From contig OX393552.1 of the NCBI GenBank assembly GCA_947650365.1, positions 53,141,428 through 53,205,427 of the forward strand: 64,000 nt of DNA, written 5' to 3'. Within the stretch, counting starts at the first letter, position 1. Each line of letters opens with the position of its first letter. Source of the DNA: Chamaelirium japonicum (taxonomy: Eukaryota; Streptophyta; Magnoliopsida; Liliales; Melanthiaceae). The position numbers and the translations under genes were made by a program. Shown piece by piece: positions 1 to 64,000 of the stretch. The notes below the pieces were generated by a model that was not told the DNA's origin, ran no database searches, and worked only from the letters and a program-made list of their open reading frames with translations.

Positions 1-472
1 TCACAAAGAAATGTCTCCTGACTGAAGTATCTATGCATAATTGGTCGCTTCACCACATGCTTTTCTTCATGACAATTTAGTTGAGAAGATCTACAACAAC
101 CTTCTTCCCGGTTAGACAAGGGGAGAAGAGTTTTTACCGCTTAAACATTACTGAAGCATGCATCGTGCAACTAGTTTTGCAAACTCTCTTTAACTACTAA
201 TGAGAATGAATTAATTGGTCTAAGGCAACTATTCAGGATTTACTAGAACTTCAAGAGCCTCACTTACTATTTCAGCCCAATCTTGGTATGTGGTGCTCAA
301 TACTCAATAGTCATGGTTCATTTTGGGTTATCATCACAGAATTGAGGTTAACTTAAGTTTTTGATCCGCTCCCCGATCCTATCAAAGCATCAGGAAAACA
401 AATTGTTTTGGCTTGGCAGATTATAGACCAATTTGCAACCTTATTAAAAAATACTAAATCCATGATCACATA
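1..472 (-). other. NRPB9 intron 2, interior
   Basis: Non-repetitive AT-rich sequence lying downstream of NRPB9 exon 2 on the minus strand. No RPB9 exon 3 (which should begin with residues like EAADNNCVYRN) could be found on the minus strand here, so this is read as the interior of a second intron at least 990 nt long. No other gene is visible. Confidence 0.5.
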
Positions 473-566
473 AACAGGGTAAGGGGGGGAACGATAAAAT
501 CAACAACCGAGCTCAAAATGGTGGTCATTCACGAAGTAACAACAGTAGCGAAAGCAATTACTCCCT

Positions 567-623
<57 letters not shown>

Positions 624-715
624 AGGGTATGGGGGGGAAACGATAAAATCAACATCGAAGCTCAAAATGGTGGTCATTCACGAAGCAACAAAGGTAACGA
701 AAGCAACTCCCTTGC

Positions 716-803
<88 letters not shown>

Positions 804-895
804 AGGGTAAGAGGGGGAACGATAAAATCAACATCCAAGCTCAAAATGGTGGTCATTCACGAAGCAACAAAAGTAGCGAAAGCAATTACTCCCTT

Positions 896-990
<95 letters not shown>
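473..990. repeat. Three-copy VNTR with (GA)n blocks inside NRPB9 intron 2
   Basis: Three tandem copies of a unit of about 97 bp of unique sequence (starting AACAGGGTA, containing CTCAAAATGGTGGTCATTCAC) each followed by a GA dinucleotide tract. Copies begin near 473, 621 and 801; their GA tracts are about 51, 83 and 94 nt. The last tract stops one base short of the exon 2 boundary of NRPB9, so on the coding strand the intron begins with a long CT run. The Ser/Leu-rich open frames over this stretch are repeat artefacts. Confidence 0.92.
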
Positions 991-991
<1 letters not shown>

Positions 992-992
<1 letters not shown>

Positions 993-1185
993 TGATGATC
1001 GCAGTTGCGGCAAGCGAAGAGGAGGATCTTCTGCTCCTTGTCTTCCTTGAGGTAGAGTATATTGTTGCTGACCCAACAAAAAGAATGAAGGATTAGAGAG
1101 AACCCAGAAGTTGAAAAGCACAGGGAGTGCATGGTGATGGCTCAGCTGAGGCTTACCATTCGCGGCAGAACTTCATGGTACTCAT
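992..1185 (-). CDS. NRPB9: RNA polymerase II subunit RPB9, exons 1-2 (5' part of gene)
   Basis: Two exons on the minus strand encode the first 35 residues of the small zinc-ribbon subunit RPB9 of RNA polymerase II, a nuclear protein acting in start-site choice, elongation and proofreading. Exon 1 (1185 to 1157) reads MSTMKFCRE plus two bases of a Cys codon and ends at a GT donor; intron 1 (1156-1068, 89 nt) ends in CAG; exon 2 (1067 to 992) continues with [17 protein letters not shown] and ACRNCDHQ. The four zinc ligands of the N-terminal ribbon, C7, C10, C29 and C32, are all present. Plant RPB9 is about 114 residues, so about 80 residues lie left of the window. The start is chosen because it matches the family N-terminus and sits in a GCCGCC-ATG context. 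Exon 2 ends at CAG followed by GC, not GT, and directly abuts a (CT)n tract. Identity is recognised from memory of plant RPB9, not from a search. Confidence 0.9.
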
Positions 1186-1381
1186 GGCGGCTGCTGCTGC
1201 GAGATTCCTCCTCCCTTGCTCTGCTTTCTCTGTTTTTTTTTTTTTATCAGTGATAGAAATCTTGGGGGTTGGGGTAAGCTCCGGGATGAATAAAGCCAAC
1301 ATCTTGTCGCCACACTCATCATTGGAGTAAAAGAAGACGGGTACTTTGACGGGCGGGGTGGACCATCAACTTTTATTTTTT
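1186..1381 (-). promoter_or_regulatory. NRPB9 5' leader and probable promoter-proximal region
   Basis: Sequence immediately upstream of the NRPB9 start on the minus strand. It holds a (GCN)-rich leader (CAGCAGCAGCCGCC) next to the ATG and an A-rich run of about 12 at 1231-1243. No clear TATA box is seen between the ATG and the inverted-repeat element that begins at 1382, so the transcription start cannot be placed; a TATA-less housekeeping promoter would fit. Confidence 0.35.
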
Positions 1382-1828
1382 GGGTTTTTTTTTAAAAAAT
1401 ATTATTAAAAAATAAAATATTGAAAGAAATAACCGCGAACCATAACTATTTACCAACCTAGCGCTCTAACAGTCATGTCAGCTCGAAATTATTATTATTA
1501 TTATTTTGAAATAGAACCCGATATTTGGATTACCGGTTTTAAAACCAGTAATCTGAATACCGAGTTTAACTGAAGCCCCTTATATGAACTGTCCATACTT
1601 AGCCGTTTTCTCTCTGATTTTGGGTAAATCCGGTATCCACAATACCGGGTTTAAACCCGGCATTCCAAATACCGGGTTCTACTTGAAACAGAAAAAAAAA
1701 ATCGCGCGTTCGCTTTACGATGCTGACATGCCACGTGGCTGTCAGAGTGCTAGGTTGGTAAATAGTTTTGATCAGCCGCTGTTTGTTTCAATATTTTATT
1801 TTTTAATAATATTTTGAAAAAAAAGCCC
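1382..1828. mobile_element. Non-autonomous element with ~95-bp terminal inverted repeats (MULE-like MITE)
   Basis: The first about 95 bp (GGGTTTTTTTTTAAAAAATA through ACTATTTACCAACCTAGC and the TCTAACAG... stretch) reappear inverted at 1728-1828, where the reverse strand reads GGGCTTTTTTTTCAAAATAT and ACTATTTACCAACCTAGCAC. The 250-bp middle contains short palindromic words around ACCGGGTTTAAACCCGG. Long inverted ends suggest the Mutator superfamily, but flanking poly-T prevents recognition of a 9-bp target duplication. A related fragment lies at 46210-46541. No coding capacity. Confidence 0.6.
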
Positions 1829-1863
1829 TTTTTTTTTGGGAGGGGGGGGGGGGGGGGGGGGGG
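1829..1863. repeat. T9-G26 homopolymer tract (one A inside the G run)
   Basis: A run of T passes directly into GGGAG and then 21 further G. It starts exactly at the outer end (GCCC) of the preceding inverted-repeat element. It may be genuine, with strong G-quadruplex potential, or an assembly artefact. Confidence 0.8.
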
Positions 1864-1884
1864 TTTGTGCTTTTCTAAGGTATT

Positions 1885-2599
1885 GGGTAATTTAACATTC
1901 GTTCCTATAATTTTTTTTTGAATAAATAAATATTCAAACTATGTAACTTTAACAAGTTGACCTCTTCGTTAATTATTCACCATCAGATTTGATGAAAATA
2001 GCTGATATGATCATTATTTATTTATTTTCTTCCTATTTTATCCTTCTCTCTCTCTATCTCTCTCCTCTCCTACCTTGTGCGGCCCGACCACCACCACCTT
2101 CTTCCCGACCTCCTGAAGCCACCTCAGCCTTGCTGATCACTGACGGCGTTCCGGTGAAGACCTTGGACCTGCTACGGCCTGCAAGCACACCGGAGCGCCA
2201 GTGAGGCAGGCCGCCGACTGTGCTAGACCGAGAGGAAGGAGAATGATGGGGGTCGTGATGGTTGGAGTTGCATAACCTCCCTCCCATTCCTTCGCACCAC
2301 CTCAGACCCCCTGCTTCCTGGGCCCTGCGCCAACGAGGTAAGCCAGCGCCTGTGCTAGGCCGAGAGAAAGAAGGGTGGGGGGTGGTGGCGGCCGGAGTTG
2401 CAGAGCAACCTCCCTCCCCATTTTTTGGTCTATTTTGAAGAAAAGATTAGAGTATTTTAATTATTTGACACATTCCGTCTATGGAAGACAACGATCTCAA
2501 ATTGGTCTATAGTTTGGGGGCTTATTTGTTCAAAAAAAAAGTTGAGGGACAAATATGAAACTATCCCCATAGCTCAGGAGAGGTTTATGTAATTTGCCC
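1885..2599. mobile_element. Probable small terminal-inverted-repeat element with GC-rich interior
   Basis: The left end GGGTAATTTAACAT and the right end read inverted as GGGCAAATTACATAAACC resemble each other over about 14 bp, and both are followed by short stretches of the type TTTTTTTGAA(C/T)AAATAA. The interior (2080-2420) is GC-rich and includes an imperfect direct duplication of about 70 bp (2219-2287 and 2352-2422, both with GCTAG[AG]CCGAGAG and CCGGAGTTGC or TTGGAGTTGC). No target duplication is apparent. No gene recognised. Confidence 0.4.
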
Positions 2600-2609
2600 T
2601 TTTTTTTTT

Positions 2610-2652
<43 letters not shown>
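2600..2652. repeat. T20-G33 homopolymer tract
   Basis: Twenty T followed by 33 uninterrupted G, starting at the GCCC end of the preceding element, the same position the shorter T/G tract occupies after the element ending at 1828. Confidence 0.85.
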
Positions 2653-2655
<3 letters not shown>

Positions 2656-3189
2656 TTAACCTTAACTTACGTTAAGACTATGTATAGTTTGAACTTAATG
2701 TCAAGCCCTTGTAGTTGGACTTTGGCTAATGCGAGTTCATTCTCTCCTGCACATGTAATAACAAAAAATTTTAAAAAACAATTTTACCCTTACAGAACGC
2801 ATGTGCCCTCCTTGCATGACGTTGAACCTACTCAGTCAACAACAAGACGGTCAAAATCCAAACTCGAGCCACTTGGACCACCCCGCACGGCCACATGGCT
2901 ATAGCCCTTCCACCGCATGCATGAACGGAGTTTGTCCCGGACCACGGAGTCCATCGACATGGAATCGACGAACCTCGGCATGAACGAACGGTCTCTAGTG
3001 GTTCTCCTTCGCGTCCTCTCCGCATTAAAGGTGCGGGGGAGGCCGACCGGTGTCCGAGAGCGGAGTGGGAGCAGTGCAAAACCCCACAAGCTCGGTTCTC
3101 TGTGAAAAAATGGGTGACACCATTCATAATTTCAAATGCCACTTTGGGCATTTACGAGATAAATCCAAATGCCACTTTATCCGTAGTTA
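2653..3189. other. Intergenic segment with one outlying copy of the 135-bp repeat
   Basis: Bases 2712-2800 resemble the first part of the tandem unit found at 3190-3600 (GGCTAATGCGAG, CACATGTAATAA). Bases 2801-3189 are a moderately GC-rich segment with overlapping short open frames on both strands but nothing recognisable; it appears inserted between the outlying copy and the array. Confidence 0.45.
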
Positions 3190-3620
3190 GACTTTGGCTA
3201 ACGCAAGCTCCTTCTCCCACGCACATGTAATATCGAAAATTTTTAAATAGCAGTTTTACCCTTATAGATAAAGTCTAATAATCGTAGCAAAAGAGTAACA
3301 ATCGTTAAGGAGCAAAAATCTATTAGTTTTGGCTAACGCGGGCTCCTTCTCTCGTGCACATGTAATAGCGAAAAAATTTTAAATAGTAATTTACCCCTAT
3401 AGATAAAGTGTAATAATCATAGCAAAAGAGTAACAATCGTGATTGAGCAAAAATCCGTTAGTTTTGGCTAACGCGGGCTCCTTCTGCTGCGCACATGTAA
3501 TGATAATTTTTTTTTTAAATGATAACTTTAGCCCTACATATAAAGTGTAACAATCTTAGCAAAAAAGTATAATTTGTAAATAATAACAATCCGTTAGCAA
3601 AGAGTAACAATTTGATATCG
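3190..3620. repeat. 135-bp tandem repeat, about three copies
   Basis: Copies start at GGCTAACGC near 3197, 3331 and 3466, giving a period of 134-135 bp. Each holds GGGCTCCTTCT, CACATGTAAT, an A/T-rich spacer, and ATAAAGTGTAATAATC followed by AGCAAAAGAGTAACAATC. The last copy decays after about 3600. Non-coding. Confidence 0.85.
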
Positions 3621-3957
3621 TAAAATGTCTCAATTGTCGATTGATTGTAGCGGTATTTCTACTCATATGGTCACAAATGATTATCTTTGTGACAAAAAAT
3701 TACATTTAGCTATACGAACCCAAGTCGATTCTGTATTGCACATATAGAGTAACAATTTTTTTATTTTTTTGGTACATTGGAGGGATGATCACTAGACCAT
3801 CAGAAGGTGGGACCAGAACCCACAACACGCAGGGTGGAGCCGCTAACCATCAAGAGGTGGGACCAAAGCCCACAATATGTAGGGTGGACCCACCTCAGGG
3901 CCTAAAGGAGGCCGGTGCCACACAAACACCCAAAAGTAGCCACACAGAGCCAAGTTG
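3621..3957. other. Spacer with short duplication; target site of the outer gypsy element
   Basis: AT-rich to 3780, then a segment with an imperfect direct duplication of about 50 bp (ACCATCA-GAGGTGGGACC type units at 3795 and 3846). The last five bases, AGTTG (3953-3957), are the left target-site duplication of the element that ends at 42939. Confidence 0.6.
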
Positions 3958-4731
3958 TGTGGGGGAGGATTTCGCCCATCGTACGTGGTCTCTCCTCCAA
4001 TAGTTGAGTGAAGGTTTGACCCTTCGGGATGTGGCGCGCTTTGAAGCGCTGAGCTGTCACTTACTGAACTGGCAAGCAAACACTATAGAGTACAGAGAGA
4101 GAAAGAGATAGAGAGAATTGACACAGGATGTGATGACGGAGTTCGGCTGAAGTGTACGTCTCTGTACAGTAAGATGCAACCTTTGAATCCACTATCTCTG
4201 GATTAAAAGTAGAGATACTCTCGACAGGCCGAGGAGTGCTTCTTCTAAGTAGGCAGAAGGTAGAGAAGGAGTCTAGAACTAGAAAACTCGAGGAGCTCTG
4301 GAAAATAGGAAATAGTATTTTGGTCTGGAATTCTAGATCTGGATTATTTCACAAGGTTGGCTATTTATAAAGATTTGTTTTATGGAAAATATTCTAGAAA
4401 TATTCCCCTACATATCAGAGGTTTTGGTAAATACCCGGGAGGGGACTCACCAGGTCCCACTGTTGCCTTCGTGGGCCCCAGGCAGGGCTGCGGGTCCCAC
4501 TGTTATCTTTGTGGGCCCCAGGCAGGGCTGCGGGTCCCACAGTCATCTCTGTGGGTCCCAAGCAGGGCTGCAGGTCCCACAGTCATCTTTGTGTGGCCCA
4601 AGCAGGGCTGCGGGTCTAACTGTCATCTCCGTGGGCCCCAAGTAGGGCTGTGGGTCCTACAATCATCTTTGTGGGCCCTAGGCAAGGTTGCGGGTCCCAC
4701 TGTAGGGCGTTAACCAGATTTTACACATATA
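3958..4731 (-). repeat. 3' LTR of outer gypsy element
   Basis: Starts TGTGGGGGAGGATTTC. On the minus strand a TATA box (TTATAAATAG, 4361-4370) separates a left R/U5 part from a right U3 part. U3 contains about six copies of a 40-bp minisatellite (4453-4705; GGGCCCCAAGCAGGGCTGCG type). It is followed by a pyrimidine-rich boundary, the complement of the polypurine tract. It aligns with the split LTR at 33230-42939. Confidence 0.85.
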
Positions 4732-4789
4732 GTTACCCCCTCTCAGCTAGATAGGTGCTAACCTAGCTGGCTGGGACTTTCTGGTGCAA

Positions 4790-5500
4790 AATACTGGTCG
4801 CTCGTCTACCGACTTCCTGTCCGAGGTCGACCGTCACACCTGTCGACCCCCTGTCAGGGGCTAGCCGGGTGTGCGTCTGCTGACCCGTTGCACAGGGCTG
4901 ATCGTCGTCTGTCTGCAGACCCCCTGTCAGGGGCCGATTGTTGCGCCCGCCAACCCCTGTCAGGGGCCGACCGAGTGTGTGTCTTCTAACCCATTGCACG
5001 AGGCCGACCTTCGTCTGTATACCAACCCCCTGTAAGGGGCCAACTATTGCGCCCGCCGTCCCCCTGTCAGGGGCTAGCCAGGTGTGCGTTTGCCAACCAG
5101 TTGCACGAGGCTGATCGTCTTCTATCTGCCGACCCCCTGTCAGGGGCCGACTGTTGCGCCCGTGACCCCCTGCCAGGGGTCGGCCGAGTGTGCATCTACC
5201 GACCCCTTGTGCGGGACCGATCATTATCTGTCTGTCGACCCACTGCGTGGGTCCAACCGTTGCGCCCGCTGACACCCTGCCAAGGGCCGATCGGGTGTGC
5301 GCCTGCCGACCCGTTGCACGGGGTCGACCGTTGTGCCCGTCGACCCCCTACCAGAGGCTGGCCGGGTGTGCGTCCGATCGTCGTCTGTCTGCCGACCCCC
5401 TGCTTGGGGCCGACCATCGTTTGTCTATCGACCCATTGCATGGGGCCAACCATTGAGCCCGCGCGGCCCCCTGCTAGGGGCCGGCCGGGGGCATGTCTGC
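4790..5500. repeat. 107-bp tandem array in the 3' region of the outer element
   Basis: About six GC-rich copies marked by GACCCGTTGCAC-like words near 4879, 4988, 5093, 5198, 5307 and 5427, with sub-repeats CCCCCTGTCAGGGGCC. Long overlapping frames on both strands reflect the repeat, not genes. Confidence 0.85.
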
Positions 5501-5612
5501 CGACTTCACCCATACCCCTTCCTAGCTGGGACGTCATGGTTCGAACACCGATGGGCAGAGGTGTGGGTGGACGATCGTGCAGGCTGGTAGGGGGGTGGGG
5601 GTTCGACGCCAG

Positions 5613-6461
5613 TAGGGCTGGCAATGGGTCCAGGCCCACATTATTTTTTCGGCACAAGCCTGACCCGTTTTATAGTCGGGCTTTAAAATCAAGGCCCAAG
5701 CACAAACCCATATTCGTGATTCGGACTTGGGCCGAGCCTAGGCCCGAAAAACCTCAATCACTGATAAATAAAAATTTTTGGTTGAAGTTGTTTGGCATAA
5801 TTCAAAATGTCACACTATTGTAATCAAGACATAATACAACCAGATCAAGACCAAATTTTTCTTACTAGGGCTTCGAGTAAATAGGTTTGATCTGCTAGGG
5901 TTTTAAGTAGATAGACTTGATATACTCTACGAGAGCAAGACATCGAGGGCGTCGAGGGGCCTTGAGATCGAGGACTCGAGGGGCCTTGAGACTTGAGAGC
6001 GAGCACTCGAGGGGCCAAGGGCGTCGGGGCCTCGAGACATGGCGTCAAAGGAGCCAAGCCGCATCGCTCCGCTCAGCTATGAACTATGAAGCATTTGATT
6101 CTCTAAACCCATAAGAGATCAAACCCTACTACCGTCATTATATAACCACATATTTAGATTTGGGCCATTTGATTATCACCCATCGAACGACTCACATCAA
6201 TCATAAAGAAACCTAATAAGTTACGGCACTTGTTACTACATTTGTTACGGAACTCAACTTGGTAAATGTTAAATATAGGCTACTAACCTGGTCGGGTTTG
6301 AGCCGGACCCATACAAGCCCGAGCCCGGCCTGTTTTCTATTTTGGGCTTGGAATTGAAGCCCACGCCTGATGATTCAACTATAATTGCAAGCCCAAACCA
6401 TGTTAACTACGGGCCAGGCTTAATCGGTCCCAGGCCGGGTTCTGGCCCATTGCCAACCCTA
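5613..6461. mobile_element. Non-autonomous hAT element (849 bp) with 8-bp target duplication
   Basis: Terminal inverted repeats TAGGGCTGGCAATGGGTC (left) and, inverted, TAGGGTTGGCAATGGGCC (right) are typical of plant hAT MITEs. They are flanked by GACGCCAG (5605-5612) and GACGCCGG (6462-6469), an 8-bp duplication with one mismatch. The interior carries GGGC-rich words resembling the ends in inverted order (for example GGCCCGAAAAACC and GGTCGGGTTTGAGCC) and a duplicated CGAGGGGCCTTGAGA motif. It encodes no transposase. It is inserted in the 3' region of the outer gypsy element. Confidence 0.9.
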
Positions 6462-7464
6462 GACGCCGGTAGAAGGCCAGAGTCTGGCTGAGGGGACCCC
6501 CTGGGGCTGGGGTAGGCAAAAACCACCCATGGGGGGGTCGGATGCATACAAAGGGGAATGGGGGGTCGATTGCAAAAGGGAAAGGGTGGGGGGGCTGATT
6601 GCAAATGTAGGGAAAAAAGGGGTGGAAATCGTGAGCCGAGCTACGTACGACGAGAGGTAGCGGTCGCATCCGGGATCGAAATCCGCCGATTTCAAAGCTA
6701 GTGCGACCCTTTTATGACCCTCTATAAGGGTGGCCATAGATGAGGGGGGAACGAGGCCTAGAAGACCATAGTATCATGAAGGGAAAACGGGACAAAAGGC
6801 GAGTTAAAAATCCAAATTGCGCAAGGGAAACATTGTGAAATCGCGACCCAGAGCCACGTACGACGAGAGGTAGCGGTTGCATCCGGGATCAGAATTCACC
6901 GATTTCAGAGATAGTGTGATCCTCGCATGACCCTCTACAAGGGCGCCTAGAGATTAGGGGAGAACAAATTTAGGACTAGTACTAGATTTTGATGGGAAAA
7001 CGGAATAAAGAGCGAATCGATAGGAAAACGGGATTTGAGGGGGTCGGTTTTTGTGTAGCTGTTGGAGGGGGGGTGGGGAGTGGTTTTGGTGCACAGGGTG
7101 GATCAGGTTTGGCGCGCAGCCGTGGGGGCGGGGCGCGGTTTTGGCACATAGGGTGGATCAGGTTTGGCGCGAAGGGTTGGGGGGGGGGGGGTTCGTGTTT
7201 GGTGCACAGGGGGGGGACGGGGGGGCGGGTGGGGAGGGGGGAGTCGGGGGGGAGCGGGGGTCGGGGGTCGGGCGTCGACTGGAGACGGAAACGGGAGGGG
7301 GGGTGTTGGTTGCGCCCCTCCTCTCTTCTCTCTCTCTTCTCTCTCTTTCTCTCTCTCAGTCTCTTTATTTTGTCCTTTCTCTCTCTCCCGCTCTCTTTTC
7401 TCTCTCTCAGTCTCTTTGTTCTCTTCTCTTTCCCGTCCTCTTACAGCCCACTGAGCACAAATTA
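6462..7464. repeat. Outer-element 3' region: 211-bp duplication, G-rich block and pyrimidine tract
   Basis: A segment of about 100 bp (TACGACGAGAGGTAGCGG ... GACCCTCTATAAGGG) at 6631-6730 recurs at 6842-6943, a 211-bp spacing. Bases 7030-7310 are extremely G-rich, with a repeated unit of about 70 bp (GGGTGGATCAGGTTTGGCGCG, at 7098 and 7153), and are followed by a CT-rich tract (7314-7440). Long frames over this stretch on both strands are low-complexity artefacts. Confidence 0.7.
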
Positions 7465-7762
7465 TGAGAAAAGCAGAGTATGTAATGCAAGGCTCAATGC
7501 TTTGCCTTGTGTATTTCATTGCTATATATAATGTTTATAGATGAGAGATCAATGGGATTGCATCCCATAAATTATGTAAATGTTACAACTTATTACAGCT
7601 GATAAGGAAAGAGATTGAATGGGTTGCAGCTATTGTGAAGGGGCTGCAGCTGTTGTAGCAGAGAAGGAAAATGCAACTGTTGGAGCAAAGAAGGAAAGTG
7701 AGTAAGGGGCTGCAGCTATTGTGAACAGCTGTCCCTAGCACGATGACAGCTCACATCTCACA
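7465..7762 (-). repeat. 3' LTR of copia-2
   Basis: 298 bp, about 92% identical by eye to 13343-13640. A TATATATAA box lies near 7519-7531 in the outer part. Followed on the inner side by GCCCCCCTCAAGCTC, the complement of a polypurine tract. Confidence 0.9.
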
Positions 7763-7775
7763 GCCCCCCTCAAGC

Positions 7776-9671
7776 TCACGAGGGGAAGTCTTGCACATTG
7801 AGCTTGTCTCGAAGCCAGAGAAAACGCGGGCCGGGTAGCCATTTTGTGAATATATCAGCAACTTGATCTTTGCCGGAAATGTGGGAGATGGAGATGTCAC
7901 CACGCAGGACATGATCACGAATAAAGTGAACATCAATGTCAATATGTTTGGTGCGACTGTGGAAGACGGGGTTCTTGGACATGTGGATTGCACTTATGTT
8001 GTCGTAAAGGAGTAGAGGTGTATCCCGTAATTTTTTTGAAGGGTAAAAAACGAATATATTACTGAAAAAGGAAAGCGATTACAGAACATGGCTTGTCTCT
8101 GGGTGAGAAAGCATACCACGCGACCAAAAAGTGTCTTCAACAACAACAAAACCCTAACTCATCACACGGAGAGCAGACCGACATGGTAGCCCCCAGTCGA
8201 GAGGAACACAACCCGCAATACTAGAATCTAAACCTAAGACAATCACAATGGAGCACAGTGCATCCGATTCTTAGCAGCACTAGCTAGTCCCCCCTCCTCC
8301 TTGAAACCCTATCAGATTGACCCTTTGGCCAAGATTCTTTAGCTCGGGATGCAATCGCTGGATTCGGCATGGTAAGAAATGTGGGCCGATTGGCAAGATG
8401 GGGGGGGGCAACTGCTTGTACTGATCAAAGGAATCCATGGGATAAGCATCACCTGCTACCTCCGCTCGATCTGGAACCTCCCCATCTTCAACACAGAGAT
8501 CATGCAAAACACCTGACGACTGCTCACCAGATAGCCCTACCGCACTCTGAGTCGAAGCCTTTCGAAGAGCTCGTTGAAGAGCAGGAATAGAAATACTGGG
8601 GTTCCCTTCTCATTGATTCCGCCTACCAGTAGACTTCTTAGCACCTCCAACTAAGACCTCACTCCCACTAGTAAGAGCTAAGACGATCGGTCTCTGCCCC
8701 TCACTAGCTGTACTCTCTGCTTGCATAACAGCCCCTGTAGTCTCTTGCATAACAGTGCCTGCAGTCTCTGGTGTAGCAGTGCCAGACGCTTGCGTAACAG
8801 CAGTCTCTGGCAATGTTACGCTATCTGCAGCAATGGGATCACCATCAGGTGGTGTAACACCAGCATTTGCAGTGCCTCCAGAGAACGTTACATCAATATT
8901 TCCTCGTGTAACATCATCCTCAGATGTCCTACCATTAGCCTCATGCGTAACAAGAGCCCTTCGTGTAACATCAGGCACTGCTTGTGTTACAACAGCTTCA
9001 ACACAACCACCATCTCTCAAACCTTTAGCTATTACAACACCTTCCAGCTCTGCAACATCTGCATTACAGACAACAATGACAGCATTTGCAACACCATCAG
9101 CACCACCCTGACCTGCACCCATCACCGCAGAACCCATAGCCAATGTTCCATCAGCTAAAGTAGCAGCCTTAGTTGTGTCAGCAACATTAGCGGCCTGAGT
9201 GGCAGAATCTGTAATTTCAGCACCAACACCACTAAAATCAACATTAGCAGCCTTAGGTGTATCCCGTAATTGAATGTGAAGTCGGCGGAGAAGATGAATA
9301 TACCAAAGAATTTCAGTAGTTGTGGAAGCAAGTGCTAGATATTCTGCCTCGGCACTAGAGCGAGAAACCATAGCTTGTTTCTTGGCACCCCACGAGAGTA
9401 GATTGGGCCCGAGGTAGAAAGCGTAACCCGAGGTAGATCGACAGCTATCTGGGCAGCCTGCCCAATCGGCATCAGAGAAGGCATGGAGCTTTAAGTCAGT
9501 GGACCTGGATAAACAAAGGCCAAGGGAGAGAGTGCCTTTGACATATCTGAAAATTCGTTTGACAGCCGCTAGATGAGAGGAGCAAGGATTTTGCATAAAT
9601 TGGCAAACATGGTTCACGGCATAAGCAATGTCCGGCTGGGTCATAGTAAGATATTGGAGACAGCTCACCAT
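7776..9671 (-). pseudogene. copia-2 RNase H region, split by a LINE-type insertion
   Basis: Minus-strand frames resemble the copia RNase H domain: DADWAGC, the SAEAEYLAL motif and a C-terminal part with HISGKDQVADIFTKWLP. The domain is interrupted at 8033-9254 by the insertion described separately. It is part of a decayed copia element and is not expected to be active. Confidence 0.88.
8033..9254 (-). mobile_element. Target-primed retrotransposon insertion (LINE-type or retrocopy), 1222 bp
   Basis: A perfect 17-bp direct duplication, AGGTGTATCCCGTAATT, flanks it (8016-8032 and 9255-9271). Its 3' end on the minus strand finishes in a short poly-A (plus-strand TTTTT after the duplication) preceded by TTTTTTACCCTTCAA. 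Together these show L1-type target-primed reverse transcription. The body does not show endonuclease or reverse transcriptase. Instead, 8610-9254 encodes an Ala/Thr/Val-rich, low-complexity stretch on the minus strand (for example VTLPETAVTQASGTATPE) and 8280-8507 a second short frame. It could be a 5'-truncated unusual LINE, a non-autonomous LINE derivative or a retrocopied host transcript; I cannot decide. Confidence 0.8.
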
Positions 9672-9699
9672 TTGGCGATAAATGGAAGGATCGAGAAGA

Positions 9700-10700
9700 G
9701 GATCCGAGATGATGGCTGATAGCTGGAGGCCGCCTTCTAGAGGACTTTTGACGGGTTTAATTCCAGATAAGCCGAAATGCTCAAGAAGTTGGAGCGCATA
9801 TTGAGTTTGAGAGAGAACGAGTGAGGTAGAATCTCAAATCACTTGCATACACAGGAAAAAATGCAAATCGCCAAGATCTTTCATAGCGAATTGAGTGGAG
9901 AGGCATCGGATTATACGTTGAAGTACAACAGTATAGCTCCCGGTGAGAATGATATTGTCCACATAGAGTAGGAGCATAGCAATGCAGCCACCATGTTGCC
10001 AGAGAAACAGAGAGGTGTTGTGGGGACAACCCTGGAACCCGAGCTGAAGAAGGAAAGTAGTGAACTTTGTGTACCATGCCCGAGGCGCCTGTTTGAGGCC
10101 ATATAGAGCCTTGTGAAGTCGGCATACATGGGAGGGTCGTTTTGGGTCAACGAAGCCCGGTGGTTGATGAAGATAAACAACCTCCTCTAAATCACCATGG
10201 AGGAACACATTGGTAACATCAAGTTGACGGAGCGGCCAAGTGAAGGAGAGGGCCAAAGATAGGATGAGACGAAGGGTCCCAGACTTGACAACAGGGTTGA
10301 ACGTTTCGTCAAAGTCGAATCCCTCGCGTTGGTGGAACCCTTTGGCGACCAAACGAGCTTTGTAATGCTCAATTGATCTATCAGCACGATGCTTGAGTCG
10401 ATATACCCACTTGCACCCAACAATGTTCATGGAGGGTGCAAAAGGGACGAGAGACCAAGTAGAGTTCCGGGTGAGAGCGGAAATTTCTTGCTGCATGGCA
10501 TGAACCCAATGAGGATCAACCACTGCTTGTTTGTAGGTTGTTGGCTCAGGCGGGTGATCCTGCAAGTTAGCAAGAACAGTGAGAGGCAGAGGATGACGAG
10601 TAGCCAATAATACCTTTGGTCATTGTGTGCCATCACGGGTTAGAGTCACCATTGGGTGACCCGTCTGATTGGAAGAGGGAGTAGTAGCAGCAACTGGTGG
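9700..10700 (-). pseudogene. copia-2 reverse transcriptase region
   Basis: Contains the copia RT landmarks: VGCKWVYRLK, QLDVTNVFLHGDL, ALYGLKQAPRAW and the catalytic LLLYVDNI variant of the YVDD box, in family order. Non-functional fossil. Confidence 0.9.
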
Positions 10701-10959
10701 AGTGGCGGGGATCGGCCCAGCAGTGTGACGACTGTGAGGCTTGGTAGCCGTCGAATGGTTGGGCCAAGGAGGAACAAGTAGACTTGACCGAAGAGGCTCA
10801 GTCTCAGCTCCTGCGAGAGATGGTCCAGCTGATACTGTAGAAGTGTCGGGGCTACCGGTAGTAGTCAATGGAGTTGGTGCAGCTATAAGGGTGACATCCG
10901 GTGCGGTCGTGGAAGCATTATTTAAAGGCGCAACCAATGTCGGTGACTCGGTGGTAGCG

Positions 10960-12215
10960 ACTGGTTAGGAGGTGACAGGATCGGGCAAGATGACTGGTAG
11001 AGAGGGAGGCGGCTGAAAAGCGGGGTGCAAGGATCTGACGAAGAACACCATGAGGAAATCCTTGATAGCGAAATGCCGGTGGGGAGGAAGGCGGGGTTGA
11101 TGCAAGTGCTTGAGCAAATGGAAAGCTGCTTTCATTAAAGGAGACATGTCAGGAGAGATAGATCTTGCCGGTGGAGATGTCAAGGCATTTGTAGCCTTTG
11201 TGCTGCCCACTGTATCCGATGAACAAACATTCGAGAGACTTGTAGTCAAGTTTCCCATGACCAAATGGTTCTAGGAGTGGAAAACATGCACAGCCGAGGG
11301 TCCTCAAATGATTGTATGAGAGATGAGAGCCAAAAAGAGCCTCAAAAGGTGTTCGATCCTGCAGAGGCTTAGAAGACAAACGATTTATTAAATATATAGC
11401 AGTGGCAAATGCGATGTTCGAAAAATTTGAAGGTAAGCTAGCATGAGCCATCATAGTAAGACCGGTCTCCACAATGTGCCGATATTTTCTTTCTGCTAGT
11501 CCATTTTGTTCTGGAGTCCCTGGACATGAGAAAATATGAGAGATCCGCTCCTGAAGAAAGTAATAACGAAGTACATGACTTGCGTATTCTCCGCCAGCAT
11601 CAGTTTGAACGATTTTGACCCTTCTATTGAGCTGGTTTTGCATGAAGGTAATAAACTGAATAAAGAGTTGACCAACCTCTGACTTACGCCGTAAGGGAAA
11701 GTACCAAGAGAACCTAGAGCGCTCATCCACTATAATGAGATAAAAGCGAAAACCATCCATGTAGGTGGTGGGTGCCGGTCCCCAAACATCACTGTGGAGG
11801 GTATGTAGTGGTTCATGAGAGTAAGATTCACGTCTTGAAAATAGAATTTTGGATGACTTCCCAAGCTTACAGCTTTGACAGAAAGATTTATTAGCTTGAC
11901 CAGAACATTCTAAAAAAGGGTACAAATTTTTCAATAGATAAAAAGATGGATGTCCCAAGCGTGCATGCCAAGTATCGCTATCAGTTTTATTTGAGAAGAA
12001 GCCAGCTGCGGGAAGAGGATCACCAACGCCGATGGGATACAGTCCTCCATGTTTAGATCCTTCCAGCACTATTTGTCCGGTCTTCAGATTCTTTATTGCA
12101 AAGCCCCATGGATAAAAGAGAAAACAACAATTATTATCCTTTGTGAATTCAGAGACACTTAAAAGGTTTTTCTTCAGTTGAGGGACCACAATGCAGTGAT
12201 GTATGAGGAACAATT
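10960..12215 (-). pseudogene. copia-2 integrase region
   Basis: Shows the pre-integrase zinc motif region (WHARLGHPS and CQSCKLGKS), the integrase core (LHSDVWGPAPT, QTDAGGEY and PEQNGLAERKYRH) and the downstream LGCACFPLL and CLFIGYSGQHKGYKC motifs typical of copia. Part of the decayed element. Confidence 0.92.
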
Positions 12216-13320
12216 AGATGACCCATATCAGAGATTGGAAGACCTTCCCCATTTCCTACCATGATAGAATCAATTCCGGAGTATGGAGTCATACCTTCAA
12301 CATGGGAAGGACCCGCAGCCATATGATTGGTGGCCCCTGTGTCGGGGTACCATGCGGGATCATCAGCTATATGCATTGCAGCAAAGGTCTGGACGGAGTC
12401 CCCGAGAGCAGAATCTGGAGCGAAGCAGTTGTTGGTCTTGTGATAGAGATGGCCACAACGATAACAATACACTTCAGAATTTTTGGACGGTCCATTTTGA
12501 GGAGATGCACGACCGCCACATTAGTTGGAGGATCCACGAGCGCCACGATGAGTATGTTGAGGAGTGCGGCCTCTACTACGTCTACCTCGATGGTTAGTAT
12601 GGCTACCCCGACGTCTCCAGAGTTGGAGCGACCGTGGCCGCGGGAAGAGGAGGAATACATGGCAGTGGGTGGCTCAACCATTGCCACTGAGCGAGTTGCT
12701 TGGAGACATAGTTCGAAGTCAAAGATGAGAGCAATGACTTCATCAATAGTGGGAAAATCTTGAGATAGATTAACATCCACTACTATGGAATCATATTCGG
12801 AGCCGAGGCCCCGAAGAATCCAGCTGATGAGGTTATCATCATCAATTGGCTTCCCAACCCTCGCAAGTGCTTGGGCAAGGAATTTGGCCTGATGAACATA
12901 GTCGGAGACAAAGAGGGCACCTTTCGAGAGAGATTGAAGCTCAGCTTTTAGCTATTGGATGCGGGCTCTCGTGAGTATGCCATAAAGAACCTCAAGTGTA
13001 TGCCAAACCTCAATAGAGGTTGTGCATGTCCCGATTTGGGTAACAGGCGGCTCTGAGAGAGTTTGTGAGCCAAGAAAACACCATTTGGTCGAACCGGACC
13101 CATTGAAGGGCATTTGGAGAGGAGTCAGCTTCATCAGGACAGAGAGTAGTACCGTCGACGAACCCAAGGAGACCATGCGATCAGAGGACCGGGAGAACTT
13201 GGGTTTGCCAAGGAAAGTCGTTTGTGGCTGAAAGCTTGATGGAAACATCTTGACGAATGGCTTTGACAGTGGGAAAGGGGCGAGGGTGTTGGCGTCGGGG
13301 GCATCAGCAGAAGACATGGT
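12150..13320 (-). pseudogene. copia-2 gag and protease region
   Basis: The N-terminal gag part starts near 13316. A CCHC zinc knuckle (CYRCGHLYHKTNNC) lies near 12430-12470, followed by the aspartic protease active site in WYPDTGATNHM. Order and spacing are typical for copia polyproteins. Confidence 0.85.
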
Positions 13321-13342
13321 TGTCTTAGGCTCTGATACCATA

Positions 13343-13640
13343 TGAGAAAAGCAGAGTATGTAATGAAAGGCTCAATGCTCTGCCTTGTATATTTCATTGC
13401 TATATATAATGTTTACAGATGAGAGATCAATAGGATTGTATCCCATAAATTATGTAAACGTTACAACTTATTACAGCTGATAAGGAAAGAGATTGAATGT
13501 GATGTAGCTGTTGTGAAGGGGCTACAGCTGTTGTAGCAGAGAAGGAAAATGCAGCTGTTGGAGCATTGAAGGAAAGTGAGTAAGGGGCTGTAGCTGTTGT
13601 GAACAGCTATCCCCTGCATGATGATTGCTCACATCTCACA
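13343..13640 (-). repeat. 5' LTR of copia-2
   Basis: 298 bp, TGAGAAAAG to CTCACA. On its inner (left) side is the initiator-Met primer site. Confidence 0.9.
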
Positions 13641-14215
13641 CATATTACGGGGGGTGTGGGGGTGCCGATCGGGTGAACAGGGGGTCATCTGGTCAGGGGA
13701 TGAACTAAAGCACCTGACCCATCAGAATTCTGCAGTGAAGCATGCTCCCCTCCGTGACGGACTCTGGAGTCCGCTGACGCGGATCCGACAATCCCCGTTG
13801 CGCACCGACACCTCCATGTGGATCTCCTTCAAGCCCTCATTAGATCAACGCTGACGGGAGAGGTGGCTGTCCGCCATATGCGGCACGGGAGTGAAGCTAA
13901 GAACCCCTCTACTATTCATGCATGGCTGATGGCATGGCTTTGAAAATTCAAAAGCCCTTTGAGGGTAATAATATAAAATGGATTTTGGGTGTTGAATTGG
14001 GTTGTAGGTTAAGAACTCGATCCATTTGTCTTTCGACCTGACCCAATTACCATTGGATTATTTGGGGGTGTGCCGTTCCATCCGGTGTCGGAATTCAACG
14101 AAACCAGCGACAACGGACTCAGTTTTCCAAGCCCTTCGGCTTATTAAAAGCCAAGGTGATGTGAAGGCCCTCGAGTCAGTTGGGGTGGCGGTGTGCCTGA
14201 GAAAGCTTTGAGGGG
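13641..14215. other. Unclassified part of the outer element's 3' region
   Basis: No repeat period and no recognisable coding. It begins with a short G-rich patch resembling the G-rich block left of copia-2, which is consistent with copia-2 having split one region. Confidence 0.4.
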
Positions 14216-14219
14216 GTTG

Positions 14220-17200
14220 TCTTCTAGTGCCTAGGATAGGGCCTCAGGCTCCGTCTTCGAATACCAAAGCGTAGGCTTCGAGCTTCGTCAACGAATGTCG
14301 AGGGTAAAGGTTTCGAGCTTCGTCGTCGAATACCAAGGGCAGGGCCTCAGGCTTCGTCTTCAAATGCCAAGGGCAGGGCCTCGGGCTTCGTCTTCGAATG
14401 CCAATGATAGGGGTTGCCTTGGGTTGAGATAGTATCGACGTTTCAGGCTTCGTCAGGTGTCGAGGCAGCGAAGTCTGCCTCAAACTTTGTCTACGAATGT
14501 CGAGGCAGAGGTCGCCTCGGGTCAGGACGGTGCTGATGTCTCGGGATTCGTCAGGTGCCGAGGCGGTGAAGCTTGCCTCTGACTTTGTCATCGAATGCCG
14601 AGGCCAAGGTTGCTTCGGGCCGAGACGGTGCCGACGTCTCGGGCTTCGTCAAGTGCCGAGGTGGCGAAGCTTGCCTCGGACTTTGTCTTTGAATGCTGAG
14701 GTGATGGTCGCCTCGAGCCGAGACGATGTTGATATCTTGGGCTTCGTCAGGTGATGAGGTGGCGAAGCCTGTCTCGGACTTTGTCTTCGAATGCTGAGGC
14801 GAAGGTTGCCTCAGGCCGAGACAGTACTGATATCTGCCGAGGTGACGAAGCCTGCCTCGAACTTTATCTTCGAATGCCAAGGCGGAGGTTACCACGGGCC
14901 AAGACAGCATTGATATCTCGGGCTTCGTTAGATACCGGGCGATGAAGCCTGCCTCAAACTTTGTCTTCGAATATCAAGGCGAAGGTCGCCTCGGGTTGAG
15001 ATGGTGCAGACGTCTCGAGCTTCGTCAGGTGCTGAGGCGATGAAGCCTGCCTCGAACTTTGTCTTCCAATGCCAAGGCAAAGGTCTCCTTGGGCGGAGAC
15101 GGCGTCGACGACTCGAGCTTCGTCAGGTGCCGAGGCAGTGAATCTTGCCTTGGACTTTGTCTTAGAATGCCAAGGCTGTCCCCTCGGGCCGAGACGATGC
15201 CAACATCTCAGGCTTCGTCAGGTGCCAAGGCGGCGAAGCCTGCCTCAAACTTTGTCTTCAAATACCGAGGCGGAGGTCACCTCGGGCTGATATGGCGTTA
15301 ATGTCTCGGGATTCGTCAGGTACCGAGGTGGTGAAACTTTCCTCGGACTTTGTCTTCGAATGCCAAGGCGAAGGTCACCTCGGGCCGAAATGGTGCTGAC
15401 GTCTCAGGATTCATCAGGTGTCGAGGTGGTGAAGCCTGCCTCGGTCCTCAGACTTTGTCTTTGAATGCCAAGGTGGAGGTCGCCTCGGGCCGAGACGATG
15501 TCAACATCTCAGGCTTCTTTAGGTGCCGAGGCAGCAAAGCCTGCCTCGAACTTTGTCTTCCAATACTGAGGCGGAGGCCACATCGGGCCGAGACGGTGTC
15601 GACGTCTCAGGATTTATCAGGTACCGAGGCGGCAAAGCCTGCCTCAGACTTTGTCTTCGAATGTTATGGCGAAGGTCACCTCGGGGCGAGATGGTGCCGA
15701 TGTCTCGGCTTTCGTCAGGTGCCAAGGCAGCGAAGCCAGCCTCGGACTTTGTCTTTGAATGCTGAAGCGGAGGTCACCTCAGGCCAGGACGGTGCTGATG
15801 TCTCGAGCTTTGTCAGGTACCGAGGCGGTGAAGCCTACCTCGGACTTTGTCTTCGAATGTTGAGGCGAAGGTCGCCTCGGGCCGAGACGGTACCGATGCC
15901 TCGAGCTTCGTCAGGTGCCGAGGCGACGAAGACTGCATTGGACTTTGTCTTCGAATGCTGAGGCGGAGGTTGCCTCGGGCCGAGACGACATCGACATCTC
16001 AGGCTTCATCAGGTACCGAGGCGGCGAAGCCTATCTCGGACTTTATTTTCGAATACCGAAGTGAAGGTCGCCTTGGGCTGAGATGAAGCTGATGTCTCGG
16101 GCTTCATCAGGTGCCGAGGCGATAAAACTTACCTCAGACTTTGTCTTCAAAAGCCAACACGGAGGTTACCTCAGGCCAAGATAGCGTTGATGTCTCAGGC
16201 TTCGTCAAGTGCCGAGGCGGCGAAGCCTTCCTTAGACTTTTTCTTTGAATGCCAAGGTGAAGGTCGCCTCAAGCCGAGACGGTGCCAATGTCTCAGGCTT
16301 CGTCAAGTGTTGAGGCAGCGAAGCCTGCCTCAGACTTTGCCTTCGAATATCGAGGTAAAGGTCACCTCGGGCCGAGACGGCGTCGACATCTTGGGCTTCG
16401 TTAGGTGTCAAGGCGGTGAAGCCTGCTTCGGACTTTATCTTCGAATACTGAGGTTGTCCCCTCGGGTTGAGACGGTGTCGACGTCTCGAGCTTTGTCAGG
16501 TGCCAAGGCGGTGAAGCCTGCCTCAGACTTTGTCTTCAAATGCCGAGGCGGAGGTTGCCTCAGGCCGAGACAGCGTTGATGTCTCGGGCTTCGTTAGGTG
16601 CCGAGGCAATGAAACCAGCCTCGAACTTTGCCTTCGATGAGGCGAAGGTCGCCTCAGGCCGAGACGGTGCCAACGTCTTGGGTTTCGTCAGGTGCCGAGG
16701 TGATAAAGCCTGCCTCGATCTTTATACTTTATCTTCGAATGCTGAGGCGAAGGTCACCTCAAGCCGAGATGATGTCGACGTCTAGGGCTTCATCAGGTAC
16801 TAAGGCAATGAAGCCTGCCTCGGACTTTGTCTTCCAATATCGAGGCGGAGGTCATTTCAGACCGAGACAACATCGACATCTCGGGCTTCATTAAGCGCAG
16901 AGGTGACGAAGCCTGCCTTAGACTTTGTTTTCGAATGCCGAGGCGAAGGTCACCTCGGGCTGAGACGACGTCTACGTCTCGGGCTTTGTCAGGTGCCAAG
17001 GCAGCGAAGCCTGCCTCGGACTTTGTCTTCAAATACCAAGGTGAAGGTCGCCTCGGGCCGAGACGGTGCTGACGTCTTGGGCTTCGTCAGGTGCCAAGGC
17101 AGTGAAGTCTGCTTTGGACTTTGTCTTCAAATGCCAAGCTGAAGGTCGCCTGGGGTCGAGACAGTGCTGACATCTCAGGCTTTGTCACATGCCAAGGTGG

Positions 17201-17455
17201 CAAAGCCTGCCTCAGACTTTGTCTTTGAATACCGAGGTGGAGGTTGCCTCGGGCCAAGACGATGTCGATGTCTCAGGCTTTGCTTTCGAATGCTAAGGCT
17301 GTCGCCTTCGGCTGAGAGAGTATCGTCGTCTCAGGCTTTGTCTGGTACCGAGGCAGCGGAGCCTACCTCGGGCTGTGCATTCGAATTCCAAGGCTGTCAC
17401 CTTGGGCCGAGACGATATTGCCGTCTCGGGCTTTGTCTTTGAATGACAAAGGAAG
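14220..17455. repeat. 98-bp tandem array, about 30 copies
   Basis: A GC-rich unit of about 98 bp with landmarks TCGGGCTTCGTCAGGTGCC, CGGCGAAGCCTGCCTC, GACTTTGTCTTCGAATGCC and GCCTCGGGCCGAGACGG. Units degrade at both ends (14220-14430 and 17280-17455). Because 98 is not a multiple of 3, the reading frame rotates from copy to copy, so many open frames up to 200 codons appear on both strands; I treat them as artefacts. It lies between the 3' LTR and gag of the outer gypsy element. Confidence 0.9.
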
Positions 17456-17479
17456 GACATTGGGCTTGTTGATCGATGG

Positions 17480-18630
17480 TAGTTAGACTTTGAAGTACTC
17501 AACATGGCGCCTTTGTAATAGTTGGACTTAGGCAAAGCACCATTTCAGTTGAACCTATATCGAGACACGTAGCTTTGTACTATTGTAGGTTAGTCATCCG
17601 TATCGAAACACGAACCAAACTAACTGTGGCGAGACACTAGTGCATGTACCCTTATGTGACAACGGAAGCATGTGTGACGCCATTGATTCGGAGTACTCAG
17701 TGTAGCACCCTTGTATCGGTTGGACTTAGGTGAAGTACCGTTTTAGACAAACCTATATCTCGGGACACGTAGCTTTGTATCATTGTAGGTTTGTTGGTCG
17801 TGTCACAACGCTAACCGAACTAACTGTGGCGAGGCACTAGTGCATGTGTCCTTACGAGACAACGGGAGCATGTTAACGCCAATGATTCGGAGTACTCAAC
17901 GTAGCACCTTATATCGGTTGGACTTAGGCAAAGCGTTGTTTCAATTAAACCTACATCTCGGGATACATAGCTTTGTACTGTTGCAGGTTAGTTGGCCGTG
18001 TCACAACACTAACCAAACTAATTGTGGCGAGACACTAGTGCATATGCCCTTGCATGACAACGAGAGCATGTGCAACGCCATTGATTCGGAGTACTCAGCG
18101 TAGCATCCTTGTATCAGTTGGACTTAGATAAAGCGCCGTTTCAGTCGAACCTACGTCTCGGGACACATAGCTTTGTACCGTTGCAGGTTAGTTGGTTGTG
18201 TTACAACGCGAACCGAACTAACTATGGTGAGGCACTAGTGCATATGTCCTTATATGACAACGGGACATGTGTGATGCCAATGATTCGGAGTACTCAGCAT
18301 AGCGACCTTGTATCAGTTGGGCTTAGGCAAAGCACCATTTCAGTCGAACTGATATCTCAGGACACGTAGCTTTGTATTGTTGCAGGTTAGTCGGCCGTGT
18401 CGCAACACAAACCGAACTAAGTGTGGTGAGGCACTAGTGCATATGCCCTTACGTGAGAACGGAAGCATGTGTAATGCCATTGATTCGGAGTACTCAGCGA
18501 AGCACCCTTGTATCGGTTGGACTTAGGCGAAGTGCCATTTCAGTCGCACCTACGTTGGGGTCATATAGCTTTGTACCGTTGCAGGTTAACCGGCTCTATC
18601 ACAATTCGAACTGGACTAACTATGGCATTG
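17480..18630. repeat. 200-bp tandem array, about 5.5 copies
   Basis: The marker GATTCGGAGTACTC occurs at 17685, 17884, 18083, 18282 and 18482, a period of 199-200 bp. Other landmarks: GTATCGGTTGGACTTAGG, GACACGTAGCTTTGTA, and GAGGCACTAGTGCAT. Adjacent to, but unrelated in sequence to, the 98-bp array. Confidence 0.92.
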
Positions 18631-18639
18631 AGTAGAAGT

Positions 18640-20109
18640 TAAGATAGAATTTGATAGTCTTCGATAGAACTTGAACCGGCTGCCATTTTATTAATAACTC
18701 GGAAGATGTTACATTATGTATTTCAGATAAGCGGCATTCCAAGTTATTGATATTCGGTGGTCTTTTATTGTGATCGGTTGATAGGCTACTTCCCTTTGGT
18801 GTCCGTGGTCTTCCGAAGCTCGACGGGTCCATCGTTTGCCTGCCTTGGCCTCTTGGAGGATCCATCTTCTTTAGCCTGAGCGTTGTGAGCTTGAGTTATT
18901 GGTCTTGTTGGTTCTTTGTCAGAAAGATGCTTCTTCAGGTCAAGTTTCTTGTGAGCGATTTGATCATCCTCAACCTCAATCTCCCGCTGGATCCGATTGA
19001 AGAGCACTCCGAGGGAGGTAGGAGGATTTCGGATAAGGTCGTTGTAGATATGGAGATCGAAGCATAAGGTGTTCTGGAATATGAGCATAACAGCTTTATC
19101 ATCGAGGTGACGCATGGAGAGCGTAGCTTGCTTGTTCTTGAACCTCCGAGTAAACCCTCGGAGGGTTTCATCTGATCCCATCTTGAGTCAATAGAGGGAG
19201 TCCAGCTTCTTCTCCGGTTTGAGGTTCAGCCGATAGTGTTGAAAGAAGAGGTCTGTCAGATTCTCGAACCAACTCACAGAGCTGATCAGGAGGTTGTGAT
19301 ACCAATCAAGAGACATGTCGTCCTGGCTGCCAGCAAAAGTACGGCATAGAACCTGGTTGTTGTTATCATGTGGCGTCAGTGCCTGCTTGGAGGTGAGGAC
19401 ATGCATTATTGGATCTCCTGTGAGACAGTTGAACTTGGGGAGAGCAGGGGATCTCCAGCTTTGAGGAAACTGGGCTCGGAGAAGCAGCTAGTAAAGTGGC
19501 CCTTTAGAGGTATGATTGTTTCAACGATCACCTAGTTGGTCAGAGAGGCATCTCGAAGAAAGAGGAGGCAGAGAGGGCGTCAGAGTCTCTTTCGTCGTGG
19601 GATGCTCGATTGGGGCTCGATCGTCGTTTTAATATTGTTGAATTTTGGAGCGGTGGCCATCGTTCCGAACATCCTTCATGATGCAGGATCGAGGGATGAC
19701 TCGGAGCTGAAAGGCTCAGGATGGCGAGTAGACTTATTCAGATGTTTCCAAATCGTCGGCCTAGGAAGAATAGGCGAGGGTCCTCTCGAGAGGGATTCGA
19801 GTAACCGTTAAGGGATATCGACGATGGATCGTCTAGAAGGAACAGGAGATTGGTCGACCGACTGATAGACGTTTGCTCCATTGTTGATCTCGGTGGCTGA
19901 CCGTGGAAGGTTGACTCCTATGTTGATAGTGATTTGTCGGAGGGAGTCTCTCTCAACCATGAGAGCAGTGTTCTGCTTCATGAGAGTGAGGAGCTGGAAG
20001 TCCTCTGCTTTAATTTAATACGTCGCTTGAGGGTCGGCGACGGGTGAGACGTGCGCTTTCCCCAAGTGTTGCAAACTTGGGCCAGCAAGCTGAGGCGACT
20101 ACCGAGGTT
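18640..20109 (-). pseudogene. gag region of the outer gypsy element, joined to the end of integrase
   Basis: Minus-strand frames at 18786-19440 resemble the gag of the inner Tat element (shared words CRTFAGS, LDWYHNL, LNLKPEKKLDSLY, DLHIYND and NPP). To its left, 18690-18770 resembles the last residues of Tat integrase (the WNA...LK ending). The rest of pol, which in the inner element occupies about 3 kb between these points, is not here. The region ends at AGGTT (20105-20109), the target site of the inner element, and continues at 32938. Fossil. Confidence 0.8.
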
Positions 20110-20942
20110 TGTGGGGGAAAAATCTTCATGCCGATCCGAAGACTCCGCCTCACCAGTCAATTGATGTTGAAGGGTAGATCTCTGGTCGATCTGTTGGTTG
20201 GAAGGTAGGTTTGAAGGTTAAAGCTTTGGTCACTTTGAGTTTGAGGTTTTTAATAGGCAAACAGAGAAGATTGACACAAGAGGTGATATCGGAGTTCAAC
20301 CGAAGTCTACGTCTCCGTGCTATGGGGAGCAACCCGAATTCACTATCACTTTGTTTGAAGTGACCTCGACAGGCCGAGTGTCACTGAAGTATCTCCGATC
20401 TCTTCAGAGACAAGAAGAAGATCTAGGAGAATTGGAGGATTGAAAACTGGAATTCCAGAGCTCTGGTTTCTGGATTTGGATCTGGATCCTTTTTACATTT
20501 GAAGGCTCTGCTATTTATAGGATTTCCGGGGAGGAAATCTGGGAGCAAATGGCGATTTTTGCTGTTATATCCGGGGGATCCTCCAGGCGGGGCTGGTGGG
20601 TCCCGTGATAGCCTCTGCGAGCCCACCAGGCAGGGCTGGTGGGTCCTGCGGTAGTCTCTGTGGGTCCACCAGGCAGGGCCGGTGGGTCCCACGGTAGTCT
20701 CAGTGAGCCCACCAGGCAGGGCCGGTGGGTCCCGCGGTAGTCTCTGTGGGCCCACCAGGCAGGGCCGGTGGGTCCCACGGTAATCTCAGTGAGCCCACCA
20801 GGCAGGGCCGGTGGGTCCCGCGGTAGTCTCTATGGGCCCACCAAGCAGGGCCGGTGGGTCCCACGGTAGTCTCTGTGGGCCCACCAGGCAGGGCCGGTGG
20901 GTCCCGCGGTTTGTACACTTCTTGCCAAAATTTGCACCCACA
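20110..20942 (-). repeat. 3' LTR of inner Tat element
   Basis: TGTGGGGG to CACCCACA, 833 bp. Minus-strand TATA box CTATAAATAG at 20511-20520. U3, to its right, holds about eight copies of a 42-bp minisatellite (20578-20912; CCACCAGGCAGGGCCGGTGG) alternating between two subtypes. Boundary to the interior is GTTATCCCTTCC. Confidence 0.93.
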
Positions 20943-21019
20943 GTTATCCCTTCCAAGTTAGCTAGGGATCATTCTGGCTGGCTTGGATTCTTGGTGCAAA
21001 ATTAACAACCCCCTGCCAC

Positions 21020-22215
21020 GTGCGCAAAACATTCCTCAAGTGTTAGCGTAGATGGATCGATCAGCTAATTCCGACTGATCAGTCAAAGTTGATCGATTGG
21101 TTGATTTTGACCAATCGGTCAAAGTTGACCGATCGGTTGATTTTGACCGATCGGTCAAAGTTGACCGATCGGTTAATTTCAACCGGTCGAGGTCGAGGCG
21201 ATCGGTCAAAAGACATAGTTTTTCGACCGATCTAGTAGAAATTTGACAAATCGGTTGAACTTGACCGATCGGTCAATTTTGACCGATTGGTTAAGTTCAA
21301 TCGGTCGAGGTCGAGGCGATCGGGCAAAAACCTAAGTTTTTCGCCCGATCCAGTAGAAATCTGACCGATCGGTTGAATTTGACCGATCGGTTAAATTCAA
21401 TCGGTCGAGATCGAAGCGATCAGACAAAAACCTAAGTTTTTCGCCCGATCCAATAGAAATATGACCGATCAGTTGAATTTGCCCGATCGGTCAAGTATGA
21501 TCGATCGGTTAAATTCAACCGGTCGAGGTCGAGGCGATCGGGAAAAAACCTATGTTTTTCACCCGATCTAGTAGAAATCTGACCGATCGGTCAAGCATGA
21601 TCGATCGGTTAAATTCATCCGATCGAGGTCGAGGCGATTGGGCAAAAACCTAAGTTTTTCGCCCGATCCAGTAGAAATCTGACCGATCGATCAAGTATGA
21701 CCGATCGGTTAAATTTAATCGGTCGAGGTCGAGGCGATCGGGCAAAAACCTAAGTTTTTTGCCCGATCCAGTAGAAATCTGACCGATCGGTTGAATTTGA
21801 TCGATCGGTCAAGTATGACCGATCGGTTAAATTCAACCGGTCGAGGTCGAGGCGATCGGGCAAAAACCTAAGTTTTTCGCCCGATCCAGTAGAAATCTGA
21901 CCGATCGGTTGAATTTGAACGATCGATCAAGTATGACCAATCGGTTAAATTTAACTGGTCAAGGTCGAGGCGATCGGGCAAAAACCTAAGTTTTTCGCCC
22001 GATCCAGTAGAAATTTGACCGATCGATCAAACTTGACCGATCGGTCAAGTTTGATCGATCGGTTAAAATCAACCGATCGAGGTCGAGGCGATCAGGCAAA
22101 AACCTAAGTTTTTTACCCGATCTAGTAGAAATTTGACCAATCGGTTAATCTTGACCGATCGGTCAAGTTTGACCGATCGGTTAAATTCAACCGATGGAGA
22201 TTGAGGCGATCGGGC
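21020..22215. repeat. 100/118-bp tandem array built of the palindrome GACCGATCGGTC
   Basis: About ten units, marked by a CGCCCGATCCAGTAGAAAT-like word near 21234, 21351, 21452, 21571, 21671, 21771, 21889, 22006 and 22125. Spacing is either about 100 or about 118 bp, the difference being one optional 18-bp block. Each unit holds two or three 18-bp blocks with the perfect palindrome GACCGATCGGTC or its derivatives. It lies between the 3' LTR and the antisense gene. Confidence 0.9.
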
Positions 22216-22432
22216 AAGAGAGCCTGTTTTTTGCTCGATCCTTTGGAAAATTACCTGATCGTCTGCCTGTCGAACGGGTAAAGTCTTCGAAAGGCGATTG
22301 AGAACAATTGTTCTGTTTGAGCCGATGGTTCACATGGACCGGTGCTTCTCCTGAACTGGCGGTTCGGGTGGTTTCGATGTTTCGGCTGGCTCCGATGGTT
22401 CGCCTGGAAGAGTGCTTGCTCTGGATTGACGC

Positions 22433-22520
22433 CACGTGTCCCTTCTGAAAACATGGGATTTGACCTGGTGATGCCATGTGTCCTTTCGGTTTTCGCACCA
22501 GTTACTCCGGGGTTTATAAG
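22433..22520 (+). promoter_or_regulatory. Candidate promoter of the Tat antisense gene (G-box and TATA box)
   Basis: A CACGTG G-box core (22433-22438, within GCCACGTGTCC) lies about 75 bp upstream of a TTTATAAG TATA-like box (22513-22520), which is about 105 bp upstream of the first ATG of the plus-strand gene. Spacing is plausible for a plant promoter. Prediction from motifs only. Confidence 0.5.
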
Positions 22521-22625
22521 CCTCTCATGGAGTTCATTTTTGCCTCATGCTTTTAGAAATTTTTCGAAGTCCAGAACTTTTGCTCCCGAATCTTCTGTTC
22601 CTCACTTTCTCCCGATCAGTTTGAA

Positions 22626-25452
22626 ATGGCATCATCCGGCAACATGAAGAAGATAAAAATGGTCCCATCCAAGAGGAAGGGGAAGGAGAGGGCTCAGGTG
22701 TCGCCCATATAGAAAAGTCAGGGCAAGGGCAAAGCCGCCCTTGGTGTGCTGGGCAAGAGGCACCAGGGCGTGGGGTTTGCTTCTGCGCCTTCAAGGCCTG
22801 AGCATATCCCAAAGGCCAGCTTCGTTCTTGGGCCTCTGATGCCCTTGTCTGAGGAGCCCGAGTATGAGTACAACACCGACGACAAGCTCACCGATGTGAA
22901 GAGGGTGAAGTGGCAGAAGCTGTTAGCCTGTTTCACGGAAGGGAAGAACCGACCGGCTCTCTCCGGAGTTCAATCCGTGTTTGGAATCGACAAGTGGATG
23001 GTCTTCACCTCGATCGCCAGCAAGGAGCAAGTGATGGGGACGATAGTCACCATCGGCCAGTTGAACTGTGGACTGCGCCTCCCACTGCTGTCGTTCGCCG
23101 CAAGACTGTTGAACACTTCAGGGCTTTGCTTGGGACAGATTTCCGGAAACGCGTGGAGGATCATCTATACCTTCTGCCATATGGAGTCTGATTTCCAGGA
23201 GGAGCTCAGGGCTTGCTACTCCAGCATCCCTGAGGGCGAGGAGGCAAGGATCGAGTTGAGCTATTTCTTCTACCACTACAAGTGGGCCTCGAGGAAGGAT
23301 AGCCCATTCTTCAATCCAACCGGTATCTCCGCCCTCCGCCTGATCGTCGACACCGTCACCTCCGACAAGCTCTACACCAACTGGCCGATCTCGGTTTTTG
23401 GTGCATGGACCCCTCTCTCGGTGCCTGATACTCCTCGGAATCAGGTACACAAAGAGATCGATATGTACCATGCGGGAGGAGCCTTCGCATGGACATCGAA
23501 ACGGGACGGGGCCCTGGATAATCTTTTTCTGGAGTTGACCTACAGAACGCGATCATGGAAGCAGTTCTCGAACTGCCCGGTCCGACACGGCAACGCCAAC
23601 CTTCTCCATCGACTGCAGGCCCGGTACGAAGATAATGAAGTCTTGTACTCCGATTACGAGGAGGATCCTCAATCGGGCAAGATAGTTAGAAAAGTCTGGG
23701 TCGATAAGAAGGCTTATGGGGCAAGGCGCCGCCTGCCTACGGAGGAAAAGCTGGTGGTGACCCGCAGGGGTCAAGTGAAGAAGAGGAGGGTCCTCAAGGA
23801 GGAGGGGAAGAAGGAAGAAGAGGAGAAGAAGAAAGAAGAAGAGGAGAAGAAAGGAGAAGAAGAAGATAAAGGCAATGATGACGGCGACGATGAGGGGGGT
23901 GATGAAGATGATGATGACAATATTGATAATGAAGATGGTGATGATGATGATGATGATGACGACGACGGAGGGGACGATGGTGGTGAAGGAGGAGGTGATG
24001 ATGGCGGCGAGGGAGGAAGAGATAGAGACGGAGATGGAGACATAGGAGATGGAGGCGATGGTGGGGCCGAAGAGGAATCGCAACTCATTCCCATCGACGA
24101 GGCTAAGGCCCGTCGCATGGAGGAGGTGATGGATACGGTGGGCGACGGCTAGAAGGTGTTGCCCACCTATTATTTTGAGGAGCTGAAGCACCCGACGCGC
24201 ATTCGAATAAAGTATTTGGGGAGTGACGTGGTTGCTAGCAACCCCACTCCCCTCAACCAATTACCTCCGAGCGTTCCCCACCTGGAGGGTGTTTCAACAA
24301 GCGGTGGGGTGGAGGTTGAACAACCCTCCTCTGCTGCCCGTCCTTCAATGGCCCAAGTGGCGGAGGAAGCGTCCACCCTCATGGCCAGGCTTCAGCAAAA
24401 TTGTGAACGCCCGGAGGAAGGGGAGATAACTCCTCTGCGCGATGTTCCTTCTCCTTTACACAAAGAGGGAGGGAGTCGCGTAGAGGCAGGGACTCCTCAA
24501 CCTCCACCAGAGGCATCCCCTGTCAAGGAGAGGTAGATCCCCAGGGGTAAGAGCTCCGACCGGGGGAAGGGTAAGGCCGAGGGTTCTCGAGTCGAGGCCA
24601 CAGGTATGCTCTGTTTACTTCTTCTTAACTGTTCTGCTTTTGACGTTTGAAATATTCTAACTGTTTGAAATTTTGTATTGATTGTAGATGCTCCTGCTGG
24701 TGTGGCTCAGATGCTCAAGGACTTGGGTGAGGTTGATATCAACCACCCAACGCCAGTGATCCGGAAGCTCTGTAATCTTCCGGATACTACCATTGATGAG
24801 GCCTATAACAGGCTGGAAGATGTGGTAAGTGCATCTGCTTGATTTGGTATAGGAGTTGTACTCTCAGAAATGCTTCTAACTTTCTTCTGTTGATTGTTTG
24901 CAGAATTCTGCAGTCCTGAAGCTTGCTACCAGACTCTTCAGGAGGGTCGGAGAACGGGGTGCTTCAGCTGAAGTATCTCGTTTAACGGCCGAACTGGAGG
25001 CTGTGAACAAGGAGAAGGCAAAGCTGAAGGAGATTTTGTCCTCCAAGAAAGAAGCTCTCTCCGAGAAGAAGGAGGCTCTCCGCAAGGAGAGAATTGAGAG
25101 CAAGAGATGGCTCAAAAATTACGTGGCTCGGGGTCACGAGCTTGAAGAGTTGAAGAACCGATTCTTCAGAGTGGAAACTCTAGCTTACGACCGCACCGTG
25201 GAAATAAAGGAGCTGAAGGATCAACTTGCTGCCAAGGAAGCCACGCTCGCTGATAAGGAGCAGGCTTTCACGAAGGAGCTTGAGGAGACACGTGCTGAAT
25301 ACGAGATCTTCAGGTCTACGGCGGAGAAAGCGGTAGAAGCCCTCAGGGTTCATGCTGGTGGCGCCCAATCTTCGAAGGCGTCTGCAGCGAGCAAGGCTCA
25401 TGGTGGATCTGAAGGAGAGAGGTCGTGCGCTCCAAGTGTGGCAAAACCTTGA
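22626..25452 (+). pseudogene. Tat antisense gene: plant gypsy-type transposon protein with acidic tail and coiled coil
   Basis: This gene runs opposite to gag-pol. Exon 1 (22626-24603) encodes a globular domain of the type annotated as putative gypsy type transposon (Pfam PF04195-like; WQKLLACFTEG, WRIIYTFCHMES and FFNPTGIS motifs), then a Lys/Glu region and a long Asp/Glu/Gly-rich tract (about 23.8-24.1 kb). Intron 1 (24604-24687, GT-AG), exon 2 (24688-24824), intron 2 (24825-24903, GT-AG) and exon 3 (24904-25452) follow; exon 3 encodes a heptad-rich coiled coil (LTAELEAVNKEKAKLKE). An AATAAA polyadenylation signal lies at about 25535. Function is unknown; such extra genes are reported in Tat elements. 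It is not fully open throughout, so I call it a fossil copy with few breaks. Family assignment is from memory. Confidence 0.75.
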
Positions 25453-25459
25453 TGTATTT

Positions 25460-26055
25460 TATCTCTTTCTTTTGCTTTTGTATCTGTAAGCTCTGCACAT
25501 GTAAAAGCTCACTTTTGTACTTGGAAATTTTGAGAAATAAAAACTTCTTGGTGTTTGAAATTGAATGTTTCTTGTGTTGAACCCTAGCTTTGAATGTTTG
25601 TGCTCTGGATGGAACGTTCGAATATACTTAACATTTGCCTGCAAGGGACTGAGTCGCAACTCGATCACCCAAACATGTTAAGTAACTTAAAGATTGAAGA
25701 TTGAGTTGCAATACATCTTGAAATTGTTTAACATCTGCCCGTAAGGGGTTGAGTCGCAACTCAAACACCCAAACTTGTTAAACGATCTAGAAATTGAAGG
25801 TTATTTAACATTCGTATGTAAGGGGTCGCGTCGCAACACGAGTTCCCAAACTTGTTAAATTTACCTAGTAATTTGAAGGTTGTTTTGTTTTATAACCCGA
25901 AACCATTTAACATCTGCCTGTAAGGGGTTGAGTCGCAACTCAAGCACCCAAACTTGCTAAACGACCTGGTAATTTGAATAGAGATGACTGGGGACTACTT
26001 CAGAACTTGAGTCGACAAGATAAACATTTGAAATTGATCTTTATTCAGTATGGAG
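25460..26055. repeat. Convergent intergenic region with ~90-bp repeat, four copies
   Basis: Between the 3' ends of the antisense gene and of pol. Copies of GCCTGTAAGGGGTTGAGTCG with CACCCAAACTTGTTAA occur near 25629, 25729, 25810 and 25910. A candidate AATAAA for the plus-strand gene lies at its left end (about 25535). No coding. Confidence 0.75.
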
Positions 26056-26059
26056 TTTA

Positions 26060-29000
26060 CATCAAAGATAAAACGTTTTGAGATGTCTAGCATTCCAAGC
26101 TCGTGGTAGCCTATCTCCTTCTGGCGAGATTAGTCGATAAGACCCTTTGCCTCCTATTGATTCGACGATGTAGGGGCCTTCCCAGTTGGGAGCTAGTTTC
26201 CTGTTGCTGTGTTCTTTCGTGTTGTAGAAGACTGCTCTGAGGACCAGGCTGCTAATTGGGAACTGTCTCTTGTTGACCTTCTGATCATAGGCTCGTTTGA
26301 TCCTCTGTTGATATTTGGCAACACGAATGGTTGCTTGGTCTCGTAATTCTTTAGAGAAGTCAAGGTCATTGACTCGAAGCTCTTCATTAACCCCCTATTC
26401 GATTGCTCTGGTCTTCAAAGTAGTTGAGATGGTCTCCGTTGGGAGGACTGCTTCTGACTCGTATCTTAGGCGAAAGGGTGAGAACCCAGTTGATCTTCTT
26501 GGAGTGGTTCGATAGCCCCATAAGACTTCAGGTAAGACTTGTTCCCATAATCCTTTTTTATTATCGAGCTTCTTCTTGAGTAGACCAAGGATAGCTTTGT
26601 TAGAGGCTTCAGCTTGGCCATTGCACTGAGGATATCTTGGCGTTGAGTAGAAGAGCTTGATTCCATTGCTTAGGCAGAACTCCCAGAACTTGTCGGAGTC
26701 GAATTGAGCTCCATTGTCAGCAACTAAGACTTGGGGTGTGCCAAACCTTGAAAAGACGTTATGCCTGATGAACTTAATAACTTCATCGTTAGTTTCTCAA
26801 AAAAGTGGCACCGCTTCGACCCACTTGGTGAAGTAGTCTGTGGCCAAAAGCAGATACTTTTTTTTACTTGGCGTTGGTGGGAAAGGACCTAAGAAGTCCA
26901 ACCCCCATTGATGGAAAGGCCACGGACTTGTTAGTTGATGGAGCTTATCTGCTGGGAGATGGATGGCTCGAGCTTGTCGCTGGCAAGGCTTGCATCTTTG
27001 AACCACTTGGTGCACGTCTCTTGCCATTGCTGGCCAGTAGTAACCTTGCAGCTTTGTCTTGGCTTCGAGAGATCTTCCCCCTGAATGATTCCCGCAGGCC
27101 TCGGAATGGATGTCAACTAAGATTGCCTTTGCTTGCAAAGGACCAATGCACTTGAGCAACATCCCATTGTGTGATCTGAAATATAGATCTTCTTCTTGGA
27201 GAATATAGCATGACAGTTTTCTTTGAAGTCTTCGGGCTTGAATTGGATCTTCGGGTACCTTGCCATGTTTGAAGAAGTCGAAGATTGGCTGTCTCCAATC
27301 CTCAAGTTCGTTTGTTGTGGTAAGGTTGGAGGCCAGTTGTTTTCGACCCCCAGATCTTTTTATAGTGGCGATGATCTGTTATTCGGGGGTATTTTTGGGC
27401 GCTTCTTGGTAATCGATTTGTATTTGCCATCCTCCGAGTGAATCTCTAAGAACCGAGGCAGCGTTAGCCAATGCATCTGCCTCTCGATTTTCTGCTCTCG
27501 GGACTTAGATGAACTCGATGTTAACAAAGCGTTGTTGAAGATGTCGCACTAGAGTCAAATAATGCTGCATCCTTTCTTCTCTCGCCGTGTACTCCCCGTT
27601 GATCTGTCTTATGATTAGCTGGGAGTCACTGTAGACAGTGAGTCGATCTACTCCCAGGGATTCAGCCATTTCGAGTCCGGAGACGAGTGCTTCGTATTCG
27701 GCTTCATTGTTGGTGGCGTTGAATCCAAGAAGAATGGCCTTTTGAAGATGATCAAGTTCGGGGGATATCAAGACTATCCCAATTCTCGAACCGATCGTGC
27801 TCGAAGCTCCATCAGTGTAAAGGTTCCATCGAGCTGGCGAGGTGGCCGGAGTCTCAAGGTTTGGATTGGCCTTTGCTGTCAGACCGGATGAAGGTTCGCC
27901 TTCATCTTCAAGGCGCATATCGACATCTTCCTCCCAAGTTATGGGGTCTTCGACTGGGAAGTCAGCCAAGAAATCAGCGATTGCCTGCCCCTTGAGTGAA
28001 GTGCGAGGTTCGAATTGGATTCCGAGGGCACTCATCTCGATCACCTATTTGGTCATTCTACCTGCTCGACCCGCTTTGTCGAGGATATCTTTGAGTGGGT
28101 GTTCTGAGATGATTGTGATCAGGTGGGAGACAAAATAGGGTTGGAGACGACGCGATGCGGTGAGTAAAGCCAGTATGACCTTCTCTGTCTTTGAGTAGCG
28201 AGTCTCGGCCGGGAGAAGTGTGTGGCTGATGTAGTAGACTGGATGCTCGATGTCTTCTCTTCTGCTGACCAGGACCGCACTGATTGCTTGATCGGTGACG
28301 GAGAGATAGAGCCAGAGGTCTTCTTTTAGAAGTGGAGCGGTTAAGATGGGAGCACGTACAAGATATCTCTTGACGTCTTGGAAAGCTTGCTCGCAAGTTG
28401 GACTCCACCCAGAGGTATCCGCCTTCCCTAGTTTGTCGAAGAGCAGTTTGCACTTGTCGGAAGACTTTGAGATGAATCGATTGAGGGCTGCTAATCTTCC
28501 GGTGAGGCACTGCACTTCCTTTCGATTGGTACGCGATGGTATATCAAGGATGGCTCGAATTTGATCAGGGTTGGCTTCAATTCCTCTCCTGGTAACAAGG
28601 AATCCCATAAACTTGCCCGATTGGACACCGAAAGCGCACTTGGCTGGATTGAGTTTCATGCGGTACTTCCGGAGGATTTGGAACGTCTCAGCTAGATCAG
28701 AGAGGTGGCTCCCATGACTGGAATTTTTGGTGAGGAGATCGTCGACATAAACTTCGATATTGCGCCCGATCTGATCTTTGAACATTTTTATGACAAGCCG
28801 TTGATAGGTAGACCCAGCATTCTTGAGGCCGAAGGGTATTACGTTGTAGCAGTAAAGTCCCCGATCAGTCACAAAGCATGTCTTCTCTAGATCGTCGGGA
28901 TGTAGCGGAATTTGATTGTATCCAGAGTATCCATCCATGAAAGATAAGAGCTCGTGGCCAGCAGTGGCGTCAACGAGCCTGTCTATTCTTGGCATAGGGA

Positions 29001-29330
29001 ATGGATCCTTGGGACAAGCCTTATTGAGGTTGGTGAAGTCGATGCACACTCTAACCTTACCATTCTTCTTTGGGACAACAACTATATTGGAGATCCAAGT
29101 AGGATACTCTACTTCACGAATGAAGCCTGCTGCGAGTAGCTTACTGATCTCCTCTTGAACTGTAACTTGTCGTTCTGGTCGGATTGTGCGTGGCTTTTGC
29201 TTGACTGGCTTCACTCCTTCTTTGATCGTGAGTCGGTGACATGCGTCATCTGGGTTGATCCCAGGTATATCTTCGAAGCACCAGGCGAAGACATCGATGT
29301 TGGATTGAAGGAAGGATATCATGTCTCGCG
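26060..29330 (-). pseudogene. pol of inner Tat element: reverse transcriptase, RNase H, integrase
   Basis: Reverse transcriptase (about 28.05-29.32 kb): VRVCIDFTNLNKACPKD, FMDGYSGYNQI and the catalytic EVYVDDLL. RNase H (about 27.5-28.04 kb and the preceding thumb): LYTDGASS, NNEAEYEALVSGL and VYSDSQL. Integrase (26.06-27.3 kb): H2C2-type zinc region (RCKPCQRQ), core WGLDFLGPFP with DYFTKWVEA, and a C-terminal end with LPRAWNARHLK. The RT-RH-IN order marks Ty3/gypsy; the sequence style (RLTIKEGVKPVKQKPR) is Tat-like. Largely preserved fossil. Confidence 0.92.
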
Positions 29331-29399
29331 CTTCTGCGTCGCTAAGACCGGTACCAATGAAGGTTTCCCGAGTGAGATCTTTGCTGCCGATATTGATTG

Positions 29400-31948
29400 G
29401 AATGATCTCTTCGATTGAAGGTGAAGCCTCCTACTCGATCGGAGGGGGCTCGGTCAGCGGGATCTCCTTTGGTTGCTATCTCGAGGAAGGGCCGGCTTCA
29501 CCCCTGGGTTACTTTGGGGGAGCGAGGTTTATTCTACGGTCTGTTCTCACGGTGGCAGCTTCGCAGGATCGCCCGGCTTGCTGATCTCCTCGGATGCAGA
29601 CAATACCCTCTCCTGTTGCAAATTTGAGGAGTTGATGGTAGGAAGAGGAGATGGCATTGATCTGGTGGAGAAATGGTCGACCGAGTATGATGTTATAGTT
29701 GGATGTCCCCTTGACGATTGTGAACCTTACCGAGACTCGAGTCTCTCGGCTAAGGTTGAGGGTGAACCTCGATTCGCCCATTGTTATGCTTTGCTCGCCG
29801 TTGAAGCCCGTGATCACCATAGGGACAACTTCGAGACTAGAATATTTATGCCCCAGACGCTTGAAGCAGTCTGAGAACATAATGTCGATGGAGCTTTCGG
29901 TGTCGATGATGATGCGATTGACGGTGCTCCCGTCAATGATGAGCCTCAGGACCAGGGGATCCCGGTGAGGAGTATGAACTCCTTGGAGGTCCGAGTCATT
30001 GAAGATGATGGAGGGCCAAGCTAAGTCCTTGACAGGCTTCTCAATCCAGGTATATTCTTTGTTCGCTGCAGAGCGAATATTGAAGATGCGTCGAACTTGT
30101 CGATCAACTTCTTTCCCGGTCAGTGCCTGATTGTGCAATGACCCGTGAATGCCAAAGATGTTAGTACGCACTGTGATAGATGATTGATTGGTAGAGATTT
30201 GATGGGCCCAGCAGGCTTCTTTACCCTTTGTGGAGGGTCGGCACGGGTCTGGTCCACCCTTGACGAACTCTTGAAGATGGCCTTCGTGTAGCAGATCCTC
30301 GAGATGGTACCTCAATCGATAACATCGATCGGTAGGATAGCCATGGCTACGATGGAAATCACAGTAGACTGTTTTGTCCGCTATGACCTTGGTGTCCGAC
30401 TGTAGAGGATTCAGCCTTCGGAGGAATTCTTCGTGTTGAATTCGATCGAGGATCTGCTCGATTGGTAGAGTCCAATCGGTGAATGTAGTTTTCTTTTGAG
30501 GGGATCTGCGCCCGTCATTTCTTGATCGCTTGGGTGCAGGAGGAACTACTGCCTCTGCATTATGAGCTTTGGCAGTATACTTCGGGGCTTCCCTTTCAGC
30601 GGGCCGTCGCTTTGTCTCTCGCCCCTTTCGGGCGACTTGATCATCTTCTACCTTGATCTCTCTTTGGATTCGATCAACCATTGAACCCAAGAAAGGAGGC
30701 GGATTGCGAATGAAGTCATTGTAGATGTGGAGATCGAAACGGAGAGCATTCTGGAAGGCTAGCATGATGGCCTCATCATCCAGATGCCATCCTGAGAGAG
30801 CAGCATGTTCGTTGCGGAACCTTCGCATGAAACTGTGAATACTCTCGTCAGCGCCCATCCTCAATCGGTAGAGGGAGTCTAGCTTCTTCTCCGGCTTCAA
30901 GTTGAGCTGATAGTGTTGCACAAAGTGGTTAGCCAAGACTCCAAACTGGGTGATGGACCCAGCTCGAAGATTATGGTACCAATCGAGAGATGGCTCGTCG
31001 AGGCTCCCAGCGAAGGTGCGGCAGAGCACGTTGTTCTCTTCTTCGTATGGCGTCAAAGCTTGTTTGAATGCCAATATATGAAGAGTCGGATCTCCTTTGA
31101 GGCAGTTGAATTTTGGAAGAGTGGGAGTTCTCCATCCCCTTGGAAATGTAGATTGGAACAGACTCCGATAGAGAGGTCCAGCAGAGGAATATCCCTCCCT
31201 ACGACCATGCCCCCGACCTGGACGCAGGTCAAGAGGCAAGATCGCGAGGTCTTGCTCGGGCCTTTGAGTATCAGCCGGTTGGATTCGATTACGAAGATCC
31301 ATTCCGACTCCACGTTGAAGTAGGAGGGATAGAGAAGCTCTATTCTTTGAAGGTGCCCCTTTCATCTGGTGTATTCTTTGTAAGTCGGGCTTCGACTGTG
31401 TCCGCCTGTCACAGTTGCGGCCCGAGGACGACTGAGAGGATTCATCGTCTATACGATCCCAAACACGTACTCTACTTCCATGCAGCAGCAGAGGGGGTTG
31501 GATCGCGACGGATCCTCTCGAGGGCAGCGGTGCCCATTGATCTCCGTGGCTCGGAGTGAATTGATTATCGTGGAAGATCGACTCTCTCGTTTGACGAGGG
31601 GATAGGAAGAGCAATCCCGGCTTTAGAGGCTGCTTTTTTGAGGGCATCCCTTTTAGCTGTGAGGGTGGCATTTTGTTTAGCCAATTGCAGCAGCTGAAAG
31701 TCGACTGCTGATATTTGATAAGTGGATGGAGGATCTTCAGCTGGAGCGGGAGCAGTTTGCCCTATTGATTGTCGTGGAGGTGGGGCGATCGATCGATCGA
31801 CCGATCTTCCGCTCCCTGAGCGAACCCCCATTTTGGGGACAGCAAGAGGCTGTCCGAAGTTGAGCCGTTGACTCATTGAACGAGTCTGCGGACGAGCTTG
31901 ATGTGTGTTACTTTCCTCTGGATGATCCTGATGTTTTGTCCTCGCCAT
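29400..31948 (-). pseudogene. gag-protease of inner Tat element
   Basis: Begins at MARTKHQDHPEES on the minus strand. A gag capsid-like domain (FNCLKGDPTLH, CRTFAGSLDEPSLDWYHNL and DLHIYNDFIRNPP) is followed by a basic stretch, a CDFHRSHGYPTDRCYRL zinc-like region, and a retropepsin-like domain (RLIIDGSTVN..., ILGRPFLHQINA). Closely related to the gag of the surrounding outer element, which suggests the two belong to related Tat families. Fossil with few breaks. Confidence 0.88.
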
Positions 31949-32104
31949 TTAGGGAAGGTGAAAGATGCAACCAGGTTGCCGGCGTCCGAGCCGTTATCTG
32001 CTCAACCGAAGGGGGCTGGAAAGTTTGGTTATCTAGATCGGTTGCCTGCTCAACCGGTCTGATGCTACTTGGCTTTTCGCCCGATCCCACAGACGGTGCC
32101 AAAC

Positions 32105-32937
32105 TGTGGGGAAAAAATCTTCGTGCCGATCCGAAGACTCCACCTCACCAGTCAATTGATGTTGAAGGGTAGATCTCTGGTCGATCTGATGGTTGGAAGG
32201 TAGGTTTGAAGGTTGAAGCTTTGGTCACTTTGAGTTTGAGGTTTTTAATAGGCAAACAGAGAAGATTGACACAAGAGGTGATATCGGAGTTCAGCCGAAG
32301 CCTACGTCTCCGTGCTATGGGGAGCAACCCGAATTCACTATCACTTTGTTTGAAGTGACCTCGACAGGCCGAGTGTCACTGAAGTATCTCCGATCTCTTC
32401 AGAGACAAGAAGAAGATCGAGGAGAATTGGAGGATTGAAAACTGGAATTCCAGAGCTCTAGTTTCTGGATTTGGATCTGGATCCTTTTTACATTTGAAGG
32501 CTCTGCTATTTATAGGATTTCCGGGGAGGAAATCTGGGGGCAAATGGTTGTTTTTGCTGTCATATCCGGGGGATCCTCCAGGCGGGGCTGGTGGGTCCCG
32601 TGATAGCCTCTGCGGGCCCACCAAGCAGGGCTGGTGGGTCCCGCGGTAGTCTCTGTGGGTCCACCAGGCAGGGCCGGTGGGTCTCGCGGTAGTCTCAGTG
32701 AGCCCACCAGGCAGGGCCGGTGGGTCCCACGGTAGTCTATGTGGGCCAACCAGGCAGGGCCGGTAGGTTCCACGGTAGTCTCAGTGAGCCCACCAGGCAG
32801 GGCCGGTGGGTCCCGCGGTAGTCTCTGTGGGCCCACCAGGCAGGGCCGGTGGGTTCCACGGTAGTCTCTGTGGGCCCACCAGGCAGGGCTGGTGGGTCCC
32901 GCGGTTTGTACACTTCTTGCCAAAATTTGCACCCCCA
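32105..32937 (-). repeat. 5' LTR of inner Tat element
   Basis: 833 bp, about 96.4% identical by eye to 20110-20942, with the same TATA box (about 32506-32514) and U3 minisatellite. Its left edge is followed on the minus strand by GTT and the primer-site-like sequence. Confidence 0.93.
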
Positions 32938-33229
32938 AGGTTGAGCTTGGGCGACGCGATCAACCGACTAGTGACTCCTTGAATTAATAGCAAGTTGCTA
33001 TTCCGAGTGTTGGCTTGTCGCGAACCGATGACTCATTAAGCAAGTTGTTGGATGCTGAGCATCTAGGTGCATGATGCTTTCCTCCGATTGGTCCATCAGT
33101 GTCTTTGCTATTTAAGTGTAGCGATGGAGACAAATGGATTGCTCAGACAATCGGTAGCTGCTATTGAAGGAGCTAGGAAGCTTGAAAGTTGCAAGTTGAT
33201 AGGATCGAATCCCACAGACGGCGCCAAAC
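32938..33229 (-). other. Leader and primer site of the outer gypsy element
   Basis: Continuation of the outer element on the right of the inner insertion. It begins with the duplicated AGGTT and ends with the primer-site-like TGGCGCCGTCTGTGGGATTC (minus strand, about 33205-33227), directly against the outer 5' LTR. No coding recognised. Confidence 0.75.
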
Positions 33230-33586
33230 AGTGGTGGAGGATTTCGGCCGTCGTACGTGATCCTCCTCTAGCAGTCGAGTGAAGGTTTGACCCTCGGGAT
33301 ATGACGTGCTTCAAAGCACTGAGCTGTCACTTGCTGAACTATCAAGCCAACACTATAGAGTAGAGAGAGAGAAAGAGAGAAAATTGACACATGATGTGAT
33401 GACGGAGTTCGGCTGAAGCCTACGTCTCCATGCGGTAAGACATAACTTTTGAATCCACTATCTCTTTATTAAAAGTAGAGCTACTCTCGACAGGTGGAGG
33501 AGTGCTTCTTTTAAGTAAGCAGAGGGTGGAGAATGAGTCTGAGAACTAGAAAACTCGAGAAACTCTGGAAAACAGAAAGTAGGATT
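33230..33586 (-). repeat. 5' LTR of outer element, left piece (R/U5)
   Basis: Aligns with 3958-4320 of the other LTR (shared GAGTGAAGGTTTGACCC and GTGATGACGGAGTTCGGCTG). Interrupted at 33586 by copia-1; the remaining part is 42530-42939. The last five bases (GGATT) are the copia-1 target duplication. Confidence 0.88.
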
Positions 33587-36500
33587 TGTTGGAATTAAAT
33601 TCTTATATCAGAGTTGCAACATACAACAAGGGAGAGAGGGGAGCACAAAATCCATAATTCAAGGAGAGAGGGGAGCATATGAATTAATAGCATATGTAGT
33701 TGTGGCTAGCCATACATATCCAAGGGAGAGAGGGGAGCACAAAATCCCCATACCCTATCTTCATTACATGTGGCCTTTCCTACTCCTATAATCAAAGACA
33801 CAATTGCATTTATGGAGAAGACCCACTGTTTGGCTGAGAGAGAAAGATTTACTTGGCGAAATCGCGAACCGATTTCGCTTATGAACTCTTGGAATTATTT
33901 CTATCCATATTAGTACCATATTCCATATGTGTATGACCATAAATAGATATTAACCAAAATACCCCTATGGCCCATACATACATATGAATAGATTTTCGAT
34001 GTTTAGGCATGCACTCTATCGTGCTAATTCCTATCTAGCAAACCTAACTGGACAGGGTATACAATTCCTATACGCGACGACAAGGTAGAACCTTTAGGGC
34101 TCATGACTTCTAGCTCCAACTGGATCCTTGAATGACTGTTTCGATGGCACACCGAGAGTTTCGTCAATCAGTCCAAGTCCGATTAACCTAGTATGTGCCA
34201 CAGGCTGCACTCTAGTAATCCCAAACTTATATTACTTCCGCATAACCCCTGTTCTTCACTTTAACCAAGTAATCATTGATTCCTCCAATACCGGTGTCAT
34301 GGCTCAACTCAGGAGGTGGGGAGCACCTTCAGACCCAATCGGTTATATGACTCGATTCGATGACTTGCCAACTATAACACCACACACTTCGGTGCTATGC
34401 CTAGAACTCGAACTATCATCAGTCTAATTGATAACCACTAGCCCTGGGTTTATTGTATGGACAATATGACTCATCGAATGCACCCATCCATCTCTGGATG
34501 TTGGATAGCCTGTAGGAGTTATATGCCACTCCAACACCAGACTGGTAACCCAACATACCGTGGTATTGGATTATGGTAGGTCCGTACACATTGGCACATC
34601 AATGCACCGCACAACTGGTTAGCTTAGTGGACATGGTTCCTCAGGGTTAAGGATATATTACCTAAAGTGATAAGACGGTTAATGCACCAGTGTCTGACTC
34701 ACTAATATGTGCACCGTCCTAGTTCCTGTTCAACACGATCATCGTGTTTGGTTAGGTGAATGGAGATCCAACGTTCATGTAGTAGAGACTTCACCGCATC
34801 CCTTTATCTGCCAATAGCTTATTCCCAATGAAGCGACCAGTATCACCAAAGATGTGAACTGAGTCTAGGTCTACACAAGACTGGTCCACTGGGTCTCCCA
34901 AGCATGTATCCACTATGCACCTCAGTGGCCTACTGTGTTCCCTAGGGTTCTTATTATATGTGGTTTACACATACTATTTTAGTTATTCATTAACCATAGC
35001 CATTATTCAGTAATGTTAATATACAAAATCCACGCTAAGGACACACCAGCTCCAACAATCTCCCACTTGTCCTTGTGGGGAAATACAGTCTTGACTCCTA
35101 TGGTATTTGCATGCTTCTTAGAAGCCTTGGTTGGAATCCTTTGTTCAAAAGTGGTCCTCCATGTTATCAACAGACGCCACCTAGGTCACTGCAACATCCC
35201 TTTGCTATTTCAAGTACTGGGTGATTTAAATTTGCCAATTGTATTATAGCTCCTAGGATTGTTCCACCACTCTACTATTATGCATAACAATTAGCCTTCT
35301 GAGTTTCTGGTGCTTATCCTTAGTTCTAAGCCATACCAACTCCTTTGCTACTTAGTATGTCAAAACATGCTTAGCTACCATCGTCGAACCCGTAATGTCT
35401 TCCTGTATTACTTTTCTTCAACTGATGGTTCCTCCAAATTCAATGACATTGAGAAGAATATGCTAACTCATAATCTCTCGTCCTACGGAGATACTTGAAT
35501 ATATACTTCAAAATTGTCCAGTAAATCTGGACAACCGGGTTTAATTGATACATACTCATCATGCCCATAGCAAATTTTTCAGTCTAGCTTACTGCATTTC
35601 AAACAGTAGGTCACCAGCACTGGAGGTGCAAGGTACCTCATGCATGTATGCGATGACCATTATCTTGTATATGAAGGCTGATTATGATAGCAATAGAACC
35701 TTGCTCTATTGATCCATATTACTGTGATCTCCAAAGCATAACTCGCTATCACCTAGGTCTTATCTAATCAAACCAAGATGACCAACCATCTTATTATTGA
35801 TGACTACATCCTATCCTCATACCAAATGAGTAGAACTGTTGTCGACGTAAAACATCTGGTACATTACTATAGTACTGTCGATCCTCTTTTACTTGCTAGG
35901 ATCATCCAATTTCTGATCATATCCATACTAAATAGATTTCTTGATCAAACTTGATGATCTAGCCTCTGGATGCTTGTATAAGTCTACAAAGACATTTGTA
36001 TCTTGCATACCAGTTCCTCCTGATCCCGTGCTTTACAGCACCATCAGGGGATTCCATCACACTCTGATAGGTCTGAGGATCATCCTCCTGATCTTTAGGA
36101 TAAAACCTGAGAGTTTCTCCAAAATACCTTTCAGGAGCCCTGATAACCCTCCCATTACGATGAGCCTGTAATGGTTTCGAGTGAGTCGACTCTATAGTAT
36201 CTATAGCCATTGAGGTTTTATCTCCTCCCACTAGCACCTCTTATACTAACTACTAGTTCCTAAGGAACCATCTTACTTGAGGGCTGACGTAATCCTATTC
36301 CAGGAAAATGGTATTCAAGGATACCTACTTTTCCACAGGATTACAAACTAGACTACCTCATGTCCCTCTCTGGATATCCTATGAACGAGCACACTTTTAA
36401 CTTAGTCTCCATCGTGTCTTTACTGTCGTTTTGCTTATGTGCAGGACAACCGCAAACCCTAAAGAATTATAGGCTTTGCTTTCGCTTAGCCTAACAATTT

Positions 36501-39500
36501 AGGAGTTTGTGGTACTGATTTAGATGGGATAATGTATCTAAAAAATATGCCTCCGTTCCTTAAGGTATGTCATCAAGTAACTAGGTGGCAAGGTATAGCT
36601 TATCTAGATTTGAACGATGCCTAATAAAGTTCGGTTTCTCCTCTCAGAGCACTAGAGTGGTATCTTGATGGAGTCATCTGGGATATAATCCCTACCCACT
36701 CAGGAACCCAACAGACTTGTCCAATAGGTTTTAGCCTCCTCGATCAAATGAAAGGGCCTTGATATGATTTTCTATCTACATCTCTACTTTAGCACTAAAC
36801 TCTTTGAACAAATCAAAGATTCAAGCATATTCCGTATTAGAAAAACCTATCCTTACTTTGAATACTTAAAGTACTTAAATCCTCCTATATTTAGGACTTC
36901 CATGGGCCCATATGTACTAGCTCTAACTATCCTGTGACCCTGATAACAGTAGCCTGGGAACTTACATTCCAAATAGAATTCACAAGTTAGTCGGCTGTCC
37001 AAGACAACTGGACTTTATGAGTCCGATCCTAAATCAACCTTTGGATCCCTACCTGAGATAATATCTATCCAAACATCAAGTGCCATAGGTGTGCTAGATT
37101 ATCTGAGGGAGAATCTTATTAAGATGAGCTCTTCACACATGGCTGCAGCTAGTATGTTATATTGCTTTAGAATAGGAGTTCAGTTTATAGAGAACTTTCT
37201 GTATCTATCCATTAGAAATAAAGGAACCATCTATTCGAAAATCCTTCTTTATGGAAACAGAAATCATATCTTTATCTACTAAAGTCCTTCCATCTAATAT
37301 ATACAAAATAACATCTCCAATAGCTCCCATTGACGTCATATTTCGGTCCCCAACGCTTAGCATTACCTCCTCGTCATCTAGCTTACTTGTTTCCTTAAGA
37401 TCCTGCAACGTATTACAGGCATAGGTAGTGGATTCAAAACCTATAACCTTGGAAACAATAGAACCGTTAAATGTCACGATTACCCCCACTCACGTGGGTC
37501 TGAGGTATATCCGTTCTAACTTGTTGGTCTTGAGACTCATGACTGTCCTACTTCTAATTACCCGTCTTGCCTTTGTAGGAACAAATTCCCCTTTGGCTTC
37601 ACTTATCTACTAGACTTTTGGACCTGCAATTGATTTTGGTTAACTGGTCGATCTTACTTAGATTTCTTCTTCTGAAATTTGCCCTTTACAATCTGAAGCG
37701 CCGCTAGGGGCTCTGTATTTGTTACCTCAAACCTGTTAAGGTTAAGGTTTCAATATGCAGCCCTCAAACGATCCATATAAGAACTGAAGAGAATATTCAT
37801 TAGAATCTCGACTTTCAAGATAATACCGAGGGAACTCAGCTAGTTCACATAACCAAACAATTTTAGCATACGATCTTTTACCGAATGTCCCTCTACCATC
37901 TTGGCATTAGCCAAGTTCCATGTGGTCAGGTAACAAGTTACCCGACCCTTGAATACTCTCTTGGGTTGAGCGTTATATCTTTCACATGATCTACAGACTT
38001 AAAACATTTTTGAAGGACGATCTACAGATAGACTACCCACGCAAAAGCATAAACTATCTTCTGATGTCTCATTAGACTTTTAGTCTCATTTTAAGCCACA
38101 AAATCAATGCCTTTCTGAAGGATGGTCTACTAGGAGACTATTTCTAGCATGTCTCATCAGACTTATGTCAGTCCATCCTAGGTTCTGAGCCTTAATCTCA
38201 ATCGCATCGGGTCCCAGACTAGTCCGGCTCCGGGTTATTCAGAGCAGCCTTGTGCACGCCTACCCTTAGGACTATAAGGTTGTCTTATTTCCTTCTAACA
38301 TAGTTTAGGGACTGGTTATTATGTATCATACAGAATGGACGACAGGGGGGTCTTGTTCGGTCATTTTTCTAAAATATAATTGGTTAATATCAGAAAAACT
38401 AAACACCTATTTTATGGATTTTAAAAACAGGTAGGTTGCTCTCGCCGTGACATCTACACCACCTCAAGTGCAGATATCATGGAATGTAAATTCCCCAGGC
38501 TCGAGCACTAAGACTATCGGCCCTGAATTGGAGACAGCATCTCGGTAAGAGCATGCAACTACTTCTGCCAATGGGATATCTACAACCCAGTCTTCATCAT
38601 GATCGCAAGGGATGAACTGATAGACCTCTCAGTCTCCTTTTGGCCAACTTTATGAGACCCGCTATACGTAGCAACGATTACTTCACACAAGCTTCCCACA
38701 AATCTAGGTTGTGTCGGCAGGGGAGTTCATAGGCCCCCGCGGTGCAAGAAAAAGCCATCACTCACTGCCATCAGTATCTTCCATGTCCCGAAGGAAACCA
38801 CTAGGCGAACTAGCATGGAAGAAAACACAGCTCTCACCCGGTGGGAATATCGAACTGCGTACCTCCCACCCAGACCCTTAGCCGGTTGATTGTGGAGGCT
38901 AGGGGCTCCTCTTTGAAAGGAACCTCTTACACATCTCTTATTTTTAATAAGGTTTTAATCAGATCTAGTAAGGTCATGACCTCCTAGACCTAGACCCTAG
39001 TCTACCATGCTTCCACTAGGATTATAAACTTTCCTGCAAAGTATTAGTACCCTTGGAAAATATCATAGTCCCTACCTTGAATAATCGACTTTTCCTTTTC
39101 TTGCAAGGATCATATTACATAGCTTCCAAGAATCCCGATACTCCACTAGTCTGCTCACAACCCTTAGATCTGGATCCTAGTCTAAGGTCAACGTGAAAAG
39201 GACTCCGACTACTATGACGCCTCGTTCACAATTTGATGTCTGATGTTATAGTAGATCTTATCTCATTATAGGTTTCGATGCTGGCCAAATAGGGACATCC
39301 AACAACCTCCGTCGAACCTCAACCTAATGGTGGTATAACCAAATCATGATGAGTTCTTACTACCATTAAATGTCAACTAGGAATGGGTATCACGTAGTGG
39401 AATCCTAACCTAACTTGGCCGCTAATACCATATGGGGAAAGGGCATCCCACTAGGATTATCATACTCTTTATAGGGTCATTAGTCATCTCCTAACAAATT

Positions 39501-42500
39501 TAACATTGTGTCTATCCTTGATACACAATACTCAGCTACCTGAACTACCACGAGGACAGTTATCACCTTTCCTTTTAGATAGCTACCGGATTCACACATA
39601 TTAGAAACATATAGAGACACCGATAATCTTATAAACTAAGCATTAACCCTAAGCCTGATCTAGAGATCAACTCACAAGAAAGACTGATAAACAAATTATC
39701 ATCGGGGTTCTCTAAACACAAAGGAAAGAGCATAACAAAAAAATCCAAACGGAATTAAGTCTAGGGTCAGACCCCTGAACCTGAATAGCATAGCCAAGAT
39801 ATCATGTTCTCCCGTTTTGCACGATCTTTCAATGACGATCCCGATCATCACCAACATGCACTCTTTTATCGGGTCCTTGTACTCTATGGTACTGCTCGTT
39901 CGAACAGTGGATGTAGCATCTTGGATCGCTAATCTTCTTCTTCCTGTGACCGAAAAACTAACACGCTTCGAGTAAATACTCGTTCGTGTACAATTTCACT
40001 AGAAAGAAAAACAAAACAATCCTAAAAACATAGTCAGTGAACCGAGAGAGGTCAACCTCCACCCCACCCGTCTAGAGCCTTAAAATCCACAAGTACAATA
40101 ATAATCAATACAAAATAAACCCGGGGTCCGACCCCCGGAGGTATGTAATCACAGAATATTATTTAGCACAGCACCTGCAAGGACGATACATAGCACAATC
40201 CATTTGCATGATCTACGCTGAACCCCGATAAAAACATATGCAATCATATGCACATATGATATTTTCACGAATTTATGAATGAAACATACACTGAAGCATG
40301 CTCTGATACTAATTATTGGGATTAAATCCTTGTAGCAGAATCGCAGCAGAAGCAAAAGATAGATCTGAGGATCTTATGGTGTATGTTTCATCATGACTAA
40401 TTCTATAAAACAATCTATATATGAATCTATGATCCTAGCATATGTGAGGACACCCTAGATGTATACTATGATCTAAGAAAAGATATGCATGCATCTAGTT
40501 AGGTATTTAGAATCATCATACCTTGACCGGATCTTTTACCCAAGGAGAACAAATTCTGATGATGACTTGTAGAAAATCGTCTAGTAAAAACATTATCAAT
40601 GTTTCTCCAAATCTCTTATTGACTTGAAATTTTTACTGGACATCGGCATCGTTACGGAACTCCTCAAAGTGGAATCACCTTAATCGGAGTCCTGTAGCTC
40701 CAGAAATAATTGTCGGACTGACTACATATCTGCCAAAATTTGGGCAGTAGAAATTCTCGATATCGCCTCTTGATGTATCGTCAGAGATGACGACCTCCAT
40801 GTCGAGGATTGAGAGAAACTGTTGGATGACACAGAGTCTTTTGCGAAGGGAAGAACCCATGATGGCTCACCACTAGGTGCAAAGCCAACAATCCCACTAC
40901 CGGTCAGCTTGCAACAAAGAAGAGGGAGTAGTCCTACGTTGGAGGATCCTTTCTTCTCTCTTCTCTTCTTCTTCCCTTTCCTTTCTTCTCTTTCTTTCTC
41001 CTTCCTCATTCTCTTCTTCCATGGCCGAAGCCACAAAAGAGAGGAAGAGGTGAGAGGGGAGGCTAGGGTTTTGGATAAGAGCTTGCTAGGGTTTGCCCCT
41101 TTTCTCTTCTTCCTTATAGGGCCAGCCCCCTTAAGGATTTGACCAAGTCAAAACCCCTATGAGTTGTGGCCAGCCATACATATCCAAGGGAGAGAGGGGA
41201 GCACAAAATTCCCATGCCTATCTTCATTACATGTGGTCTTTCCCACTCCTATAATCTAGGACACAATTGCCCTTATGGAAGAAGCCCACTGTTTGGCTGA
41301 GAGAGAGATTTACTCGACAAAATCGCGAACCGATTTCGCCTATAGAGTCCTGGAATTATTCCTGTCCATATGAGTACCATATTCCATATGTGTATGACCA
41401 TAAATAGATATTGATCAAAATACCCCTATGGCTCATACACACATACAAACAGATTTCTGGCGTTTAGACATGCGCTCTATCGTGCTACTTCATATCTAGC
41501 AAACCTAACTAGACAGGGTATACAATTCCTATACGCGATGACAAGGTGGAACCTTCAGGGCTCAGGACTTCTAACTCCAATCGGATCCCTGAATGTCTGT
41601 CCCGGTGGCACACCGAGAGTTTCGTCAATCAGTCCAAATCCGATTAACTCGTGACTTAACCTAGTATGTCCCGCGGGCTGCACTTTAGTAATCCCAAACT
41701 TATATTACTCCCTCATAACCCATGTTCTTCACTTTAACTTGGTAATCATTGATCCCTCCAATACCTATGCAATGACTCGACTCGGAAGGTGGGGAGCACC
41801 TTCAGACCTAATCGGTCATATGACTCGATTCGATGACTTGCCAACTATAACACCACACACTCTGGTGCAATGCTTAGCACCCGAACTATCATAAGTCTAA
41901 CTTATGACCACCAGGCTTGGGTTTAATGTGTGGACAGTATGACTTATCGAATGCACTCATCTATCTCAGGATATTGGATAGCATGTTACATGTCACTCCA
42001 ATGCCTGTCGGGTAACCCAACGTACCGTGGTATTAGATTATGGTAGGTCCGCACACATTGGCACATCAAAGCACTGCACAACTAGTTAGCTTAGTGGCCA
42101 TGATTCCTCGGGGTTAAGGATATATTATCTAAAGTAATAAGACGGTTAATGCACCAGTGTCTGACTTACTGATCTGTGCACTGTCCTGGTTCCTATTCAA
42201 CATGATCATCGTGCTTTGTCAGGTGAATGGAGATCCAACGTCCCCGTGGTGGAGACTTCACCACATCCCTCTACCTGCCAACAGCTTATTCCCAGTGAAG
42301 TGACCAGCATCACCAAAGATGTGAACTGAGTCTAAGTCTACACAAGACTGGTCCACTGGGTCTCCTAAGCATATATCCACCATGTACCTCAGTGGCCTAC
42401 TGTGTTCCCTAGAGTCTTTATTATATGTGGTTTACACATACCATTTTAGTTATTCATTAATCAGAGTCATTATTCAGTAATGTTAATATAGAAAATCCAA

Positions 42501-42524
42501 GCTGAGGATACACCAGCTCCAACA
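33587..42524 (-). mobile_element. Ty1/copia element (copia-1), 8.9 kb, inserted in the outer 5' LTR
   Basis: TGTTGGAATTAAATT to AGCTCCAACA, flanked by GGATT at 33582-33586 and 42525-42529. LTRs are 33587-35057 (1471 bp) and 40314-42524 (2211 bp); they align well over the shared 1.4 kb. Next to the right LTR is a copia primer site (TAGTATCAGAGC, minus strand, 40300-40311); next to the left LTR a purine tract (AAGTGGGAGA on the minus strand). The interior is badly decayed with many breaks; only short minus-strand frames still resemble copia pol. LTR divergence is about 12% over 460 bp by eye, about as old as its host element. Confidence 0.9.
35058..40313 (-). pseudogene. Decayed internal region of copia-1
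   Basis: 5.3 kb with no long frame. Minus-strand 35959-36237 resembles the copia segment between integrase and RT (GRVIRAPERYFGE, DDPQTYQSVMES), 35800-35960 carries weak RT-like words, and 37205-37489 a copia protease or pre-integrase-like stretch (GVIVTFNGSIVSKVIG). Order and strand fit a copia polyprotein. Too decayed for a lineage call. Confidence 0.7.
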
Positions 42525-42529
42525 GGATT

Positions 42530-42939
42530 TTGTTCTGGAATTCTGGATTTGGATTATTTTACAGTTGGCCATTTATAGAGATTTGGTTTATGGGAAATAC
42601 TCTAGAAATATTCCCCAATATATCAGGGGTTTTGGTAAATACCCGAGAGGGGATTCACAAGGTCCCACTATTTCCTTCATGGGCCCCAAGCAGGACTGCG
42701 GGTCCCACTGTCGTCTTTGTGGGCACCAGGCAGGACTGCGGGTCCCACAGTCATCTTCGTGGACCCCAAGCAGGGCTGCGGGTCCCACAGTCATTTTTGT
42801 GGGCCCCAAGCAGGGCTGCGAGTCCCATTGTCATCTCCATGGGTCCCAGGCAGGGTTGCGGGTCCCACAGTCATCTTTGTAGACCCCATGCAGGGCTGCA
42901 AGTCTCACTGTAGGGAGTTAGCCAGATTTTGCACTGACA
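42530..42939 (-). repeat. 5' LTR of outer element, right piece (TATA and U3)
   Basis: Continues the LTR after copia-1: minus-strand TATA box (CTATAAATGG, about 42570-42579) and about six copies of the 40-bp U3 minisatellite (42660-42912). Ends GCACTGACA, followed by the AGTTG duplication. Confidence 0.88.
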
Positions 42940-42944
42940 AGTTG

Positions 42945-43566
42945 TGAACCGCCACATTGAGCAGAGTAAGGCCCCTTGACCCATAGAAAGCCGAAGGCAG
43001 TGAACGGATACATCGAGCAGAGGATTGGACCCACAATATGATGCCACGATGTGTGGAAAGCTGGGACCCCGCCATACCATAGTTGAGCCCCCGACGAGGA
43101 TAGAACAACAATTACAAACCCTCCCTACCACAGGACGCCAAAACCCTCGGCAAAACCAACATAAGGGTGTTACCGAGGCCATGCCGAGAGAAGCGATGAG
43201 GGGATCCTATTTCCTTTCCCCGCCTTCTTAAGGACGTGGCCCTTCATTGCCAACTTATCTTCAAGCCGGACCATGGTTCAGCCCCTGCCTCAGTATCCCT
43301 CCGGAGTTGCCCGCCATGCATCCATCATCCACCACAAGATTATCCCATCCCACCCCAGCATCCATGGGAACTAGTCGAGCTAGCTGGCTCTTCCAAAATT
43401 GATTGCAAAGGGTAATAGTGAGACCCCGATGGGACCTCGGTCCTCGAGGACGACACCTGAACATCATTACGCCTTGAAATCCTAGGACCACATCCTGGTC
43501 TGAGTGGGAAGATCGAGAGGGACGTGGCGCGCCCCAATCCACCCGATGCAGTGCAGACCCTTTACC
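42945..43566. other. Unclassified segment flanking the nested cluster
   Basis: GC-moderate sequence with overlapping frames of about 100 codons on the minus strand (42871-43182 and 43261-43572) that resemble nothing I know. It shares the words GACCCACAATATG with the left flank at 3867, so both flanks may belong to one older repeat. Confidence 0.3.
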
Positions 43567-44139
43567 GACCAATCTGTATATTTTTTTTCATGAAAATATA
43601 CAGAAAAAAAAAATTATTTTGTGGTTTTAAATCGACAATTTGGAGTGATTTCAATCGATTTTCATGTGTAAAATGATTCGTGTTAAGTTGATGATAGAAA
43701 TATAAATTTAATGAACTTGGGCTGGACGTTATTGTTTTATTTGGTTCGACGGGATTTTGGGAGGGAGCTATTGCAATACGGAACTTGTAGGAGAGCTTAT
43801 TGCAAGTTTATTCCTTTGGCAGGGAGCTATCACTAAGTCCCCCCTTTAAAACTATAGGAATCGACTTGTAACAAAGAAAATTAGAAAAATCGGTGTTAGG
43901 TCTTAAAAACAAAACGTGTATAATATTTAGTCCCATTTTAAGTTCCTATTTACGATAAGTTCACCGATATGATTATTGTATAAAACCTAATCATTTGTCT
44001 ATAGTTTTGATTGCAAATGATCCGATCTTAACCATTTTGGATAACATGTTTTTTTTTAATATCATAAATACTCATCGTATCCTCCCACATTAAATAATGG
44101 TAGATGATATATGACACATTATTTTTTTTTACGAAAATA
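43567..44139. other. AT-rich spacer
   Basis: No gene, no obvious repeat period, only a short repeated GGGAGCTAT motif (43763 and 43825). Confidence 0.5.
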
Positions 44140-44825
44140 GTGGCACGTGTTGCTACAGTGATTTCACCATAGCAATGAAATTACTGTAACAACCCATGAT
44201 TTCATCGTGGATACTAAAAAGATATTTCTCCAGTTAAATCATTGCAGCAAAGTACTCAATTTTATACAAACAATACTCAGTTGAATTAAGTATTATTTTG
44301 TATATTTGAGTACTATGCACGGGTTGCGACAATGATTTCATTATAGCTGCTATAGTGAAATTCACTGTGCCGGCTAAAAAGGCTTCCTTACAGTGATTCG
44401 CTGTAACAAAATATTCAATTTTATACAAATAATACTCAATTGAATTAAGTATCATTGCGACTAAAATGTACTAACTTTCTACGGTGATTTCACTGTAGCA
44501 AAGTATTTTTAGTAGTCACGGCCAAGTCACAATAGCTGCTATAGTGAATTCATTTTAGCAAAGATACTCAAATATATACAAATAATACTCAAATGAATGA
44601 ATATTATTGCTTTCAAATTGAGTACTTTGCTATAGTGATTTTCACTGTAGCAACATGTTTTTTAGCAGCCACGGTGAAATCACTTTTGTTTCTAAAGTGA
44701 TTTCATTTTAGCTGCTATAATATAGTACCATTGTTACAACGATTTCACTGCAGCAACGTGTTTTTTAGCAGCCATGATGGAATCACTATAGCTGCTACAG
44801 TGAAATCACTGTAGCAGCTAGAGTG
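44140..44825. repeat. Degenerate repeat rich in the palindrome TACAGTGA-TCACTGTA
   Basis: Words such as GATTTCACTGTAGCAA, GCTGCTATAGTGAAATTCAC and ACAAATAATACTCAA recur irregularly about every 100-180 bp in both orientations. The clearest case, GCTACAGTGAAATCACTGTAGC (44797-44818), has 10-bp perfect arms around two bases. Non-coding. Confidence 0.7.
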
Positions 44826-45363
44826 TCCCCACACTAGGTCTCGAAACTGTTTGTTTCATAGAGATCGGATGAAGTAATATAGATAATGGTAGTTTGGTAA
44901 ATTTGACAACTTAACCAAGGCTATTTTAGTCGTGTATTAACCAAAAGAGCCGTTACAACTAATCTACTGAAATGTAGACAGGGGATTAAAGGAAAAGATT
45001 GTCGGGACCGATCCTAAAATGAAACCCATTAAAAGAACTGTTTGTAGTCCACCCCAAGAAAATTTCATGGGGGTCAAGTGATTTTGGTCTCAATTGTAGG
45101 TATAAAGTGTAATTTATCTTTTTTTAATGAAACAATAAGTTGGTAAAACTAGGACATGGTAAAAGTCCTTGTCTCAGGCCTCCCTTTGGTGAAACATGGT
45201 ATCTTGAAGTTGCCTTTAGTAAAGAGCTTGTGAGGAATAACAAAAAGGACAACACTTGTTGGCTGTCCCGTATGCCAGTAGAGCCCGGGCACGATGAGGT
45301 GGCATGCCAGGATTGGTGAAGGGGAGGTGAGCCCATAATATTAGAAAGTAAAAAAAGCTATTA
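44826..45363. other. Spacer, nothing recognised
   Basis: Mixed-composition sequence without recognisable genes, repeats or element ends. Confidence 0.5.
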
Positions 45364-45780
45364 CGTCCACCTCTCAGGTTGAGCAGACACAGGTTATAGT
45401 CGAGCATACACAGGTCAATGTCGAGCCACTACCAGAGGAGGTGCAGCCACGGGCACTACTAGATGCATAGGCACAGCCGAAGACACAGGTTGAGGTCGAG
45501 ACTGTGGTCGCGGTCGAGGCCAAGGTAGAGGCTGTAGTCGAGGCCGAGGTCGTAGTCATGGCCGAGGTCGAGGCTACAATCAAGGCCGAGGCCGAGCCCG
45601 AGGTTGTGGATGAGGTACCACATCGAGGTTGGGGTTGGCCGCCAGGTCGTGGTCGAGGCTGTTAACGAGGACGATGCCGAGGATGTGGGGAATAGCTCAG
45701 AGCACTAGATCAAAGAGACAGAGGACATAGCTTGACATATTTTATCCAGATATATCATTTTTGTATTGCCACACTTGATA
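45364..45780 (+). pseudogene. Degenerate coding-like remnant, Val/Glu repeats and Gly/Arg tail
   Basis: On the plus strand the sequence reads as Val-Glu-Ala repeats (VEAKVEAVVEAEVVV) followed by a Gly/Arg-rich patch (GWGWPPGRGRG), with in-frame stops at 45466-45468 (TAG) and 45662-45664 (TAA). Gly/Arg tails of this kind occur at the ends of plant transposon-encoded proteins. The MULE-like fragment about 450 bp further right suggests it may be the 3' end of a decayed DNA transposon gene. Host gene remnant cannot be excluded. Confidence 0.3.
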
Positions 45781-46209
45781 TATATTGCCATATATATGAG
45801 ATGACTTCAAATATATGATGTATCTCTTTTGTTGTGAAGAGATTCAATATGACTTTGATCATGCCCTTTGAATGTCTTTTATGATTCAGTTGTTTTAAAA
45901 CTTGAATACTTGTGCTCGTTTCCTTGCAGATGTCTTCTAAAATTCCAACAAATGCACCCAACAGGTCACATTGAGTTGGTACATCGAAGGTTTGTCTTTC
46001 TTTTTCAATAAGCCGACTTTGTTATTGAGTACAAGGAATGGCAGTCCACATCTTTAGACCCTGTGTTATAATACAAGTAAATGGCAACTCACATTTGAAA
46101 AAAGTGTTTTTTTTTTTTTTTTTCAGGTTTTTGTTTAAATCTGGTGGTGATAATATCAGGTTTATACCCTCTGTTATCGTCCAGGTGAATGGTTAACATT
46201 TACTTATGT

Positions 46210-46541
46210 TTTTTTTTTTATTAAACCCGGTGGTGGTAATACAGGGTTTGTTTAAACCCGATGGTGATAATACCGAGTTTAAAACCGGCAATATGGATAC
46301 CGGGTATTGATTTATATTGGTTTTTTAAAAAACCATTGGCTGGGTGGGTTAACTAAGCTATAATGAATGACCAACGGGTTTATCGCACGCCTAGAAAAAA
46401 AAACGAGGACAACAACGTGGCAAGCACTTTACGGCGCTGACATGTCACGTGGCTGCCAGAACGCTAGTCCGACAAATATTTTTGATCAAACGCTATTGTT
46501 TTAAATATTTATTATTTAAATATTATTTTGAAAAAAATCCC
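46210..46541. mobile_element. Fragment related to the MULE-like MITE at 1382-1828
   Basis: The right end (46425-46541: GCTGACATGTCACGTGGCTG, then TTTTTGATCAAACGCT and TATTATTTTGAAAAAAATCCC) matches the right end of the left-hand element, and the preceding 200 bp share its internal ACCGGGT/AAACCCGG words. The matching left end was not found, so this is a fragment or the edge of a larger, possibly coding, relative. Confidence 0.55.
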
Positions 46542-46921
46542 TTCAATAAAACTATGAGTTGTATATAATCACACCCATTTTATTAATGGCACCTAATAAA
46601 AATTAAGAAAAAAATTATTTCCAAATTATTCCCTTCCTAACCTCCAACCAACATAAGACTTGTGCGCACCCATCCTGTTGCCACCCCCACCGTCACCCTC
46701 CTCCTAAGGGAAAGGGGTGGCAAAGAGACGATAAGGGCAGATGGTTAGTGTTGGCTGAATGTTAGGGATGAGGGTATTTTGGGATAAGTTGTGGGTGCCA
46801 TTACAACCCAATATGGGTGCTAGGTACTAAGAATACGCTAGGTGTGCCAATATAAAAATGTTGGGTACAGAGGGAGGGGCCTGGTACATGTGGACCCTAG
46901 GGGACTTTGTGAGAAGGTCAT
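46542..46921. other. Spacer, possibly another small inverted-repeat element
   Basis: ACACCCATTTTATTAATGGCACC near 46573 weakly resembles the inverse of GGGTGCCATTACAACCCAATA near 46792. Evidence is too weak for a call. No gene. Confidence 0.25.
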
Positions 46922-48331
46922 TGTCGGGGGAAAATTTTGCTGGTTCGGGTGCTCGACCTGCAAGGCAAGGAAAACGTGAGAGCGGCTGGCTCCGTGAGGA
47001 GCGCAGATCCTCCGACGCTCAAGTCAGCAATGGATCGAGAGGGAGGAGGCTTAGAAGAAAGAAAATGTATGGGTTTCTGAGTTTCGAACCTTTACTTTGG
47101 TGCCGGGGATCTTACCTTTATAGCCTTCTACACCTTCATGTGCCGGCCCACGTACATGGGCCCTTAATGGCCTTTATTTTTTAGCCTGCCAGGTGGTGGC
47201 GGTCTAGTCCAGGTGGGTGTTATGGAAGGCTATAGTCTGAGGCGCTCTAGACCGACCTTGGCCGACGAATATGGATCGCAATCATCAATGTAGTTCCACA
47301 AGGGTGGTGACATCTGTCGATTTGTTACCGCCTTACTATAGGCGACCTCCACGGGCAAGAATGCGAACTCCTATGCTGTTACGCGATCGGGCGAGCCAAT
47401 CACAAGCTATCGGGCGAACTCCTATGCTGTTACGCGATCGAGTGAGCTCCCGGGCGAGCTGTGGGCGTTGAATCTTCAGAGGGATTCTTTAAACTACACC
47501 AAAATTGACCTCTTCCGTGCACGAGCCAATAGCGTGCGATTAGGGCGAGCTCCCAGGCGAGCTATGGGCGTTAGCCAGGGGTGACCTTTTCTGCGTGTAA
47601 GCCGATCGCGTGCGGTCAGGGCGAGCTCCCAAGCGAGCTGTGGGCGTTAGCCAGGGAAGACCTCTTCCATGTGTGATCGCGTGCGGTCAGGGCGAACTCC
47701 AAGGCGAGCTATGGGCGTTAGCCAGGGGAGACCTCTTCCGCGTGCGAGTCGATCGGGTGCGGTCAGAGCGAGCTCCCATGCGAGCTGTGGGTGTTAGCGA
47801 GGGGCGATCTCTTCTGCGTGTGAGCTGATTGCGTGTGGCAGGGCGAGCTTCCGGACAAGCTGTGGGCGTTAGCCAGGGGCGACCTCTTACGCTTGCGAGC
47901 TGATCGCATGTGGTTAGGGCGAGCTCCCAGGCTAGCTATGGGCGTTAGCTAGGGGTGACCTCTTCCACGTGCGGTTAGGGCAAGCTCCTAGGCGAGATGT
48001 GGGCGTTAGCCAGGGGCAACCTCTTCCGCATGTTAGCCGATCGTGTGTGAGGTGTTTGTGAAGGTAGAGTCCGGCTTCTTTGGGAGTGTTCTTTGAACTC
48101 CATGATCTATTTTGGTCACAATGTTGCTTACCCAAAAATCGAGATTGGCCTTGAATTCTGAGCTCATCCCGGGGGGCTTTTTCTTTGGATACTCAAGGTC
48201 GCCATTTTGGTTGATCGAGGCCACTCAAGGTGCATCCAAAGGTGAGGACGACCCCCAGGGGGACCCTGATGTCTCTAAGCGTCGCCTCTGGTTGCTGTCA
48301 CGTGGACAACAAGCTGGTGATAATATTGACA
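46922..48331 (-). repeat. LTR of a probable third Tat-like gypsy element
   Basis: Starts TGTCGGGGGAAAATTTTG, like the TGTGGGGGAAAAATC starts of the other two LTR families. Has a minus-strand TATA box (CTATAAAGG, 47116-47124). Carries a U3 minisatellite (47455-48050) right of that box. Ends ATTGACA followed by TCGTTATTACCCCCTCC, resembling the GTTACCCCC and GTTATCCC boundaries after the other 3' LTRs. The partner LTR would lie beyond the window, so no target duplication can be tested. Confidence 0.5.
47455..48050. repeat. 75-bp minisatellite, about eight copies
   Basis: The marker GGGCGTTAGCCAGGGG occurs near 47463, 47567, 47642, 47712, 47789, 47863, 47940 and 48001. Other landmarks are CTCTTCCGCGTG, GCCGATCGCGTG and GGGCGAGCTCCCAGGCGAGC. 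GC-rich; the frames across it are artefacts. Confidence 0.88.
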
Positions 48332-48490
48332 TCGTTATTACCCCCTCCTGAGGGGGTGGTTGGATAAAGCTCCGCCCGCTTAGGAGCCCAATGTGATTAT
48401 CCACGTAGACCAGTTCGATCCTTCTGTCTATTGACCAGCTTCAGCTAAATTGTATTCCATTCTGTGAAGTCGGCTATATGGTGTGACATT
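48332..48490. other. Boundary segment between LTR-like unit and arrays
   Basis: Begins with the pyrimidine-rich boundary TTACCCCCTCC; otherwise unremarkable. Confidence 0.4.
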
Positions 48491-49034
48491 TGTCCGCGCA
48501 AGGTGTCTCTGCCGCATCTGCCCATTATGCCACCAGGTCGCTCAACGAGCAATACTGCATGGCATCAAGCCGTGTAAGGTGTCTCACCGCGTCTGCCCGT
48601 GATATCACCAGGTTGCACAACGATCTAATCTGTGTGGCATCAGGCTGCGTAAGGTGCCTCCGCCGTGTCTGCCCGTGATGTCAACATGTCGCTCAACGAA
48701 CGAAACTGTGTGGCACCAGGCCACGTAAGGTGTCTCCATCGCATCTACCCGTGATGTCACCAGGCCTCTCAACGAGCTAAGCTGCATGGCATCAGGCCGC
48801 GTAAGGCATTTCCATTGTGTTTCCCCGTGATGTCACCAGGTCGCTCAACGAGCACAACTGCATGGCATCAGGCCGCGTAAGGTGTCTCCGTTACGTCTGC
48901 CCTTGACGTCACCAGGTCACTCAACGAGCTAAACTGCGTGGCATCAGGCCGAATAAGGTGTCTCCATCGCGTCTGCCCGTGATGTCACCGATTGCTCAAC
49001 GAGCAAAACTGCGTGGCATCGGGCCGCGTAAGGG
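48491..49034. repeat. 76-bp tandem array, about seven copies
   Basis: The marker AAGGTGTCTCC recurs near 48500, 48576, 48651, 48727, 48803, 48879, 48955 and 49030, a strict 75-76 bp period. Landmarks: GTCTGCCCGTGATGTCACC, GGTCGCTCAACGAGC and GCGTGGCATCAGGCCG. It passes directly into the 152-bp array. Confidence 0.92.
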
Positions 49035-52000
49035 AGGAGTGCTCGATTATATATAGAGCAATTTTGTCTCCCTAAATATAGGGAGTCTAGTAGCAATCCC
49101 AAAAATAGAGAGCATATTGCGAGTTTCTTAGAGGGTGTTTTAGGGAGGAGTGCTCGATTATATATAATTTACTTAAGGTTATCGCGTGGTGGTTCAAAAA
49201 ACATATGGATCGATTTCGCCTCCGTAAATATGGGGAGTCCAGTAGCAATCCTAAAAATAGAGAACATATTGCGAGGTTATTAGAGGGTATTTTTAGGAAA
49301 AATGCTCGATTGTATATAATTTACTTAAGATTGTTGGGTGGGGGTTCAAAGAATATATGGATTAGTTTTGGCTCCCTAAATATAGGGAGTTTAGTAGCAA
49401 TCCCAAAAATAGAGAGCATATTAGTCTCTTAGATGGTATTTTAGGGAGGAGTGCTTGATTGTATATAATTTACTTAAGGTTATTGAGTGGGGGTTCTAAA
49501 AAAATATAGAGTTTGATTTAGGGTGGAGTGCTTGATTTATATATACTTTACTTATGATTTTATGGTATTTTTAGGAGGCAATGGCGAGGCTCTTAGAGGG
49601 TGTTTTTGGGAGGAATGCTCGATTGTATATAATTTACTTAAGGTTGTCGGGTGGGGGTTCAAACAAAATATGGAGCTGTTTTGGCTCCCTAAATATAGGG
49701 AGTCTAGTAGCAATCCTAAAAAATAGAGAGCATATCGCGAGGCTCTTAGAGTGTTTTAGAAAGGAGTGCCTGATTTATATATAATTTACTTATAATTTTA
49801 TGGTATTTTTGGGAGTCAATAGCGAGGCTCTTAAAGGGTGTTTTTGGTAGGAATGCTCGATTATATATAATTTACTAAAGGTTGTCAGATGGGGGTTCAA
49901 AAAAAATATAGACTAGTTTTGGATCCCTAAATATAGGGAGTCTAGTAGCAATCTTAAAAATAGCGAGCATATAGCGAGGCTCTTAGAAAGTGTTTTAGGG
50001 AAGAATGCTCGATTGTATATAATTTAGTTATGATTATCGGGTGGGTGCCTTGATAAATTGGGAGCGATTTTTGGGAGGAATACTCGATTGTATATAATTT
50101 ACTTAAGGTTTATAGGTGAGGGTTCAAAAAAAATATGGATCTGTTTTGGCTCTATAAATATAGGGAGTCTAGTAGTAATCCCAAAATAAAAAGCATATTG
50201 CGAAGCTCTTAGATGGTGTTTTAGGAAGGAGTGCTTGATTGTATATAATTTATTTAAGGTGATCGTGTGGGCATTCAAAAAAAATTTGGAGCTGTTTTGG
50301 CTAACTAACTATAAGGAGCATAGTAGCTATCCCAAAAATAGAAAGACATATTGCGAGGCTCTTAGAGGGTGTTTTAGGGAGGAGTGCTTGATTTATATAT
50401 AATTTACTTATGACTTTAGGGTGTTTTTGGGATGCAATAGTGCAGCTCTTAGAGGGTGTTTTTGGGAGAAATGCTTGTTTGTATATAATTTACTTAAGGT
50501 TGTCGGGTGGTGGTTCAAAAAAAATATGGAGCGGTTTTGGCTCCATAAATATGGGGAGTCTAGTACCATTCCCAAAAATAGGAAGCATATTGCAAGGCTC
50601 TTAGAGGGTGTTTTAGGGAGGAGTGCTCGATTGTATATAATTTACTTAGGATTGTCCAGTGGGGGTTCAAAAAAAATATAGAGCAGTTTTGACTCCCTAA
50701 ATATAGGGAGTCTAGTAGCAATACTAAAGATAGAGAGCATATTGCGAGGCTCTTAGACCTTATAGGAAGGAGTGCTTGATTGTATATAATTTATATAAGG
50801 TTGTCGGGTGGGGTTTTAAAAAAAATATGGAGCGATTTTGCCTTAATAAATATAGGAAGTCTAGTATCCATCCCAAAAATAGAGAGCAAATTGCGAGGCT
50901 ATTAGATGGTGCTTTTGGGAGGAATGCTCGATTGTATATAATTTACTTAAGGTTGTCGGATGGGGGTTCAAAAAAAAAATGGAGCGGTTTTGTCTCCCTA
51001 AATATAGGAAGTTTAGTAGCAATCCCAAAAATATAGAGCATATTGCGAGGTTGTTAGAGTGTATTTTAGGGAGGAATTCTCGATTGTATATAATTTACTT
51101 AAGTTTGTCTTGTGGGGGTTCAAAAAAAATATGGAGCGGTTTTGGCTCCCTAAATATAGGGAGTCTAGTAGCAAATCCCAAAAATAGAGAGTATATTGGG
51201 AGGCTCTTAGAGGGTATTTTAGGGAGGAGTGCTCGATTGTATATAATTTACATAAGGTTTTCGGGTGGGGGATTAAAAAAAATATGGAGTGTTTTTGCCT
51301 TCCTAAATATATGGAGTCTAGTAGTAATTCTAAAAAAAGAGAGCATATTGCGAGGCTATAAGATGGTGTTTTTGGGAGGAATGCTCGGTTGTATATAATT
51401 TACTTAAGATTGTCGGGTGGGGGTTCAAAAAAAATATGTAGCGATTTTGGCTCCCTAAATATAGGGAGTCTAGTAGTAATCCCAAAAATAGAGAGCATAT
51501 TGCGAGGCTCTTAGAGGGTATTTTAGGGAGGAGTGTTTGATTATATATAATTTACTTAAGGTTGTCGGGTGGGGGTATAAAAAAAATATGGAACGATTTT
51601 GGTTTCCTAAATATAAGGAGTCTAGTAGCAATCCCATAAATAGAGAGGCATATAGCGAGGCTCTTAGAGGGTGTTTTAAAGAGGAGTTTTTGATTTATAT
51701 ATAATTTACTTATGATTTTAGGGTGTTTTGGGGTGAAATAGCGAGGCTCTTAGAGGGTGTTTTTGGGAGGAATGCTCGATTGTGTATAATTTAATTAAGG
51801 TTGTTGGGTGGGGGTTCAAACAAAATATGGAGCGGTTTTGGCTCCCTAAATATACAAAGTGTAGTAGCAATCCCAAAAAGTAGAGAGCATATTGCGAGGC
51901 TCTTAGAGGATGTTTTAGGTAGGAGTTCTCAATCGTATATAATTTCCTTAAGGTAATCATATGAGGGTTCAAAAAAAATAAGGAACAGTTTTGGCTCATT

Positions 52001-55000
52001 AAATATAGGGAGTGTTGTAGTAATCCTAAAATTAGAGAGACATATTGTGAGGCTCTTAGAGGGTTTTTTAAGAAGGAGTGCTTGATTTATAGATAATTTA
52101 CTTATGATTTATAGGTATTTTTGGGAGGCAAAGGCGAGCCACTTAATCGGTGTTTTTGGGAGGAATGCTCGATTGTATATAATTTACTTAACGTTGACGG
52201 GTGGGGGTTCAAAAAAAATATAGTGTGGTTTTGGCTCCCTAAATATAGGGAGTTTAGTAGCAATCCCCAAAATAAAAAGCATATTACCAGGCTCTTAGAG
52301 GGTGTTTTAGGAAGGAGTGCTCGATTGTATATAATTTACTTAAGGTTGTCGGGTGGTCAATCAAAAAAAATATAGAGCGGTTTTGGCTCCCTAAATAGTG
52401 GGAGTATAATAGCAATCCCAAAGATAGAAAGGCATATTGAGAGTCTTTTAAAGGGTGTTTTAGGGAGGAGTTCTTAATTTATATATAGTTTATTTATAAT
52501 ATTAGGGTATTTTTAGGAGGCAATAGCGAGGCACATAGAGAGTGTTTTTGGGAGGATTGCTCGATTGTATATAATTTACTTAAGGTTGTACGGTGGGGGT
52601 TCAAAAAAAATATGGAGCGATTTTGGCTTTCTAAATATAGGGAGTCTAGTAGCAATCCTAAAAATAGAGAGCATATTGCGAGTCTCTTAGGGGGTGTTTT
52701 AGGGAGGAGTGCTCGATTGTATATAATTCACTTAAGGTTACCGGGTGGGGGTTCGAAAAAAATATAGGGCAGTTTTGGCTCCCTAAATATAGGGATTCTA
52801 GTAGCAATCCCAAAAATAGAGAGCATATTACGAGGCTCGTAGAGGCTATTTTAGGGTGGAGTCCTCGATTGTATATAATTTACTTAAGGTTGTCGGGTGG
52901 GGGTTTAAAAAAAAATATGGAGTGGTTTTGGGTCCCTAAATATAGGGAGTTTAGTAGCAATCCCAAAAGTAGAGAGCATATTGCTTGGCTATTAGAGGGT
53001 ATTTTTAGGAGGAATGCTCAATTGTATGTAGTGTACTTAAGGTTGTATGGTGGGGGTTGAAAAAAAATATAGAACAGTTTTGGCTCCCTAAATATAAGGA
53101 GTCTAGTAGCAATCCCAAAAATAAAGAGGCATATTATGAAGCTCTTAGAGGGTGTTTTAGGAATGAGTGCTTGATTTATATATAATTTACTTATGATTCT
53201 GGGGTATTTTTGGGAGGCAATAACGAGGCTCTTAGAGGATATTTTTGAGAGGAATGTTCAATTGTGTATAATTTACTTAAGGTTATTGGGTGGGGGTTTA
53301 AACAAAATATGAAGCGGTTTTAGCTCCCTAAATATAGGGAGTCTAGTAGCAATCTCAAAAAATAGAGAGCATATTGTAAGGCTCTTTGAGAGTATTGTAG
53401 GGAGGAGTGCTCGATTGTATATAATTTACTTAAGGTTGTTGGCTGGGGGTTTGAAAAAAATATAGAGCTGTTTTGGCTCCTTAAATATAGGGAGTCTAGT
53501 AGCAATCCCAAAAATAGAGAGGCATATTGCGAGGCTCTTAGAGGGTAATTTTGCGAGGAGTGCTTGATTTATATATAATTTACTTAGATTTTAGGGTGTT
53601 TTTTGGAGGCAATGGCGAGGCTCTTAGAGGGTGTTTTTGGAAACATGCTTGATTATATAGAATTTATTAATGATTGTCAGGTGGGGGTTTTAAAAAAATA
53701 AAATGCTGTTTCAGGGAGAAGTGCTCGATTATATATAAAATAAAGAGCAATCCCAAGAATAGAGAGCACATTGCAAGGCTCTTAGAAAGTGTTTTAGGGA
53801 GGAGTGCTCGATTGTATATAATTTAGTTATGATTATTGGGTGGGAGTCTTAAAAATTTTGGAGCGATTTTATCTCCCTAAATATAGGGAGTCTAGTAGTG
53901 ATCCCTAAAATAAGGAGGCAATAACATGGCTCATATAAGGTTTTTTTCGGAGGAATGCTCGATTGTATATAATTTACTTAAAGTTGATGGGTAAGGGTTC
54001 AATAAAAATATAGAGTGATTTTTGCTCTCTATAAATATCGGATGCCTAGTAGCAATCCCAAAAATAGAAAGCATATTACGAGGCTCATAGAGGCTATTTT
54101 AGGGAGGAGTGCTCAATTATAGATAATTTACTTAAGGTTGTTGGGTGGGCATTCAAAAAAAATATGGAGCTGTTTTGGCTACCTAAATATAGGGAGTCTA
54201 GTAGCAATCCCAAAAATTGAAAGACATATTGCAAGGCTCTTAGAGGGTGTTTTAGGGAGGAGTGCTTGATTTATATATAATTTACTTTTGATTTTAAGGT
54301 ATTTTTAGGAGGCAATGGCAAGACTTTTAGAGGGTATTTTTGGGAGAACAACTCGATTGTATATAGTTTAGTTAAGGTTGTCGAGTGGGGGTTCAAAAAA
54401 AAATATAAAGTAGTTTTGGCTCCATAAATATATAGAGTCTAGTTTCAATCCCAAAAATAGAGAGCATAACGCTACGCTCTTAGAGGGTGTTTTAGGGAGG
54501 AGTGCTCGATTGTATATAATTCACCTAAGGTTGTCCAGTGGGGGAACAAAAAAATATGAAGCGGTTTTGGCTCCCTAAATATAAGGAGTCTAGTAACAAT
54601 GCCAAAAATAGAGAGCATAATACGAGCCTCTTAGAGGATATTTTAGGGAGGAGCTCTTTATTGTATATAATTTACTTAAGTTTTTTGAGTTAGGGTTCAA
54701 AAAAAATATGGAGCAGTTTTGCCTCCCTAAATATAGGGAGTCTAGTAGCAATCTGAAAAATAGATAGCATATTACGCGGCTCTTAGAGGGTGTTTTACGG
54801 AGGAGTACTTGATTGTTTATAATTTACTTAAGGTTGTTGGGTGGGGGTTCAAAAAAAATATGGAGCGATTTTGACTACCAAAATATAGGGAGTGTAGTAG
54901 CAATCCCAAAAATAGAGAGGCATATTATGAGGCTCTTAGAGAGTGTTTTAGGGAGGTGTGCTTGATTTATATATAATTTACTTATGATTTTAGGGTGTTT

Positions 55001-58000
55001 TTGGGAAGCAATGGTGAGGCTCTTAGAGGGTATTTTTGAAAGAATGTTGGATTGTGTATAATTTACTTAAGGTTGTTGGGTGGGGGTTCAAACAAAATAT
55101 AGAACAGTTTTGGCTCCATAAATATAATGAGTCTAGTAGCAATCCCAAAAGATAGAGATTATATTGAGAGGCTCTTAGAGGTTGTTTTAGGGAGGAGTGC
55201 TCATTCATATATAATTTACTTAAGGTTTCAGGTGGGGTTCAAAAAAAATATGGAGCAATTTTGGCTCATTAAATATAGGGAGTCTAGTAGCAATCCTAAA
55301 AATAAAGAGGTATATTGCAAGGCTCTTAGAGGCTGTTTTATAGAGGAGTGCTTGATTTATTAATAAATTACTTATGATTTTTGGGGGTTTTTAGGAGGCA
55401 ATGGCGAGGCTATTAGAGGGTATTTTTGGGAATAATGCTCGATTGTATATAATTAACTTTAGGTTGACTGGTGGGGGTTCAAAAAAAATATAGAGTGGTT
55501 TTGGCTCCCTAAATATTGGGAGTCTAGTAGTAATCCAAAAAATAGAGAGCATATTGCGAGGTCACTAGTGGGAGTTTTTAGTAGGAATACTTGATTGTAT
55601 ATAATTTACTTAAAGTTTTTGGGTTGGGGTTCAAAAAAAATATAGAGCGGTTTTGGCTCCCTAAATATAGGGAGTCTAGTAGCAATCCTAAAAATAAAGA
55701 GCATATTAGGCTCTTAGAGGGTGTTTTAGGGAGAAGTGCTCGATTATTTATAATTTACTTAATGTTATCAGGTGGGGGATCAAAAAAAATACAGAGCGAT
55801 TTTGGCTCTCCAAATATAAGGAGTCTAGTAGCTATCCTAAAAATAGAGAGGCATGTTACAAGGTTCTTAGAGGGTGTTTTAGGGAGGAGTGCTTGATTTA
55901 TATATAATTTACTTATGATTTTACGGTGTTTTTGGGAGGTAATGGCGAGTCTCTTAGAGGGTGTTTTTGGGAGGAATGCTCGATTGTGTATAATTTACTG
56001 AAGGTTGTCGAGTGGGGGTTCAAACAAAATATGGAGCAGTTTTGGCTCGCTAAATATAGGGAGTTTAGTAGCAATCCCTAAAAATAGAGAGCATATTGCG
56101 GTGCTCTTAGAGGGTATTTTAGGGAGGAGTGCTCAATTATATATAATTTACTTAAGGTTGTCGGGTGGGGGTTCAAAAAAAATATAGAGCGGTTTTGGCT
56201 CCTTAAATATAGGGAGTCTAGTAGCAATCCTAAAAATAGAGAGGCATATTGCGAGGCTCTTAGAGGGTGTTTAAGGGAGGAGTGCTTGATTTCTATATAA
56301 TTTACTTATGATTTTTGGGTATTTTTGGGAGGCAATGACGAGGCTTTTAGAGGGTATTTTTGGGATGAATGCTCGATTGTATATAATTTTCTTAAGGTTG
56401 ACGGATCGGGGTTCAAAAAAAATATAGAGCGGTTTTGGTTCCCTAAATATAGGGAGTCTTCTAGCAATCCCAAAAATAGAGAACATATTACCAATCTCTT
56501 AGAGGGTGTTTTATGAATGAGTGTTCGATTATATATAATTTACTTAAGGTTATCGGGTGGGTGTTCAAAAAAATATGGAGCTGTTCTGGCTCCCTAAATA
56601 TTGGGAGTCAGTAGCAATCCCTAAAATAGAAAGGCATATTGAGAGTTTCTTAGAGGGTGTTTTAGGAAGGAGTGCTTAATTTATATATAATTTACTAATG
56701 ACCTTAGGTTATTTTTGGGAGGCAATGGCGAGGCTCTTAGAGGGTATTTTTGGGAGGAATACTCGATTGTATAAAATTGACTTAAGGTTGTCGGGTGTGG
56801 GTTCAAAAAAAAAAAAGGATCGATTTTGGCTCCATATATTATAGGGGGTCTAGTAGCAATCTCAAAAATATAAAGCAAATTGCGAGTATCTTAGAGGGTG
56901 TTTTAGGAAAGAGTAATCGTTTGTATATAATTCACTTAAGGTTGTTAGGTGGGGGTTCAAGAAAAATATGGGACAGTTTTTGCTCCCTAAATAAAGGGAG
57001 TATAGTAGCAATCCCAAAAATAGAGGGCATATTGCGAGGCTCTTAGAGGGTGTTTTAGGGAGGAATGCTCGATTGTATATTATTTACTTAAGGTTGTCGG
57101 GTGGGGGTCTAGTAGCAATTTTGGCTCCCTAAATATAGGGAATCTAGTAGCAATCTCAAAAATAGAGAGCATATTGCGAGGCTATTAGAGGGTTTTTTTA
57201 GGAGGAATGCTCGATTGTATATAATTTACATAAGGTTGTTGGGTGCGGGTTCAAGAAATATATAGAGTGGTTTTGGCTCCCTAAATATAGGGAGTCTAGT
57301 AGCAGTCCCAAAAATAGAGAGCATATTAGGCTCTTAGAGGGTGTTTAGGGAGGAGTAATCGGTTATATATAATTTACTTAAGATTGTCTGGTGGGGGTTC
57401 GAAAAAAATATTGGCTCCCTAAATATAGGGAGTTTAGTAGCAATCCCAAAAATAGAGAGGCTTGTTGCGAGGCTCTTAAAGGGTATTTTAGGGAGGAGTG
57501 TTTGATTTATATATAATTTACTTATGATTTTAGGTTATTTTTGGAAGGCAATGGCGAGGCTCTTAGAGGGTGTTTTTGTGAGGAATGCTCGATTCTTTGT
57601 AATTTAGTTAAGGTTGTCGGGTGGGGTTCTAACAAAATATAGAGCGGTTTTGGCTCCCTAAATATAGGGAGTCTAGTAGCAATCCCAAAAAATAGAGAGC
57701 ATATTGCGTGGCTCTTAGAGGGTGTTTTAGGGAGGAGTGCTCGATAGCATACAATTTACTTGAGGTTGTCGGGTGTGGGTTCAAAAAAAATATGGAGTGG
57801 TTTGGCTCCCTAAATATAGAGAGTCCAATAGCTGTCCCAAAAATAGAGAGTATATTGCGAGGCTATTAGAGGGTGTTTTTGGGAGGAATGCTCGATTGTA
57901 TATAATTTACTTAAGGTTGTCGGGTGGGGGTTCAAAAAAATATAGAGCTGTTTTGGCTCCCTAAATATAGGGAGTCTAGTAGCAATTCCAAAAGTAGAGA

Positions 58001-58053
58001 GCATATTAGGCTCTTAGAGGGTATTTTTGGGAAGAGTGCTCGATTGTATATAA
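49035..58053. repeat. AT-rich satellite array, ~152-bp unit with interspersed half-units (left block)
   Basis: The basic unit of about 150-155 bp contains GAGTGCTCGATTGTATATAA, TTTACTTAAGGTTGTCGGG, GGGGGTTCAAAAAAAATATG, the hairpin word CTCCCTAAATATAGGGAG, CTAGTAGCAATCCCAAAAAT, and GAGGCTCTTAGAGGGTG. A variant half-unit of about 80-90 bp (GATTTATATATAATTTACTT, ATGATTTTAGGGTGTTTTTG, GGAGGCAATGGCGAGG) is interspersed. Half-unit positions are spaced in steps of about 152 bp (values near 240, 390, 540, 700 and 830). The many 60-140 codon frames are repeat artefacts. Confidence 0.95.
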
Positions 58054-58458
58054 CTAGTGCATGCCTGTGCCTGTCGGCACTGTAGCGGGCCGCCTTCGGC
58101 GGTAAAACTCAGTCGGATCACCTTCGACGGCAGCACACCTATCGGCACTGTAACAAGCCACCTTCAGTGGTAAGACACCCCTTGGGCATCACCACCGAGC
58201 CTACCACAAATGCACCAGACTCCCTTGCAGACCCCACCTATATACCCATCTCAAGAACCATTGCACATCACCCTCTATTTCTTTTCCCAATTCACTCAAA
58301 CCGAATCAATCAACATAGCCGTCTATTATGCATGCCAATTTTTGTCAACGCCATGACCAAAGATTGTATTAGGCCTATTTCACACTTTGGTCTAAGGGTA
58401 TGGTCTTGGCATTGATAATGGAGATGGTTCCACTCAACTACTCAAGCAATATTTTTCT

Positions 58459-58648
58459 TTAGTGCATGCCTGCCCAATTAGCACGACGCAAGCGCCTTCA
58501 GCGCAACAACCCCCCCCTGAGAGAGAGAAAGATCGGGGGAAGAGAGAGAGAGGGAGGGAGAGAGAGAGATCGGGGAAGAGAGAGAGAGATCGGGGGAAGA
58601 GAAAAAGAACTGGAGAGAGCACAAAACTGACGTCCCTTGTTATATAGA
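58459..58648 (-). mobile_element. Short Helitron-related block inside the Helitron
   Basis: On the minus strand it starts TCTATATAACAAGGGACGTC and AGTTTTGTGC, paralleling the 5' end of the larger Helitron (TCAATATAATAAGGGACGGC, GGTTTTGTGC), and ends GGCAGGCATGCACTAA, paralleling its 3' end (CAGGCATGCACTAG). The right flank is T as expected but the left is T, not A, so it may be an internal duplication rather than an independent insertion. Confidence 0.5.
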
Positions 58649-59199
58649 TTAAACACATATTAAATAATTTAAATTTATAAAATCAGATCGTACTAATGCA
58701 TCCGGAATGATCCAAATAGCCAAGATCTATATTTGGATTGATCAGATCTAGCTAAGATCAAGTCCAAAATAATAGAAAATAAATCGATGGTCTATATTAA
58801 ATAAACAGCATACCCGAGCTCAAAATGGATTGGGTCTGAATCTGGGCCTGCCTGATCCTTGGCTGGGATTAGGCTGAACCTGGTCTGGGTTCAGGTCAGA
58901 TCTGATCTGGGCCTGACCTGGAGTCGGGCCAGGTCTGGTCTGGTCTCGAGCCAGGTCTGGCCCGTCTGGGTTATAAACTGAGTATGTCCCTTGTAACCTT
59001 GTTATTCTATTTGTTTTAACCTTATTGTTCTATTTGTTAAACTAGTGGGTCGGGTTATGGGATCAGTGGATCCGGTCGAGTTGAAAACGGGTTTTAAAAC
59101 CCAATCAAACAAAAAAAAAAGGTTCACTGTATATCTTCTTCCCCGATATTGTTTGGAAACCTTAACCGATAAAAATGCCGCCTAACCCATATGCCGCTC

Positions 59200-59945
59200 G
59201 AACCGCCCAGAATACTGTGATTCACGCACGTGTTGCCGTGATAGTTGAGCGTGTGCCATTGCCAGTAGTCGTTGCAGGTTCTCTCAGAGCCCGACTTTGG
59301 ATGTTGCTTGGAGCAGGCTGGGTTCACCAGGAGCCCACCGTCAAACGCCGTGCGTCTACCCGAAGATTGACTTCGAATGCTGCTTGGAGTCCAATGCCAC
59401 GAGTTGCCATGATAGTTGAGCATGTGCCATTACCGACAATCATTGCGGGTTCTTCCGGAGCCCGACTTCGGAAGTTACTTGGAGTCGGCCGGGTTCGCCA
59501 GGAGCCCATTATCGAACACCGTGTGTAGCTCGATGAGTCTGCCCGAAGACCAACTTCAGACGCTGCTTGGAGTCCAATGCCATGCGTTGCCACGATAGTT
59601 GAGCGTATGCCATCGCCGACAGTCGTTGCAGGTTCTCTCGGAGCCCGACTTTGGACGTTGCTTGGAGCCGGTCGGGTTCGCCAAGAGCCAACCGTCAAAC
59701 GCCGTGTGGAGCTCGATGGGTCTACCTGGAGATCAACTTCAGATACCGCTTGGAGTCTAACGCCACGCGTTGCCGTGATAGTTGAGCTTGTGCCATCGCC
59801 GGCAGTCATTGCGGGTTCTTCCGGAACCCGACTTCGGATGTTGCTTGGAGCCGGCCGGGTTCGTCAGGAGCCTACCGTCAAACACCGTATGGAGCTCGAT
59901 GGGTCTGCCCGGAGACTGACTTCGGATGCCACTTCGAGTTCTACG
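59200..59945. repeat. 182-bp tandem repeat, four copies, inside the Helitron
   Basis: The marker GTTGCC[GA]TGATAGTTGAG (CACGATAG in one copy) occurs at 59232, 59403, 59586 and 59768, spacings 171, 183 and 182. Units are GC-rich and partly open on both strands (59577-60038 plus, 59324-59809 minus). The repeating translation (ARLWMLLGAGRV) matches nothing I recognise. Confidence 0.85.
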
Positions 59946-60258
59946 CCGGTTATGTCGCATGCAGAGGCATCGACGCATGACAAATCGCCGAGCTACGTCG
60001 GGCGTGACAGGCCCGTGCCACCCATCGTTGCTGTGTGATTAGAGAGGGAATATATAGATTGGGGTAGAGAAAGAGACGGAGAGAGAGAGAGAGGGTGAAG
60101 AGAGATAGTACATGGTGAAGATGGGAAAGAGAGATAGATAGAGAGAGATCGGGGGAAGAAGAGAGGGAGCGGCTGTGATCGTGAGAGAGTTTTGTCTAAT
60201 CAGCATTTGGTTCCATTTTGTCTAGTCAGCACAAAACCGCCGTCCCTTATTATATTGA

Positions 60259-63200
60259 TTTACTTAAGGTTGTCGGGTGGGGCTTCAAAAAAAATATGGA
60301 GCTGTTTTGGCTCCCTAAATATAGGGAGCCTAGTAGTAATCCCAAAAATAGTGAGTCATATTGCGAGGCTCTTAAAGGGTGTTTTAGGGGGGAGTGCTTG
60401 ATTTATATATAATTCACTTATGATTTTAAGGTATTTTTGGGAGGCAATGGAGAGACTCTTAGAGGGTGTTTTTAGGAGGAATGCTTGATTGTGTATAATT
60501 TACTTAAGGTTATCGGGTGGGGGTTCAAACAAAATATGGAGCTGTTTTGGCTCCCTAAATATAGGGAGTCTTTCTAAATATAGGGAGTCTAGTAGCAATC
60601 ACAAAAAAAAGATAGTATATTGTGAAGTTCTTAGAGAGTATTTTAGGGAATAGTGCTCGATTATATATAATTTACTTAAGGTTATTGGGTGGGAGTTCAA
60701 AAAAAAATATGGGGCTGTTTTGGCTCCTTAAATATAGGGAGTCTAGTAACAATCCTAAAAATAAAGAGGCATATTGCGAGGTTCTTAGAGGGTATTTTAG
60801 AAAGGAGTGCTTGATTTATATATAATTTACTTATGATTTTAGGGTGTTTTTGGGAGGCAACGACGAGGCTCTTAGAGGGCGTTTTTGGAAGAAATGCTTG
60901 ATTATATATAATTTACTAAAGGTTATCGGGTGGGGGTTCAAAAAAAATATCGAGCGGCTTTGGCTCCCTAAATATAGGGAGTCTAGTAGCAATCCTAAAA
61001 GTGGAGAGCATATTGCGAGGACATTAGAGGGTGCTTTTTTAGGAGGAATGCTCGATTGTACATAATTTACTTAAGTTTTTCGGGTGGGGGTTAAAAAAAA
61101 ATATAGACCGGTTTTGACTCCCTAAATATAGGGAGTCTAGTAGCAATCCAAAAAATAGAGAGCATATTAGGCTCTTAGAGAGTGTTTTAGGGAGGAGTGC
61201 TTGATTGTTTTTAATTTACTTAAGGTTGTCGGGTGGGGGTTCAAAAAAAAATATGGAGCGAATTTGGCTCCCTAAATATAGGGAGTCTAGTAGCAATCCC
61301 AAAAATAGAGAGGTATGTTGCGAGGCTCTTAGAGGGTGTTTTAAGGAGGAGTTCTTAATTTATATATAATTTACTTATGATTTTAGGGTATTTTTGGGAG
61401 GCAATGGTGAGGCTCTTGAGGGTGTTTTTGGGAGGAATGCTCGATTGTGTATAATTTACTTAAGGTTGTCGGGTGGGGTTCAAACAAAATATGGAGCGAT
61501 TTTGGCTTCCTAAATATAGGAAGTCTAGTAGCAATCCCTAAAAATAGAGAGCATATTGCGCGGTTCTTAGAGGGTGTTTTAGGGAGGAATGCTCATTCAT
61601 ATATAATTTACTTAAGGTTGTTGAGTGGGGATTTAAAAAAAATATGGAGCGGTTTTGGATCCATAAGTATAGGGAGTCTAGTAGTAATATTAAAATAGTG
61701 TGGCATATTACGAGGCTCATAGAGGGTGTTTTAGGGAGGAGTGCTTGATTTATATATAATTTACTTATGATTTTTGGTTGTTTTTGTGAGGCAATAGTGA
61801 GGATTTTAGAGGGTCTTATTGGGAGGAAAGCTCGAATGTATATAATTTTCTTAAGGTTGACAGGTGGGGGTTTAAAAAAAATATAGAGTAGTTTTGGCTC
61901 CCTAAATATAGGGAGTTTAGTAGCAATCTTAAAAATAGAGAGTATATTACCAGGCTCTTAGTGGGTATTTTAGGAAGGAGTGCTCGATTGTATATAATTT
62001 ACTTAAGGTTGTCGGGTGGGTGTTCAAAAAAAATATTAAGCGATTTTGGCTCCCTAAATATAGGGAGTCAAGTAGCAATGCCAAAAATAGGAAGACATAT
62101 TGCGAGTCTCTTAGAGGGTGTTTTAGGGAGGAGTGTTTAATTTATATATAATTTATTGATGACTTTCGGGTATTTTTGGGAAACAATAGTGTGGCGTTTA
62201 GAGGGTATTTATGGGAGGAATGCTCTATTGTATATAATTTACTTAAGGTTGTCAGGTGTGGGTTCAAAAAAAATATGGAGTGCTTTTGGCTCCCAAAATA
62301 TAGGGAGTCTAATAGCAATCCCAAAAATAGAGAGCATATTGCAAATTTCTTAGAGGGTGTTTTAGGGAGGAGTGCTCGATTGTATATAATTTACTTAAGG
62401 TTGTCGGGTGGGGGTTTAAAAAAAATATGGGGTGGTTTTGCCTCCATTAATATAGGGAGTCTAGTAGCAATCCCAAAAATAGAGAGCATATTACGAGGTT
62501 CTTAGAGGGTGTTTTAGGGAGGAGTCCTCAATTGTATATAATTTACTTAAGGTTGTCGGGTGGGGGTTAAAAAAAAATATTGAGCGTCTTTCGCTCCTTG
62601 AATATAGGGAGTCTAGTAGTAATCCCAAAAATAGAGAGCATATTGCAAGGCTATTAGAGGGTGTTTTTAGGAAGAATGCTCGATTGTATATAATTTACAT
62701 AAGGTTGTCCGGTAGGGGTTAAAAAAAAATTTGGAGCAGTTTTGGCTCCCTAAATATAGGGAGTCTAGTAGCAATCCCAAAAATAGAGAGTATATTAGGC
62801 TTTTTGAGGGTGTTTTAGGGAGGAGTGTTTGATTGTATTTAATTTACTTAAGGTTGTCGGGTGGGGGTTAAAAAAAAATATGGTGCAATTTTGGCTCCCT
62901 AAATATAGGGAGTCTAGTAGCAATTCCAAAAATTGAGAGGCATATTGCGAGGCTTTTAGAGGGTGTTTCAGGGAGGAGTGCTTGATTTATATATAATTTA
63001 CTTATGATTTTATGGTGTTTTTGGGAAGCAATGACGAGGCTCTTAGAGGGTATTTTTTGAAAGAATGATCGATTGTATATAATTTACTTAAGGTTATCGG
63101 GTGGTGGTTCAAAAAAAATATGAAGCGGTTTTGGTTTTGGCTCCCTAAATATAGGGAGTCTATTAGCAATTCAAAAAATAGAGAGCATGTTAGGGTCTTA

Positions 63201-64000
63201 GATGGTGTTTTAGGAAGGCGTGCTTGGTTATATATAATTAATTTAAGGTTGTCGGGTGGGGCTTCAAAAAAAATATGGAGCAGTTTTGGCTCCCAAAATA
63301 TAGGGAGTCTAGTTGTTATCCTAAAAATAGTGAGGCATATTGCGAGGTTCTTAAAGGGTGTTTTAGAGGAGAGTGCTTGATTTATATATAATTCAATTAT
63401 AATTTTAGGGTGTTTTTGGGTGGCAAAGGCGAGGCTCTTAGAGGGTGTTTTTGGGAGGAATGCTCAATTGTGTATAATTTGCTTAAGGTTCTTGGGTGGG
63501 GGCTCAATGAAAATATAGAGTTATTTTGGCTCCCTAAATATAGGGAGTCTAGTAGCAATTCCAAAAAATCGAGATCATATTGCGAGGCTTTTAGAGAGTG
63601 TTTTAGGGAGGAGTGCTCGATTGTATATAATTTACTTAAGTTTATCGGGTGGGGGTTCAAAAAAAATATAAAGCGGTTTTGGCTCCCTAAATATTGGGAC
63701 TCTAGTAACAATTCCAAAACTAGAGAGCATATTAGGCTTTTAGAGGGTGTTTTAGGGAGGAGTGTTTGATTTATATCTAATTTACTTAAGATTTTAGTGT
63801 GTATTTAGGAGACAATGACGAGGCTCTTAGAGGGTGTTTTTGGGAGGAATGCTCGATTGTATATAATTTACTAAAAGTTATCGGGTGGGGGTTTAAGAAA
63901 AATATAGAGCAATTTTGGCTCCCTAAATATAGGGAGTCTAGTAGTAATTCTAAAAATAGAGAGCATATTGCGAGGCCTTCAGAGTGTATTTTTAAAAGGA
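60259..64000. repeat. AT-rich satellite array (right block), continues past the window
   Basis: Same units as 49035-58053, beginning mid-unit exactly where the left block stopped. Half-units occur near 60417, 60831, 61373, 61763, 62154, 63001, 63397 and 63785. The array runs to the last base, so its full length is unknown. Confidence 0.95.

Follow-up and report, generated by a model that had tools for sequence, protein, structure and literature searches.

The window, the whole 64,000-nt stretch of DNA that was analysed, sits on C4 of a 1.52-Gb plant genome assembly. It holds two kinds of sequence that look alike in the raw letters and have to be told apart: repeats that are body parts of retrotransposons, and a satellite that is perhaps merely lodged in one. 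That an element has brief repeat runs of its own close to one of its ends is known from the Tat group. TRF and self-BLAST, by which the arrays were called, confirm the periods of 107, 98, 200, 100/118, 76 and 152 bp listed in a sequence-only reading of the window. A 90-bp array, also listed there, was not found by TRF, and what self-BLAST gives is a repeat of about 178 bp in two copies (25625-25974).

One retrotransposon, E2 (20110-32937, reverse strand), is delimited by its LTRs, target duplication and domains. The LTRs (20110-20942 and 32105-32937) agree at 96.4%, and the 5-bp duplication AGGTT stands at 20105-20109 and 32938-32942. A domain search places gag, RT-RNase H, a second RNase H (RVT_3) and pieces of an integrase at 26395-31671 on the reverse strand, in the order gag-RT-RH-second RH-INT. 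A second RNase H after RT-RNase H is the mark of the Tat lineage, and E2 has RT_RNaseH as well as RVT_3/RNase_H in a separate ORF. The integrase, downstream of RNase H and split over two open stretches, exceeds the cut-off for Integrase_H2C2 and scores 31.2 bits for rve against a cut-off of 32.6. Between pol and the 3' LTR lies an antisense ORF (22746-24152, forward strand) with a weak match to PF04195 (Transposase_28; E 2.8e-5, 24.7 bits, under the cut-off of 26.2), whose place and direction fit Retand. As judged from its domains, E2 is a member of the Tat lineage, of Retand type. For Ogre, PMC7004042 names an archaeal RNase H. The 3' region of E2 carries the 100/118-bp array (21121-22260, core to 22241; TRF and self-BLAST), given without strand, as are the arrays of E1 and the internal array of T below.

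E2 is nested in E1 (3958-42939, reverse strand), a Tat-like LTR element recognized by LTR homology and by the 5-bp duplication AGTTG, read from the letters at 3953-3957 and 42940-42944. The LTRs of E1, placed by homology on the same strand, are a 3' LTR from 3958 to about 4732 and a 5' LTR that a further LTR-type pair (33693-35057 and 41158-42524, also by LTR homology) divides into two parts (about 33230-33596 and 42521-42939). Nested in E1 as well is a Copia element (7463-13640, reverse strand), identified by LTRs that are 92% alike (7463-7762 and 13341-13640) and by the domains RVT_2, gag_pre-integrs and rve. E1 retains a broken gag remnant (18828-19526, reverse strand), which tblastn with E2 gag matches at 57% identity (E 2.7e-82) and in which three stops were counted; the RT and RNase H of E2, used as queries, have no other match anywhere in the window. 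Its 3' region holds three arrays, with units of about 107 bp (4844-5320, TRF), 98 bp (14219-17437, TRF/self-BLAST core 14378-17280) and 200 bp (17494-18626, core 17521-18588; TRF and self-BLAST). In both E1 and E2 the arrays are indeed found between what is left of the coding part and the 3' LTR, as had been claimed, but in E1 the broken gag piece is all of the coding part that was found.

The third family, T, enters the window with an LTR at 46922-48337 (reverse strand; LTR a), established from homologous copies with target duplications and taken as the 3' LTR of the satellite-bearing element. One 76-bp array (47506-48049, TRF core 47507-47971) lies inside this LTR. A second, internal one (48481-49033, core 48494-49033; TRF and self-BLAST) adjoins it, an arrangement found in other T copies too, and clusters of the 76-bp unit elsewhere in the genome reach about 3.7 kb with T sequence alongside. 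First-look searches give 1,029-2,872 candidate T copies. In two of them, L031 and L041, gag matches that of E2 at 31% identity over about 190 aa (E 2e-22 to 2e-25); a third, L037, matches more weakly. The PBS-type sequence CCCACAGACGGCGCCAAA is common to E1, L031 and L041 and is one base off in E2 and in L042, the piece at the right end of the satellite. In a neighbouring copy, T-Y, the one examined fully, about 2.4 kb separate the 76-bp array from the 5' LTR, and the E2 RT and RNase H have no match in its pieces. By these likenesses T is a Tat-like, non-autonomous, gag-only family. With E1, E2 and T in hand, the view that Tat-type elements carry short arrays in their 3' regions is supported.

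The 152-bp array adjoins the internal 76-bp array of T directly. The sequence-only reading had both arrays follow the third LTR at once; the first 76-bp array lies inside that LTR, the second does follow it, and then comes the 152-bp array. The latter runs on the forward strand in two segments, one at 49051-58053 (TRF), in which 152-bp units are interspersed with others cut down to about 88 bp, the other from 60249 to 64000 and on to about C4:53354339. Between them lies an insert foreign to the satellite (58054-60248, no strand given), with a 183-bp repeat at 59232-59947 and GA tracts. The insert does not qualify as a T remnant, since only patches of 69 and 74 bp, plus a 39-bp partial repeat, match T locus L043. 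Several interruptions of the satellite lie close to unit positions 20-42, though as a mixture of TA tracts, insertions and strand changes. Said earlier to exceed 12.7 kb, the array is in fact far longer: it spans about 164 kb from C4:53190478, of which about 83 kb and the last 93 bases were read. Three of four 100-bp probes into the unread part are satellite and one is not.

To its left the block has the T LTR and 76-bp array. To its right, well past 64000, satellite takes up bases 1-93 of L042, and from base 97 onward L042 is 81-86% like the gag start, leader and PBS of L031 and L041, followed by T LTR. The array thus ends not in unrelated DNA but in half of a T element, and so seems to lie within a Tat-like element that has gag only. 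Extension to the right went in favour of the sequence-only reading, and neither of the two outcomes named there as refuting it turned up. T-Y has about 1.4 kb in the same place, made up of the gag core and the stretch from gag to the 76-bp array. Since both flanks of this long array are T halves, I infer that they were once a single element.

A different account would have two separate T elements flank the satellite by chance, or through an assembly join, so that the satellite would not lie within one element at all. All three LTRs, a, b and c, are old, and IQ-TREE gives a star-like phylogeny of T LTRs; b and c pair (support 89/79) without a, and a clade of all three is neither supported nor rejected (AU p 0.28). 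LTR b doubles as first LTR in a second T unit, the pieces of T-X (the satellite-holding T) are no clearly nearer to T-Y than to other T copies, and about 79 kb of the span are known from the four probes and from matches in the last 0.5 kb. It is harder on that account to explain why the flanks should be complementary halves in one orientation, each abutting the satellite directly, and why GTCAT beside LTR a and GTTAT beside LTR c should agree at four of five letters (about 1.6% by chance, by my arithmetic). FastTree, moreover, unites c, a, L041 and b at 0.84, and the sampled pieces of the 152-bp array contain no N. Two elements are therefore an improbable source of the flanks. Far less probable still is the insertion of T into a satellite array that was already there. 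PMC7004042 reports Ogre elements inserted into satellite arrays, but the order of the parts at this locus is the reverse, with satellite between two halves of an element, and no satellite was found to the left of LTR a (46.9 kb of window plus 10 kb) or in the 1.5 kb to the right of the matched LTR part in L031.

With the block placed inside T, the question is whether it was born there. The sequence-only reading had the satellite arise in the 3' region of an element; on this idea a short tandem repeat in this T gave rise to the 152-bp satellite, and other blocks were seeded from it. The block does appear to lie within a Tat-like element that has gag only, 3' of where gag starts, and the 3' regions of Lathyrus Ogre elements gave rise to satellites, some with arrays mostly in elements without pol, according to PMC7004042. 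Furthermore, the left and right junctions are within about 11 bp in unit phase (chance about 15%, by my arithmetic), as amplification in situ would also give. Finally, the end branches of the T LTR tree (median 0.10) and the divergence of satellite monomers from their consensus (about 0.10) are comparably deep, which leaves room for both to have arisen at the same time.

Within its scope, the search of other T copies counts against birth in T. Short arrays of the 152-bp unit were sought there and, within the limits of the search, none was found. Each junction occurs once among 40 scored loci and in none of the 39 others; these searches scored the best 40 of 2,726 and of 2,872 candidates and detect these exact joins only, so a short 152-bp array elsewhere within a T copy would escape them. 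T-Y, whose sequence between the 76-bp array and the 5' LTR was read through, is without the unit, and its homologous 1.4 kb has no match to it. Neither do 18 other fetched T loci contain it, in 3.5-kb pieces around the LTR with little interior. Four further T copies have, by my arithmetic, scant space for an array: between the last listed 76-bp match and the start of gag they measure 1.45-1.56 kb, near the 1.42 kb of T-Y. Single 300-bp probes into four enlarged T copies yielded no satellite (L052 and L053 are T pieces; L050 and L051 match none of the sampled loci). The block, besides, has replaced the gag core as well, and the monomer at its left edge is a variant that recurs inside other blocks, at five loci besides this one, all of which have further satellite upstream. 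Birth in this T element thus seems unlikely, though less so than the two accounts above. As to the probes at L050 and L051, by eye they resemble Copia coding sequence.

Nor do the arrays look like several stages of satellite birth side by side, as had been suggested. The 76- and 152-bp units are not unit and dimer: the halves of the 152-bp unit are unlike (p 0.97), and comparison with 76a and 76b on either strand gives p 0.94-1.0. Shuffle tests of the 152-bp unit against 76a, 76b and the 107-, 98-, 200- and 118-bp units show no likeness (lowest p 0.18). A weak inverted likeness between the two halves (p 0.026) turned up in one of 16 tests. A search of the best 40 loci is a poor guide to array length, as known long 152-bp arrays also show as small clusters, and the extent of the 118- and 98-bp arrays was judged by exact-word searches instead. 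A 26-mer of the 118-bp unit has 87 exact places, all 87 listed, in 48 clusters by my grouping, the longest of 1.3 kb. A 23-mer of the 98-bp unit has 207; the 100 matches listed are scattered, in short clusters only. To that extent these arrays look unlike stages of one series. The best 40 loci of the 200-bp unit are dispersed, and C4 has three places where a 98-bp and a 200-bp unit stand no more than 2.5 kb apart in the order of E1 (the 98-bp places being among the 100 listed of 207), as expected if one element carries both.

The 152-bp unit is abundant across the genome. Its 26-mer has 4,794 exact places (a control has 0), and a rough estimate puts the satellite at about 10.8 Mb. On C1, 54 of 55 exact places fall within a single 111-kb block. 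Eight sampled arrays from five chromosomes differ in consensus at 0-2 of 149 positions, and identity is 0.814-0.844 within arrays and 0.819-0.836 between arrays. Greater distance within the array brings no lower identity. Each monomer is about 10% from the consensus, the number of differences in a monomer follows a nearly Poisson distribution (mean 15.2, variance 17.9), and G>A and C>T have the highest rates. The sampled arrays look as they would after one burst followed by decay without homogenisation. Two observations count against pure independent decay: at a few unit positions a second letter or gap is shared by 35-52% of monomers, and the excess of transitions over transversions is 1.38 in the satellite versus 3.29 in the T LTR. 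Of other blocks, L020 stops at a run of N and L022 at a probable LTR-element insertion; no true edge was seen, and so those too could lie in T elements.

Most likely, then, the window presents ordinary Tat 3' repeats and a single block of satellite that ended up in a T copy. What is directly seen is where the block lies, its junctions, how uniform the sampled arrays are and the kind of decay. I lean towards the view that two phenomena are superimposed here, short arrays carried by elements and a separate genome-wide 152-bp satellite. I propose that the 98-, 107-, 200-, 100/118- and 76-bp arrays are family-specific parts of a 3' region or LTR, which would spread by transposition, and that the 152-bp repeat is a satellite apart, about 164 kb of which would have replaced about 1.4 kb (gag core and gag-to-76-bp stretch) of a gag-only T element. 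The block may have come into T from outside, for example as an integrated amplified circle or by break repair with a satellite template, during a burst that would have seeded large blocks on many chromosomes. Homogenisation would then have ceased and the monomers decayed individually to about 10% from consensus. Entry from outside with a burst is the best explanation, by a modest preference. I am more doubtful of the full version, in which just one burst seeded large blocks (about 100-160 kb for those whose extent could be seen) on many chromosomes, a single Tat-like element receiving one of them, and concerted evolution wholly ceased thereafter. If that is true, each monomer is an independent clock, and the edges of the block record the entry of a whole satellite array into a transposon. 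A satellite without array-specific homogenisation would offer a clean test of the way blocks spread and of the speed at which unequal exchange can cease.

Three known systems come closest. The Ogre-derived satellites of Lathyrus sativus (FabTR families; PMC7004042) likewise form arrays in Tat-lineage elements, downstream of gag or gag-pol and also in elements without pol, and short and long arrays occur in one genome, as here. There, however, a unit is found as short arrays in many element copies, whereas within the limits of the search the 152-bp unit is found in one T copy, and the sampled 152-bp blocks differ from FabTR in being without array-specific homogenisation. Tandem repeats derived from maize centromeric retrotransposons (PMC3648361) are also tied to Ty3/gypsy elements, but those elements are centromeric, and the 152-bp unit is without a match to the element. 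As for Retand LTR retrotransposons (PMC11963269), E1 and T depart from them in having gag only, and the PF04195 score of E2 is just below the curated cut-off; yet E2 resembles them in its long region between pol and 3' LTR, its antisense ORF with a weak PF04195 match, its tandem arrays in that region and its family-specific repeats.

The 152-bp satellite, which begins at 49051 and runs past the end of the window, touches at its left edge a 76-bp array that belongs to a T element, T being the third LTR family of the region, and the two lie in the same orientation. The T LTR of the window (LTR a, 46922-48337) has one 76-bp array inside, and the region behind it, including a second such array, is found again in T copies genome-wide. 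T LTRs start with TGTCGGGGG and end with GGCACCATCA in copies that have target duplications, ATTAC/ATTAC at locus L044 and GCATT/GCATT at L033. Two other copies, L031 and L041, have the same PBS-type sequence as E1, from which that of E2 differs by one base (E1 and E2 being the two nested minus-strand Tat-type elements of the window), and their gag is about 31% identical to that of E2. In the neighbouring copy T-Y, only about 2.4 kb lie between the 76-bp array and the 5' LTR. With such a PBS-type sequence, such a gag, and so short an interior, T is, as judged by sequence, a gag-only, Tat-like family.

Right of the window, the array continues through seven 10-kb pieces and ends, as the sequence-only reading expected, in T-element DNA. 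The far end of the array lies in L042 (C4:53354247-53357763). Satellite makes up bases 1-93 of this locus; sequence 81-86% like the gag start, leader, and PBS of L031 and L041 begins at base 97 and is interrupted by a single insert of 465 bp. LTR b follows at C4:53355747. The flanks are complementary halves of T, so the satellite appears to sit inside a T element, and it stands in place of 1.4 kb that is present in T-Y. The block spans about 164 kb, of which about 83 kb were read; four 100-bp probes fell in the rest, three of them satellite and one not, and there is further satellite at C4:53353857-53354186. T-Y shares LTR b as its first LTR and has its other one, LTR c, at C4:53360316. The sequences flanking LTR a (GTCAT) and LTR c (GTTAT) agree at 4/5 bases, and LTR trees give no clear answer on whether a, b, and c form one group. 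For the most part the anatomy first read from the sequence was right. The satellite is interrupted at 58054-60248 by an insert that contains GA tracts and a repeat of 183 bp.

Was the satellite born in T, or did it come in from outside? The sequence-only reading proposed that Tat-like 3' regions act as a nursery for satellites here. Birth in T predicts short arrays of the 152-bp unit in sister T copies. None was found in the material inspected, where rare copies would be missed. The homologous stretch of T-Y has no match to the unit, and among 20 T loci, the window's own included, the unit occurs only in L042, the far end of the same array; these loci cover 1.5 kb either side of the LTR part, so that little interior is visible. 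By my own arithmetic, four more T copies have 1.45-1.56 kb between their gag start and the last 76-bp match listed, as against 1.42 kb in T-Y. The left junction was found at one of 40 scored loci (2,726 candidates) and the right junction likewise at one of 40 (2,872 candidates); at the other 39 right-junction loci, likeness starts at query base 93-112, which is the satellite edge. The left-edge monomer is a variant shared with five other loci, all of which have further satellite upstream of it, and it is therefore part of the satellite's common pool. It is established that satellites can arise from Tat 3' regions (PMC7004042, which cites Macas and others 2009). For this one, birth in T seems the less likely reading, and I rank above it, as moderately likely, that a satellite block entered a T copy. 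The idea of several stages side by side in the window is likewise not supported: the 152-bp unit is unlike every other array unit tested there, and short arrays and satellite are built of unrelated units.

A 26-mer taken from the 152-bp unit matches exactly at 4,794 places in the 1.52-Gb assembly (control, 0), and a rough total of about 10.8 Mb of satellite follows from the density in sampled arrays. Among the first 100 places listed, 54 of the 55 on C1 fall in one 111-kb block, and the 45 on C2 span at least 97 kb, with strand changes. A single exact match at C1:124372973, far from the C1 block, marks either a lone monomer or a short array and may be a relic or seed. The 422 full monomers of the T-held array lie about 10% from consensus, with no fall of identity with distance. 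Eight arrays (C3, C4, C7, C9, C12) have consensus sequences that differ from one another at 0-2 of 149 positions, and monomers of one array are as alike as monomers of different arrays. Changes per monomer are near Poisson, with G>A and C>T the top rates, and transitions exceed transversions by only 1.38. Some of the variation is shared, for at a few unit positions a second letter or a gap appears in 35-52% of monomers. The simplest reading of these sequences is one genome-wide burst of near-uniform monomers with a few variants, followed by independent decay. T-family LTR branches have a median of 0.10, a depth similar to that of satellite decay, which suggests about the same period for both, though their composition is unlike and the likeness in depth does not amount to a date.

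Sampled satellite blocks contain strand changes, head-to-head in L024 (about 9000) and L026 (about 6410) and as a short inverted piece in L028 (about 1124); others occur on C2 near 30.169, 30.179, and 30.207 Mb. Equal or near-equal match scores at parallel offsets link C12:9.625-9.643 Mb with C12:10.060-10.078 Mb (about 434.7 kb apart), C10:51.65 Mb with C231, and C8:41.925 Mb with C3:78.943 Mb; such pairs suggest that satellite segments were duplicated or, in the case of C231, assembled twice. The insert of about 0.63 kb within satellite at L024:2044-2680, with ends AGGGGTGGCAA and TTGCCACCCCT and direct repeat TTGTCTGGT, is probably a small DNA transposon, similar in part to the 465-bp insert of L042. 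TA-rich tracts that interrupt the unit near position 40 (L012, about 650-800; L016, about 6030-6140; L021, about 7280-7450) are perhaps microsatellite growth within monomers. The direct repeats L022:1552-2563 and 8213-9224, 97% alike, stand where a satellite stretch ends and, with a GGTATCAGAGC-like PBS on the minus strand, probably belong to an LTR element inserted in the block.

The short arrays belong to E1 and E2, the nested LTR elements seen by self-comparison of the window, which lies at C4:53141428-53205427; the elements also point to a plant genome. E1 (3958-42939) has the 5-bp duplication AGTTG on both sides, and its 5' LTR is split by a further LTR-type pair (33693-35057 and 41158-42524); a Copia element is nested within it. 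The only coding content found in E1 is a broken gag piece, 57% identical to the gag of E2. Arrays of 107, 98, and 200 bp are found 3' of this remnant and the 100/118-bp array adjoins the 3' LTR of E2, both as first described; no 90-bp array, also reported then, was found in the window. Genome-wide, one 26-base word from the 118-bp unit matches exactly at 87 places, all listed (control, 0), which I group into 48 clusters, the longest spanning 1.3 kb. For the 98-bp unit, a 23-base word gives 207 exact places; the 100 that are listed lie dispersed, singly or in small groups, save two places 7.8 kb apart on C4. The best 40 loci each for the 98-, 118-, and 200-bp units form dispersed small clusters, but the same type of search renders long arrays as small clusters too and so is no guide to length. 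At three C4 places the 98- and 200-bp units lie no more than 2.5 kb apart in the order of E1. A series leading from short arrays to long ones does not emerge, the 118-bp unit and, among listed places, the 98-bp unit being confined to short clusters; the 98-, 118-, and 200-bp arrays look like repeats carried by the element. E2 (20110-32937) is bordered on either side by AGGTT, and its two LTRs are 96.4% alike. It carries gag, RT and RNase H, a second RNase H, and pieces of an integrase, along with an antisense ORF that matches PF04195 just below the cut-off. This make-up is the one described for Retand elements in PMC11963269.
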